Below, piece after piece: positions 1 to 64,000 of a stretch of 64,000 bases of DNA; positions within the stretch are counted from its first letter, which is position 1, and the number at the start of each line of letters is the position of its first letter. Where the stretch lies: assembly GCF_000801105.2 (NCBI RefSeq), contig NC_079514.1, positions 21,120,293 through 21,184,292 of the forward strand, written 5' to 3'. The DNA comes from Raphanus sativus (taxonomy: Eukaryota; Streptophyta; Magnoliopsida; Brassicales; Brassicaceae). Below the pieces are notes generated by a model, which was given only the letters and a program-made list of their open reading frames with translations, was not told the origin of the DNA and searched no databases. The position numbers were made by a program, and so were the translations under genes.

Positions 1-122
1 ATATCCTAACCGCGTTGCAATCCGCAGTTGTATCCGGAAATGGCATCGTTGATGTCGATCGATGTGGACTACTTGGTGTCGATCGACACCATTGTGATCC
101 ACCGAAACTTAGTGAACTTTCC
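1..122 (-). pseudogene. gag linker of the Athila-type element, beyond the TRIM insertion
   Basis: This is the continuation of the gag frame after the TRIM. It aligns with 39862-39983 of the plus-strand sister copy, where the same sequence is uninterrupted. It carries two TCGATCGA cores 24 bp apart that encode Ser/Asp-rich linker peptides. Positions 118-122 (tttcc) are one copy of the TRIM target-site duplication. Confidence 0.8.
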
Positions 123-470
123 TGTAACGCCCCGACCGCCCACGGCTAATGGGCCACCAACGCCCGCTCTCTCGGCCCGTGGGCACCATCCCATCCGACG
201 GTAGGTCGTTAATTTTCCAAGGCTCGAAATCATTGTTTACTGACCCTGCAATCACTACGCGACCTTTCTCCGTGCTTTGGCCTCACTTACACGGTATCGC
301 GAATCACTTCCCGATAGGTCACCCATCCTTTCACTACTCCAGTCCAAGCACGCTTAACTCTGGAGTTCTAAACGGATGTATGACGGAAAAGGTAAGTCAA
401 CTTTGGTGACATAGGTAGCCAAATCAATTCTCTTAAGCCTTTTTCACATATCACAACTCGGGATGTTACA
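123..470 (-). repeat. Cassandra 3' LTR (348 bp)
   Basis: It begins TGTAACATCCCGAG on the minus strand and ends ...GGGGCGTTACA. It is the downstream LTR in minus orientation and is nearly identical to 576-922, so the insertion is fairly young. Confidence 0.9.
306..369 (-). other. 5S rRNA-derived segment in the Cassandra 3' LTR
   Basis: The minus strand resembles the central and 3' half of plant 5S rRNA, including AGAACTCC...GTTAAGCGTGCTTGG and AGGATGGGTGACC, the latter matching the 5S internal promoter C-box region. Known Cassandra elements carry such a segment; here it is diverged from a functional 5S gene. Confidence 0.85.
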
Positions 471-487
471 ATTCACCCCCTCTCAAA
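471..487 (-). other. Polypurine tract of the Cassandra element
   Basis: The minus strand reads TTTGAGAGGGGGTGAAT immediately before the 3' LTR, the expected place for plus-strand DNA priming. Confidence 0.8.
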
Positions 488-560
488 GCACGCAACGTCC
501 TCGTTGCGCCCCACAACAGGTCTCAAGACGCTTCTCAGGTCAGAACTGAGACGGCTAACC

Positions 561-573
561 AGCTCTGATACCA
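561..573 (-). other. Primer binding site (tRNA-iMet type) of the Cassandra element
   Basis: The minus strand reads TGGTATCAGAGCT two bases after the 5' LTR end, complementary to the 3' end of initiator tRNA-Met. Confidence 0.88.
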
Positions 574-575
574 CT

Positions 576-922
576 TGTAACGCCCCGACCGCCCATGGCT
601 AATGGGCCACCCACGCCCGCTCTCTCGGCCCGTGGGCCCCATCCCATCCGACGGTCGGTCTTTAATTTTCCAAGGCTCGAAATCATTGTTTACTGACCAT
701 GCAATTACCACCTGACCTTTCTCCGTGCTTCGGCCTCACTTACACGGTATCGCGAATCATTTCCCGATAGGTCACCCATCCTTTCACTACTCCAGTCCAA
801 GCACCCTTAACTCTGGAGTTCTAAACGGATGTGTGACGGAAAAGGTAAGTCAACTTTGGTGACATAGGTAGCCAAATTAATTCTCTTAAGCCTTTTCACA
901 TATCACAACTCGGTATGTTACA
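576..922 (-). repeat. Cassandra 5' LTR (347 bp)
   Basis: Upstream LTR in minus orientation, nearly identical to 123-470. It differs by a few substitutions, one of them in the 5S-like part (GGGTGC where the other LTR has GCGTGC). Confidence 0.9.
759..821 (-). other. 5S rRNA-derived segment in the Cassandra 5' LTR
   Basis: Same 5S-like block as in the other LTR. In this LTR it lies where an internal promoter could start transcription of the whole element; activity is inference. Confidence 0.8.
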
Positions 923-2593
923 TTTCCACTTCAAAGTCTCCTTCTTGTAGCTTCTCCTGATTCACCACTTGCCAGAAATCATCATCTATAATGGCATTCA
1001 TATGGTGTTTCCTATTTCCTTCCCCTACTTCCTTAGAAGTTCCAATTTTCCTGATAGAGTCTTCAGTCTGGACAATCTGTGTCTCAAGTTTCTTAACTTG
1101 AGTGCAAATGGTGTCTATCCTTGTGGTCAGATTGTTGAAGACATAGTCAATCTTCCCATTGAAGTCTACTGTAAGCTTCTGCTGACCTTCTAGAACTCTT
1201 ATCAATCATGGCATCAAACTTACTCTCCTGGGTGGGTGGTGGTGGGTTTTGGTAAGCTGAGTTGCCGTAGTTCCTTGTGTTGGTGAAGGGTTTCTGATAC
1301 TGTGAACTCTGGTTGTAATTACTCTTCTGACCACTGCCAAAAAAGTTTCTGTTTCCACTCTGGTTTCCATATCTCTGAAATCCAGTACCTCCAATGTAGT
1401 TCACATCTTCCTCTGTATCATCTTCTCTAGCCTCTCCTTCTTCAGCTGAGCAGACTGGCTGCCCAAGAAATGCATGTAAAGCATCTATCTTGGCTCTGAC
1501 TTCATTCATCTGGTCTTCCCCGATGGGTGCAACCGATTTCTTCTTGTCAGAGTCAGTGTTCTTGGTGCTGCTGCTGTTGGCTAGGTTCTCAATAAGTCTC
1601 ACAGCCTCTATTGGATTCCTAGTGTTGAAGTTCCCCTCGCTAGCAGTATCAAGAGCCATCTGATACCTCAAGGCGATACCTCTGTAGAAAGTGCTTAGCA
1701 GCTGCACTTCATTGAATCCATGGTGTGGACAGTCTCGCTGGAAGAACTTAAATCTGATCCACGCGTCTTTAAAAGTCTCACTAGGCTTCTGCGCGAAAGT
1801 GGCGATTTTGCTCCTTAAGTCTTCAGCGCGTGCCTCATCAAAGAAATTACGCAGGAAGGCGTTTTTTATGTCGGCCCAGGATGTCAGTGATCCTGTAGGT
1901 AGCTGCTTGAGCCAGTGCGAAGCTTCTCCAATCAGTGAGTATTTGAAGAGCTTGCAGAGTAGGTAGTCCTCAGGGACTCCATCCATACGAATAGCAGCGA
2001 TAAGATCCTCGAACCTCTCCAGATGGTCCATAGGATGCTCGTGTGATTGCCCAAAATAAGGTATCTGAGACACGAGAGAGTAGTACTGAGGCTTGAGCTC
2101 GAAGTTCGGCTTCTGAATCTCTGGAAGTCGAATAGCTGATCTGTTGGTGTAGTACTCGTCTGGACGATTGTAGGTATATAAGTACTGCCAACGATCGTGT
2201 TTGAGCTTCTCCTGTAGCCTCAGCTTCAGGCTCATGGATTATGTTTCCTTGGGCATCTAGCTTCTGACCTGTTGCATTACGCAGATGACCATCTTGGTCA
2301 TACAGGTTTCCATTCTCGCCCTGCGTGAGGATAACAATCGCGACCATGCTTCGCGGAGTAGAGTCGATCGATGTACGGTGAGTAGTATCGAACGATGTAG
2401 ATCGGCGAACGGTATCGGTTGACGGTGCTGTCTGAGTGTTGGTCGACGGTTGAACGTGAGTATCAGTCGACGGTACTGCAGTTCTGTCGATCGATGCGGA
2501 GCGTAGGTCTTTGCGGATTGAGCGTTCCAAGTGTGCAGGATCCTCTGAGAATAATAGTTGATTTCCCATGTTGCTTCTGGTACTGCTGGGCAT
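923..2593 (-). pseudogene. gag of the Athila-type gag-only element, frameshifted
   Basis: Starting at 2593 the frame encodes a Ser/Thr/Asp-rich N-terminus, then (frame change near 2200) a retrotransposon gag capsid domain with motifs such as GEASHWLKQLP and CPHHGFNEVQLLSTFYRG, then a Gly/Asn/Gln-rich linker and a predicted coiled-coil stretch. A second frame change near 1200 separates the last ~95 residues. The sister copy at 38604 reads through both sites, so these are decay or sequencing errors. The frame is interrupted by the TRIM at 922. Confidence 0.85.
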
Positions 2594-2700
2594 GTACCTA
2601 AAAAGACGAGAAAAATTTTAACTCAGAAAGGGGGTAAAAGAAAAACCTAAGATTAATAAGATTAAATCTAATGGCGATCAAATCTAATGGCGATCAAAGC

Positions 2701-2718
2701 TCCCCGGCAACGGCGCCA
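2701..2718 (-). other. Primer binding site, tRNA-Asp type
   Basis: The plus strand tccccggcaacggcgcca is the 3' end of plant tRNA-Asp over 18 nt. It lies 4 nt inside the 5' LTR (2723), so on the minus strand it is the first-strand priming site. Confidence 0.88.
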
Positions 2719-3120
2719 AATTTGATAGTGCTCAAATTACCCAGTAGAGCTTACTCTCTCAAATAAGAAGTACAGCTGTAGTACTTAGGGATCGAATCAC
2801 GAGGAGGTAGGGAACCAATTAAATAAAATCTACTAATCAATCCTAGGTGAAGTTGGTTTATATCATAGAAATAAAAGTAACAATTCCTAAAATGAGCAAG
2901 CTAGTTGCTCTAACTAACAATATGATGGGTTGTTTAAATGTGATAAATAGTGCTAGACATATGGCTTTTATTCAGGAATGGAGATTATAATTTCTATAAA
3001 TGCTTTAACAAATTGCTTGCATGATATATAGATCTCAGCCGCTTAACTCAAGTGATGTATCACTGGTTAAATAATCTAGATCTCTGGCCTCAACTGTCGT
3101 ATGTTGACACAGAAAAAGAG

Positions 3121-3198
3121 TCGATCGATATCCTTTTGAGATATCGATCGATACACCTTTCGCTCGGCGATCGATTCACCTGTCGGGATATCGATCAA
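3121..3198. repeat. Phased TCGATCGA array, LTR position 2
   Basis: Cores or one/two-mismatch cores start at 3121, 3144, 3167 and 3191, i.e. 23-24 bp apart. Spacers do not resemble each other. Confidence 0.85.
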
Positions 3199-3764
3199 CG
3201 GCTTCTAGATATGCCTAGGCGCGAGCCGATAATGAACATTAGGTCTCAAGGAGGGCTGTCGCTCTTCTCAATGGGAGACAAGCTAGCTCAAATGGATAAT
3301 TCAAGATAATCAAAGATCCTAGTGATCTATATTCTAGTTAGCTACTCTAGAACAAGCATAGGGTGCAATCCATTTGATGAGTACCACAACTTAGCAATTA
3401 TAGTTTGGGGCTAATCCCACAAACCTATTTAAACCCTAGATCTAAGAAGTAGACTACTCAGACATAGCTAAGCAATTCATGACAATGGATAGATGAAAGA
3501 ATTGCATAGATAGAAATAAGTAGAAATACAAAAGGAGATGAGAAATCTCTCCAATCTCTCCAAACAAATAAAACTCTAGTCTCTCTTCCACACTCTCTGC
3601 TTTTCTCTGAGTTGTTCAAAGCTTGCTTCTCTCGAAGTTGCCGTCAAAAAACACTTAGCAGGAATATTTAAGCATTTCCATTAGGTTAAAAACCCGTCAG
3701 GGGCAATCTCGTAATTTGATGAAGTCTTGGTGAAGTAGTCGGCTAAACCATTTCGTCCTCGATA

Positions 3765-3864
3765 TCGATCGACAACACAAGATGTGTATCAATCGATTAT
3801 AATCTTCTAGTACGTGGATCTTCTAAGCTACATCGATCAACAACTCTGGATGAGTATCGATCGA
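3765..3864. repeat. Phased TCGATCGA array, LTR position 1
   Basis: Cores start at 3765 and 3789 (24 bp) and at 3833 and 3857 (24 bp), two pairs separated by 44 bp. The same two-pair layout occurs at 45136-45235. Confidence 0.85.
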
Positions 3865-4045
3865 CTATAATCGCAATGTTGACTTCCGACTTGGTCTTGA
3901 ATGGTCAACTCGGGTGTATCATCTCTTGTACTCACGAAATGCTCCTGAACCTAAAAACATACCTAACATGCTAGAAAACAGATTAAATATATAATAAAAT
4001 ACTAGTATACCATGGTTAAAAACGGGTAAAATCCATGGTATATCA

Positions 4046-4289
4046 GGGAACAACCTCGGGATCACTCCGTCTGCTTGTTCCGCTCGGGAACAGTCATCAG
4101 ACCTGTAATGACTCGAAAAGGACTAGAAAGACTCGATAAAGACTTGAAAACCAATTAGAAAACATATATACAATGATGTATAAAACACCATATATCAAGT
4201 ACTTACAATGCAATCCAAAATACATGCGAGGGTAAAACGAAAGCCAACTTGAACCAAGTATTAACTAGAAATTAGAAATTCAATTCTGA
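4046..4289. other. Unassigned spacer
   Basis: About 240 bp between an Athila-type LTR and a decayed Athila pol. I see no coding potential or recognisable repeat. Confidence 0.5.
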
Positions 4290-6763
4290 TAGAGATCATA
4301 AGCTCGGACTCATATACTCTGCACTAGAACAAAAATTTGAAACCCTGAGCGACCAAGTTAAACACATAGAAGTGCAAGTAGCAGAAAACGCTAGGCTGAT
4401 GAGAAGGGAAGAATAACTTCTCCCTAGGAGAACTTATATTAACCCAAGGCTTCATGTCAATGCAATAAAATTGAGAAGTGGTAAACAAACTCAACCCTTA
4501 TCCAAAGAAAGGGATCACTGTAGACGAATTCGTTGAGATTAAAGCTGATGAAGAAGACGATTCAAGGGAGGCACCGATCGATACCACAAAACATTGATCA
4601 ACGCCTTTCCCAGAATTGGAGGAACCTGATCTTGGACGAATACCCGAGAAACCGCAGAAAGATAACCACGTTGAGAAGGAGTCAATTGCCAATCCGAGTA
4701 ACGATCGACACTCTAAGGGTCATGATCGACACGCTGCTCCACCTGGTATACCAACAACGAGTTCCTTTTCACAAGGGCCAAAATAAAGCTAAACAAGAGT
4801 TAGATGATGCCATGTGCATAAAAGCTTTGGACAAACTAATTGTTGAGATGCCTCTTGTTGACGCAGTATGTATAACTCCTACGATTAAAAGTACGTCAAG
4901 CGGATGATGACCAAAGGTTTCAGAACCACATATCAAAGTGTGATTATGGTACCCGAGCAATTTAGTTTGTTAATTAAGGAAGGGACCCCTAATAAACTTC
5001 CAGACCATGGTAGTTTTATTCTCGATTGCAACATCTACACAAACTAGATTTCATAGATCTTTTTGTGACTTAGGAACTAGTGTGAACATAATGCCCATTC
5101 AGTAGCAATAGATTTAGGATACTAAGAATTCCAACCTACCAGAATCACCTTGGTACTAGCTGATAGATCAGTGCGAACTCCTGAAGGTGTTTTAGAAGCC
5201 ATTGATGATTAACAATTCCCTGATACCCACAGACTTTGTAGTATTGAAATATGGTCGAGAGCCAAAGAATCCCCATATCTTGGGAAGACTTTTCCTCGCT
5301 ACATCCGGAGCAATCATAGATGTAAGAAAAGGGAACATCAGCCTGAGAGTCAGTGATTTATCAATGACTTTCGACATGCAAAAGCTAGTCAAGAGATCCA
5401 TGATTGATGGCCAAACATTATTCATAGATCATCTGACTGAACTAGCGAATGAATCATTTAAGGATATATGTTCTGCAGACCCTTTAGAGCGAGTTCTCAC
5501 CGCTTCCATCGACGTTGAGATATTACTGGATGACTGGACTGCCGAGTACATTCGCCAAATGGATTCTCATCAGGAAGTTATGAAGATTGACTCAAAAGTG
5601 GAAGAAGACGAGGTACCAAGTATCACTTGATACCCTAAGAGTGAAGATCAATACCTTTAAGAGGCGAACAGCATGATTCAAGATAAAACCCCTAAACTTG
5701 ATCTTAAAACACTTCTTGCCGGCCTAAATTATGCCTTCCTCTATGAAAAATCCTATCCAGTTTTTGTCAATGCGAAACTAACCGACGGAGAACTGAATTT
5801 ATTGTTAAGTAAGCTAAGCAAACATCGCAATGCATTTGGATATTCGCTTGACGATATTCCCGGTATTGCTTCCAATTTGTGCATGCATAAAATCCACCTA
5901 GAGGACGAATCAAAATCATTTATAGAAAATCAGCGAAGACTGAACCCGAACTTGAGAAAAAATAGTGAAGAAAGAAATATTTAAGCTTCTCGAAGCGGGA
6001 GTCATCTATCTGATTTCTGACAGCGATTGGGTTAGTCCAGTACATGTTTTTCCGAAGAAAGGAAGAATTACGGTTGTAAAGAATGACAAGGATGAACTTA
6101 TCCCTATGGGGCTGTAACTCGACACCGGATGTGTATTGATTACAGAAAGCTCAACGCTGCGACTAGGAAAGATCATTTGCCCTTACCTTTTATCAATCAA
6201 ATGTTGGAGATATTAGCAAATCACCCATACTACTGTTTCCTTGATGGATACTATGGATTTTTTCAGATCCCTATCCATCTTAAGGATCAAAAGAATACAA
6301 CTTTTACATGCTTTTACTGAACATTCACATGCCTAGGAATGCCTTTTGGACTATGTGACGCTCCATCCACTTTCCAGAGATGTATAATGTCCATCTTCAC
6401 ATATATGATTGAAGGTCTTATGGAAGTATTTATGGACGATTTTTTTGGTTTATGGATCAAATTTCCAATCATGCCTAGATAATCTTTGTAAAATACTAGC
6501 GAGATGTGAGGAAAAGAATCTTGTCCTAAATTGGGAAAAATACCATTTCATAGTAACTTATGGTTCTATCTTAGGACATATGGTTTCAGAAGTGGAATAG
6601 AAGTAGATAAGAGCCAAAATTAAGGTCATGACAGTATTACTTGCACCTACTAATGTGAAAGACGTTAGAAGTTTCTTGTGACACACTGGTTTCTATACAA
6701 CGTTCGTAAAAGACTTCAGTAAGATTACCTGACCACTCACGGCTGAAAGACCATCAATTTTCT
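4290..6763 (+). pseudogene. Decayed Athila gag-protease-reverse transcriptase
   Basis: Translated fragments in several plus-strand frames follow the order of the intact family: gag C-terminus (4290-4500, ending in a LRSGK-type motif), aspartic protease with CDLGTSVN (about 5060-5110) and TDFVVLKY (5220-5250), the linker before RT (5673-5984), and RT with MCIDYRKLN (6129) and the catalytic FMDDF (about 6430). It stops within the connection after RT; RNase H and integrase are missing. Many stops and indels make it clearly dead and older than the neighbouring minus-strand Athila. Confidence 0.85.
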
Positions 6764-6856
6764 AGTTGTCAACCATGGTATAGTTGTTTTAGAGTCTATT
6801 ATATGGGTTTGGAGTATGTTTTAGAGTGTTTTCAGGTTCAAGTACGATCTGGGAAC
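6764..6856 (+). repeat. Short plus-strand Athila-type LTR remnant
   Basis: About 90 bp resembling the start of the plus-strand LTR at 44937 (accatggtata ... ttttcaggttcaag). It probably is the 3' LTR remnant of the decayed element to its left after an internal deletion. Confidence 0.6.
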
Positions 6857-7205
6857 TGATACGTGCTCAAATTACCCTAGAATAACTTTACTCGCATCAA
6901 AAGAGGTCAATTTGTAGTACTTAGGGATTAAATCCACATGGATCTGGGGCACACACTAGATCTTATTAGAACTAAGCTAGGTTGAAGAATTGAAAATTGT
7001 AAGTAAACTAAAACAGTGAACAAGACAATTGCTCGATTGATTGATTTGGGGTTTAGCAGTTATGATGAAGGTGTTAGACTTAGGGTTCTATTCAGGTTAT
7101 TATGATTATAATGGTATGAATGCTTATATGAGATGCTTGAACGATATTAAAGAACTCAACAATAACAATAACAATAACCGATGAACCGTTTCTTGGATTA
7201 TCTAT
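6857..7205 (-). repeat. Old Athila-type LTR, left piece (split by insertion)
   Basis: Begins tgatacgtgctcaaattacc, the plus-strand left edge typical of these LTRs, and is cut at 7205 by the 12.4 kb element. The remainder lies at 19592-20482. Positions 7201-7205 (tctat) are the target-site duplication. Confidence 0.8.
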
Positions 7206-7632
7206 TGATCCTTGCTCAAATTACCCTATAGAAATATTACTCTCATCAAAAGAGATCAATTGTAGTACTTAGGGATCGAATCCACAGAGACTCTTGGATT
7301 ACACAATAGATTTTATAGTTTTCGAAATAAAGCTAGATTGAAAGGTTTTTAGAATAGTAACTTGAATGTAAACATGAAAATTGCTGGATATCCAGAAGTG
7401 TATATCGATCCACGAACTGGACAATTGCTCTACTTCAGATTAGGGGTTTGTTATCAATTCGGGAAGGTAGCTAGATCAAGGTAAATCTTAGGTATAACAA
7501 GCATACTGCTTTTAAGGATTTTAAGGGGTTTTAAATATGGTTGTTCTCGAACTCAACTCTTAAGAACAATCTAATGATTGTCTAATAACTGGATCTCAAG
7601 TCAGCTGTCGCTTGTTCCATAATGAGGAAGCA

Positions 7633-7710
7633 TCGATCGATGTATCTTATGACAATCGATCGACAGCCTTTTAGATAATCGATCGATTACTCGAACATCG
7701 TATCGGTCGA
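7633..7710. repeat. Phased TCGATCGA array, LTR position 2
   Basis: Cores start at 7633, 7656, 7679 and 7703 (spacing 23, 23, 24), the last as TCGGTCGA. Confidence 0.88.
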
Positions 7711-8363
7711 TTATCCTTCCAGTAAGCATTACCGAGCAGGTTGATAGGTTATCAGATTAATTAGGGCAACTGTCGTTTTTAGCTAATTAATAAGATCAGT
7801 CTAGTTTATTTTCAGGCAATTCACCATGTTGTCGCGTGCGCAAATTAAACCTAAGATCTAAGTCAAGGGTGATCAGTTCCTTTACTTAGCATTAAGTGCA
7901 ACTAGAATGAAAGAACTATTAAAACACCCTAACAATCCTATTATGATCAGCAATACATAAATCAACCTTTGCTAAACCTAAATCTAACAGTAAGACTACT
8001 CAGACATTCATAAGAAGCATAATTATGATGGTCTGAATAAAACTTTTAATAAAAAATAGACTAAGAAAACAAAAGGAGTTCAAGATCTTCTCTGTTTATG
8101 CAGCTCAAATCTCTCTCTCCAGGATATATGTCTTCTTCTCTGCTATTACTTCTCTCCTTGGTGATGACTTTGGTGACTTGCTTGTAGCCTCCTTGATTGC
8201 TTTTTGTTTTTTCTCTTCTTAGTACTCCTCTATTTAAATGGTTCAAAAACTCTAAAACATGACCTAACAGGAGGCCAGGTCATATTATGCAATTATGATA
8301 TCTTTTTGGGTAAAACTCGTAAATCTTCTAATCTTCATTAAGATCGATATGGAAAATGCCCAA

Positions 8364-8419
8364 TCGATCGATTCTTGTGATTCTCCATCGATCGACCTTG
8401 ATGTTGATGCATCGGTCGA
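8364..8419. repeat. Phased TCGATCGA array, LTR position 1
   Basis: Cores start at 8364, 8388 and 8412 (24, 24). The 5' LTR has one more unit at the matching place. Confidence 0.88.
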
Positions 8420-8611
8420 TACTCTCTTCAGTGGCCAGCTCGCGAGTAATATGAAATATCTCCAAAAAGTGTCAAAATGCATCATAATCATCACTTTATT
8501 CCAATGAGTACCTAAACCGAAATATCTCTAAAAGAGCTACAAAATACATATAAAGCCTTTGAAAACATATGAAATCTATGGGTTAAATAGGGTAAAATAT
8601 AGAGTATATCA

Positions 8612-8622
8612 ACTCCCTCAGA
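8612..8622 (-). other. Polypurine tract adjacent to the Athila 3' LTR
   Basis: The minus strand reads TCTGAGGGAGT directly before the LTR start TGATATAC. Confidence 0.8.
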
Positions 8623-10030
8623 CTTATCCTTTTGCTTGTCCTCAAGCAAAATATAGAACAAATCTGAAAAAGATTTTGAAAATAATGGGGACTCACATAA
8701 TTTAAAATCAGTACTCAAATTCTTGCATAAAAGATAATGGAAGTGAGTCATTACTAACTTTAAGGATGATTTGATATACTACACACTAGCTTAGTCATCA
8801 TACCATACAATCTACAATTCCACTGATTGTGCCTGGCATACCCCTCTACTGACCTCATTTCTGCATAAACACATATTGGGAGTATCGATCACAAGACACA
8901 TGGATTCGACTCAAGCAAATTTCTGAACCACATGTAATCTTTTCTGATCCCTTTCTCCCCTCATCTCTCTTCTCTGAATCTCTAATTAGTTTCAACTTCA
9001 ATGAATTTCGATGCTGATTGAGGCCATCTATTTCATCTCATTTGACATAGTTTCATTTGTAACTTATACATTTTGACAAAGTGTAGAGAATAATGGGATC
9101 ACAGGTAATTAACTTATCCCTCGTTTCCACAATGTGTGATCATCCTTGAGATTTAGAATAATGAGGTCGCAGGTAATATACCTATCCCTCTGCCTCTCAA
9201 GAAGTCATTTCAATCTTTTATATGCTTAGATCTTGAGATGCCGAAGAGAGAGAAGGAAGGGAACCAGAAGAACACAGACTTTTTACCTTCTAGATTTGCA
9301 AGAGGATTCCGATCTTATGTATACCAAGCCCCAAGACAATCAGTTTTTGTATATTAAGGTTGGAAGTCAGCTTTGGTTTCTCCAGACATTCTCAGCGGGT
9401 GCAAGTGTTAGTATTTCATGATACACTGCGGTGTTTTTATCTACTACATCCTGCAAGTTAGTAAATCTAGATGGTGCTAGAGAATGGTTAGAGTAGTAAT
9501 CAAATTGTTTTAGTTCATAATCCCCTTTAAAAACATTTATAATATATAATAGTAGTTTTTGAATTTTTTTGAAAATACTTTAGATATGTAGAATTTATAG
9601 CTCATTAATAGAAGATAAAGTTAGTAACGACCTCCCCCAGACTTAAATTACACTGTCCCAGTGTAATCCGTCTTAGAGTGGTTAAAAATGAAGAGCAAAA
9701 ATAATTGGAATGGTTAATGATTAGAGTTAGGATAGTCGTACCTTTCTGTCTGCGCATCGATCGATACCGGTACCTTGGTATCGATCGATAGCTGATTAGA
9801 CAAAAATCAAGATAGTGTCTGAAACTGTCTAATCCATCTGATCTGTTAGTTATGTAAGTGATGTTTAGACAATCCAAACTCAGAAAGCAAGTAATAAGTC
9901 TGAAACAGAGAAGCAAATAGTATCAAACACAAATCCTAAAAATCTGAAAAAAAATAAAATTGCATAGAGATAAGGGATAGAAATGTGAGGACTAGTCGGA
10001 GTCCTCTCCTGCCTCGTCGTCATCTGCAGA
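8623..10030 (-). other. Athila 3' noncoding region
   Basis: No coding frame. It aligns with 43573-44925 of the gag-only element (shared segments around 8880-9420 and 9620-9660), showing that the two families share their 3' end. It includes an internal purine tract and a pair of TCGATCGA cores at 9758 and 9782, 24 bp apart. Confidence 0.75.
9630..9641 (-). other. Second, internal polypurine tract
   Basis: The minus strand reads AAGTCTGGGGGAGG about 1 kb upstream of the LTR-adjacent tract, preceded by ACTGGGACAGTGTAATTT. The same string sits at 43915-43946 of the gag-only element. Confidence 0.7.
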
Positions 10031-11470
10031 CTAGTTATGCTGGTACTGGTGAGATGGTCCTGCTGCTGCTGCGTCACTAGCCCTGACGCTCCTCCTGTTC
10101 ATGCACCTGCATCGAGACACTCTGGACCAGATAGCCTGAAGAGCATCCACGAGGACCCTCTGAAAATCCCCAAGGTCACGGATAGGCAGCTCCGGAATGT
10201 TGGGGAAGTCAGGCAATGGTGGATCGGCTAGGACCTGGGTAGCTGGAGCTCTCCACTCTCCTGGAACTCTGCGCGGCATCTCTTGCGGGTCGCGGAGAAA
10301 TGCCTCATCGGGCTCGAACCGAAGCCTATCATTGCTCGCAGCGAAATCCGTGACGTGAGTGGCTAGGAGCTCTATCAGACGGATGCGGTTACCAGCCCTG
10401 AAACTCCAGCACCGGTCCTCTTTCAGCCACTTGGTAGAAGTAAGCTGTCGCACATCCATGTAGGCCCGTGCGGTGCGAGCGTCATCTGCCTCAGAACGGA
10501 TGCCCAGATACTGGAAGATCGGTGTAAGTAAGCTCCCAACAGTCTCCTTCTTCTCCCCTATGCCCTTAAAGGGCTTTGTCTTCAGGCCCACCAGCTGCTC
10601 AGCGAAGATATACCCAAGGTTGGGTATTGCCATGTCGTGATCGGGGTCCAGATGTGGCATCTCCACTAACCTGTCCAACACGAAGTACAACAATGTGAGC
10701 TCGTCAATCCTCACCTTATTGGGCTCCATCTTGCACAACAGTGTGTTGGCAAGGGCCCTGATGAAGTAGCGTAGGGTCGGATGACGGATGTCTGTCTGGG
10801 TGGCAGATATGCTCCAACGGCCTGTGCCGATGATCTCCCAGAACTCACTGATCCGCGGAAAGAGGGAACTCTGATGCCGGTGGCTGCGGCGTTGATGCCG
10901 TAAATCTCGCAGAGCTCGGAGATGGTGAGCTGGTACCTGATGCCTCGTGCAAAGAAGTGGAGAATGGCGTCTCCTGCGACGCGACCAGGTTCGGCAGAGT
11001 AAGTGAGATCAGATGTGGCGATGAACTGCCTGACCAGAGGAGGGTAGAGGTCGTAGGTCTGGGTGATCATGGTGCCGAGACCAAGCTGTGTAATCATCTC
11101 TCCCAAGTCAGACTGAAGACCAAGTCGCCTCGTAGTGGCTTCGTCCACAATGGGTGTAGGGAGGATCTTGACAGGTATCCATGCGTTGTAGAACAAACTG
11201 TCATAGTCGTCCCAGTCTCTCGTTCTCCGACGATTGGTGCACGTGGGAATCCGTACGGACTTGTATGGGTCCGGGAATCTCTCCACCGTCGTGATGGGCT
11301 TGTCGGTTTTCGAGGCCAAGGACATCGCTCATCGGGTAGGCGCGGTGGTGACTCCGATGATGATGAAGTCGGAGGGTCTGAAGATAGAGGTGTGGGCGGT
11401 GCTCTAGAGCTGCGAGGTCTGTCGAGTCTCTGCTTCGTCCTCCTCTCGCGGTCTCTGTTCCTTCCACTCA
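10031..11470 (-). pseudogene. Athila post-integrase ORF (env position; ATHILA ORF-1-like family)
   Basis: Starting near 11470 on the minus strand: a basic, Ser/Pro-rich N-terminus (MSGRNRDRERR), then conserved sequence with DWDDYDSLFYNAW and LYPPLVRQF, then a helical C-terminal half with MCKMEPNKVRIDELTLLYF. Frame changes near 11325 and 10725 break it into three parts. Its place after integrase is where Athila elements carry their extra gene, often called env-like. I see no clear signal peptide or membrane segment, so an envelope role is not supported by this copy. Confidence 0.75.
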
Positions 11471-12276
11471 TCTGCAAGCAAAACAAACGCATACCGTTAG
11501 TAAATGTAATCGTTAAAGCTCTTGTATCTGTCGATACTCGTATAGGAGATCGATCGATACAGACTACTAAGTATCGATCGATATGTCTAATTGACATCGA
11601 CCGATTTCTGTATACAATCTTGTCGATCGATACGACATCTCCTTTGCCGATCGATACGACATCGCGAAACCTGCAAACAAAAATCTCAACCCAAATCGCA
11701 ATTTCAACACACAGAGAAAAAATCGATCTATTCTAGAACCTATTCATCGTGCTAACAACCTAAATCGACCAAATTCATGTCTAATCGTTCGATTTATATT
11801 CAAATCAAAACTCAACCATGAAAAATCCCAAATCATAGAATTTCGAGTTCAAACCTTGTAGATCGGTTGATTTGATGAGAAAACAGGATAGAGAAGTGAA
11901 AAACAAGAGGATTGACGCAAGGAATGAGCAAAATCGGTTTGTTTCTATAGAGAAAAATGGTTTTCTGTTTTTCGGCGTGTTTATGCGATTGTGGAAGAGA
12001 AAAGACGGATATCGAGGTTAATGAGCTTCAACCTTGATTTATCCGTAATGATCGATATGCATTCGGCATTGTCGATCGATTTTCAGCTTCATCCCTTAGC
12101 AACTTTTTATTATTATTATTTTTTTAATTATTTTTTTTATTTTATTTATTTTTATGATTTAATTAATTATGAAAACTAAAAATCCTAGATCTATTAGTGG
12201 TTTGCCTCTCACTTGGCGCTTATTTTAAGTCATGAGCTTGACTAATTGAGAATCAGTTCTAGATTGGAATATCCAA
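11471..12276 (-). other. Spacer between integrase and the env-position ORF
   Basis: Noncoding. It has a phased TCGATCGA array (11550-11654) just upstream of the ORF start and a T/A low-complexity run at 12105-12175. Confidence 0.7.
11550..11654. repeat. Phased TCGATCGA array in noncoding spacer
   Basis: Cores or near-cores start at 11550, 11574, 11597, 11623 and 11647 (24, 23, 26, 24). Lying directly 5' of the env-position ORF, it could be a regulatory array (inference). Confidence 0.85.
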
Positions 12277-13760
12277 TCACAGATTATCAGCATCTGGGAT
12301 TACTGCTTTGGCCCAATAGTGTTTCACTCTGTGTCCATTCACGGTGAATTCATTTTCTTTTTCATTTGATAGAGTTATTGCTCCATAGGATCTTGCATCC
12401 TTAACTGTGAAAGGTCCTGACCAACGAGATCGGAGCTTTCCAGGAAACAGATTAAGTTGGGAATTATAAAGCAGTACTTGGTCATTAGGTTTGAAATGCC
12501 TAGAATTAATTTTCTTGTCATGATAGGCTTTCGTCCTTTCCTTATAAATTTTTGAAATCTCATATGCCAAGTGTCGGATTTCATCTAATTCATTTATCTG
12601 TATAAGTTGTCTCTCGGCAGCTGGCTTAATGTCAAAATTTAACAAATTTTAACGGCTCATGCTGCTTTTTGTTCAAGTTCAACTGGTAAATGACTGGCTT
12701 TTCCATACAGTAAATGAAATGGTGTAGTCCCTAATGGAGTTCTAAAGATAGTCCTATAAGTCCAGAGTGCATTATCTAATTTTCTAGACCAATCCTTTCG
12801 GGATATTCTTACGGTCTTTTCCAATATTTCTTTGATTTGTCTATTGGATACTTCCACCTGTCCGCTCGTTTGCGGGTGGTAGGGTGTGGCAACTCTGTGA
12901 TGGACTCCATTCTTTTTGAGTAGCTGATCAAAAATTTTATGGATGAAATAAGTTCCACCGTCACTAATCACTACTCGAGGTACTCCAAAACGAGGGAAAA
13001 TGATGCTTTTGAAAAATTTCACAACTACTGCCGCATCATTTGTTGGGGAAGCCACTGCTTCAACCCATTTGAACACGCAGTCTACAGCAACTAAGATGTA
13101 TTTATTTCCGTAAGAGGAGGGAAATGGTCCCATAAAATCGATTCCCAGCAATGTGACTTCAACTTCCAGAATAATTTTTTGTTGCATCTCGTGTCTTTTA
13201 CTGATTTTTTCTCTACGTTGACATCTGTCGCATTTAGCGATGTAGGCATGTGCGTCACGAAACATTGTTGGCCACCAGAATCCTGCCTGGAGAACTTTTG
13301 CTACCGTTTTGAAGGTCGCACAATGTCCAGCATAATCAGATCCATGGCAATGAAACAACATGTTGTTGATTTCAGTTTCGGCGATGCAACGTCTGTATAT
13401 TCTATCGGGACAGTGCTTGTATAAATAAGGTTCATCCCAATGGTATCTTCTAAACTCTCTAAAGAACTTCTTCTTTGAATAACCTTGGAGATCTTCTGGT
13501 TCCACATCAGCAGCTAGATAGTTGACTATATCAGCATACCAAAGTCGGTTCTTTAGGCTTATGTCTACTGCGTGCACCCCCATACTTGAACTTCTATCTC
13601 TGGTTAGATTCGGGATAAATTGGAGAGGGTTATAGGCAACACAAATTGGTAAATCAAAGGCCACTGTGCTCCGAGAAGTTTTAATTGGTCGCCTATATTC
13701 TATATCGATCGATTTAGCTTCTCTAGCATCGATCGATCTTTTGTTCGTCGCGTCAATCAA
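12277..13760 (-). pseudogene. Athila integrase
   Basis: From 13760: N-terminal HHCC zinc finger (H..H...CDRC around 13200-13390), catalytic core with [13 protein letters not shown] (first Asp), ISDGGTYF (second Asp) and [14 protein letters not shown] (Glu), so the D,D,E triad is intact. A frameshift at about 12650 separates the C-terminal part (12645-12277), which has the LRSRWSGPF motif of Ty3/gypsy integrases. The N-terminal linker holds an 8-residue repeat encoded by the array at 13705-13784. Confidence 0.88.
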
Positions 13761-13784
13761 GATTGGGTCGCTAGAATCGATCGA
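13705..13784. repeat. Phased TCGATCGA array in the RNase H-integrase linker
   Basis: Cores start at 13705, 13729, 13753 (tcaatcaa, decayed) and 13777, exactly 24 bp apart. On the minus strand each unit encodes [SL]-I-D plus five variable residues. Confidence 0.88.
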
Positions 13785-13849
13785 TGGACTGTCTTTCAGT
13801 TCAAAACAACCTATGAATATATCATCAGTTTGGTAGACACTTTCTGCGG

Positions 13850-15722
13850 GTAGGTAATCATCTATTGGAACATCATCGTCGACCCTTATCCTAGATAGGT
13901 GATCTGCAACTCCATTTTCTATTCATTTCTTATCTTTAATTTCAATATCAAACTCTTGGAGTAACAAAATCCATCGAATAAGTCTCGGCTTTGCATCTTT
14001 CTTTTGCATAAGGTATTTAATTGCAGCGTGGTCAGTGTGGACAATGACTTTAGAGCCGACAAGATATTGGCAAAAATTTTCGAATGCAAAAACTACCGCT
14101 AGTAGTTCCTTTTCTGTTGTTTCGTAATTCCTTTGTGCTTCGTCGAGAGTTCGACTGGCATAATAAATAACATGTTACCTCTTGTCTTTTCTTTGGCCCA
14201 GAACTGCTCCCACAACAAAATCACTAGCATCACACATGATTTCAAATGGAAGATTCCAATCAGGTGCTTGCACGATTGGTGCGCTAATCAAAGATGCTTT
14301 AATTTCTTTGAAATCCTTGTGACATTCGAGAGTGAAATTAAAATTAACTTCTTTGCACATGAGGGCTGTTAAAGGCCTAGCAATCTTGCTGAAATCTTGA
14401 ATAAACCTCCTATAAAATCCAGCATGCCCGAGAAAACTTCTTACGTCTTTCACGTTAGTGGGTGCCGGTAGACCAGTCATAACTTCTATCTTTGCACGGT
14501 CTACTTCTATATCGGCAGCAGACACTCTGTGTCCTAGGACTATTCCATTGGTGACCATAAAAAGGCATTTTCCTAGTTTAGAACAAGGTTTTTCTCCTCG
14601 CATCTTGTTATTAATTTGCAAAGATTGTCGAGACAATTTTTAAAGTCGGATCCGTGGACCGAAAAATCATCCATAAAGACTTCCATGAAACCCTCAATCA
14701 TATCAGTAAATATAGACATCATGCACCACTGGAATTTAGCGGGTGCGTTGCAATGTCCAAAAGGCATTCTACGATAGGCAAATGTTCCGTAAGGACATAT
14801 GAATGTTGTCTTTTCTTGATCGTCCGGATGAATGGGTATTTGGAAAAATCCAGAATAACCGTCGAGGAAACAGTAGTACTAATGATTTTCCAATCTTTCT
14901 AGCATTTGATTGATGATCTTTCCGCGTGGCAGAGTTTAACTTCCTATAATCGATACACATCCGATGTCCAGTGATGGTTCTTGTAGGGATGAGTTCATCT
15001 TTATCATTCTTTACCACTGTAATCCCTCCTTTCTTAGGTACAACATGCACCGGGCTGACCCAATTGCTATCCGAAATCGGATAAATGACTCCGGCATCAA
15101 GTAGTTTGATAATTTCTTTCTTAACTACATCTCTGAGATTTGGGTTAAGCCTCCTTTGGTGTTCTATCGATGATTTCAATTCATCTTGAAAATGAATACG
15201 ATGCATGCAGAGATCTGGAGAGATGCCAAGAATATCCTCTACAGAATATCCGATGGCTTTTCTGTGCTTGCACAACTTGTTAAGCAAGAGCGCAAGTTCT
15301 GCATTACTCAGATTAGCATTTACTATAACCGGATATGACTTATCATATAGGTACGCATATTTTAGTCCGACTGGCAATTGCTTTAACTCGACCTTTGGCG
15401 CTTTTTCAGAGCTCCAATCGTCCGAAGAGGGTGGCTGTCGATCGATAGTGCGTTGGAAATATTGATCGATATTGATTTTATCATCTACATCCTCTTCATC
15501 AGCCGTAGTATCACCACTTGCATTTATCAATTCTGTACATTCCTCGGTTCGGTTATCTATGCTAAAAATTTTGTCTTCAGCAGCCGAAAATGTATTTTCC
15601 AAGTCTTCTTCAGATTGTTGGTCTGCGTGAGGATCTTCAGCTATAACTGGGATATCATCTACATAAAACGCTTGGTTATTGATCAATGGACGTTTTATTA
15701 ATTTTTCCATGTTAAAGTTCAT
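13850..15722 (-). pseudogene. Athila reverse transcriptase and RNase H
   Basis: From 15722: an Asp/Glu-rich linker, then RT with RMCIDYRKLNSATRKDH (about 14960), MPFGHCNAPAKFQ (14767) and the catalytic FMDDFSVHG (about 14660), followed by DVRSFLGHAGFYRRFI and the RNase H start FEIMCDASDFVVGAVLG (about 14245). RNase H continues in another frame to about 13930. At least three frame changes break it. The FxDD form at the active site is usual in Athila. Confidence 0.88.
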
Positions 15723-15787
15723 CGCAATATTTCCAATTCTTAGACGAATTCGTCCTTCCTTGACATCGATAATCGCTTCAGCTGTTG

Positions 15788-16243
15788 CTAAAAAGGTATT
15801 CCTAAAATAAGGGGGTCCTTGGGTTCCTGCTTGTATTTGAGGACAACAAAGTCAGTTGGTAGTTGACAGTTATTTATCATTACTGGTACGTCTTCTAGTA
15901 TGCCTTCTGGCACTCGGACAGATCTGTCAGCAAGAACTAAAGTAATCCGAGTAGGCTTAAATTGGCTAAAACCTAAAGATGTGGCAACAGAGTAAGCCAT
16001 TAAGTTGACACTCGATCCTAGATCGCAGACCGACCGACCAAACTGACGGTTCTCTATGTTGCAATCGAAAACAAAACTGCCAGGGTCAGGTCTTTTTATA
16101 GGTAGATCGCCTTGGATCTTGGCGCTTACTTCGTCTGATACCATCATGATGCTGTGCTCTGTAGGCGGGTAATTTTTTGTTACCATGTCTTTAACGAATT
16201 GCTTCATGGGCTTAGAAATTTTAATTGCATCACTTAGCGGCAT
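15788..16243 (-). pseudogene. Athila aspartic protease
   Basis: Retropepsin-like domain with CDLGSSVNLM (DLGS in place of the commoner DTGS), then TRITLVLADRSVRVPEG and LPTDFVVLKY. It ends at a frameshift before the RT linker. It would cleave the polyprotein in an intact element. Confidence 0.85.
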
Positions 16244-16406
16244 CTGAACGCTGATCCTGTCTATTGCCTTTTTGTAAATTTATTTTTCCAATTTTTGTTT
16301 GGCTTGAGGATTTATGAGGGTAAAGGGGGGTGGGGGGTAAGGGTTGGTACACTCTCTCAACCACTGGTGCGGCTGGTGCTGCTTGCGGCGTGGGAGGTGT
16401 AGGTTG

Positions 16407-16486
16407 TCGATCGATATTTACATCAGTATGTCGATCGACGTTATCATCCTTGCATCGATCGACACTTAGATCTTCTCGTCGATCGA
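16407..16486. repeat. Phased TCGATCGA array in the gag-protease linker
   Basis: Perfect cores at 16407, 16431, 16455 and 16479, exactly 24 bp apart with unrelated 15-bp spacers. The minus strand encodes an octad of form [NS]-[VI]-D-R-x-x-x-x. Confidence 0.93.
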
Positions 16487-17929
16487 CATTCGTTCCTTCC
16501 TCATCCTCATCACTAAGGTATATTAATTGGCTCAGGATCATCGAGGATTATTAGGTCAGATCTGTTTTATTTAGTTTTCTCGACGTCAACGGGATTATTG
16601 ACGGTGGTGCTTTCTTCTGTCATTGGAGTGAGGCTGGCGTTTCCCACTTCGAAGAAGAACGGCACTTACCTGACATCTCGGGTTTGCATCAGTGCTCCCG
16701 TGTAAACGTCCTATTTCGCTTTTTATAGCGAATGCATTCTCTACGACTCTGTTATCTAGCATTTTAACATTTTCGTCCAGTGTTTCTAGCTTTTTCATTA
16801 GTTCACTCCAGATCATTTCCATTCTTTCATCCGAATCGGTGCTCAGCTTTTGATTCCCAGTAAGAGCTTGATTTAACCTAAAGTTGGTGTTTCCTTTTCG
16901 TGGTCTAGTCATCGCATCATACTTCTGGGTAAAACTACCTCCATTATAGTTCATGGATTGATCGCCTAGATGCGTTGTATCCACGAGGTCTACTTGCTCT
17001 TGAAGTTCGGATAAGACTTCATCACTTATTTGGAAAATTCCTCTTTGACTTTGTTCAGCTAAGAAGGATTGGACGGAGTTTAGAGCTTCCTTGAAATTTT
17101 CAAGTTCAGATTTGTCTGTACGCTCCATTATGTCTCTTCTTTCCATGTCCATTCTTTCGTAAGATCTACAAGTTGCTACATTCTCGATTAATCTTTTTGC
17201 TCTTTGGGGCTTCGTGATCTAAAGCTCCCTTCACTTGCTGTGTCGAAAATAGCTTGGTAGTGTAAGCTAACACCTCTGTAGAAGGCGTTAATCAGTTGGG
17301 GTTCCGAGTATCCATGATGGGGGCATTCTTTCTGGATATTTTTAAATATTCCCCAAGCATTTTTAAAGGATCCTCGAGTGTCATGGCTAAATGTGGAGAT
17401 TTTTATCCTCACATCCCAGTAACGGGTATCATCGAAAAAGTAGTTTATAAACGCGCTTCTGATCTCTTCCCAACAGGTTAATGATCCTGATGGTAATTGG
17501 TTTAGCCAATTTTTGGCTTCTCCAGTTAGAGAATAGGAGAAAAGTAAGCAGTGATAATCATCATTATTAACCATTTCTTTTAATTTTTCGATGTGGTCTA
17601 GTGGGTTCTCTGATAGAGTCCCATGGAAAGGGTGTTGTTGTACCAGAACAAGAGGCTTCATGTTAAAATTCGGCTTCATTGTTTCATTTTCTGGTATCTT
17701 AATAGCTGACCTATTGGAATAGGTCCTACTAGCGTTTAAAAATTCTTGCAAAGACAATTCTTCATCATTTTTAAATACTGTATGAATTTTAACGGGGATT
17801 GCAGTCCCCTGTTCTTTCATAATTTGGCTAATTGCATTGCATGATTGAATCATTGGTTCTCCTAGGGTTGCTATTTCTTTATCAGTAGAGGTGAGTTAAG
17901 AGAACTTACCTGCTTCCGGCTGGTTGGTA

Positions 17930-18081
17930 TCGATCGATGTAATCGGTTGTGCGTCGATCGCTTCACGTCGATCCATATCGGTCGATTTTTGTAGATCAAT
18001 GTCGATCGATTCCAGCTCAGTAGTGTCGGTTGTTTCGTCCGTCAATGTATCGTTCGATGAGGTCATTTCCGCGTCGATCGA
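17930..18081. repeat. Phased TCGATCGA array in the gag N-terminus (seven units)
   Basis: Cores or decayed cores start at 17930, 17954, 17978, 18002, 18026, 18050 and 18074, all exactly 24 bp apart. On the minus strand they encode seven octads with Asp at a fixed position. Three cores are perfect; the others differ by 1-3 bases. Confidence 0.93.
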
Positions 18082-18214
18082 TGGGTGGGCGAAACGTGTG
18101 TGTCTTTCTTCTAGGTACATGTGTCAACAGGGGGTTAAAGAAGAACTTTAGCGAATTTAAAAAGTAAAATCTAGACTATATTGTAAACCTAATCTAATGG
18201 TAATGGGAAAAGAG

Positions 18215-18232
18215 TCCCTGGCAAAGGCGCCA
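18215..18232 (-). other. Primer binding site, tRNA-Asp type
   Basis: Plus strand tccctggcaaaggcgcca matches the tRNA-Asp 3' end with two mismatches, 4 nt inside the 5' LTR. Confidence 0.82.
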
Positions 18233-18639
18233 AATTTGATACCTCTCATTAAAAGAGGTAAATTGTAGTACTTAGGGATCGAATTCACAGAGACTCTTGG
18301 ATTACACAATAGATTTTATAGTTTTCGAAATAAAGTTAGATTGAAAGATTTTTAGAATAGTAACTTGAATGTAAACAGGAAAATCGATCGATATCCAGAA
18401 GTGTAAATCGAACGACGAACATGACAATTGCTCGATTTCAGATTAGGGGGTTTTTATCAATTCAGGAAGGTAGCTAGATCAAGGTAAACCTTAGGTATGA
18501 CAAGCATGCTGCTTTTAAGGATTTAAAGGGGTTTTAAATATGGTTGTTCTCGAACTCAACTCTTAAGAACAATCTAATGATTGACTAATAAATGGATCTC
18601 AAGACAGTTAGCTGTCGCTTGTTCCATAATGAGAAAGCA

Positions 18640-18717
18640 TCGATCGATGTAACTTATGACAATCGATCGACAGCCTTTTAAATAATCGATCGATGACTTA
18701 AACATCGTATCGGTCGA
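18640..18717. repeat. Phased TCGATCGA array, LTR position 2
   Basis: Cores start at 18640, 18663, 18686 and 18710 (23, 23, 24). Confidence 0.88.
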
Positions 18718-19311
18718 TTATCCTTCAAGTAAGCATTACCAAGCAGGTTGATAGGTTCTCAGATTAATTAGGGCAACTGTCGTTTTTAGCTAATCAATAA
18801 GATCAGTCTAGTTTATTTTCAGGCAATTCACCATGCTGTCGCTTGGGCAAATTAAACCTAAGATCTAAGTCAAGGGTGATCAGTTCCTTTACTTAGCATT
18901 AAGTGCAACTAGAATGAAAGAACTATTAAAACACCCTAACAATCATATTATGATCAGCCATACATAAATCAACCTTTGGTAAATCTAAATCTAACAGTAA
19001 GACTACTCAGAAATATTCGTAAGAAAACAAAAGGAGTTCAAGATCTTCTCTGTTTATGCAGCTCAGATATCTCTCTCCAGGATAGATGTCTTCTTCTCTG
19101 CTATTACTTCTCTCCTTGGTGATGACTTTGCTGACTTGCTTGTAGCCTCCTCGATTGCTTTTTGTTTTTTCTCTTCTTAGTACTCCTTTAAATGGTACAA
19201 AAACCCTAAAACATGACCTAACAGGCGGCCAGGGCATATTATGCAATTATGATATTTTTTGGTTAAAACTCATAAAGCTTCTAATCTTTATTAATCTCGA
19301 TCAGCTCGGTA

Positions 19312-19391
19312 TCGATCGATAGTGAAAATGCCCAATCGATCGATTCTTGTGATTCTCCATCGATCGACCTTGATATTGATGCATCGGTCGA
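19312..19391. repeat. Phased TCGATCGA array, LTR position 1
   Basis: Cores start at 19312, 19336, 19360 and 19384, exactly 24 bp apart, the last as TCGGTCGA. Confidence 0.9.
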
Positions 19392-19639
19392 TACTCTCTT
19401 CTGTGGTCAGCTCGCGAGTAATATGAAATATCTGCAAAAAGGTGTCAAAATGCATCATAATCATCACTTTATTCCAATGACTACTTAAACCTGAAATATC
19501 TCTAAAAGAGCTAAAAAAATACATGTAAAACCTTTGAAAACATATGAAATCTATGAGTTAAATCGGGTAAAATATAGAGTATATCATCTATTACTAGATC
19601 CATGTCCCTCAAACTCTTGTTATCACAGGTAGGAAAGCA

Positions 19640-19719
19640 TTGATCGATGTCTCTATAGGAGTATCGATCGATATGCCTTTCTTCGCGTCGATCGATGTCT
19701 CGATAGGAGAATCCATCGA
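19640..19719. repeat. Phased TCGATCGA array, LTR position 2
   Basis: Cores or near-cores start at 19640, 19664, 19688 and 19712 (24, 24, 24). Confidence 0.88.
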
Positions 19720-20239
19720 TACACTTCTAGTAAACTTTATGCGCGGGTTGATAGCAGTTCACTAGGGTTGCTAAATTACCTTCAGTGTGTTTCTAGCAAG
19801 TCCTAGCTCAGAGAAGATAGATCAGAGGATGAATCCACTACTCAAGTTTAGGTTAGTTAATCATAAACAAGCATTAAGAAAAATGTTCAAAGATAAATAT
19901 CACAACTCAAGTATTCATATTTGGGGCTAATCCCTCAAAACCTATTTGAACCCTAAACTTAACAAGGTGTTTACTCAGACATAGCTAAGAAAACCATCAT
20001 AAACATTAAATAAAAATGCATAGAATAAATAAAGCTCTCAATAATAACTATCTCTCTCTCTCTAAAACTGTAAATTGTTTGCTATTAAAATATGAAAGCC
20101 TCTTTCTGCTTCAAACACTTAGGCAAGGTATAAATATTGTAAATATTAGGTTAAAACTTGTCAGGGGTATTTCAGTAATTAGATGGAGTCTTGGGTTTCA
20201 AGTCGGCTGTTATCAAATTGGGCCTCTGCGTGCTTGTTA

Positions 20240-20295
20240 TCGATCGAAGTCACTGGGTGTGCATCAATTGATATGTGTCTCTCTGTGTCGACCTC
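20240..20295. repeat. Phased TCGATCGA array, LTR position 1 (decayed)
   Basis: Starts at 20240 (perfect core), 20264 and 20288 (both decayed), 24 bp apart. The spacing survives although the cores have mutated. Confidence 0.75.
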
Positions 20296-20482
20296 AAATG
20301 TTGGTTGATATGGTCATCTCGGGTAAAATCTCTAAAGTGCTCCAAAATGCTCCAAAATCACAATCTTCTCTCCAATCACTCCTGAACCTGTAAAAATGCT
20401 ATCTAGACTCAAAAAAATATTAAATCTATCCTAACACTCCTATATTCCATGGCTAAAATCAGGTAAAATCCATGGCATATCA

Positions 20483-21545
20483 TGGACTTCGGTGATTATG
20501 TAGCTTTTTGAGGTGCAAAACTGCATAAATACGCCAGAAGTTTATCTTTGGACGAAGACCTTGCCACCATAAGTTTTAGCTCATATTTTGACACAAGATA
20601 TATTTTTGAGTTAGCTTTCTAATATCACCAGGGTTAGGTGTGTTAGGGTATTTTCTGGTACAAGCGATTCATGCTCAGCCTACGGAATGATAGGAGGAAG
20701 GAGATAAGTAGTCGTAGTGCTTTCTCCTGCTTCAGTGGTCGATGAACCAAGAGATCCTGCTTTTAGGATACTGCCATAAGGATATGGGCCAGTATATATC
20801 GTCAAGGCCTTCGTTCCCGCAAGGGGTATTGGTCGTTAGGCAATGGCTGCCTATCTGTGGTGAGGCCCGCATGGTCCATCATGAAGGATGCAAGGTCTTC
20901 ATGATGTATAGTCGATGGTTCCTAGTTCTGAAGGTTCCTTCCAGGTTCTAAGTCATGGAACCGTGGAAGAAGTGGGGATTTATAGCTGCATCCTACAATG
21001 GGGATTGCCTACGTACCCCTCAGAAGGAGATCAAGCCATTCCTAGTTCATATATTGGAGGCGCGTAGCCTGATAGAGGCGCGGAGCCTTGTAGAGGCGCG
21101 GAGCCTGATGGAGGCACGTAGCCTGATAGGCACATGGCCTTGTGGAGGCGCGGAGCCTGATGGAGGCACGTAGCCTGATAGGCACGTGGCCTTGTAGTTG
21201 ATAGGAGTCATCTATTGTAGAGGACGCATGGTCGGAATAGATGACGGGATCGTCGGGATGCTGCAGTGAGCATGGAGCTTCGATATGCTTCATGGAGGAT
21301 GGAGTGTCCCTGCCGATGAGCTGGAGATTATAGCCTGAGCCAATGAACATGGACGTCATCTTGTTGGTGATGATCGCGTGGATTTGTCCTCCAGAGGCAC
21401 GTCGGTGAAGATAGTCTTTTAGGTCAATTCATGCATTGGCAGCCGTCGAATTGACTATGGGGTTTATATCTTCTGTAGATGGATGTCTGCCTCTACTGTG
21501 GACGTGCATCAATGAGTATAGAGCCTCATCTAGCTCATAGATATT
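20483..21545. other. Unassigned retroelement-derived DNA
   Basis: No gene. It includes a GGTACGTAGGCA-type motif (reverse strand, 21006-21017) also present in the Tat remnant at 58819-58830, and an 18-bp minisatellite. It may be an outer part of a long Tat LTR or an older insertion. Confidence 0.45.
21057..21196 (+). repeat. 18-bp minisatellite, about 8 units
   Basis: Tandem copies of gaggcgcggagcctgatg and variants; a block of three units is itself duplicated. GC-rich in AT-richer surroundings. Confidence 0.88.
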
Positions 21546-21987
21546 GTTGGGATCAACCTATCATAGGCGAATCCAAGTGGAAGGTCTTCTAGGTGTGAAA
21601 TATTGACTTGGCGGCTGTAGAACTTGTGATCTCTGTGGATAAACGTGTTGTCCTCTTCTTTAGGGTTTATGAACCCTTTATTTATAGTAGAAGTCGTGCC
21701 TCCTCTTTAGGATTTGGAAATATTCACTTTATCCTTAGATAATAGAATATTTCTATTTTTGTTAAAAACGGCTCCATGTATTGGAATATTTCCTCTTTCT
21801 TCTCTTGGATTTAAGGAGATTCGACCATATTATGATAAATATGGATGTTTACCTTTATCTTGAAGTTTTCCTTTTTACTCAGAGGCAGGATTAATTATCT
21901 GGCCCGGAACCTTGAACCTGGGGCAGGGGTCGGACACTGGAAGCCGGAAGATGGGGAAATCTCCTCATGGATTATTTTTCCCCAACA
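21546..21987 (-). repeat. Tat-like 3' LTR (about 442 bp)
   Basis: On the minus strand it starts TGTTGGGGAAAAATAATCC after a purine tract and ends ...GATCCCAACA. The length equals the LTR at 47544-47984, which starts in the same way. A TATAAATAAAGG box lies at 21675-21686 on the minus strand. The left edge is uncertain; a longer LTR reaching 20483 is possible. Confidence 0.55.
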
Positions 21988-22001
21988 GTTTTCCCCTTAT
22001 T
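21988..22001 (-). other. Polypurine tract of a minus-strand Tat-like element
   Basis: The minus strand reads AATAAGGGGAAAAC directly before the LTR start. Confidence 0.6.
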
Positions 22002-22176
22002 TTCTGGCTTCATGTTTGAAGGCAGAAAATAAAATGACTTTCTTCGTAGTACTTCATGAGCTGCACCATGGTACAAAGTTCCTTGATAAATTCGGGATAC
22101 GATGTCGGCTCGTCTTTGGTCCAATACTGTCGCGTGGTTTTGAACAAGTAGTATATTCGTCGGTACACCCTAAAGG
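22002..22176 (-). other. Internal remnant of the Tat-like element at the satellite border
   Basis: About 175 bp between the purine tract and the first satellite monomer. No coding sequence recognised. The element is cut here by the satellite. Confidence 0.45.
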
Positions 22177-25100
22177 CACGATGTAAGAAGCTTTATTTGA
22201 AACCACTAATCAGTGGAGAATAACCAGGAAGTTGAATAAATCTCATAGGAGTTGTGAGGAAGAAGATATCCCACTTTCTATCCAGATGATTCCAGATTAG
22301 CCTGTTCGGACATATGGCAAATATCTTCATGATACTTATCAAACCAGGATGAACCACGATCTAAGAAGCTTTATTTGGAACCACTAATCAGTGGAGAATA
22401 ACCAGGAAGTTGAATAAATCTCATAGGAGTTGTGAGTAAGAAGATATCCGACTTTCTATCCAGATGATTCCAGACTAGCCTGTTCGGACATATGCCATTA
22501 TCTTCATGATTCTTATCAAACCAGGATGAACCACGATCTAAGAAGCTTTATTTGGAACCACTATTCAGTGGAGAATAACTAGGAAGTTAAATAAATCTCA
22601 TGGGAGTTGTGAGTAAGAAGATATCCCACTTTCTATCCAGATGATTCCAGATTAGCCTGTTCGGACCTATGGCAATAGCTAAATGATTCTTATCAAACCA
22701 GGATGAAACACGATCTAAGAAGCTTTATTTGGAACCAATAATCAGTGGAGAATAACCAGGAAGTTGAATAAATCTCATAAGTGTTGTGAGCAAGAAGATA
22801 TCCCACCTACTATCCAAATGATTCAAGATTAGCCTGTTCGGACATATGACAATATCTTCATGATTCTTATCAAACCAGGATAAACAATATGTAAGAAGCT
22901 TGATTGGGAACCACTAATCAGTGCAGAATAACCAGGAAGTTGAATAAATCTCATAGGAGTTGTGAGTAAGAAGATATCCCACTTTCTATCCATTTGATTC
23001 CAGATTAGCCTGTTCGGACATATGCCATTATCTTCATAATTCTTATCAAACCAGGATAAACCACGATCTAAGAAGCTTTATTTTGAACCACTATTCAGTG
23101 GAGAATAATCAGGATGTTAAATAAATCTCATAGGAGTTGTGAGTAAGAAGATATCCCACTTTCTATCCAGATGATTCCAGATTAGCCTTTTCGGACATAT
23201 GGAAATAGCGTCATGATTCTTATCAAACCAGGATGAACCACGATCTAATAAGCTTTATTTGAAACGACTACTCAGTGGAGAATAACCAGGAAGTTGAATA
23301 AATCTCATAAGTGTTGTGAGCAAGAAGATATCCCACCTACTATCCAGATGATTCCAGATTAGCCTGTTCAGACATATGGCAATATCTTCATGATTCTTAT
23401 AAAACCAGGATAAACCAATATGTAAGAAGCTTGATTGGGAACAACTAATCAGTGCAGAATAACCAGGAATTTGAATAAATCTCATAGGAGTTGTGAGAAA
23501 AAAGATATCCCACTTTCTATCCAGATGATTCCAGATTAGCTTGTTCGGACAGATGCCATTATTTTCATGATTCTTATCAAACCAGGATAAACCACGATCT
23601 AAGAAGCTTTATTTGGAACCACTATTCAGTGGAGAATAACCAGGAAGTTGAATAAATCTCATAGGAGTTGTGAGTAAGAAGATATCCCACTTTCTATCCA
23701 GATGATTCCAGATTAGCCTGTTCGGACATATGGCAATAGCTTCATGATTCTTATCAAACCAGGATGAACCACGATCTAAGAAGCTTTATTTGGAACAACT
23801 AATCAGTAGAGAATAACCAGGAAGTTGAATAAATCTCATAAGTGTTGTGAGCAAGAAGATATCCCACCTTCTATCCAGATTATTCCAGATTAGCCTGTTC
23901 GGACATATGCCATTATCTTCATGATTCTTATCAAACCAGGATGAACCACAATATAAGAAGCTTTATTTGGAAACAATAATCAGTGGAGAATAACCAGGAA
24001 GTTGAATAAATCTCATAGGAGTTGTGAGTAAGAAGATATCCCACTTTCTATCCAGATGATTCCAGATTAGCCTGTTCGGACATATGACAATATCTTCATG
24101 ATTATTATCAAACCAGGATGAACCATGATCTAAGAAGCTTTATTTGGAACCACTAATCAGTGGAGAATAACCAGGAAGTTGAATAAATCTCATAGGAGTT
24201 GTGAGTAAGAAGATATCCCACTTTCTATCCAGATGATTCCAGATTAGCCTGTTCGGACATATGCCATTATCTTCATGATTCTTATCAAACCAGGATGAAC
24301 CACGATCTAAGAAGCTTTATTTGGAACCACTAATCAGTGGAGAATAACTAGGAAGTTAAATAAATCTCATAGGAGTTGTGAGTAAGAAGATATCCCACTT
24401 TCTATCCAGATGATTCCAGATTAGCCTGTTCGGACATATGGCAATATCTTCATGATTATTATCAAACCAGGATGAACCACGATCTAAGAAGCTTTATTTG
24501 GAACAACTAATCAGTGGAGAATAACCAGGAAGTTGAATAAATCTCATAAGTGTTGTGAGCAAGAAGATATCCCACCTTCTATCCAGATGATTCCAGATTA
24601 GCCTGTTCGGACATATGCCATTATCTTCATGATTCTTATCAAATAGGATGAACCACGTTCTAAGAAGCTTTATTTGGAACCACTAATCAGTGGAGAATAA
24701 CCAGGAAGTTGAATAAATCTCATAGGAGTTGTGAGTAAGAAGATATCCCACTTTCTATCCAGATGATTCCAGATTAGCCTGTTCGGACATATGGCAATAT
24801 CTTCATGGTTCTTATCAAACCAGGATGAACCAATATGTAAGAAGCTTGATTGGAACCACTAATCAGTGGAGAATAACCAGAAAGTTGAATAAATCTCATA
24901 GGAGTTGTGAGTAAGAAGATATCCCACTTTCTATCCAGATGATTCCAGATTAGCCTGTTCGAACATATGCCATTATCTTCATGATTCTTATCAAACCAGG
25001 ATGAACCACGATCTAAGAAGCTTTATTTGGAACCACTAATCAGTGGAGAATAACCAGGAAGTTGAATAAATCTCATAGGAGTTGTGAGTAAGAAGATATC

Positions 25101-28100
25101 CCACATTCTATCCAGATGATTCCAGATTAGCCTGTTCGGAAATATGCATTATCTTCATGATTCTTATCAAACCAGGATGAACCACATCTAAGAAGCTTTA
25201 TTTGAAACCACTAATCAGTGGAGAATAACCAGGAAGTTGAATAAATCTCATAGGAGTTGTGAGTAAGAAGATATCCCACTTTCTATCCAGATGATTCCAG
25301 ATTAGCCTGTTCGGACATATGGCAATATCTTCATGATTCTTATCAAACCAGGATGAACCACGATCTAAGAAGCTTTATTTGGAACCACTAATCAGTGGAG
25401 AATAACCAGGAAGTTGAATAAATCTCATAGGAGTTGTGAGTAAGAAGATATCCCACTTTCTATCCAGATGATTCCAGATTAGCCTGTTCGGACATATGCC
25501 ATTATCTTCATGATTCTTATCAAACCAGGATGAACCACGATCTAAGAAGCTTTATTTGGAACCACTAATCAGTGGAGAATAACCAGGAAGTTAAATAAAT
25601 CTCATAGGAGTTGTGAGTAAGAAGATATCCCACTTTCTATCCAGATGATTCCAGATTAGCCTGTTCGGACATATGGCAATATCTTCATGATTCTTATCAA
25701 ACCAGGATGAAACACGATCTAAGAAGCTTTATTTGGAACCACTAATCAGTGGAGAATAACCAGGAAGTTGAATAAATCTCATAAGTGTTGTGAGCAAGAA
25801 GATATCCCACTTCTATCCAGATGATTCCAGATTAGCCTGTTCGGACATATGCCAATATCTTCATGATTCTTATCAAACCAGGATGAACAATATCTAAGAA
25901 GCTTGATTGGGAACCACTAATCAGTGGAGAATAACCAGGAAGTTGAATAAATCTCATAGGAGTTGTGAGTAAGAAGATATCCCACTTTCTATCCAGATGA
26001 TTCCAGATTAGCCTGTTCGGACATATGCAATTATCTTCATGATTCTTATCAAACCAGGATGAACCACGATCTAAGAAGCTTTATTTTGAACCACTAATCA
26101 GTGGAGAATAACCAGGAAGTTGAAATAAATCTCATAGGAGTTGTGAGTAAGAAGATATCCCACTTTCTATCCAGATGATTCCAGATTAGCCTGTTCGGAC
26201 ATATGGCAATATCTTCATGATTCTTATCAAACCAGGATGAACCACGATCTAAGAAGCTTTATTTGGAACAACTAATCAGTGGAGAATAACCAGGAAGTTG
26301 AATAAATCTCATAAGTGTTGTGAGTAAGAAGATATCCCACCTTCTATCCAGATGATTCCAGATTAGCCTGTTCGGACATATGCCATTATCTTCATGATTC
26401 TTATCAAACCAGGATGAACCACGATCTAAGAAGCTTTATTTGGAACCACTAATCAGTGGAGAATAACCAGGAAGTTGAATAAATCTCATAGGAGTTGTGA
26501 GTAAGAAGATATCCCACTTTCTATCCAGATGATTCCAGATTAGCCTGTTCGGACATATGGCAATATCTTCATGATTCTTATCAAACCAGGATGAACCACG
26601 ATCTAAGAAGCTTTATTTGGAACCACTAATCAGTGGAGAATAACCAGGAAGTTGAATAAATCTCATAAGTGTTGTGAGCAAGAAGATATCCCACCTTCTA
26701 TCCAGATGATTCCAGATTAGCCTGTTCGGACATATGCCATTATCTTCATGATTCTTATCAAACCAGGATGAACCACGATCTAAGAAGCTTTATTTGGAAC
26801 CACTAATCAGTGGAGAATAACCAGGAAGTTGAATAAATCTCATAGGAGTTGTGAGTAAGAAGATATCCCACTTTCTATCCAGATGATTCCAGATTAGCCT
26901 GTTCGGACATATGGCAATATCTTCATGATTCTTATCAAACCAGGATGAACCACGATCTAAGAAGCTTTATTTGGAACCACTAATCAGTGGAGAATAACCA
27001 GGAAGTTGAATAAATCTCATAAGTGTTGTGAGCAAGAAGATATCCCACCTTCTATCCAGATGATTCCAGATTAGCCTGTTCGGACATATGCCATTATCTT
27101 CATGATTCTTATCAAACAGGATGAACCACGATCTAAGAAGCTTTATTTGGAACCACTAATCAGTGGAGAATAACCAGGAAGTTGAATAAATCTCATAGGA
27201 GTTGTGAGTAAGAAGATATCCCACTTTCTATCCAGATGATTCCAGATTAGCCTGTTCGGACATATGGCAATATCTTCATGATTCTTATCAAACCAGGATG
27301 AACCAATATCTAAGAAGCTTTATTGGGAACCACTAATCAGTGGAGAATAACCAGGAAGTTGAATAAATCTCATAGGAGTTGTGAGTAAGAAGATATCCCA
27401 CTTTCTATCCAGATGATTCCAGATTAGCCTGTTCGGACATATGCATTATCTTCATGATTCTTATCAAACCAGGATGAACCACGATCTAAGAAGCTTTATT
27501 TGGAACCACTAATCAGTGGAGAATAACCAGGAAGTTGAATAAATCTCATAGGAGTTGTGAGTAAGAAGATATCCCACTTTCTATCCAGATGATTCCAGAT
27601 TAGCCTGTTCGGACATATTGCATTATCTTCATGATTCTTATCAAACCAGGATGAACCACGATCTAAGAAGCTTTATTTGAAACCACTAATCAGTGGAGAA
27701 TAACCAGGAAGTTGAATAAATCTCATAGGAGTTGTGAGTAAGAAGATATCCCACTTTCTATCCAGATGATTCCAGATTAGCCTGTTCGGACATATGGCAA
27801 TATCTTCATGATTCTTATCAAACCAGGATGAACCACGATCTAAGAAGCTTTATTTGGAACCACTAATCAGTGGAGAATAACCAGGAAGTTGAATAAATCT
27901 CATAGGAGTTGTGAGTAAGAAGATATCCCACTTTCTATCCAGATGATTCCAGATTAGCCTGTTCGGACATATGGCAATATCTTCATGATTCTTATCAAAC
28001 CAGGATGAACCACGAATAAGAAGCTTTATTTGGAACCACTAATCAGTGGAGAATAACCAGGAAGTTGAATAAATCTCATAAGTGTTGTGAGTAAGAAGAT

Positions 28101-31100
28101 ATCCCACCTTCTATCCAGATGATTCCAGATTAGCCTGTTCGGACATATGGCAATATCTTCATGATTCTTATCAAACCAGGATGAACCACGATCTAAGAAG
28201 CTTTATTTGGAACCACTAATCAGTGGAGAATAACCAGGAAGTTGAATAAATCTCATAGGAGTTGTGAGTAAGAAGATATCCCACTTTCTATCCAGATGAT
28301 TCCAGATTAGCCTGTTCGGACATATGGCAATATCTTCATGATTCTTATCAAACCAGGATGAACCACGATCTAAGAAGCTTTATTTGGAACCACTAATCAG
28401 TGGAGAATAACCAGGAAGTTGAATAAATCTCATAAGTGTTGTGAGCAAGAAGATATCCCACCTTCTATCCAGATGATTCCAGATTAGCCTGTTCGGACAT
28501 ATGGCAATATCTTCATGATTCTTATCAAACCAGGATAAACCACGATCTAAGAAGCTTTATTTGGAACCAATAATCAGTGGAGAATAACCAGGAAGTTGAA
28601 TAAATCTCATAGGAGTTGTGAGTAAGAAGATATCCCACTTTCTATCCAGATGATTCTAGATTAGCCTGTTCGGACATATGGCAATATCTTCATGATTCTT
28701 ATCAAACCAGGATGAACCACGATCTAAGAAGCTTTATTTGGAACCACTAATCAGTGGAGAATAACCAGGAAGTTGAATAATTCTCCTAAGTGTTGTGAGC
28801 AAGAAGATATCCCACCTTCTATCCAGATGATTCCAGATTAGCCTGTTCGGACATATGCCATTATCTTCATGATTCTTATCAAACAGGATGAAACACGATC
28901 TAAGAAGCTTTATTTGGAACCACTAATCAGTGGAGAATAACCAGGAAGTTGAATAAATCTCATAGGAGTTGTGAGTAAGAAGATATCCCACTTTCTATCC
29001 AGATGATTCCAGAATAGCCTGTTCGGACATATGGCAATATCTTCATGATTCTTATCAAACCAGGATGAACCACGATCTAAGAAGCTTTATTTGGAACAAC
29101 TAATCAGTGGAGAATAACCAGGAAGTTGAATAAATCTCATAAGTGTTGTGAGCAAGAAGATATCCCACCTTCTATCCAGATGATTCCAGATTAGCCTGTT
29201 CGGACATATGCCATATCTTCATGATTCTTATCAAACCAGGATGAACCACGATATAAGAAGCTTTATTTGGAACCACTAATCAGTGGAGAATAACCAGGAA
29301 GTTGAATAAATCTCATAGGAGTTGTGAGTAAGAAGATATCCCACTTTCTATCCAGATGATTCCAGATTAGCCTGTTCGGACATATGACAATATCTTCATG
29401 ATTGATTATACAAACCAGGATGAACCACGATCTAAGAAGCTTTATTTGGAACAACTAATAGTAGAGAAATAACCAGGAAGTTGAATAATCTCATAAGTGT
29501 TCTGAGCAAGAAGATATCCCACCTTCTATCCAGATGATTCCAGATTAGCCTGTTCGGACATATGCCATTATTTCATGATTCTTAACAAATAGGATGAACC
29601 ACGTTCTAAGAAGCTTTATTTGGAACCACTAATCAGTGGAGAATAACCAGGAAGTTGAATAAATCTCATAGGAGTTGTGAGTAAGAAGATATCCTACTTT
29701 CTATCCAGATGATTCCAGATTAGCCTGTTCGGACATATGGCAAATATCTTCATGATTCTTATCAAACCAGGATGAACCAATATGTAAGAAGCTTTGATTA
29801 GGAACCATAATCAGTGGAGAATAACCAGAAAGTTAAATAAATCTCATAGGAGTTGTGAGTAAGAAGATATCCCACTTTCTATCCAGATGATTCCAGATTA
29901 GCCTGTTCGAACATATGCCATTATCTTCATGATTCTTATCAAACCAGGATGAAACACGATCTAAGAAGCTTTATTTGGAACCACTATCAGTGGAGAATAA
30001 CCAGGAAGTTGAATAAATATCATAGGACTTGTGAGTAAGAAGATATCCCACATTCTATCCAGATGATTCCAGATTAGCCTGTTCGAAAATTTGCATTATC
30101 TTCATGATTCTTATCAAACCAGGATGAACCACAATCTAAGAAGCTTTATTTGAAACCACTAATCAGTGGAGAATAACCTGGAAGTTGAATAAATATCATA
30201 GGAGTTGTGAGTAAGAAGATATCCCACTTTCTATCCAGATGATTCCAGATTAGCCTGTTCGGACATATGGCAATATCTTCATGATACTTATCAAACCAGG
30301 ATGAACCACGATCTAAGAAGCTTTATTTGGAACCACTAATCATTGGAAATAACCAGGAAGTTGAATAAATCTCATAGGAGTTGTGAGTAAGAAGATATCC
30401 CACTTTCTATCCAGATGATTCCAGATTAGCCTGTTCGGACATATGGCAATATCTTCATGATTCTTATCAAACCAGGATGAACCACGATATAAGAAGCTTT
30501 ATTTGGAACCACTAATCAGTGGAGAATAACCAGGAATTTGAATAAATCTCATAAGTGTTGTGAGCAAGAAGATATCCCACCTTCTATCCAGATGATTCCA
30601 GATTAGCCTGTTCGGACATATGGAAATATCTTCATGATTCTTATCAAACCAGGATAAACCACGATCTAAGAAGCTTTCTTTGGAACCAATTTTCAGTGGA
30701 GAATAACCAGGAAGTTGAATAAATCTCATAGGAGTTGTGAGTAAGAAGATATCCCACTTTCTATCCAGATGATTCCAGATTAGCCTGTTCGGACATATGG
30801 CAATATCTTCATGATTCTTATCAAAACCAGGATGAACCACGATCTAAGAAAGCTTTATTTGGAACCACTAATCAGTGGAGAATAACCAGGAAGTTGAATA
30901 AATCTCATAAGAGTTGTGAGTAAGAAGATCCCACCTTCTATCCAGATGATTCCAGATTAGCCTGTTCGGACATATGGCAATATCTTCATGATTCTTATCA
31001 AACCAGGATGAACCACGATCTAAGAAGCTTTATTTGGAACCAATTTCAGTGGAGAATAACCAGGAAGTTAAATAAATCTCATAGGAGTTGTGAGTAAGAA

Positions 31101-31514
31101 TATATCCCACTTTCTATCCCAGATGATTCCAGATTAGCCTGTTCGGACATATGGCAATATCTTCATGATTCTTATCAACCAGGATGAACCACGATCTAAG
31201 AAGCTTTATTTGGACCACTAATCAGTGGAGAATAACCAGGAAGTTGAATAAATCTCATAAGTGTTGGTGAGCAAGAAGATATCCCACCTTCTATCCAGAT
31301 GATTCCAGATTAGCCTGTTCGGACATATGGCCATTATCTTCATGATTCTTATCAAACAGGATGAACCACGATCTAAGAAGCTTTATTTGGAACCACTAAT
31401 CAGTGGAGAATAACCAGGAAGTGAAAAAATCTCCATAGGAAGTGTGAGTAAGGGGGAAGATATCCCACTTTCTAATCCAGATGATTTCCAGATTAGCCCT
31501 GTTCGGACATATGG
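22177..31514 (+). repeat. Centromeric-type satellite array, ~177-bp monomer, ~53 copies
   Basis: Head-to-tail monomers of 175-178 bp, each with a HindIII site (aagctt) and conserved blocks such as aggaagttgaataaatctc, gatatcccac and cttatcaaaccaggat. It resembles from memory the Brassica CentBr (176 bp) and radish 177-bp centromeric satellites. Two variants recur: type A (aggagttgtgagtaag) and type B (aagtgttgtgagcaag). A and B alternate as dimers in about 25720-29600. Monomers at the left edge and near the gap at 31515 are more diverged. It is an array of the type on which CENH3 chromatin can form; function here is inference. Confidence 0.92.
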
Positions 31515-31614
31515 NNNNNNNNNNNNNNNNNNNNNNNNNNNNNNNNNNNNNNNNNNNNNNNNNNNNNNNNNNNNNNNNNNNNNNNNNNNNNNNNNNNNNN
31601 NNNNNNNNNNNNNN
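31515..31614. other. Assembly gap (100 N)
   Basis: Exactly 100 N, a conventional scaffold gap of unknown true size, between satellite and Copia sequence. Confidence 0.98.
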
Positions 31615-31917
31615 GATCGGAACCAGTTATTAGTAAGTCGTCAACGTATACGGCAACCAGTAGAAGTTTATCCTTTTCTATCTTACGATACAAAGCTGGT
31701 TCTTTTGAGCATCTCTTGAATATTAGCTGTTCTAACACCTTGTTAAGCTTCTCGTTCCCTGCTCTCGGAGCCTGTCTTAGACCATATAATGCTTTATTGA
31801 GCTTGTAGACTTTTTCTTCCTCCCCTTGTACTTCAAACCCCTCAGGTTGTTTGACATACACGTCCTCTTTAAGCTCTCCATTTAGGAAGGCAGTTTTGAC
31901 GTCGAGGTGGTGAATAC
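31615..31917 (-). pseudogene. Copia reverse transcriptase fragment, inverted arm
   Basis: Minus-strand RT sequence from a [11 protein letters not shown] catalytic motif (31615-31664) back to HHLDVK (about 31900). It is inverted relative to the next feature and shares a ~50-bp arm with it, so the sequence folds back on itself. This is likely a rearrangement or an assembly artefact. Confidence 0.8.
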
Positions 31918-32948
31918 TTCTACTGGTTGCCGTATACGTTGACGACTTACTAATAACTGGTTCCGATCAGAACATGATAAGTGAGTTCAAACAGCAGATG
32001 TCGAGAAACTTCTCTATGAGTGATCTTGGCCTATTAACCTACTATCTCGGGATTGAGGTTAAACAAGAGAAGGGAAGAATTACTATGAGTCAAGCTAGAT
32101 ATGCAAGCAAGATTTTATCTGAAGCTGGAATGGAGGAGTGTAATGCGACGCACACACCTATGGAGTTTGGGTTGAAGATATCAAAAGCAGAAGAAGAAGA
32201 TGACATTGATGCAAAGGAATATAGAAGAATGATCGGATGCTTGAGATATTTGTTACACACACGTCCCGACCTTGCTTTCTCTGTGGGAGTACTCAGTCGA
32301 TATATGCATTGTCCTAAGAGATCACACGGGGCGGCGTTAAAGCAAGTACTAAGATACATCAAAGGATCAACGAGTGTGGGCCTCATATATAAGAAGGAAA
32401 GTTCGGTGAGATTGGAAGGCTTTAGTGACTCAAGTCACAATATTGATGATGATGATGGCAGGAGCACAACTGGTCACATATTTTACCTAAACGGAAGTCC
32501 CATTACTTGGTGTTCTCAAAAGCAAGAAACGGTGGCGTTATCTTCGTGTGAAGCCGAGTTCATGGCAGCAACCGAGGCTGCGAAACAAGCAATATGGCTG
32601 CAAGAGCTTTTGGGAGAGATTGTTGGGAAAGAAAGTGAACGTATTGTCATCAAACTTGATAATAAATCAGCCATAGCACTTACCAAGAACCCGGTGTTCC
32701 ACGGTCGTAGCAAGCATATACACAAGCGTTATCACTTCATCCGAGAATGCATCGAGAATGAGTTAGTGGATGTTCAACATGTTCCAGGAACAGAACAAAA
32801 GGCCGATATTCTAACTAAAGCTCTAGGAAGGATCAAGTTCAAGGAAATGAAAGTACTAGTAGGAGTTCAAGACATTGAAGAAGATAACTTCAAGTTTAAA
32901 GGGGAGAATGTTGGAGATAAACATGAAGTTAACTTAAAGAGCAAGTAA
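31918..32948 (+). pseudogene. Copia RT C-terminus and RNase H
   Basis: It starts inside RT ([12 protein letters not shown]) and continues with [27 protein letters not shown], then RNase H with TGHIFYLNGSPITWCSQKQ, SSCEAEFMA and the KHIHKRYHFIRE end motif. The frame is open to a stop at 32948 that lies 40 bp inside the 3' LTR. Upstream gag-integrase is absent in this orientation. One probable change is SDSSHNIDDDDGRSTTG, where SDSDWAGD is usual, so the RNase H active-site region is altered. Confidence 0.88.
32898..32908 (+). other. Copia polypurine tract
   Basis: aaaggggagaa immediately before the LTR start tgttggagat. Confidence 0.85.
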
Positions 32949-33149
32949 TCCTAAGAGAGTTAGGATTAGGATAGTTAATACCTAAGAGTTTAGGAAATAT
33001 ATTAGCTATATAAAGATATGCAAGAGTGTTGCATACAATAAGAGTTTTAGAGTTTGTGTTTGAGTGCTTGGGTTTTTGAGAAGTTTTTCTTAAGCTAATA
33101 AAGAGAGTTCTTTATACTTTGAGTTCTACACAAACATTGAGATTATACA
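32909..33149 (+). repeat. Copia 3' LTR (241 bp)
   Basis: Starts TGTTGGAGATAAAC and ends ...GATTATACA. After it the satellite resumes at accacgatct, so this Copia element had inserted into the satellite array. It contains a TATA box. Confidence 0.85.
33006..33015 (+). promoter_or_regulatory. TATA box in the Copia LTR
   Basis: ctatataaag, about 100 bp into a 241-bp LTR, at a normal place for the U3 promoter. Confidence 0.7.
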
Positions 33150-33459
33150 ACCACGATCTAAGAAGCTTTATTTGGAACCACTAATCAGTGGAGAATAACC
33201 AGGAAGTTGAATAAATCTGATAAGTGTTGTGAGCAAGAAGATATCCCACTTTCTATCTAGATGATTCCGGATTAGCCTGTTCGGACATACGCCATTATCA
33301 TCACGATTCTTATCAAACCAGGATGAACCACGATCTAAGAAGCTTTATTTGGAACCACTAATCATTGGAGAATAACCACGAAGTTTAATAAATCTCATAG
33401 GAGTTGTGAGTAAGAAGATATCCCACTTTCTATCCAAATGATTCCAGATTAGCCTGTTC
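33150..33459 (+). repeat. Centromeric-type satellite, about 1.75 monomers
   Basis: Same family and orientation as 22177-31514. It includes one diverged type B and one type A monomer and is cut by the gap. Confidence 0.9.
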
Positions 33460-33559
33460 NNNNNNNNNNNNNNNNNNNNNNNNNNNNNNNNNNNNNNNNN
33501 NNNNNNNNNNNNNNNNNNNNNNNNNNNNNNNNNNNNNNNNNNNNNNNNNNNNNNNNNNN
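33460..33559. other. Assembly gap (100 N)
   Basis: Exactly 100 N between satellite and rearranged Copia sequence. Confidence 0.98.
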
Positions 33560-34027
33560 TACGGCAACCAGTAGAAGTATTCACCACCTCGACGTCAAAA
33601 CTGCCTTCCTAAATGGAGAGCTTAAAGAGGACGTGTATGTCAAACAACCTGAGGGGTTTGAAGTACAAGGGGAGGAAGAAAAAGTCTACAAGCTCAATAA
33701 AGCATTATATGGTCTAAGACAGGCTCCGAGAGCAGGGAACGAGAAGCTTAACAAGGTGTTAGAACAGCTAATATTCAAGAGATGCTCAAAAGAACCAGCT
33801 TTGTATCGTAAGATAGAAAAGGATAAACTTCTACTGGTTGCCGTATACGTTGACGACTTACTAATAACTGGTTCCGATCAGAACATGATAAGTGAGTTCA
33901 AACAGCAGATGTCGAGAAACTTCTCTATGAGTGATCTTGGCCTATTAACCTACTATCTCGGGATTGAGGTTAAACAAGAGAAGGGAAGAATTACTATGAG
34001 TCAAGCTAGATATGCAAGCAAGATTTT
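33560..34027 (+). pseudogene. Copia RT fragment inverted within a minus-strand element
   Basis: Bases 33560-33579 are a minus-strand scrap of the RT active-site region. From 33580 plus-strand RT runs from [12 protein letters not shown] through [11 protein letters not shown] to RYASKIL, then switches abruptly at 34027 to minus-strand sequence. It is nearly identical to 31918-32117 where they overlap. Confidence 0.82.
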
Positions 34028-36660
34028 GACGTCGAGGTGGTGAATTTCCCATTCTTTTGACGCGGCTAAGGCAATAAGAAATCTGACTGTTTCGATGCGA
34101 GCAACAGGTGCAAATACTTCCTCAAAATCAATGCCATGTCTTTGTATATAACCTTTAGCTACCAACCTTGATTTGTACTTGTTAATACTTCCATCCGCAT
34201 TGCGTTTGATTTTAAAAATCCATTTCAGACCGATAGCTCTTGCTCCTGGCGGAAGATCAACTAAGTCCCATGTCTTATTCTCCACGATAGAATTGATCTC
34301 ATCTTCACAAGCTTCTCGCCACACTCGTTCCTCTATTGCACTTTTGAAATCCCACGGTTCCTCATCTAACAGAAGTAATAACCTCTCTCCCTCTACTTCT
34401 GCTAGATAGATATAGTCATCTAGGTATCCTGGCTTCTTACTAACTCTAGTTGATCTTCGAAGTTGAGGTTCCTCCTCTGTTTCTTCTTCTTCCTCTGTTT
34501 CCTCTGTTTTCTCTTCTCCCTCTGTTTCCTCTGTTTTCTCTTCTTTAACTGTTTCTCCGAGACTTTTGTTAATGGTCGTAGCTTCCTCTTCGAGACCTGA
34601 GTTCCCAAAATCTCCAAACGTAATCTTGAAACCTCCTGGTTTCTCTGCTTCCTGATGTCGTGTTTTGTTCCACTCCCACTTCTTTTGTTCCTCAAAGATA
34701 ACATCTCGGCTTACCACGATCTTTTGCTGCGTAGGATCAAGTAGTCTGTAGGCTTTTGAGCCTGGTTTCGTGCCTAGATGCACCAGTGTACGAGACCTGA
34801 TCTCTAGTTTCTTCAAGTTCACCGACTCTACTTTAGCATGAGCTACACAACCAAACACTCGAATATGCTTGACACTCGGTTTTCTGTTCTTGTAAGCTTC
34901 GTATGGAGTTTGCGAAACAAGTTTCTTGGTTGCAATCCTGTTAATGAGATATGTTGAGTGCCTAACCGCTTCTCCCCATAAATAATTTGGTACATTCATG
35001 TGCATCATGATGCTCCTTGTCATCTCTAACAGAGTACGATTTCTCCTCTCTACTACTCCGTTTTGTTGCGGCGTGTACGGAGCGGTTAGATGTCGTTGTA
35101 TCCCTGCCTTTTCACAAAACTCTCTGAACTCTGAGCTGGTAAACTCCCCACCTCTGTCTGTTCTTAACGTCTTGATGGTTGCATTAGCTTCATGTTCTAC
35201 TATCATCTTGAAATTCTTAAATTTCTCAAACGCTTCTGATTTCTCCTTTAGAAGTATAGACCACATGTATCGTGAGTAGTCATCAATGAGCACGAATATG
35301 TACCTGCTTCTTCCTGCAGTAGATGGTGATATAGGTCCGCAAAGATCCCCATGTATAAGTTCAAGCACCTTACTTGCACGATACTCCGTCGAGTGTGGGA
35401 ATGGACATCTGGTTTGTTTTGCTTGCAAACAGGAACTGCAGACTTCTTTCTCAACTTTTAACTCAGGAAGTCCATTGACTAGCTCTTTACTCACCATAGC
35501 TTTCAACGCATCTGCTCCAAGGTGTCCAAGGCGTGCGTGCCATTGTGATGCTTCACATCTCATTGCTTGCAGACATGTGTGCTCAGCTATATTCATCACT
35601 ACTTTATACAACCGGTTTCTTGCTCTTGGCGCTTTGACTATGAGGTTTCCATCTCGATCGTGCAGAGTAAGATAGTCCTCCTTCATTCTTACGTCGCATC
35701 CAGATTCTGTGGCTTGGCCGAGGCTGATGATATTGCTCTTAAGATCAGGAATAAAATAGACATCTGCAACTATCTTTCTCTTTCCATCTTGGCTTACAAA
35801 CAATATAGAACCCTTTCCTTTGATATCTATTCTTGAGTCGTCTCCAAAACGAACCTTGCCTGTGATTGTGTTGTCTAGAGAATTAAAATAGCTTAGGTTT
35901 CCTGTCATATGGTTACTGGCTCCGTTGTCTAGATACCATACTCTGTCATTGTCATCGTTTGACTCAAAAACCTTTGGTGTCACATTCCTTTCGTTGAGAT
36001 AAACGATCTCGTGCATCATAAGTCGATCCGCTACTTGAGTATTGTCTTCATCCTTACTTTCAGTTGTCTCTTGTAGTTTTAGTAGTCTATCAGGACAGGT
36101 TGCTGCATAATGTCCTAGCTTATCACACCTGAAGCAAGTGATTTTAGATGTGTCTCTATTCTCCCAATAAGATCTACTGTCCCAATTTGATCTGCCGCGT
36201 CCTCTTCCTCTGCTATTGTATCTGCCACCTCTGCCTCTTCCACCTCCGTAAGATTGTGACTCGGCATTAGAGTACATGAGTTTATTCTGATCTTGTGTAT
36301 CTTCCTCCTCATCAGTTATCCTCTCTTCATATGTCTTCAAGCGTCCTACAACCTCTTCAAAGTTTGCTGTTTTTAGGTCCAATAGTTGTTCTAAAGAAGC
36401 GACCATAAGTATATACTTCTTTCTTGGTAAACTTGCCAAGAGTTTCTTAACACGTTTTGTCTCCTCTATAGTTTCTCCTAGTGCAGCCGCTTTTGACGTT
36501 ATCTCCGACATCTTGCCCACAAAGTCATCTATCTTGTCACTCTCTTTCATCTTCATTCGATCAAACTCTATCATTAGTGTACAGAGTCGAGCCTCTCGAA
36601 CTCTTTCTGCTCCGACATAGCGAGTTTTTATGGCGTCCCATACCTTCTTTGCAGAACCTA
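34028..36660 (-). pseudogene. Copia gag-protease-integrase-RT(N-terminus)
   Basis: One long open frame of ~880 codons. Gag with CCHC zinc knuckle ([14 protein letters not shown], residues 182-195), protease with [13 protein letters not shown] (residues 248-260), pre-integrase HARLGHLG, integrase with [14 protein letters not shown] and the [15 protein letters not shown] motif, an acidic Glu/Thr linker, then RT from [21 protein letters not shown] to HHLDVK. The Ty1/copia order (integrase before RT) is clear. The gag N-terminus is replaced by a CACTA transposon at 36661 and RT is broken by the inversion at 34027. Confidence 0.92.
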
Positions 36661-36980
36661 CACTACAAGAAAACAGCATTTTGGCGAGGAAAGTTAACGA
36701 GGAAATATAATCCTCGTAAATGTACGAGGAACTTACGAGGAATTTACAACGAAAGAAATAAACCTCGTTATTTTCTCGTAAACTAACGAAGATAACATTT
36801 CGTCGTAAAGCCCACGTAACTTTACGTGGTCTTTACGAGGAAATACATTTTCCTCGTCAAAACCACGTAAAGCTTGCATTATCTTTACGAGGAAAACTGG
36901 AAATATAATTTCCTCGTTAAATCAACGTAAATTTACGTCACCTTTACGAGGAAATGATATACGTGAACTTAACGAAGAAT
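36661..36980 (+). repeat. CACTA terminal and subterminal repeats
   Basis: After the 13-bp terminus come about a dozen direct and inverted copies of a ttacgagg / cctcgtaa-type motif up to about 36960. In En/Spm elements such subterminal repeats bind the element's own DNA-binding protein; here that role is inferred. Confidence 0.85.
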
Positions 36981-37136
36981 TTTGAAGCACGTTTTTTTTT
37001 GCTACCTACCTTTTCCTCGCAAATTCATCGCAAAACTTCAACTACCAGATTCGAAAATTTTCTATAAATATGGAAGTTTCAACATCATTTTAAACACACC
37101 AACAAGAAAAAAAAAGAAAAACGTGAAAGGAAAAAA

Positions 37137-38354
37137 ATGTCAGGCTCTGGGAATGTCTACGAGTTGCGGAGGTGGATGTATATGCATAGAGATGCTAACG
37201 GGAGAGTGACGAAAGAATACATTGCGGGACTGGAGACATTTATGCATCAAGCAGATTCCACACCGCTCGCCCTAGAAAGCGGTAAGATGTTCTGTCCATG
37301 TCGGAAATGCAACAATTCGAAATTGGCAAATCGTGAAAATGTTTGGAAGCATTTAATAAATAGAGGTTTCACGCCAAATTACTATATCTGGTTTCAACAT
37401 GGAGAAGGTTATAATAATTATGATCAGAATGAAGCTAGTAGTAGTAATAGCAATTTTCAGGAAGAACCGGTTGCTCTTCATTTGCATAATGAACCTAGTT
37501 ACCATCAGGAGGAGCAGATGGTAGATTTTGATAGGGTTCATGATATGGTAACTGATGCATTTGTAGCTCATGATGAAGATGAAGAACCTAACATAGATGC
37601 AAAAAAGTTTTATGAAATGTTAAATGCGGCGAATCAACCACTTTACAGTGGTTGTAGAGAAGGTCTCTCTAAATTGTCGTTGGCTGCTAGAATGATGAAT
37701 ATTAAAACTGATCACAATCTACCGGAAAGTTGCATGAATGAATGGGCAGACTTGTTCAAAGAGTATTTGCCGGAAGACAATGTGTCTGCTGATTCTTATT
37801 ATGAGATTCAGAAACTGGTGTATAGTCTTGGGTTGCCTTCGGAGATGATAGATGTTTGCATCGACAACTGCATGATCTACTGGGGAAATGATGAGAAGTT
37901 AGAAGAATGTCGATTCTGCAAGAAGCTACGATTCAAGCCGCAAGGACGGGGACGTAATAGGGTACCGTACCAAAGGATGTGGTACCTACCAATTACAGAC
38001 AGATTGAAAAGATTGTACCAATCAGAGCAGACTGCTGGAAAGATGAGATGGCATGCCGAGCATACTCAGACGGATGGTGAGATGACACATCCATCAGATG
38101 CAAGAGCCTGGAAACATTTTAACAAAGTATATCCGGAATTCGCTAGCAATATCCGGAATGTGTATCTCGGATTATGCACAGATGGATTTAGTCCATTCGG
38201 AATGTCAGGGAGACAATATTCATTGTGGCCAGTCTTTCTTACGCCATACAACCTGCCACCGGAGATGTGCATGCAACGGGAGTTGCTATTCTTGACCATA
38301 TTAATACCTGGTCCGAAACATCCTAAAAGGTCGCTGGATGTTTTCCTGCAACCA
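37137..38354 (+). CDS. CACTA transposase (TnpD/tnp2-like), truncated by gap
   Basis: Residues 1-95 form a transposase-associated domain with the zinc-binding-like CPCRKCNN (about 53-60) and VWKHLINRGF. An acidic region follows, then the start of the tnp2 transposase domain: CRFCKK, RVPYQRMWYLPITDRLKRLY, and LGLCTDGFSPFG (about 345-356), whose Asp is a candidate catalytic residue. The frame is open with no stop up to the gap (406 residues); family members are usually around 1000 residues. The first Met follows a short leader and fits the domain start. Confidence 0.88.
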
Positions 38355-38454
38355 NNNNNNNNNNNNNNNNNNNNNNNNNNNNNNNNNNNNNNNNNNNNNN
38401 NNNNNNNNNNNNNNNNNNNNNNNNNNNNNNNNNNNNNNNNNNNNNNNNNNNNNN
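38355..38454. other. Assembly gap (100 N)
   Basis: Exactly 100 N. CACTA coding sequence lies to the left and Athila-type gag to the right, so the reading frame that spans the gap is an artefact. Confidence 0.98.
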
Positions 38455-38603
38455 CGATTGTCATTCTCACGCAGGGCGAGAATGGAAACCTGTATGACCA
38501 AGATGGTCATTTGCGTAATGCAACAGGTCAGAAGCTAGATGCACAGGAAACATAATCCCTGAAACCTGAAGCTGAGGCTACAGGAGAAGCTCAAACACGA
38601 TCG

Positions 38604-41600
38604 TTGGCAGACTATAACCGTCCAGACGAGTACTACACCAACAGATCAGCTATTCGACTTCCAGAGATTCAGAAGCCGAACTTCGAGCTCAAGCCTCAGT
38701 ACTACTCTCTCGTGTCTCAGATACCTTATTCTGGGCAATCACACGAGCATCCTATGGACCATCTGGAGAGGTTCGAGGATCTTATCGCTGCTATTCGTAT
38801 GGATGGAGTCCCCGAGGACTACCTACTCTGCAAGCTCTTCAAATACTCACTGATTGGAGAAGCTTCGCACTGGCTCAAGCAGCTACCTACAGGATCACTG
38901 ACATCCTGGGCCGACATCAAAAACGCCTTCCTGCGTAATTTCTTTGATGAGGCACGCGCTGAAGACTTAAGGAGCAAAATAGCCACTTTCGCGCAAAAGC
39001 CTAGTGAGACTTTTAAAGACGCGTGGATCAGATTCAAGTTCTTCCAGCGAGACTGTCCACACCATGGATTCAATGAAGTGCAGCTGTTAAGCACTTTTTA
39101 CAGAGGTATCGCCTTAAGGTATCAGATGGCTCTTGATACTGCTAGTGAGGGGAACTTCAACACTAGGAATCCAATAGAGGCTGTGAGACTTATTGAGAAC
39201 CTAGCCAACAGCAGCAGCACCAAGAACACTGACTCTGACAAGAAGAAATCGGTTGCAGCCATCGGTGAAGACCAGATGAATGAAGTCAGAGCCAAGATAG
39301 ACGCTTTACATGCATTTCTGGGGCAGCCAGTCTGCTCAGCTGAAGAAGGAGAGGCTAGAGAGGATGATACAGAGGAAGATGTGAACTACATTGGAGGTAC
39401 TGGATTTCAGAGATATGGAAACCAGAGTGGAAACAGAAACTTCTTTGGCAGTGGTCAGAAGAGTAACTACAACCAGAGTTCACAGTATCAGAAACCCTTC
39501 ACCAACACAAGGAACTACGGCAACTCAGCTTACCAAAACCCACCGCCACCCACCCAGGAGAGTAAGTTTGATGCCATGATTGATAGAGTTCTGGAAGGTC
39601 AGCAGAAGCTTACAGTAGACTTCAATGGGAAGATTGATTCTGTCTTTAACAATCTGACCACGAGGATAGATACCATCTGCACTCAAGTTAAGAAACTTGA
39701 GACACAGATTGTCCAGACTGAAGACTCTATCAGGAGGATTGGAACTTCTAAGGAAGTAGGGGAAGGAAATAGGAAACACCACGTCAATGCTATCATAGAT
39801 GATGATTTCTGGCAAGTGGTGAAACAGGAGAAGCTACAAGAAGGAGACTTTGAAGTGGAAAGTTCGCTAAGTCTCGGTGGATCACAATGGTGTCGATCGA
39901 CACCAACTAGTCCACATCGATCGACATCGACGATGTCTTTTCCGGATACGCTTGCAGACTGCAACGCGGTTAGGATATTGACACATGCTGAATTCACGGC
40001 TTCTCATCCATACCCACCCACCCACACCTACGAAGATATCGACCGACGAGACGAGCCACTCATCGATCGACACAATGAAGAGAACCGTATCGATCGATCC
40101 TATTCTCCACCTATCGATCGACACGCACCTCTCATATACCGAGTGCAACTACCATCGATAGACAGCAACCGAATCAATGCACTCAGACCCACACCGAAAC
40201 CACAAGCTACCCCTACCGAAATAACTAGTAACCCTTCAGACACTACACCTACATCAGAGGGAACTGAAGGAAGAAGGTTAAGGAGTCGGAAGGAGAAGAT
40301 TCCTAAGAACCTTAAGAGGGAAGCTAATGAAAAGGAGATTGATGGTTTCACTAAGAGAGTTATCGGAATCCCACCAGAGAAACCTTTTGAGGAGGTTTAT
40401 TTCACAAAGAGATTGTGGATGTTCTTCAGAGAAACAAGGGAGACTGAAACTGACATTAGGAGAAGGTTTGACAACGTCAGAGAAGAGATGAGGAAAAGGA
40501 TTACTTTGCTAAAGAAGAGTGATCCTGGGAAGTTTGCAATACCCTGTGTGGTACAAGGTATTGAATTTCCTCACGCACTATGTGACACTGGTTCATCAGT
40601 CAGCATCTTACCAAAGGTCATGGCAGACCATCTGGGCCTGCAAGTAGAGCCTTCACCACAGATCTTTACTTTCGTGGATTACTCTCAGAGAAACTCTGGA
40701 GGCTTCATCAAAGACCTAGAGGTGCACATTGGTGATGCTATCGTCCCTGTGGATTTTCATGTCCTAGACATCAAGCTAAATTGGAACTCTTCCCTCTTAC
40801 TTGGAAGAGCATTTATGGCTACAGTAGGAGCCATATGTGACATGAAGACCAACAGGATGTGCTTGACTATGATAGATCCAGATATCCACTACGACCCTGT
40901 CAAGCTTGACAAACCACCAGCCAAATTAGTGGTAAAGGAAGATGATACTGGTATCATCGCAGTTTGTCATTGTGAAGTTGAGTACGAGACAGAGTACTCG
41001 GGATCGATCGACAGTACTTTGACGTCATCGATCGACACATTCAAGTCAGAGGAGATCGACAACAACTATGGATCATCGATCGACAGAGACCCACCGGATG
41101 ATGAACTCGATCTACCAGATCATTGCTACCCGAATTTCGCCATCCCACCCAACCGAAAGGAAGATGATTACTCAATAAGGAGTTGGGCAGATAGCGGATT
41201 TCATGAGAGTTTTGCAGTAGACATAGCCACCTCTTCCCACAGTGGAGACCACAGTGAAGAATATGATGAAGACTATTGGGAAGAGAGAGCTTGGGAAATC
41301 TACTTGGAGAATGACAGATTTGCACCACAATCGATCGACATCAAACGCCCACCATCGATCGATTATCTACTTCATCCAGCAAAACGACATCGTCCATCGA
41401 TCGACATTGCCAGTATAATATCGATCGATATTAACCCGGACGACTTAAAGGACAAAATCGGAATTTCACCGATTAGGGCAACACATGGGTATAAAAGGTT
41501 GACAACTCAAGCCACGAAAATTCAAAACTTTTCACCTTCTACCCAGCAGCTTCCAGCATTCAGAGATTCATCAATGGAAGACTGCAACAACATGATCAAT

Positions 41601-42593
41601 CGATCCAACCGTGCAGCTAGACGTGCACCATCGACCGCCACCACCACACACCCATCGATCGACACCTTCAACAGAGCTCAACCGAGATCTCATGAACCTT
41701 ATGATATCAGGAACGTTTCACTAACACCTGATGAATTTGGAATTTTCAGGGACACAGATGGCTATGCAAGAGCTATGGATGGAAGAGTTCTGCACATAAC
41801 CAGAGAGGACATAGCAGACATCCTCCAAGTTGCCAATGGACCAGAAAACCTGTTCACACAGCAACGTAGCCATCCAAACATCCTACAACACGTCCAGGAC
41901 AACCACAACACCAACACAAGGGAGGATCCAGTTCCTCAACACTTCGGTCAACCTCGACATTCACAATCGATCGACATCGTTTCAACACCGTCGATCGACG
42001 GCGGATATCCAGGATCGATCGACAGACCGAGAGTCCGATCGCCCGACAGACGACTGGAGTTTGGACGACGTGCCTTCACTACCGATGGATCCAGGAGATT
42101 CAAGTGGGAGACTAAGGATGAATATGGTGTCTACAGAGATGAGTTTGGCTATGCTAGAGGAGTTGATGGTGAGATCATCCATGTTACCAAGGAGCAAGTA
42201 AAGAGACTTTTGGATAGAGCATCCCTTTTTCACAGAGGTTGCTTACAACTTCCAATACACACACGCCCTTACCATGCATACACACCACCACCAGTGCCCT
42301 ACAGTAGAGAGGAGGTGGATGATATGGTGACTGATGTATGGAGAGCTCAGGCGCACCTTGAGGCAAACATGCGCACATTGGTGGAAGACACTTTCCAGCC
42401 TTTGGATGTCAGTTACAAAGACTTCCAGAATGATATGGCTGAGATAAGAGTGGAGCTTGGAAACATATTGACCACGCTTGAGAAAGAGGCTACGCCACCA
42501 GTATCGACCGACAGAGTACCTGTACCATCGATCGACATCGGCAAGACTACATCCATGGACCGACCAGAATGTTCATCACCTAAGAAAGATTAA
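38604..42593 (+). CDS. Gag-protease protein with C-terminal extension
   Basis: A 1329-codon open frame. Residues ~30-180 are a retrotransposon gag domain (YSLIGEASHWLKQLP, CPHHGFNEVQLLSTFYRG). Residues ~270-330 are Gly/Asn/Gln-rich; ~330-410 are coiled-coil-like. A linker (~430-530) carries Ile-Asp-Arg octads. Residues ~560-790 hold a basic segment and a retropepsin with CDTGSSVSILP (Asp near 661) and a LLLGRAFMATVGA flap/C-terminal motif. The remaining ~540 residues have no pol domain but contain two ~35-residue repeats (about 1042 and 1172) of the form D-E-[FY]-G-[IV]-[FY]-R-D...GYAR...DG...H-[IV]-T. The true start is further 5': coding sequence of the same protein reaches back to 38456, but a frameshift near 38547 separates it. 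The terminal TAA at 42591 is probably a mutation, since the frame continues. Confidence 0.88.
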   Translation: MADYNRPDEYYTNRSAIRLPEIQKPNFELKPQYYSLVSQIPYSGQSHEHPMDHLERFEDLIAAIRMDGVPEDYLLCKLFKYSLIGEASHWLKQLPTGSLTSWADIKNAFLRNFFDEARAEDLRSKIATFAQKPSETFKDAWIRFKFFQRDCPHHGFNEVQLLSTFYRGIALRYQMALDTASEGNFNTRNPIEAVRLIENLANSSSTKNTDSDKKKSVAAIGEDQMNEVRAKIDALHAFLGQPVCSAEEGEAREDDTEEDVNYIGGTGFQRYGNQSGNRNFFGSGQKSNYNQSSQYQKPFTNTRNYGNSAYQNPPPPTQESKFDAMIDRVLEGQQKLTVDFNGKIDSVFNNLTTRIDTICTQVKKLETQIVQTEDSIRRIGTSKEVGEGNRKHHVNAIIDDDFWQVVKQEKLQEGDFEVESSLSLGGSQWCRSTPTSPHRSTSTMSFPDTLADCNAVRILTHAEFTASHPYPPTHTYEDIDRRDEPLIDRHNEENRIDRSYSPPIDRHAPLIYRVQLPSIDSNRINALRPTPKPQATPTEITSNPSDTTPTSEGTEGRRLRSRKEKIPKNLKREANEKEIDGFTKRVIGIPPEKPFEEVYFTKRLWMFFRETRETETDIRRRFDNVREEMRKRITLLKKSDPGKFAIPCVVQGIEFPHALCDTGSSVSILPKVMADHLGLQVEPSPQIFTFVDYSQRNSGGFIKDLEVHIGDAIVPVDFHVLDIKLNWNSSLLLGRAFMATVGAICDMKTNRMCLTMIDPDIHYDPVKLDKPPAKLVVKEDDTGIIAVCHCEVEYETEYSGSIDSTLTSSIDTFKSEEIDNNYGSSIDRDPPDDELDLPDHCYPNFAIPPNRKEDDYSIRSWADSGFHESFAVDIATSSHSGDHSEEYDEDYWEERAWEIYLENDRFAPQSIDIKRPPSIDYLLHPAKRHRPSIDIASIISIDINPDDLKDKIGISPIRATHGYKRLTTQATKIQNFSPSTQQLPAFRDSSMEDCNNMINRSNRAARRAPSTATTTHPSIDTFNRAQPRSHEPYDIRNVSLTPDEFGIFRDTDGYARAMDGRVLHITREDIADILQVANGPENLFTQQRSHPNILQHVQDNHNTNTREDPVPQHFGQPRHSQSIDIVSTPSIDGGYPGSIDRPRVRSPDRRLEFGRRAFTTDGSRRFKWETKDEYGVYRDEFGYARGVDGEIIHVTKEQVKRLLDRASLFHRGCLQLPIHTRPYHAYTPPPVPYSREEVDDMVTDVWRAQAHLEANMRTLVEDTFQPLDVSYKDFQNDMAEIRVELGNILTTLEKEATPPVSTDRVPVPSIDIGKTTSMDRPECSSPKKD
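40039..40121. repeat. Phased TCGATCGA array in gag-protease linker
   Basis: Cores start at 40039 (TCGACCGA), 40063, 40090 and 40114 (24, 27, 24; all multiples of three). Each encodes Ile-Asp-Arg or similar. A further pair at 39893 and 39917 is also 24 bp apart. Confidence 0.88.
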
Positions 42594-43572
42594 TGGGAGG
42601 TTGCTTACATCAATACACGGATTGGAGACGTCTACAGCCCTCTCAACAACAATGTCGAATGGTTAAGCAAGAGGATCGATCTTCTACAGAAAGAGTTGGA
42701 TACAATTCGCCAGAATGACCAAGCTCAGAATGCTACTTTTCCATCGATCGACACACATCCTTCGTCGTCGATCGACACGAGGTTCGCAGAACTGGAAGAT
42801 AAGATGAAATCGTACATACGAAAGCATGAAATTTTCAGTTCTCCTATCCTACGATGCCAACACACAATGTCACGGCAGCTGGACAAGCTAGAAAGAGACA
42901 TGAGCATTGTTCAAGCTTATATTGATCTCCGTGACAGCAACGAAGCATCGATCGACAGGCCTAAACCAATATCGATCGACAGCGAGCCACCACCAGCGAA
43001 GAGAGTATGCACTGCAGCAGAATTTGATGATATCAAAGATCAGCTTTACGAAACCATGAATTCTATGGAGAAGAGACTCACAGAAAGAAGTGATAACATT
43101 GAGGAGACTCTCAATGAAAGAGTGACACAACCTTTGCAGAGCTACTGGTCTCTTGAAGAATGAGATACGCACTATGCAGAGCAATCTTGAGTACCAAGGC
43201 CAACGTTCAGAATCGATCGACAAAGCTGACACGGAGTCGATCGACAGTGATCCAAGCGAAGCGACCGACATACCAATTGTAGCATCGATCGATACCGCCG
43301 CTTTGGCCGATAAGGATCAACAGATTCAGGACCAGCACGCCAAAGACCAACACGCAGATCTACCTGAGCATTGTAGATTTAACTTCTATCAGCATCAGTT
43401 AGACACAGAAGATTTGGTCAGAAGGTTGCAAGTCATAAAAGCCGATTTAGCAAAGATATCTCCTAGATGGACAAGATCAGGTGATACCACAAGAAGCTTC
43501 ACTGCTGCTGAGTCCAAAGATGAGGGAAGTGTTTGCCCACCAGCGAACAAAAACCCTCACTGCACACCATGA
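42594..43572 (+). pseudogene. Continuation of the gag-protease C-terminal extension
   Basis: The frame of 38604-42593 continues past the TAA at 42591-42593 without another stop to 43163, then shifts to a second frame (43153-43572). The encoded sequence is charged and coiled-coil-like (LEDKMKSYIRKHE, MSRQLDKLERDMS), with more Ser-Ile-Asp units. The original product would have had about 1,700 residues. Confidence 0.75.
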
Positions 43573-44936
43573 GTCACTCACCTACCACAATCAAGCTAAA
43601 TGACTATAACCAAGCGCTGAGTGGGAGGCAACCCACTATTAGGTTTTCTTTTCTTTATTTTATTTTATTTTTCTTTTTGCTTTTATTTTTCTTTTCTTTT
43701 TCAAATTTATTTTGCAGTATTATTACATCCAAGTAGAATGATAATTCCATCGACCGACATTCACCATTCATATCGCTCGACACCACACGCCCATTACTAA
43801 CGATCGACGTATACCACTACGAATCGATCGACATCTTGTCGATCAGGTTTATTCATTCTAACTTGTTATATTTATTATGTTTTATTTTATTTACCTCACC
43901 ACCGGATGTTACACTGGGACAGTGTAATTTAAGTCTGGGGGGGAGTTTACTAATATGTGTTTTTATTTAAATTGTTTTTCAAAATTATTTTTCGCATAAG
44001 TATTAAATAGGAACATTGATATGGATTATTATTTGTTTGTCTGACCACTCTTTAGCACCATTCTAGATTACTGATTGCAGATAGTACTAAAGATGCTAAA
44101 GCGGATCAACTTGCTATCTATATTCACTAGCTAAGATTGTTTGAAGGAACCAAAGCCGACCTCCAACACTAATATTGACTTATTTGCTTGTCTTGGAGCT
44201 TGGATATCACTAGATCGGAATCCTCTTACAAGTCTGGAAGGTAAAAAGTCTGTGTGTTTCTGGTTCCCTTCCTTCGCTCTCTTCGGCACCTCGAGATCTA
44301 TGTTTATGTTATAAAAGATTGAAATGATTTTTTGAGAAGCAGAGGGGTAGGAGTGATTCCTGCGACCCCAGTATTCTAAATCTCAAGGATGATCACACAT
44401 TGTGGAAACGAGGGGTAGGAGTGATTCCTGTGACCCCAATATTCGCTACACTTTGTCAAAAATGTATGAGTTACAATGCAAATGTCAATGAGATGAACTA
44501 GATGACCTATGTGGCATCGAAACCTGTTGAAATTGAAACTAATAAGAGATTCAGTGAAGAGAGAAGAGGGGAGAAAGGAATCAGAGAAGACTACATGTGT
44601 GTTCAGATACTTGTTTGAGTTGAATCCATGTGTTCTTTGATCGATACTCCCAAGGTAAAGCCTGCACTTTATTTTATGTTAAGAAATGAGGTTAGTAGAG
44701 GGGAATGTCAGATGAGAATTGCTAAGTTGTTGACTAGATGAGATTGGTTGCTAAGCTAGGATAAGGCATGATGAACTTCTGTGATTAGGATGTTTAGACA
44801 TGAATTGCGAACCCATAGAGTGATGACTTCAATATATTGAATCCTTGAGTTCCTGCTATTTCCAAACATTTTCCAAAGACTACTGTTTTTGCTTGAGGAC
44901 AAGCAAAGGAGTAAGTCTGGGGGAGTTGATATACCA
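43573..44936 (+). other. 3' noncoding region of the gag-only element
   Basis: T-rich run at 43640-43735, scattered TCGATCGA cores (43822 and nearby), an internal purine tract at 43934-43945 (tctggggggg) and the LTR-adjacent purine tract at 44926-44936 (tctgggggagt). It aligns in reverse complement with 8612-10000 of the Athila element. Confidence 0.8.
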
Positions 44937-45135
44937 TGGATTTTACCCGTTTTTAACCATGGTATACTAGTGTTTTACTATATATTTAATCTGTTTTCTA
45001 GCCTGTTAGGTATGTTTTCAGGTTCAGGAGCATTTTGTGAGAAAGTGATGTTTTTGGAGCATTTTGGAGTACAAGAGATGATACACCCGAGTTGACCATT
45101 CAAGACTAAGTCGGAAGTCAACATTGCGATTATAA

Positions 45136-45235
45136 TCGATCGATACTCATCCTGAGTTGTCGATCGATGTAGCTGAGAAGATCCGCGTACTAGAAGATTA
45201 TAATCGATCGATACACATTCAGTGTTGTCGATCGA
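45136..45235. repeat. Phased TCGATCGA array, LTR position 1
   Basis: Perfect cores start at 45136 and 45160 (24 bp) and at 45204 and 45228 (24 bp). Confidence 0.92.
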
Positions 45236-45807
45236 TATCGAGGACGAAATGGTTTAGCCGACTACTTCACCAAGACTTCACCAAATTACGAGATTGCCCC
45301 TGACGAGTTTTTAACCTAATGGAAATGCTTAAATACTCCTGCAAAGTCTTTTTGACGGCAAGTTTTGAAACCCTTTGAAGCTTGAAGCTTTTCACAACCA
45401 AAGCAGAGAGTGTGAGAGAGAGACTAGAGTTTTATTTGTTTGAGAGAGATTGGAGAGATTTCTCATCTCCTTTTGTATTTCTACTTTATTCTATCTATGC
45501 AATTCTTTCATCTATCTATTGTTATGAATTGTTTAGCTATGTCTGAGTAGTCTACTTGTTAGATCTAGGGTTTAAATAGGTTTGTGGGATTAGCCCCAAG
45601 CTATAATTGCTAAGTTGTGATACTCATCAAATGGATTGTACCCTATGCTTGTTTTAGAGTAGCTAACTAGAACATAGATCACTAGGATCTTAGATTATCT
45701 TGAATTATCCATTTGAGCGATGCCTGTTTCCCGTTGAGAAGAACGACAGTTCCTCCTTGAGACCTCGCGGTCATATTCGGTTCGCGCCTAGGCAGATCTA
45801 GAAGCCG

Positions 45808-45885
45808 TCGATCGATACCCTACTGGTAAATCGATCGGTGCCGCGAAAGGTGTATCGCTCGATATCTCAAAAGGATATCGACCGA
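45808..45885. repeat. Phased TCGATCGA array, LTR position 2
   Basis: Cores or near-cores start at 45808, 45831, 45854 and 45878 (23, 23, 24). Confidence 0.88.
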
Positions 45886-46285
45886 CTCTTTTTCTGTGTC
45901 ATCATGCGAAAGGTGTGGCCAGAGATCTAGATATTTTAACCAGTGATTCATTCACATATGTTAAGCGGCTGAGATCTATAGTATCATGCAAGCAACTTAT
46001 TAAAGCATTTATAGAGATTATAATCTCCATTCCTGAATAGAAACCCTATGTCTAGCACTCTTTATCCCATTTAAACAACCCTTCATATTGTTAGTTAGAG
46101 CAACTGCCTTGCTCATTTTAGGATTTGTTATTTTCATTTCTATCATATAAACCAACCTTGCCTAGGATTGATTAGTAGATTTTATTTAATTGGTTCCCTA
46201 GCTCCTCGTGATTCGATCCCTAAGTACTACAGCTGTACCTCTTATTTGAGAGAGTAAGCTCTACTGGGTAATTTGAGCACTATCA

Positions 46286-46930
46286 GCCGCTAGGAGGAGA
46301 ACTCGGGCCTGAGAATCGACTCTGAAGCCCTCTCTTTAGCCCTCTCAATCACATCGATTTTTCTTACATCTCTTTTGAGTTTTCTCTTGTTGTTCTTTGC
46401 TTAGAACATTCATATTTCACTTGGTGAGGTTATCTCCAAGCGAGCCACTTCGTTGTGTTGGACCGGTGCGTCACATCCGTCAACCTTCAAATCTCTAGTA
46501 GTATCTTTGGGCTATTCCGCAACCCTTAGTGTCACCCCTCGATCCATCAGTTCTCTTCGGAGTTCATATCATCCATACCGAAAGAGTGATCCTTATTTTG
46601 GTTCTATAAAGTGGTATCAGAGCCACTCTCTCGGTAACTCTTTTTCAATCCATTTCTTCTCATCTTCCATATTCTTCATCTCAATTTCTTATCTATCTAT
46701 CTTGAACCCGGGCCCCTGATTACCCCCATATAAGAAAAAAAAATTCCAAAGTTTGATTGTTTTGTGGTGTGGTGGTGGAAGAGAAAGCCTGCTGGCCGAA
46801 GATAAATCCGGCCTTTGAGGTGGTTAAGGCGGGTTCTCCCTCTAAATCTTTTATCTTTCTCTCTTGATCATTTGTGGTTCACTTGGATTTTCTCATTGGG
46901 TGATCTAGTTTGCTCTCTTAGAACTTTGGG
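46286..46930 (+). repeat. Chimeric block copy 1: Tat antisense-ORF end fused to chromovirus LTR end and leader
   Basis: The first ~45 bp match the end of the Tat antisense ORF (same as 49678-49730). They join a truncated chromovirus LTR end (to about 46608), a tRNA-Met PBS and the leader before gag. The whole block recurs at 49678-50317 with few differences, so fusion came before duplication. Confidence 0.85.
46612..46624 (+). other. Primer binding site, tRNA-Met type (chromovirus)
   Basis: tggtatcagagcc just after the LTR end, complementary to the initiator tRNA-Met 3' end. The LTR end reads ctataa where the copy at 57227 has ctatca. Confidence 0.82.
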
Positions 46931-47048
46931 AGGAACTCTCTTGTGTGATTACCAAAATTTGAGTGAAACACGTGTGTGGGTGAGGATAAACACTTGAGAG
47001 TGTGAGGTTTTTACTCTAACTTTACCTTCTTTAAGTTTTCAGGAAACC

Positions 47049-47543
47049 ATGGATAGTGAAGAAGAAAGAAACCGACCTGGAAACTCACTTGCCGGATTAT
47101 CTAACTTGCAAATGCGTGCTCTCAATGATTCTATGTCTAACTTGTTGAATACAGATTTAGAGGCGATCCATCAGAGGCTAGATGAACTTCAGGGCCGACA
47201 AAATCAGTCACGAACCAGAACCAGACGTGACCATCCAAGGAGGAACAGCCGGTCCGACATAGAAATCCGAGAAGAGTCTTATGATGATGATCGATCCATC
47301 AACCGTCCGAGGAGAATTCCTAGGCATCAAAACCGAGGTGATGTCAATCCTTTTGGTAGAAATAAAAGAATTAATGATGGCTTGGGTGGTTTGAATTTGA
47401 AAATTCCAAGTTTTGATGGCAAAAATGATCCGGATGCTTTTCTTGAATGGGAAAGAAAAATTGAAGTTGTGTTTGATTGTCAAAAATTTTCTGATATTAA
47501 AAAGGTTGGACTTGCTGCTGCTGAATTTACTGGCTATGCTATT
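47049..47543 (+). pseudogene. Chromovirus gag, N-terminal fragment
   Basis: Starts MDSEEERNRPGNS and reaches LKIPSFDGKNDPDAFLEWERK and AAEFTGYAI, where it is cut by a Tat LTR. It is homologous to the minus-strand gag at 50424-52301. The family looks like a Ty3/gypsy chromovirus; centromeric CRM/CRB-type is possible but not proven. Confidence 0.82.
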
Positions 47544-47984
47544 TGTTATGGTATTTTTATGTAGGATCGTTTTAGTACTACGGAACACTAGAAGATTTGT
47601 ATGAAAGCAAAGGAAATCGAGGCGAAAGAGATGTTATTGAGTATGTTGATCAGGACTACAACGTGTTGGTGTATAAACCCTAGTTCTAGTCGCCTAAACT
47701 CTAATCTGTTAGCCTCTCGAAAAGTTGATCCCTTTTTCTAGGGTTTGGTCTCCCCTTTTATAGGTGTAGACGTCGGCTTCAAGTAATGGAACTCTTCCAT
47801 AATATGAAAAATGGAAGTTTCCCCTTAGGCGGAAAACTTCTATTTTGCTTCAAGGGTTGATCCAATCAAGGGGGTCGGACCTATGGCAGGGGTTGGTCCC
47901 TGGTTTCTTCTTGAGCAAGGGTCCAGATGTTGAGGACCTATCCGGAGCTGGAGAAAACTTATGTCTGGATATTTTTCCCCAACA
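47544..47984 (-). repeat. Tat-like 3' LTR (441 bp)
   Basis: On the minus strand starts TGTTGGGGAAAAATATCC, with a TATAAAAG box at 47755-47762, and ends ...ACCATAACA. It abuts broken chromovirus gag at 47543, so this Tat element inserted into that gag. ctatt (47539-47543) would be one side of the target duplication; the other side is not found. Confidence 0.75.
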
Positions 47985-47998
47985 GTTTGCCCCTTATT
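47985..47998 (-). other. Polypurine tract of the minus-strand Tat-like element
   Basis: The minus strand reads AATAAGGGGCAAAC immediately before the LTR. Confidence 0.72.
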
Positions 47999-48557
47999 CC
48001 TTGATTTGCTCGTGGAAATCAAGGGATAACGTGTATTCTTGATCCTTGGTAGTTTTCTCTTACGAAGGAGTCTTCCTTGAGTACCTTGCCTTCTTTCATT
48101 GAGTCAGGCCGGGACCTTTGCTGGTGACTGAAGCAATAATTTTACGAGGCTCTAAATGTCATAACTTTCCCGGAATATTCAGATCCATGCCTTAGCCTGC
48201 TTTTAGATGAAGAAATGGGACATGACGATCCCCTTTCGAAGACTCAAGGTACACGGGCCTTGCATATGAGATTGCTCAAACGTAGTGGGCTTCGCGAAAA
48301 AGCCCAACGACGGTTGAGTTTCTTTGTTTGGCACTCATTCGATCGCGTGGCGATTCACACGAGGCGCGTGGTCATCATCCTAGGGTTTCTTCCTTCTTTC
48401 TCTCATTTGATCGAGACCAAAGCTTCTTTTTCTCATTTCTTCTTCATTCCTCCTCAAGATTCTCTCTCGGCGGCTTCCTCTCTCGGACATTTCTCCTCGC
48501 TTTCAACAGGTAGCCGTCTTCTCCTTTCTCTTTTCTTTTTCTTTTAGATCACCTTCG
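47999..48557 (+). other. Tat 3' noncoding region and leader of the antisense ORF
   Basis: No supported protein. The last ~150 bp are pyrimidine-rich (tctctcggcggcttcc and similar) and correspond to the leader of the antisense ORF; the same leader appears in reverse complement at 63890-64000. Confidence 0.6.
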
Positions 48558-49731
48558 ATGATGTCCAGTGAAACCCCTAGAAAAACCCTAGATCCCTCTC
48601 CCGTACCTAGTAGGGTTCGATCTAGGACTCTAGTCTCGGTGAACTCCTCTTCCCTTTCTCCTAATCCAGAGGTTGAAGCGGAGAGTCCTCCACTCGACGA
48701 TGTTGAGAACGCCCCTTCAGGGGATGAAGCGAAGGGGTTTCCATTGGTGGGTCCGATCTCTAGGATTGGGAAGAGAGATATTGAAGAGTGGAGGAAGAAG
48801 TACGATCTTCCTCAAGATCTAGTGATTCGGATTCTGGGTCCTTCCGACGGATTTCGGACTTCGGAGTCGATGAGGTCCCGGTGTACGAGGCGTATTTTGA
48901 ATCGGGCTTCCGAGATCGTATTCCTTCGTTGATCGCGAAGCTCTCGGAGCATCTGAACATCTCTCCCGGTCAGCTGACTCCTCCAGCCTGGAGAACCTTG
49001 ATCGCGATTCAAAACCTCGGCGATTTGGAGCGTTTGGTGCTAGGAGTGAACGAGGTGCTCTACTCGTATTACGTAGCCGACTTGCCTGGATCAAGGGGAA
49101 AGTATTATCTCCACCCTCGTAGTAATCAAGCTTTGGTTCGAGAGATCGAGAAGGGCGTAAGGAAGCGTCATCCAATCTTTAATGGTAGATGGGCAGAAAG
49201 ATTTGCCTTCGTAACCCTTCCTAGCTTTTCTCTTATTTGGCATGTAGTGGGTAGGTCACTCTTCTTTTCAATGGTTTTTGATTGTGACACTAATTTGTCT
49301 CTTTTTCTGATTGCAGACGTGACTCGTAAACCCGTGCCAGAAGAGAAAGAAGTTGCAGATCAGGTTCTTGAGCTTCCTTCATCGCGTCGTCAGGTCTCCT
49401 TCCTTATCAATAAAGAAGCCCTAGATCAGTGCAGCATTTGGGGTAAGCTTTTCACATCATATTCCTCTTTGCTAGTTGATTGATTGATTCCATGCTTTGT
49501 CCTTTTCAGGTAACATGTCGGGATAAACGGGAGAACAAGCTATGGACGCGTTCATGAAAGCTGCAGAGAAGCTCTCGGCCAAGAAGCCTACTCCTAAGGC
49601 TACTGTCTCGGGTGATGATGATGTTCTCTTCCTCAAGAGTACCAAGCATAAGGGACCTACTAGCTCAGCCCCCTCTGCCTCTAGGAGGAGAACTCGGGCC
49701 TCAGAATCGACTCCGAAGCCCTCTCTTTAAC
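48558..49731 (+). pseudogene. Tat antisense ORF (putative gypsy-type transposon protein, Transposase_28-like)
   Basis: It lies on the strand opposite to its host element. Exon 1 starts at 48558 (Ser/Pro-rich N-terminus) and after a frameshift near 48840 encodes YEAYFESGFRDRIP, LSEHLNISPGQLTPPAWRTL and YYLHPRS, typical of this family. A GT-AG intron is likely at 49251-49316 (gtaggt...ttgcag) and another at 49442-49509 (gtaagc...tttcag). The third exon meets an in-frame TAA at 49524, then runs on to a Ser/Arg-rich end at 49730. A related ORF is at 63207-63889. Its function is unknown. Confidence 0.78.
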
Positions 49732-50317
49732 CCTCTCAATCACATCGATTTTTCTTACATCTCTTTTGAGTTTTCTCTTGTTGTTCTTTGCTTAGAACAT
49801 TCATATTTCACTTGGTGAGGTTATCTCCAAGCGAGCCACTTCGTTGTGTTGGACCGGTGCGTCACATCCGGCAACCTTCGAATCTCTGGTAGTATCTTTG
49901 GGCTATTCCGCAACCCTTAGTGTCACCCCTCGATCCATCAGTTCTCTTCGGAGTTCATATCATCCATACCGAAAGAGTGATCCTTATTTTGGTTCTATAA
50001 AGTGGTATCAGAGCCACTCTCTCGGTAACTCTTTTTCAATCCATTTCTTCTCATCTTCCATATTCTTCATCTCAATTTCTTATCTATCTATCTTGAACCC
50101 GGGCCCCTGATTACCCCCATATAAGAAAAAAAAATTCCAAAGTTTGATTGTTTTGTGGTGTGGTGGTGGAAGAGAAAGCCTGCTGGCCGAAGATAAGTCT
50201 GGCCTTTGAGGTGGTTATGGCGGGTTCTCCCTCTAAATCTTTTATCTTTCTCTCTTGATCATTTGTGGTTCACTTGGATTTTCTCATTGGGTGATCTAGT
50301 TTGCTCTCTTAGAACTA
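49678..50317 (+). repeat. Chimeric block copy 2: Tat antisense-ORF end fused to chromovirus LTR end and leader
   Basis: Nearly identical to 46286-46930, here in continuity with the rest of the antisense ORF. It ends at about 50317, where the gag-proximal leader should follow, and instead runs into ~100 bp of unrelated sequence and then inverted chromovirus gag. Confidence 0.85.
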
Positions 50318-50423
50318 CTAAGGCTCGGTATACTAGTATTTTATTATATAACTAATGAGTTTTCTAGGACCGGTTAGAAAACTCATGTGAAACACGTGAG
50401 TTCCACAAAAACTCATTAGCACT
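50318..50423. other. Junction sequence between opposed chromovirus pieces
   Basis: About 100 bp containing ggtatactagtattttatta, which resembles the start of the Athila-type LTR (after 44950), and two inverted aaaactcat motifs. Origin unclear. Confidence 0.45.
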
Positions 50424-52301
50424 CTAGTCAGACTTAGAGTCTTGGTCTCGGTTCTTCTTAAGTTGGACCTGGTCTTGATGGACTTCCGAAGGTGACAAAG
50501 GCACCAAGGTGATCTTCTTTCCCTTGTGATCAAATGAGTGCCGGTTTGTGAAGCCATCATGCACTGCCTTCTTGTCAAATTGCCTAGGCCGGCCCAAGAG
50601 AACATGGCAAGCATCCATGGGAAGCACATTGCACCCAACCTCATCCTCATATCGGCCAATGGAGAGTGGAACTGTGACTTGCTCCTTCACATACTGTTCC
50701 CCTGCCTCATTGAGCCACTCCAACCTGAAAGGACGAGAAATAGGCCGAGTAACAAGCCCAAGTTTCTTTACAAGGGTGTCACTAGTCACATTAGTGCAAC
50801 TACCTCCATCAATAATCAAAGAACAAACTTTGTCAGAAATGAGACATCTAGAGTGAAAGAGATTCCCCCTTTGTTCTTTTTCATTGGATTTCGGTTGGAC
50901 ACTCAATGTATGCCTAGTAACCAGTAGTGAACCATGGCTCGGCTCATCAAGAACATCTTCATCAAAGATCGGATCAGAGCTCTCCACAAAGGTCGAGCAA
51001 AACTCATCGATCACGCCATCGGCCTCCTCATCAAAGATGGGATCAAAGGTGTCGTCCAAAGTCTTTCTAGTAACAAGAAAGGGGCCATGAACTGGGAAGT
51101 CAAGTGCTTCTTCCTCATCATCAGTATCATACACTTGTCCGAGATCCTCCTTGTCTTCTTCAGATTCGACTTCTCCATTCTCCAAGAGCACCATCACCTT
51201 TTGGTTTGGACATCGGTTGACACAGTGGCCAAGGCCATGACACCTAAAGCATTGGATGTCTCTGGTTCGTTTGGGAGCCTCTTCTTTCTTTTCTCTATCA
51301 ACACGAGCAGGGACATTAGTCTTAAAAGCTGTATTTGTTGTGGAAGAAGACTTACCCTTGTCTTGATAGTTTGGCTTGGAACCAAAGGTTGGTTTTGAAG
51401 CAAAGGTCGGTTTAGAGAGACCTTTTCTCTTGAGTTGTTGTTCAATCAGCACGGCCTTGTGTGGCATCTGCTCCATGCTGTCATAGTCTTCCAGCTCCAT
51501 GCGGTCTTGTATGTCCCGGTTGAGCCCGGGGAGAAATCTAGCCATGGTGGCGTCTAAGGGCTCATCTACATCAGCCTTGATCATCAAGGTCTCCATCTCC
51601 TGGTGATAGTCCTCAACTGACTTAGAACCTTGAAGCAAACGCCTGAGTTTATGGTGTAGATCTCTATGGTAATGGTCGGGAACAAAGCGTCTCCGCATCA
51701 GCATGGAAAGCTCATCCCATGTATCAACTGGCGCCTAACCTGCTCTCCTCCTGCTAGTCACAACTCGATCATACCAGTTAATAGCATAGCCAGTAAACTC
51801 AGCAGCAGCAAGTCTAACCTTTTTAATATCAGAAAAGTTTTGACAATCAAAAACAAGTTCAATCTTTCTTTCCCATTCAAGAAAAGTATCCTGATCATTC
51901 TTGCCATCAAAACTTGGAATTTTCAATTTCAAACCACCCAATCCATCATTAGTTCTTTCATTTATACCAAATGGATTGACATCACCTTGGTTTTGTTGTC
52001 TAGGAGCTCTCCTTGGTCGGTTGATGGACTGATCATCAACAAAGGACTCATCTCGGATCTCAAGGTCGGACCGGCTGTGTCTCCTTGGGCGATCACGCCT
52101 GGTTCTGGTTCGGGACAGAGTTGGTAGGCCCTGGAGTTCATCTAGCCTTTGATGGATCGTCTCCAAACCTGTATTCAACATGTTAGACATAGAATCATTG
52201 AGAGCACGCATTTGCAAGTTAGATAATCCAGCAAAAGAATTTTCGGGTCTGTTTCTTTCTTCTTCACTGCCCATGGTTTCCTGAAAACTTAAACAAAGCA
52301 A
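50424..52301 (-). pseudogene. Chromovirus gag and start of protease region, frameshifted
   Basis: From 52301 (MGSEEERNRPENS begins at about 52274) the gag matches 47049-47543. A frameshift or stop near 51735 is followed by an open frame from 51704 with the gag core (RRRFVPDHYHRDLHHKLRRL, VEDYHQEMETLM), a CCHC zinc knuckle (CFRCHGLGHCVNRC), an acidic linker with two DPIFDE repeats, and a retropepsin-like DGGSCTNV followed by HVLLGRP. It stops at 50424 before RT. This is chromovirus-type Ty3/gypsy; the centromeric CRM clade is possible given the context. Confidence 0.85.
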
Positions 52302-52576
52302 AGTTAGAGTAAAAGTCTCACACTCTCAGGTTTTTATCTCACCCACACACGTGTTTCACTCAAATTTTGGTAATCACACAAGAGAGTTCCTCCCAAAGTT
52401 CTAAGAGAGCAAACTAGATCACCCAATGAGAAAATCCAAGTGAACCACAAATGATCAAGAGATTTCAAAGTGGAATCCGCCTTAACCACCTCAAAGGCCG
52501 GATTTCTCTTCGGCCAGCAGGCTTACTCTTCCACCACCACACCACAAACAACAAACTTTGAAACTTTTTTTTTTTT
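52302..52576 (-). other. Chromovirus leader (5' UTR), inner part
   Basis: Reverse-complement match of 46740-47048. It ends in a poly(T) tract at 52566-52577 where foreign AT-rich DNA begins; the outer leader with PBS and LTR continues at 57100-58228. Confidence 0.75.
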
Positions 52577-52602
52577 TATAATCTTTTCTTTTATTATTAT
52601 TA

Positions 52603-52634
52603 CTAGGTAGGACCTGCGCCTTGCGCAGGGTGAG
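52603..52634 (-). mobile_element. Helitron-like 3' terminus (minus strand)
   Basis: The minus strand ends with a perfect 7-bp stem, 3-nt loop hairpin (CCTGCGC-aag-GCGCAGG, positions 613-629 of this kilobase) followed by TCCTACCTAG and a flanking T. A hairpin about 10 nt before CTAG-T is the Helitron 3' signature. Confidence 0.75.
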
Positions 52635-54261
52635 ATTGGTTTCTAAAATTTTAATTTAATTTTAACATATGTTCTAAATTTGTAAACATAGTTTATGGAT
52701 CGGTTATGTAATAACATTCTCAACATATTGTTGTTCATAATTATTAACTACAGATGATAGACATTTATTTTTAACTACGGATGATAGACATATATTTTTA
52801 ATTTTCATCTATCTCTTCGTTCGAAAGGTACGTAGCGACCTTTTGTATACATTACACTACTTGAGTGATTTTTGTTCGTTAATGAAATAATAAACCAAAC
52901 TTTCATTCCGGTTTGGTCTTCTGACCAGTGTCTTTGTTCTATTTAATTTTGGTTTGTGTAGATCTATCTGAGGGAGCTTTGAACAAATCAGTAACAAAAA
53001 ATCAAATACAAATCCCAAGACAATCTGAAGCACTGACTGGAATCAATCAAATCTTTGATAGGTAACATTAGGTTACGTGTATTTTTGTATTGAAAATAGT
53101 TAAACTATAGATAGAATACCATCGAAAATAGTTACATGATACGATTCTATAGGTTCTATAGTATAAAGAGAGGAACATTATGCATAACTGAGATCATGAT
53201 ATTGAGTTTTAGGTTAATTGGCAAATATGATTAAATAATATGATTTTGTGGTTCTATAGTATATCATTTATTAGGTTCGTGAATGTAAAATATTATACCA
53301 TAAAAGGATAACCAAATATCTATATTATTAAAACTGAATTACATTTCAGTTTTGTTTAGAAACATAGATAGTAATATTAAAAAAAAATTAATTATGTTTG
53401 GAAATAGGTATAGCATTCGGTCGTTTTTTTGCTTCCTTCGCTAATGTCATTTTTCGTAATTTCAGTATCACACGGCTTTAACCAAAATCGAAATCAATAA
53501 AATATACATTATCAGTTAACTTACCATGTTTATCTGCTAACCAACTGGTTTGTTTAACTAAACAATTAAAAAAACATCGTGTACAGAAAGTCATTTTAGA
53601 TATGGAAACAACTAAAATTTGACTTAAGCGTATATCTCGAAAAAAATATTATTAAATTTGAATCAAAAGTGGATAAATATCCAAACAAATTTATCATTCT
53701 GGTATCTAAATAACCAGAACCAAACATGATCCGATCGAAATATTTTGGATATTCGAATGTATTTGAATCATATATACTTGAATATGTTATCTATTTTTAT
53801 AGTTAATATCCAAGATATAAGCTATCTTAAAGTTGACTAAAATATTTGAAATATAAAAAAACACCAAAAATACTTAAAATATATATTTCTTCTCCATCCA
53901 AATATTCAAGTTAAACATATTTTTAATTTAGGTAATTTGGCTTACATTACTCAAATTTACATGTTATAGTATTTTTATTTTTAGATTTAGGGAAATTTAA
54001 AGTATATAAATTTAAAAAATTTAAAAATAGTTTAAACGGGTTATCCGGACCCGCAAAGATCTGAATTAAACCGGAATCAAAATTTATAAATAGCCGAATA
54101 GAGCTAGAATCTTTAAACTCAAAAATCTCAAACCCGAATAAATTTTAACGAAATTCGAATGGGTACCCAAATACCCACCCCTAGCTTAGTCAATATAAAA
54201 TGATCAAATATTACAAATATATAATTAAGTATAAATAAATGAAAACTAAAACTGAAAATTA
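52635..54261. other. AT-rich, probably non-autonomous Helitron-derived DNA
   Basis: No coding sequence recognised. It lies between two outward-facing Helitron-like 3' ends. A stretch near 54040-54180 with cccgaataaa and gggtacccaaatacccaccc resembles common Brassicaceae repeats, from memory only. Confidence 0.45.
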
Positions 54262-54293
54262 ATACTTGTGCGGTCCTACGGATCAAGATCTAG
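54262..54293 (+). mobile_element. Helitron-like 3' terminus (plus strand, degenerate)
   Basis: acttgtgcggtcctacggat followed by caagatCTAG and a flanking T. It resembles the CTAG-ended Helitron termini of Brassicaceae, but the hairpin is imperfect. Confidence 0.5.
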
Positions 54294-57099
54294 TAAATGT
54301 TAAATGTGGGTCTTCTATGTGAGGGGCATATTGTGTAGACAGGCTTCAAATCGCCAACAAATTAAATCTAAACCTGCCATTTATTTAAGTACTGGATCTC
54401 AAAAAAAGTTAGAGACAAAAGAATAGAGAGAAGATGATATCATTGAAGCACTTCCATCACTTATATTTATATAAGTTTCAAATTATTTCTTTATTAAATG
54501 AGATCAATATATCAAATATACGCTCGATGATACTGATTGGCAAATTGCAAGTTAAGATTTCTTCAAATGTTTTTGTTTTCGGAAGTTGATAAATACGGCT
54601 GAATACTGTTTTAGGTTAATATTAAACATTTGAATCAAGGATTTCGTTTGTGATGTAAAGATTAAGAAGGTAGTATAAATAACGGCAATCAGCACTAATT
54701 TTATCTCCACATAAAATTTTGTGATTGCAATCAAGACTTTCCATATACAATACAATATTGACCTAAATAATAATCTAAATTTGCGTGGAGATCAATATAT
54801 TGATAAAAAATATCACTCACTTATATTCTAAATCATAAATGCATTAAATTAAAGATCATAACTTGCAAATCACGATTATGAATTGATACCATAAAGTGTA
54901 TCATTTACATTTAAATATATAGAAATTTGATTTCAAATAAATTAGTTTATCTGTGAAAACATTTCAACTTAAATTGTTCTTATATTTTAAATGTTGGAAA
55001 TTAATATTCTATTTTCTGTAATTTAATTTTTGTTTGCATTGTAAAATAAAAATCACTATAAGAAAATACATATACAAAAACTACAAAAGAGATTTTGCAG
55101 GTACAAAAAATATTATAACAGGGGGTTACTTCTTTTTTTTTTTGAACTAATAATAATGATGAACTAACGTAACTAATCGATTATTTCATTAGTTTATACC
55201 AGTACATATAAATTCCAGAAGACGAACCTTCAATGGTTTTTAAATATGTCCCAAAACTATGGAGTTTATTACTCTTTCAATATTTCTTACCTTCTTTTGT
55301 TTCCGAAATTATACCTGCGAAATCTCTTTTGTAGTTTTTATAATATTTGTAAACTAATCGATTTTTTCATTTCAATGAAATATTTAGCAACAAAATAAAA
55401 CAAACTAAACAATGGACAATAAATAACTAAAAATAACGCTTTCAATAGTTTAGTCCTGGCAAGATAATTTAAACGGTACATAGTTCATCAATTAGAATCT
55501 TAAGATCAAATGCTAAAAACAACAATGGTACAAATCAAAATATGAACGATACGTTGCAAAGGCTTTATTATTTGAAAACCAAAATAAAATTCGAATTAAT
55601 ATGCAACTCACATGAAAAGGCTCTTCTTGGTATCCTGAAAAACAAATCCTGACAATGTAGTTTGTGTAAGCAAACATAGAAGTAAAATAATTAACAGATG
55701 AAAATGTTCATATATGCTTACTTGTTTTTGAAGGCTTCTATTTCTAGGAGTTCAGGGTCAAACAAAATGTGAGAACATGAAGCTCCTCGTCTATTTGAAG
55801 TCACCTGCTTATATATTTGAATCAAAAAGAGAAATCAAATCCTTTTTATCCTTGTTTCAGAAAAGGATCAAACTAAGAAACCAAAACCTTTTTAAATGTC
55901 GCATTTTGTCCTCCTGCAAAAATTTACCATATGAAAGTGTTAGTTGTTTGGTTAGACATGGCTAAGTTGATATAGAGCATATTGCAATAAACTAAAAAAA
56001 ACTTATTTTTGCATCCATGAAAAAATATTATAAAAGTTTCTACACCTTTAGCCTAGTATTGCTTCCAAAAACTTTTTACATCTCTTTTTCACCTTTGAAA
56101 TGTTTCAACTCAGATATTGAGTGCATAGAACTCATTTTTTGTTAGATTGCATACCGGTTCGAACTTGGTTGGTAATGATGCTGAGTAAATGAGTTTAGAA
56201 GGTCATATATAGTCAGGCAACTTAGGGTTTAGGCACACAAGAATTACCAGAAACAAATATTGAGTAGTTTACCCAAAATTTACGCTATTACTATATTTAA
56301 CTACACGCATTATCGCCTTCCAAAATTTGGTTAGTACTATATTTTTGAACCTAATATAGGAAACAATATTCAATACGATATTTGACCAAATATTAAGTGT
56401 ATAGTATAAACTTAAAATGATAACCATTTCTGTGGAGGATTTGGCATAAATTACGGTTATATTAAATAACATACTAAATTAGTTTAAAATTTATTGCAGT
56501 TTTCATATATTAAATACGGTTATAATAAAATGGCTTCTGATACATTATATGGCTTCTGATACTTTATAAAAAATGTTTAGTTTACTTTTAATAAAATGGC
56601 TTCTGATACATCTTGCATTGAAAAAAAAACAAATATTAAATTTTACAACATTATAAGACATAATTGCGTAATACATTATATGGCAATGATCTATGGTAAC
56701 CTTATATATGGCAATATATTTTGATTGAAAAGTAAATCATGGAATGAGTTAATGGGAAATAGAATTAAGAGAAAAAGTAATGATCTTTGACTTTCCTTAA
56801 ACATGAAATGATGAAATCGGACATATCTTTGACTTTCCTTTTTACACGAAATCGTCCAATTATTCATTTTGAACTATAATGTATATGAGGAAATTCGAGT
56901 GGTACCACAATGGCATTTCTTTGTAATTTCTCTAGTGAATCAAGGGTGATTTTATATATGGGCTGAGAGTGAATATGGTGCTGACACGTCAGCATGGCAC
57001 TCATGTAAATAACTTACACATTTAAGGTTACTCTTTAAAAATGCTTCTTGATTAATAAGAAGGGGATTATTTTTTTACTGCATAAACTTTGATCTTATT
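54294..57099. other. AT-rich DNA without recognised genes
   Basis: Short spurious frames only. It contains an inverted repeat of ~25 bp (55077-55101 and 55313-55340) and three copies of atggcttctgata at 56530-56600. It is the right part of the ~4.5 kb insertion that splits the chromovirus leader. Confidence 0.5.
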
Positions 57100-57211
57100 T
57101 TTTTTTAATGGGGGTAATGAGGGGCCCGGGTTCAAGATAGATAGATGAAGAATTGTTTAGAAGAAATGGAGAGATGAGAAAGATGGATAGAAAAAGAGTT
57201 ACCGGAAGAGT

Positions 57212-57224
57212 GGCTCAGATACCA
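57212..57224 (-). other. Primer binding site, tRNA-Met type (chromovirus)
   Basis: The minus strand reads TGGTATCTGAGCC two bases after the LTR end; one mismatch to the usual TGGTATCAGAGCC. Confidence 0.8.
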
Positions 57225-57226
57225 CT

Positions 57227-58228
57227 TGATAGAACCAAAATACGGATCACTCTACCGGTACGGATGATATGAACTCAGATCAGAGGGGATTGAGAACTGG
57301 TGGATCGATGGGTGACATTAAGGGTTGCGGAAGCCCAAAGATACTACCAGAGTTTCGAAGGTTGCCGGATGTGACGCACCGGTCCAACACAACGAAGGTG
57401 TTTCACTCGGAGATAACCTCACCAAGTAAACTAAGAATGTTCTAAGACAAAGAACAATGAGAGAAAACTCAAAATATAAGAAGGAAAATCGATGTGATAG
57501 ATTGATCAAAGAGTTTACATATTTATACTACTTTGAGTCAAAGAGAAAAATAAAGAAAGCACGGAAAAACATTACATAGAAAATAGATATTTGACTAGAT
57601 CTAGTCAAAGTGTGGAAAACAAGAGAAGACCAGTCAAAACTCAGAATTTGATGAAGACTTGGCAAGATTCATTGACTGTCCAGGTTCATGATGCGTCCAT
57701 GTTCATGCTGTGATGATCAGGTCGTCCGCGGTAAGGAGAAGGACGGACGCAAGGCTGCCCGCATGGTTGATCATAGATGATCCATGAACGGATGAAGAGA
57801 TAGCTCGACCCAAATCTTCAGAGAGCCTAAGTAACATCCCTTTGGAGAAGTTGGATGCATCGATCATCATGAAATCATCAAAGTGGTCGGAAAAGTCGAG
57901 ATCAGCCTGATCCGGTCGTGCGGTACGTCCCAAACGGGCCAGGAAAGACAGGCTAAGTCCGGAATCTGATTCTTCACGATGATCATGGGTTCTGGCTTGA
58001 CTGTTGGCTCTGGAATGACGAATGGGTCGGGGAAGAACGCATGTGGGTCGGCTGATTCGGTCATCAGGTCGTGGATCCATCCTTAGGTCGCGTCCGGGTG
58101 CACGCGGGTCGATCCGGTACACGGCTTTGTCCGTTGATCCGGTACGGCTGAATGGCTGAACCTCAGTTGGACTGATCTGATCGTCCTGAGTCTGCTCCAA
58201 GTCTTGGGCCAGGTCCTGGGTTCCATCA
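57227..58228 (-). repeat. Chromovirus 5' LTR (about 1002 bp)
   Basis: Ends form a 10-bp near-perfect inverted repeat: TGATGGAACC at 58228 (minus strand) and TGATAGAACC at 57227 (plus strand). The 57227-57515 part matches the truncated LTR ends at 46332-46608 and 49724-49998. Confidence 0.75.
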
Positions 58229-58830
58229 CAAAGGATGAAGATCCCGCTTGGAGAAGTCATCCGGAACCAAGACCCTTGACCGGATTCTCTAGCATCACCT
58301 CTATGACCCTTGGGACGATTAAGCTCCTGGTCATGGCAAAGGAAGTCACAAAAATCGTCGACTTAGCAGTAGTCGACAACCCAGCCATCTACAACGTGAT
58401 CATGGGAACCCCTTGGATAAACCCCATGAAGGCAGTAACATCCACATATCATCTTGGCATCAAATTCTCGACTCCAACTAGAACCGCAGTAATCTGGGGA
58501 AGCCAATAACAGTCGAGACTTTGCTTTCTAGCCGAACACAAACTGTGAAAGAATCGGAACGCCCCTGCGGCTAACCCGAAAAGAGCGAAAAAATCGCTGG
58601 AAATTCCTGAGAACTCGGGAAAGGATGATCAAGAATCATCCGATTTGGCAACGACTCAAGACAACGACAAAATCCCCGAGTCCATCGCCAAAGAAGCGGA
58701 CAACTCAACTCCCAAAAAGACCACTGACCCAGCTAGTGCGGTCGAAACTTCAACACTCGGGGAGTAGACACACCCGCAGCAACAAACAGAACTACATGAT
58801 GGCTTGATCCTCGGAAGAGGTACGTAGGCA
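58229..58830 (+). pseudogene. Tat (Ty3/gypsy) protease-region fragment
   Basis: 58260-58509 encodes ITSMTLGTIKLLVMAKEV and NPAIYNVIMGTPWINPMKAV, the C-terminal half of the Tat-type retropepsin region. It is followed by a low-complexity, Pro/Ser/Lys-rich linker with stops to about 58800 and by the ggtacgtaggca motif at 58819-58830. The N-terminal part with the catalytic Asp is cut off by the chromovirus LTR. No RT or integrase follows. Confidence 0.78.
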
Positions 58831-59789
58831 GCTCGTTGAAACCCGGCGAGTTCAGCTATCCCCCTCACCAAAAAGGGGGGGAGTGGGTACGTATACTCGT
58901 ATACTCCCACAAAAGGTCAAAATACCCGCACATGTATTCAATATTTTTGAAACTTTTTCAATAAAATTCTTTTACTTGATCTTTCGATGCTTAACTCATA
59001 AACACTTCGGAGAACGAAAATCATATCCTCAAGGAACGCAAGACGTCGCAATCTCCCTGAAGATATCGAAATCGTGTCATCTGTGAAAACATTCCGTCTG
59101 CGACTATAAAAAAAAACCCGTCGATTGGCCCCGACGGGTAAACATAGAAACGTTTCACTTAAACAAATTTGTAGTCAGATCATTTTAAAGATCCTCTTAC
59201 ATCCGACAAGGATACCATAGCGCGTTATACAAGAAATCCAAATTTTGGTTTAGCACTCCTTTGGAGATAGCTCGGTTCTTACTACACAAGTCACATATGC
59301 CGGCGCCAAGTCGCAAACTTTAATCAGTAAGAATCAGGAAGAAATCACTAACAGGCAAAACGAAAGCCGATCAGTCATCGCACAGACTTAAGGCTGAGAG
59401 TAAACCTAGGTCTTGCCCTAAATCCAGCCTTGCTGGTACTTAACATCACATAGACATAGTATCAAAACCTGATACGAGATCTAAAACATGTCTCTTATCG
59501 CTTAAAACGCTCACTAAAAAGTAGCATACGGACTAAGCGACAAAATAAGAGTTAGAATATGAAGTGACTTGACGAAAGTATAAATCAAATCATAAAATGA
59601 AATTTTCGAGAAATCTACTTCATATTCATAAAAACCGCAAAAAACGGCAGGGATTCAAAGCCACAAACGGCCAGTCCCGAAATACACAAAGTTACACGAC
59701 CTACTACGGTCGCGGCATAAAAAATTAAACGGCCACACTTGGCCTAGCACACAGCAAAAACAATGAAAGGGATATAATCCCAGAAAACT
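58831..59789 (+). other. Tat 3' noncoding region
   Basis: No coding frame. A hairpin at about 59119-59140 (cccgtcg...cgacggg) stands out. The antisense ORF ends at its right edge. Confidence 0.6.
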
Positions 59790-61640
59790 TCAATAATCTA
59801 AATCTAAGTCGCAATATCCATAGAGGGAAATCCCAAACAAGTCCGCAGGCTTGTCTACCTCTTGGTCCCCGCCTCCGGCCTTTCCGCCTGCGCCCGTCTC
59901 CACCGTATACTCCGAAACCTCGACGGGATCCCAGAGCGTTCGGACCCTTCCCTCGATCGGAGGAACCAGGGATTTGGCCTCAGCACATTCCCTCATGAGA
60001 ACATTCATCTCAGCGACCTCGGCGGGAAAGGAGAAGTCCTCGCCCTGCGTCTTGTGAAGGGTAGCAACCGAGCCTCGGCACTCGCGGAAGTCACCCACGA
60101 ATTCCTGAACTTCCTTGAGGCTCTCGAACTCAGTGGCAAACATTCCGGCCCTCCGCCTCATCTCAGCGGCAACAGCTCTCCTCCCCTTCCTTTCTGCACG
60201 AACGAGGGCTCGAGAATGAAGTTTGGCCTGTTTACGGTTTTGTTCCTCAACTTCCTGCCGGTATCGGAAGAGCTGTCTTTCGGCCTCCTCGGCTTTGAAG
60301 CGAGATAGTCGCGCCGCTCGGAAGTTTCCTTCGATCGCCGCTCCCCACACTCTCATCCCCTGCATGAACTTAAGGTCAAAGAAATGTACACATAATTACA
60401 AAAGATACGACCAAAGTTAAGAGGACAAACCTCGTTGATTAGACGAGACCCGTCAGTGGTCACTTTCCTCCTCGCTTCATTGTCCAGCGACTTGTCGGAC
60501 GTAAACGCGGGAGGGAGGTTGTCGAAAAAATCATTAGGGGGAGGAGCCGCGCTAGTTCCACCCCTTTCTTCTAAGGTGAAACTAGGGTCCCATCCCGGCA
60601 GCGGGTGATCTCTCGAGGCAGCTTCGAAGGCAACACCTTTGCCCTTCCGAGATCTGTTTTTCCGCCTCTGAGTGGACAAGTCGACAACTTGCTCAACGAG
60701 AAGCTGGGGAGTGCTTCGCGATCGATGAAGCCCCACCGCGCTACGGATCCGTTCAAGAGTAAAGGAATTCCAGAAAAACGGCCTCGACCGAAGAAGATCT
60801 CGCTTAGCGAAAAGATCGTTGGGGACCTCCGGAAAAGGGTTGTTCCCTACATGAAATATTTTTTTTTTATTTTTCACGCACTTTAAAAGTATCGAAACAG
60901 AAAGCAAAGTAGTCGTATTACCGCGACCGTAATGCCATTCCAGACGGAGTAGATCGAGGCAGCTTCCTTCGACGGACTCCTCATCTATTTTGACAAAGAA
61001 GAAACGCTCGAACAAGTCTTTGGGGTTCGAAGTTGTCCCCTGGATTATCGTCAGATCGTTCCTTGCCTTTATGGAATACAAACCCTCGGTCGTCATTGGT
61101 CTGGTAGTCCAGAATCCCTCAAAGTCGCCAGGGCCGAGATCCATCCCAACTCATCGCTCAAGATCACCACGCCGAGCCAACTCTCCATGGCCGAAACATT
61201 CAGCTGGCCCATCGAGAGCTCGAAACGGTGAAGGGTACGAACGATGGCGCCAGGGATCGGGAACCACATGCGGCAGTACGACAAATAGGCCTCGTAGTAA
61301 GTAAAGAAACCTGGGGAGGGTTCCTCGCGCTTTCGTTGCCAACCGGAATTCAGAACGTAAGTCCATTCAGAACTTGGTAAAAGTTCCGAGGGGTCGTGAG
61401 ATACTCGGGAAAAACCGCGCTTGGCGTGAATGACGCACCAGGCGCCCTCGGAGGACGCTTGGGAATGGGATTCTCTTGGTGAGGCGGAGGCAAGCCACCA
61501 AGAGCTTTGTAGTACGCCTCCCTTTCGTCTTCCTCAACTGCGAACTCGTTTTTCGGGCTGATCACTTTATTGGCCGGAGAATCGTCCGAAGACGAATGAA
61601 AAGAAGAATTCTTCTTAGAATATCTTGATCTTGAAGACAT
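59790..61640 (-). pseudogene. Tat antisense ORF, spliced, Transposase_28-like
   Basis: It runs antisense to the host Tat. From 61640 (MSSRSRYSKKNSS) the N-terminus is Ser-rich; after a frame change near 61360 come YCRMWFPIPGAIVRTLHRFE and LSMGQLNVSAMESW. From 61144 the next frame includes RLEWHYGRG. A GT-AG intron fits 60921-60847 (gtaata...tgtag) and a second 60430-60360 (gtttgt...tgcag). The last exon (60360-59790) is a charged, coiled-coil-like tail. A TATAAA at 61751-61756 is 111 bp upstream of the ATG. Function is unknown; such antisense ORFs are known in some Tat-lineage elements. Confidence 0.75.
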
Positions 61641-61750
61641 ATTTTTCTTTGAAAGAAAGGAGAGGATTCTTAAGAGTGGGATTCTTGGAAAATTCTTAAA
61701 GTGTAAAGATCTTGGATAAAGTGACAATGATAAAAAATTCTTACTCCATC

Positions 61751-61756
61751 TTTATA
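61751..61756 (-). promoter_or_regulatory. Candidate TATA box of the antisense ORF
   Basis: The minus strand reads CCTATAAAGATGG, upstream of the ATG at 61640 and only ~130 bp from the 3' LTR. The antisense gene therefore seems to have its own promoter. Confidence 0.6.
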
Positions 61757-61871
61757 GGCAAAAAATTTACTATTTAATCTGACTTTCGGCAACGATTACG
61801 TCTCCGCACTTCCCTAATGAGATATACCGCAATCTAGGACCTTAATACCTGAAGCACAACGGTTCCTAGCT

Positions 61872-61886
61872 AGCTGGGGGGCTAAC
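61872..61886 (+). other. Tat polypurine tract
   Basis: agctggggggctaac immediately before the LTR start tgttggggtcaaaatc. Confidence 0.8.
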
Positions 61887-62010
61887 TGTTGGGGTCAAAA
61901 TCGGTCAAGACAAAATCGATGCCCGAAAGTCCTCGGAAAAACCAAGTGATATTCAAAACCTCGAAAAAACGAGAGAACGGATAACTGAAACAGGTCAACC
62001 AAGGAACACG

Positions 62011-62235
62011 GTCCTGGGCGCCGGGCCGCCAGACCGTCGTCCTGGGCGCCGGGCCGCCAGACAGACATCTTGGGCTCCTGGCGTCCAGACCGACGTCCCG
62101 GTTCTGTGTGCCGGGCGGCCAGACCGAAGTCCTGGGTGCCAGGCGGCCAGACAGAAGTCATGGGCGACGGGCGGCCAGATCAACGTTCTGAGCGCCGGGC
62201 GGCCAGACCAACGTCCTAGGCGCCGGGCTGCGGAT
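62011..62235 (+). repeat. 28-bp minisatellite in the Tat LTR, about 8 units
   Basis: Degenerate tandem units around gtcctgggcgccgggc followed by cgccagacc, 27-34 bp long, strongly GC-rich. Confidence 0.9.
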
Positions 62236-62670
62236 CGTTCGGCAAGTACGGCCAATTCCTCGTGAAACCATCCTGGCACTAGTCCAATCCTATACTTTGC
62301 ATCCTTGCTTGAAGCCTCGCAGTACGAATCTTTAAAATCGTGAATCTAAGACTCCCATTTCGTTTTAATCCTAATCGTCGGGGAAGTATCGGAAAACCGC
62401 GGAAGGTTCGGTTGACGGATAGATTTCAATTCGTCGTATAAGACGATGACGGTTATCTTAAAACACCAATCATCTCAACTATACGAGGAATTGGGGATCT
62501 TTCGGAAAATTGATATCGTGACAAGAGTACGTTATCGAAAAGATCGTAAAAACGTCTAAGGTCTAAAGAACGGCCTGAAAGGGTTCAAACATGACCAAAC
62601 GTCCCGTTTACAATTTTTTAAATCTAATTCGAGATAAGTATGATTGTTTGTATTTATCTTTACAAAACAA

Positions 62671-62736
62671 GATAAATGTCAAGTTTCCAAAAGATAAATG
62701 TCAAGTTTCCCGAAGATAGATGTGAAGTTTCCCGAT
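62671..62736 (+). repeat. Triple 22-bp direct repeat upstream of the LTR TATA box
   Basis: Units start at 62671, 62693 and 62715, each around gataaatgtcaagtttcc plus four bases. The first two are nearly identical. It lies about 85 bp before the TATA box, a typical enhancer position. Confidence 0.88.
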
Positions 62737-62818
62737 AGACATGAAGATCGATGAAAATGGAAAAGCCCGATTCGCGACAGATTTGACCCAAAGGGAGGAT
62801 AGACCGTCTTAGAAGGAG

Positions 62819-62826
62819 TATATAAG
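62819..62826 (+). promoter_or_regulatory. TATA box of the Tat LTR
   Basis: gtatataag within the LTR on the plus strand, downstream of the triple repeat. Confidence 0.75.
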
Positions 62827-63206
62827 AAAGCTTGGGGCAAGGAGCAGAGGCATCATCAAAAACTTTCCAGAGCAACTTTGCACTTAGAGCAACTTAGGTT
62901 TTTATTTTTCCGTTTTTACTAGCGAGCTGCGACTCAAATACGTTAGACTTAGGTTGCTAGACTAACGAACTGACCGACAGCTCTTGTAGCCGAGGTCCTT
63001 ATATGTTGTCCACGCTCAACGCGAATTCGGAAATAAGATCTTCTTGCTCTTCTTTTGTTCTTACGTTTTTTACGAATTTCTCGATATATTGATTGTCTTG
63101 TGCGTGGCCCCGCAGAAATCCGGGACCTTCAGGGGAAGTTAGGTTTACTTAACTTTCCTCTGTTTTATATTTACTAAAATCGACAGTGCGAATTTTGGTT
63201 CCCACA

Positions 63207-63889
63207 ATAGGAGAGAAGGCGGGAAGAGTTGCGAAGGCGAATCTCTCTGCCCATCTACCACTAAAAACTGGATGACGCTTCCTCGCACTCTTCTCAATCT
63301 TCCGAACCAGAGCACTGCCACTGCGGGGGTGAAGGTAATACTTCCCCTTTGGTCCAGGCAAGGTAGCGACATAGTACGAGTAAAGGACCTCGTTCACCCC
63401 TAAAACCAAGCCTTCCAAGCCACCGAGGTTTTGAATCGCTATTAGAGTTCTCCAGGCCGGAGGAGTCAGCTGACCAGGGGAGATGTCCAGGTGCTCCGAC
63501 AGCTTCGCAATCAATGAAGGGATTCGATCCCGAAAGCCCGATTCAAAATACGCCTCGTAGATCGGAACTTCATCGACTCCGAAGTCTGAAATCCTGTCAA
63601 AAGGACACGGGATTCGAATGGCCAGATCTTGAGCAAGGTCGTACTTCCTCCTCCACTCCTCGATATCTCTTTTTCCGGTCCGAGAAACCGGGCCCAACAG
63701 TAGAGATCCTCCGGCTTCGTCATCAGAGGAGATGTTCTCAATCTCGTCAAGTCTAGGGCTTTCCGTTTCAGCCGCGGGATCAGGGGAGAGAGAGGAAGAA
63801 TTTACCGAGTCTAGAGTCCTAGATCTAACCTTGCTATCTACGGGAGAGGGATCTAGGATTTTGCTAGAGGATTCACTGAACATTATCAA
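63207..63889 (-). pseudogene. Tat antisense ORF fragment, Transposase_28-like
   Basis: From 63889 an open frame encodes about 228 residues homologous to 48558-49250 without its frameshift (RDIEEWRRKYDLAQDLAIRI, YEAYFESGFRDRIP, GQLTPPAWRTLIAIQNLG). It is cut by the Tat LTR at 63206, so the last residues of the open frame are LTR sequence. Confidence 0.8.
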
Positions 63890-64000
63890 AGATGGTCTAA
63901 AAGAAGAAGAAAAGAGGAGAAGAGAAGACGGCTACCTATTAAAAGCGAGAGGAAATCTCCGAGAGAGGAAGCCGCCGAGAGAAAATCTTGGAGAGAAATA
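63890..64000 (-). other. Leader of the antisense ORF
   Basis: The minus strand is pyrimidine-rich (tctctctcc, cggcggcttcc) and matches 48460-48557. The window ends here. Confidence 0.6.

Follow-up and report, generated by a model that had tools for sequence, protein, structure and literature searches.

Phased doublets of a 12-bp palindrome along radish Athila elements are putative protein-docking sites

Athila elements in a 64,000-nt stretch of Raphanus sativus DNA (the window) carry, in LTRs and internal regions alike, a 12-bp palindrome, YRTCGATCGAYR, phased at 24 bp. Runs of sites are mostly even in number, selection acts at the nucleotide level, and among Brassica and Raphanus relatives the cores are kept over the spacers. 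Judging from sequence, we think it moderately likely that these element-wide doublets are docking sites for a dimer-of-dimers DNA-binding protein that aids the element, probably via active chromatin.

The elements were assigned by their domains and LTRs. Element A matches PF03732, PF00665, PF17921 and PF03078 above the Pfam cut-offs, giving the gag, integrase and ATHILA ORF-1 expected of Athila; in a second element, gag scores over and aspartyl protease under the cut-off. The LTRs have Athila ends, TG...CA, and just inside them lies a site containing TGGCGCC, which we take to be the Athila primer site. The parts are as follows.

2723–4045, minus strand: type B LTR, lying 5′ in an element truncated by the left end of the window; arrays 3121–3198 and 3765–3864
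7206–8611, minus strand: 3′ LTR of element A (89% self-BLAST match to 18243–19589, and alignment); arrays 7633–7710 and 8340–8419
8615–18236, minus strand: internal region of element A (gag, integrase, ATHILA ORF-1; Pfam); 17 exact cores
18237–19586, minus strand: 5′ LTR of element A (self-BLAST); arrays 18640–18717 and 19312–19391, doublet 18384–18415
19592–20486, minus strand: type C LTR piece (self-BLAST, alignment); tetrad 19640–19719, degenerate doublet 20240–20271
38455–44926, plus strand: internal region of the gag-protease Athila element (Pfam gag); 25 exact cores
44927–46285, plus strand: type B 3′ LTR of the gag-protease element (self-BLAST); arrays 45136–45235 and 45808–45885

The central 8-mer, TCGATCGA, occurs 70 times in the 28.3 kb of Athila sequence, against a mean of 0.46 and a maximum of 3 in 200 shuffles. 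Exact copies are absent from the remaining 35.6 kb of the window (satellite, Copia, CACTA and other sequence); the initial annotation had stated this for the satellite. That annotation had taken the 8-mer for the whole motif; its flanks are dyad-symmetric as well, with a purine before the core in 70/70 cases and a pyrimidine after it in 69/70, and the palindrome is 12 bp long. It had also described an LTR feature, without noticing that arrays occur internally too, that the unit is a doublet, or what the reading frames show: only 24 of the 70 exact cores lie in LTRs, and 46 are internal, many of them within ORFs. Two arrays per LTR do recur in the four full LTRs, with exact cores about 180–300 and 880–975 bp from the start on the element strand; the fifth piece has one tetrad and one degenerate doublet. 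No doublet fell inside the conserved domain stretches tested, none of the 17 internal exact cores of element A lies within its gag, integrase or ATHILA ORF-1 stretches, and the Athila-like stretch 4046–7205 is without an exact core. A search of viral contigs for three cores at 24 bp gave no matches.

Every exact core (70/70) has a partner with at most two mismatches 23 or 24 bp away, compared with 5.7% of random positions, and the 24-bp peak expected earlier stands out against shuffled controls (23 exact pairs observed, none in 200 shuffles). Steps within arrays are 24 bp in 57 cases and 23 bp in 12, leaving 16 bp, rather than the reported 15, between successive 8-mers. Arrays hold two to six copies of the partly degenerate 12-mer. 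Once degenerate sites are included, the "arrays of 3-4" cores first described become mostly runs of two or four, which account for 35 of the 38 runs with two or more sites; thus the repeat unit is the doublet. The arrays are listed below.

55–86: doublet, two exact cores, step 24
2364–2494: two doublets, steps 24, 75, 24, two exact cores; before or at the gag start of the type B element
3121–3198: LTR tetrad, steps 23, 23, 24
3765–3864: two LTR doublets, steps 24, 44, 24; doublet spacers 71% alike
7633–7710: LTR tetrad, steps 23, 23, 24
8340–8419: LTR tetrad, steps 24, 24, 24
9757–9788: doublet, step 24; 3′ internal region
11527–11654: tetrad and doublet, three exact cores; between the integrase and ATHILA ORF-1 matches
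12048–12079: doublet, one exact core
13705–13784: tetrad; upstream of the integrase zinc domain, Ser-Ile-Asp frame
15438–15469: doublet, one exact core; ORF 14772–15851, Ile-Asp-Arg frame
16407–16486: tetrad, four exact cores; downstream of gag, Val/Ile-Asp-Arg frame
17930–18081: tetrad and doublet; between the 5′ LTR and the gag ORF
18384–18415: LTR doublet, one exact core
18640–18717: LTR tetrad, steps 23, 23, 24
19312–19391: LTR tetrad, steps 24, 24, 24
19640–19719: tetrad; spacers 1 and 3 86% alike, a trace of doublet duplication
20240–20271: degenerate doublet, one exact core
39893–39924: doublet, exact cores
40039–40121: two doublets, steps 24, 27, 24; between the gag and protease matches
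41004–41083: tetrad, three exact cores
41331–41428: two exact doublets, steps 24, 42, 24
41631–41685: odd run of three, one exact core and two two-mismatch sites
41944–42046: odd run of five, three exact cores and two two-mismatch ends
42504–42559: odd run of three, one exact core, one one-mismatch and one two-mismatch site
42744–42775: doublet, exact cores
42948–42979: doublet, exact cores
43213–43292: tetrad, three exact cores
43800–43831: doublet, one exact core
45136–45235: two exact LTR doublets, steps 24, 44, 24; spacers 71% alike, doublets look duplicated
45808–45885: LTR tetrad, steps 23, 24, 23, one exact core

Even parity rests on including the degenerate sites; restricted to exact cores, it falls short of significance, with 20 of the 42 runs then being single. 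Among unique runs in related proteins it holds in all three frames (452/502, 69/80 and 76/83), counts that omit runs of one (95, 50 and 23, respectively). When homologous arrays are counted once per group, parity stands for the 31 larger groups (20/21) but is weak across all groups (46/56, p ~0.09). Part of the parity is due to descent, as some tetrads resemble a duplicated doublet. The distances of frame-switching pairs show a peak at 23 nt (13 pairs), with two at 25 nt and none at 22 or 26 nt. Others occur at 34 nt (11) and 41 nt (17), in each case mostly copies of a single sequence type; of the 54 at 20, 28, 44 and 52 nt, 50 come from degenerate sites that are in register but were misread.

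A self-complementary motif could also act in RNA, forming hairpins, dimer-initiation contacts or a Gag packaging site in genomic RNA or minus-strand DNA. Any two adjacent cores are able to pair, and this alone would account for doublets and even runs; the sites are also distributed along the transcribed element. Yet no compensation is seen at any of the 38 core mismatch positions in 48 doublets, a comparison of low power given that both members changed in only 2/48 and that the copies are decaying; flank pairing is the same as in shuffles, and a hairpin loop has no need for 24 over 21 or 27 nt. The phased central-transition variants are strand-biased, with TCGACCGA on the sense strand in seven of eight. 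In RNA this form makes a C-A clash and is not the G-U-compatible one; it also counts against the binding reading, since a palindromic site does not predict strand bias. Overall, a hairpin between neighbouring cores is disfavoured, and we consider an RNA-level signal unlikely.

Equally unlikely, in our estimate, is that the doublets serve the host side, being recognised by a repressor, by an RdDM or methylation factor, or by an ordinary activator as a plain promoter element. The LTR arrays could act as enhancers, and a conserved host factor would fit the weak signs of the motif in Cardamine and Camelina proteins. We scored motif tripeptides 8, 16 or 24 residues apart as pairs among 120 listed of 7943 matches to the integrase query. 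Four of these 120 proteins have pairs: P0121 and P0178 of B. napus, Cardamine P0136 (a frame switch at 23 nt) and Camelina P0235 (at 24 nt). In addition, Cardamine P0124 has Ser-Ile-Asp spaced 27 and 30 nt, and Camelina P0130 has a Ser-Ile-Asp/Ser-Ile-Asn pair at 21 nt, read by eye from the printed sequence. Among the same 120 listed of 7943, no pair was seen in members labelled Arabidopsis (two proteins), Eutrema (four) or Microthlaspi, in nine proteins labelled Tanacetum, Arachis, Malus, Rhodiola, Prunus or Trifolium, or in most of those labelled Brassica, Cardamine and Camelina. These sequences hint at a motif range outside Brassica and Raphanus. Against a host-side role, successful lineages should lose a repressor site rather than keep one, and promoter function leaves the internal sites unexplained. 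A hijacked host activator would, however, be compatible with docking that benefits the element.

Spacers bear on whether the arrays are neutral tandem repeats, that is, a functionless 24-bp minisatellite or doublet duplication. The initial annotation had called the spacers unrelated, and for most arrays this is true: at lag 24, once the core and the bases bordering it are set aside, positions agree at 0.20–0.44 versus 0.26 expected from composition. Exceptions favour duplication. Five spacer pairs within exact-core runs average 0.47; in 18 tetrads or double doublets, likeness is 0.37 for spacers 1 and 2, 0.45 for 1 and 3, and 0.41 for 2 and 3 (background 0.35), with clear 1/3 likeness in three of the 18 (19640, 86%; 45136, 71%; 3765, 71%); and TRF assigns one array a period of 24. 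Nevertheless, a minisatellite should conserve its spacers, and here spacer match is near background in most arrays while the cores persist. Moreover, across 120 related proteins of Brassica/Raphanus type, identity is 77.5% for core residues, above the 43.0% of other residues, and 18.2% for spacers, below it, and a 24-bp unit would not yield mostly even runs. Duplication explains the origin of some tetrads, not core retention; as a sufficient cause the minisatellite is rejected on spacer versus core conservation, and a purely neutral repeat is improbable. Inverted repeats within spacers are slightly above shuffles (p 0.002). Seven spacers have inverted-repeat arms of at least 4, four of them in homologous type B LTR arrays.

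The core-versus-spacer comparison proposed earlier depends on the time scale: the difference is present against the 120 related proteins, but it is not clear between recent LTR copies (core versus spacer, 6/110 versus 9/96 in pair A and 9/88 versus 8/59 in pair B). The retention of CpGs in cores, also proposed earlier, receives a slight lean from the same two LTR pairs: 29 core CpGs were kept, five decayed and three otherwise changed, versus 29, eight and 11 in the rest of the LTRs, the spacers holding five CpGs only. Among the 23 phased one-mismatch sites, five are CpG transitions and 12 fall at the central A/T step.

In the 120 related proteins, the motif recurs with an 8-residue period in each of the three reading frames. 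Ser-Ile-Asp is the commonest (1722 copies, 580 pairs at 8 residues), and in ORF 38556–42590 cores are read as Ser-Ile-Asp (12), Ile-Asp-Arg (3) and x-Arg-Ser (2). Selection for a peptide repeat, with Ser-Ile-Asp at this period, would fit the predominance of that frame but is very improbable and was rejected, because the remaining frames share the period and parity, the LTR arrays lie outside ORFs, there is little use of synonymous codons (25 of 28 Ser-Ile-Asp are TCGATCGAY), and synonymous recoding of the ORFs reduces 37 cores to a mean of 4.2 (maximum 12 in 500 recodings). Three-frame periodicity, core conservation and loss on recoding together argue for selection on the nucleic acid. The Brassica "hypothetical proteins" rich in Ser-Ile-Asp repeats then merely reflect a DNA motif that happens to be translated in one of its three frames. 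For a motif to take precedence over the coding sequence in this way is an unusual instance of selection on DNA within genes.

Taken with the dyad consensus, the mostly free spacers and core conservation, the frame and codon results give good support, at the level of sequence, to the initial annotation's view of a phased array of putative binding sites rather than a minisatellite. In the docking model that we favour, a symmetric, sequence-specific protein would bind double-stranded DNA in the form of two dimers that cooperate, each on its own palindrome. The doublets, with centres 24 (sometimes 23) bp apart, lie singly or two in a row; they are present in the two LTRs, ahead of gag, in the stretches that separate gag, protease and integrase, and in the 3′ region. 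That cores are kept between lineages, with recent LTR copies lacking clear protection, suggests that the benefit is probably to element propagation and not to the host. Sites over the whole element, not the promoter alone, point to open element chromatin (activation or anti-silencing) as the likeliest role, which an element-encoded or hijacked host protein may maintain, as VANC does for VANDALs. The element's own candidate binder is the ATHILA ORF-1 family, for which a sequence search found no solved relative; aligned and fold-predicted, it gave a pLDDT of 36.7, and the fold is unusable.

More tentatively, we can imagine a quantised docking code over the full element length, written through coding sequence in three frames, on which a dimer-of-dimers protein would coat the DNA, countering silencing or tethering cDNA or the element to chosen (centromeric) chromatin; this extension is possible but doubtful. 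To our knowledge, no element-wide protein coat has been described for any LTR retrotransposon. The question bears on the means by which Athila and other LTR retrotransposons evade silencing and stay at centromeres, and a DNA code this clean and easy to count gives a specific binding protein to look for.

Several known systems resemble these arrays in part. The SIRC of A. thaliana are defined by layout, as 2–8 direct repeats of 10–29 bp of any sequence, with similar structures reported in ATHILA2 and ATHILA6A (PMC10342631). The Athila arrays, as few copies of a short motif with diverse spacers, may share this layout; CGATCG is absent from the SIRC main text, and the parts available to us name no 24-bp phase, doublets or coding frames. 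Sirevirus RMs are palindromic boxes in the LTRs and upstream of env of Ty1/copia elements; they differ in sequence between families and carry a CGG-CCG signature except in Tnd-1 (PMC2829016). As here, an LTR retrotransposon holds many copies of a short dyad-symmetric motif, mostly CG-containing, and Tnd-1 (ACAATCGATTGT) even shares the ATCGAT centre. Our elements, however, have Athila rather than Ty1/copia domains, TCGATCGA replaces CGG-CCG (Table 3 of PMC2829016), and, whereas RMs occupy the LTR and the 5′ side of env, the mostly internal Athila cores extend into the gag-integrase interval; the portions of that paper available to us mention no 24-bp phase, doublet unit or copies in gag/pol frames.

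VANC proteins bind specific motifs (YAGTATTAY; AGTTGTCC and AGTTGTAC) that are non-palindromic and tandemly repeated in noncoding regions, and their effect spreads over the whole VANDAL element (PMC5735166; PMC10398659, as far as these sources were available). Both systems have arrays of a short motif that are peculiar to one group of elements. VANDALs are DNA transposons with a known VANC protein, unlike the present retrotransposons, in which the motif differs and arrays occupy coding segments as well as the LTRs and the stretch before gag. The domains that Pfam recognised in the 10 ORFs scanned are gag, protease, integrase and ATHILA ORF-1, with no VANC-like family, and the comparison with VANC drawn in the initial annotation remains an analogy. 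A physical model for the doublet is provided by EBNA1 on the dyad-symmetry element (DS) of EBV and by LANA on LBS1/2, although these are viral episome origins with another sequence and protein fold, and we claim no kinship. In both, according to the parts of PMC3798644 available to us, tandem sites at a fixed centre-to-centre distance, as in the Athila doublet, are bound cooperatively by dimers, the EBNA1 sites in DS forming two sets spaced 21 bp centre to centre.

The core motif TCGATCGA is the commonest 8-mer of the Athila sequence in the window, with 70 copies in 28,317 bases (mean 0.46, maximum 3 in 200 dinucleotide shuffles), while the next palindromes reach 6 copies. As the initial annotation held, the 8-mer is absent from the satellite, and the 35,583 bases outside the Athila sequence, satellite included, contain no exact copy at all. 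A purine (R) directly precedes the core in 70/70 cases and a pyrimidine (Y) directly follows it in 69/70, which makes the full motif the palindrome YRTCGATCGAYR. The window resembles a plant centromere, with 177-bp satellite and nested transposons, and in it Athila sequence covers 1-20486 and 38455-46285 by self-BLAST and has its closest protein matches in Brassica and Raphanus.

Features of the window (Athila features from self-BLAST)
2723-4045: LTR of a type B element truncated at the left window edge
4046-7205: Athila-like stretch
18237-19586 and 7206-8611, minus strand: LTRs of the Athila element A
19592-20486: LTR piece
22177-31514: 177-bp satellite
38455-46285, plus strand: gag-protease element, with type B LTR

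In element A, Pfam matches cover gag, integrase and ATHILA ORF-1; the gag-protease element has a gag match and, below threshold, one to an aspartyl protease. Within the internal region of the gag-protease element (38455-44926) are gag, a stretch resembling a protease and a long ORF rich in cores. Of the region's five same-strand ORFs of at least 100 aa, three were scanned with Pfam and yielded neither reverse transcriptase nor integrase, and the element is apparently a non-autonomous form. Elsewhere, three 100-N gaps interrupt the window (31515-31614, 33460-33559 and 38355-38454), and two of them adjoin 320-bp arms (31615-31934 and 33560-33879) that are perfect inverted copies, probably an assembly artefact. 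A GC-rich 28-bp tandem repeat lies outside the Athila sequence at 62009-62228.

The arrays had been described as an LTR feature, which holds for 24 cores; the other 46 of the 70 lie elsewhere in Athila sequence, in the interiors of element A (17) and the gag-protease element (25) and in the cut left-edge element (4). None falls within the marked gag, protease, reverse transcriptase, integrase and ORF-1 stretches (4,248 bases in all, the reverse transcriptase stretches being marked from ORFs and homology without a Pfam match). The stretch at 4046-7205 has neither an exact core nor a 24-bp lag, and the code is thus absent from some Athila-like sequence. In this stretch and in 20487-22176, 31615-38354 and 46286-64000, the four to which the test was applied, no palindrome has more than 4 copies, and identical 8-mers at lag 24 number 5 or fewer.

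The proposed phase of about 24 bp was borne out: steps inside arrays measure 24 bp (57) or 23 bp (12), and 23 pairs of exact cores lie precisely 24 bp apart, compared with none in shuffles. Every exact core (70/70) is accompanied 23 or 24 bp away by another site with no more than 2 mismatches, as are 5.7% of random draws under a slightly wider definition. Seven further steps link chained sites (44 bp twice, and 26, 27, 42, 48 and 75 bp). With up to 2 mismatches allowed, runs comprise 2 (22), 3 (2), 4 (13) or 5 (1) sites, and 35/38 are even, vs. 69% expected for random ending (p ~0.0007); all three odd runs terminate on at least one side in a 2-mismatch site. Parity falls with stricter matching, to 31/34 even with 1 mismatch (p ~0.01; 7 single sites) and a non-significant 18/22 with exact cores only (20 single sites), and the doublet reading therefore depends on degenerate sites. 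Phased variants with a central transition (7703, 8412, 11597, 17978, 18710, 19384, 40039 and 42504; two pairs are mutual LTR copies) read TCGACCGA on the element sense strand in 7/8 cases, a strand bias unexpected for a palindromic site.

Among 20 ORFs on the element strand, chosen from 79 window ORFs, 8 contain cores, 37 in total, which encode Ser-Ile-Asp (25), Val/Ile-Asp-Arg (10) or x-Arg-Ser (2) depending on frame. Ser-Ile-Asp is spelled TCGATCGAY at 25/28 of its occurrences in the 20 ORFs. Random synonymous recoding of the 8 ORFs leaves a mean of 4.2 cores (maximum 12, 500 runs) vs. the 37 present, and permuting synonymous codons inside each leaves 5.4 (maximum 11).

The same period recurs in related proteins. 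Searching with the gag-protease ORF's 3' part gave 154 matches, of which 120 were listed and analysed, all except one named as Brassica or Raphanus. These 120 contain 1722 copies of Ser-Ile-Asp vs. about 64 in shuffles, and distances of up to 24 residues fall at 8 (580), 16 (224) and 24 (143), with 58 at all others together; the other two frames share this period (321 and 189 sites vs. 70 and 35 in shuffles). Unique runs of at least 2 are even in 452/502, 69/80 and 76/83 cases in the three frames, counts that leave out single sites (95, 50 and 23), follow our own degenerate-site rules per frame and are non-independent, many proteins being copies of one lineage. Grouping arrays by their flanks gave 87 groups, with 46/56 runs of at least 2 even (p ~0.09); in the 31 groups with at least 5 members, the commonest run length is 1 (10), 2 (14), 3 (1), 4 (5) or 6 (1). 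Among 127 unique frame-switching pairs, the distance is 23 nt in 13, 25 nt in 2 and never 22 or 26 nt, in agreement with the 23/24 rule of the LTRs. Pairs also occur at 20, 28, 44 and 52 nt (54 pairs, 50 of them in-register degenerate Ser-Ile-Asp misread as another frame), 34 nt (11), 41 nt (17) and singly elsewhere, so these distances are supporting rather than decisive.

Motif-frame tripeptides at 8- or 16-residue spacing occur in 7/77 proteins found with ATHILA ORF-1 (P0250, P0279, P0284, P0302, P0305, P0308 and P0313), and the code may reach this gene too. Of 120 listed integrase-query matches, one Cardamine and one Camelina protein carry a phased pair before the integrase, thin evidence that the code could extend beyond Brassica and Raphanus; the majority of the rest lack one, among them the Arabidopsis and Eutrema members.

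The comparison of core and spacer rates suggested in the initial annotation came out positive across the listed relatives, where residues match the window ORF at 2942/3796 core positions (77.5%), 935/5127 spacer positions (18.2%) and 19616/45586 of the remainder (43.0%), in alignments that may favour cores as anchors. Core identity exceeds spacer identity in 119/119 proteins with enough positions; the nearest relative, Raphanus P0001, matches at 34/36, 38/49 and 335/438. It came out negative in recent LTR pairs, where no such difference was seen (core, spacer and rest 6/110, 9/96 and 64/1121 in pair A; 9/88, 8/59 and 91/1174 in pair B). Our reading of these alignments is that selection would act during element replication, with neutral decay after insertion. 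By eye, the second array stays in register across the three LTR types while spacers diverge. The second doublet resembles the first in 3/18 tetrads or double doublets, so duplication supplied some of them. Spacers form short inverted repeats (ACTCA...TGAGT type) in the type B LTR doublets at 45136-45235 and 3765-3864; overall, such repeats are slightly above shuffles.

Perfect dyad symmetry, constant phasing and spacers that are mostly free would be typical of a protein that, as a dimer, binds double-stranded DNA; dimers are known to cooperate at fixed distance on EBNA1 and LANA sites (PMC3798644). Such binding would more likely benefit the element than serve host repression, since the sites extend over the element and replicating lineages retain them. 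Our best guess, by analogy with VANC (PMC5735166), is that the putative protein would keep element chromatin open. RNA or single-strand hairpins linking neighbouring cores would likewise favour pairs, but compensated mismatches occur at 0/38 positions in 48 doublets (a weak test, with both members changed in only two), core flanks pair no better than shuffles, and a strict 24 (or 23) bp, as opposed to an arbitrary loop length, is more indicative of protein geometry. A protein binding the motif was not found: by sequence, no solved structure is related to the ATHILA ORF-1 family, and the family's predicted fold lacks useful confidence.

Palindromic LTR boxes are already known from Sireviruses, and element-specific motif arrays from VANDAL transposons. 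No description of the code turned up among the listed open-access titles and abstract openings on the 8-mer itself, Athila, Sirevirus palindromes and VANC, a scope outside which most subscription literature lies. As far as this open-access search goes, the new part is a fixed doublet, spread over coding sequence in three frames and counted mostly in even numbers.
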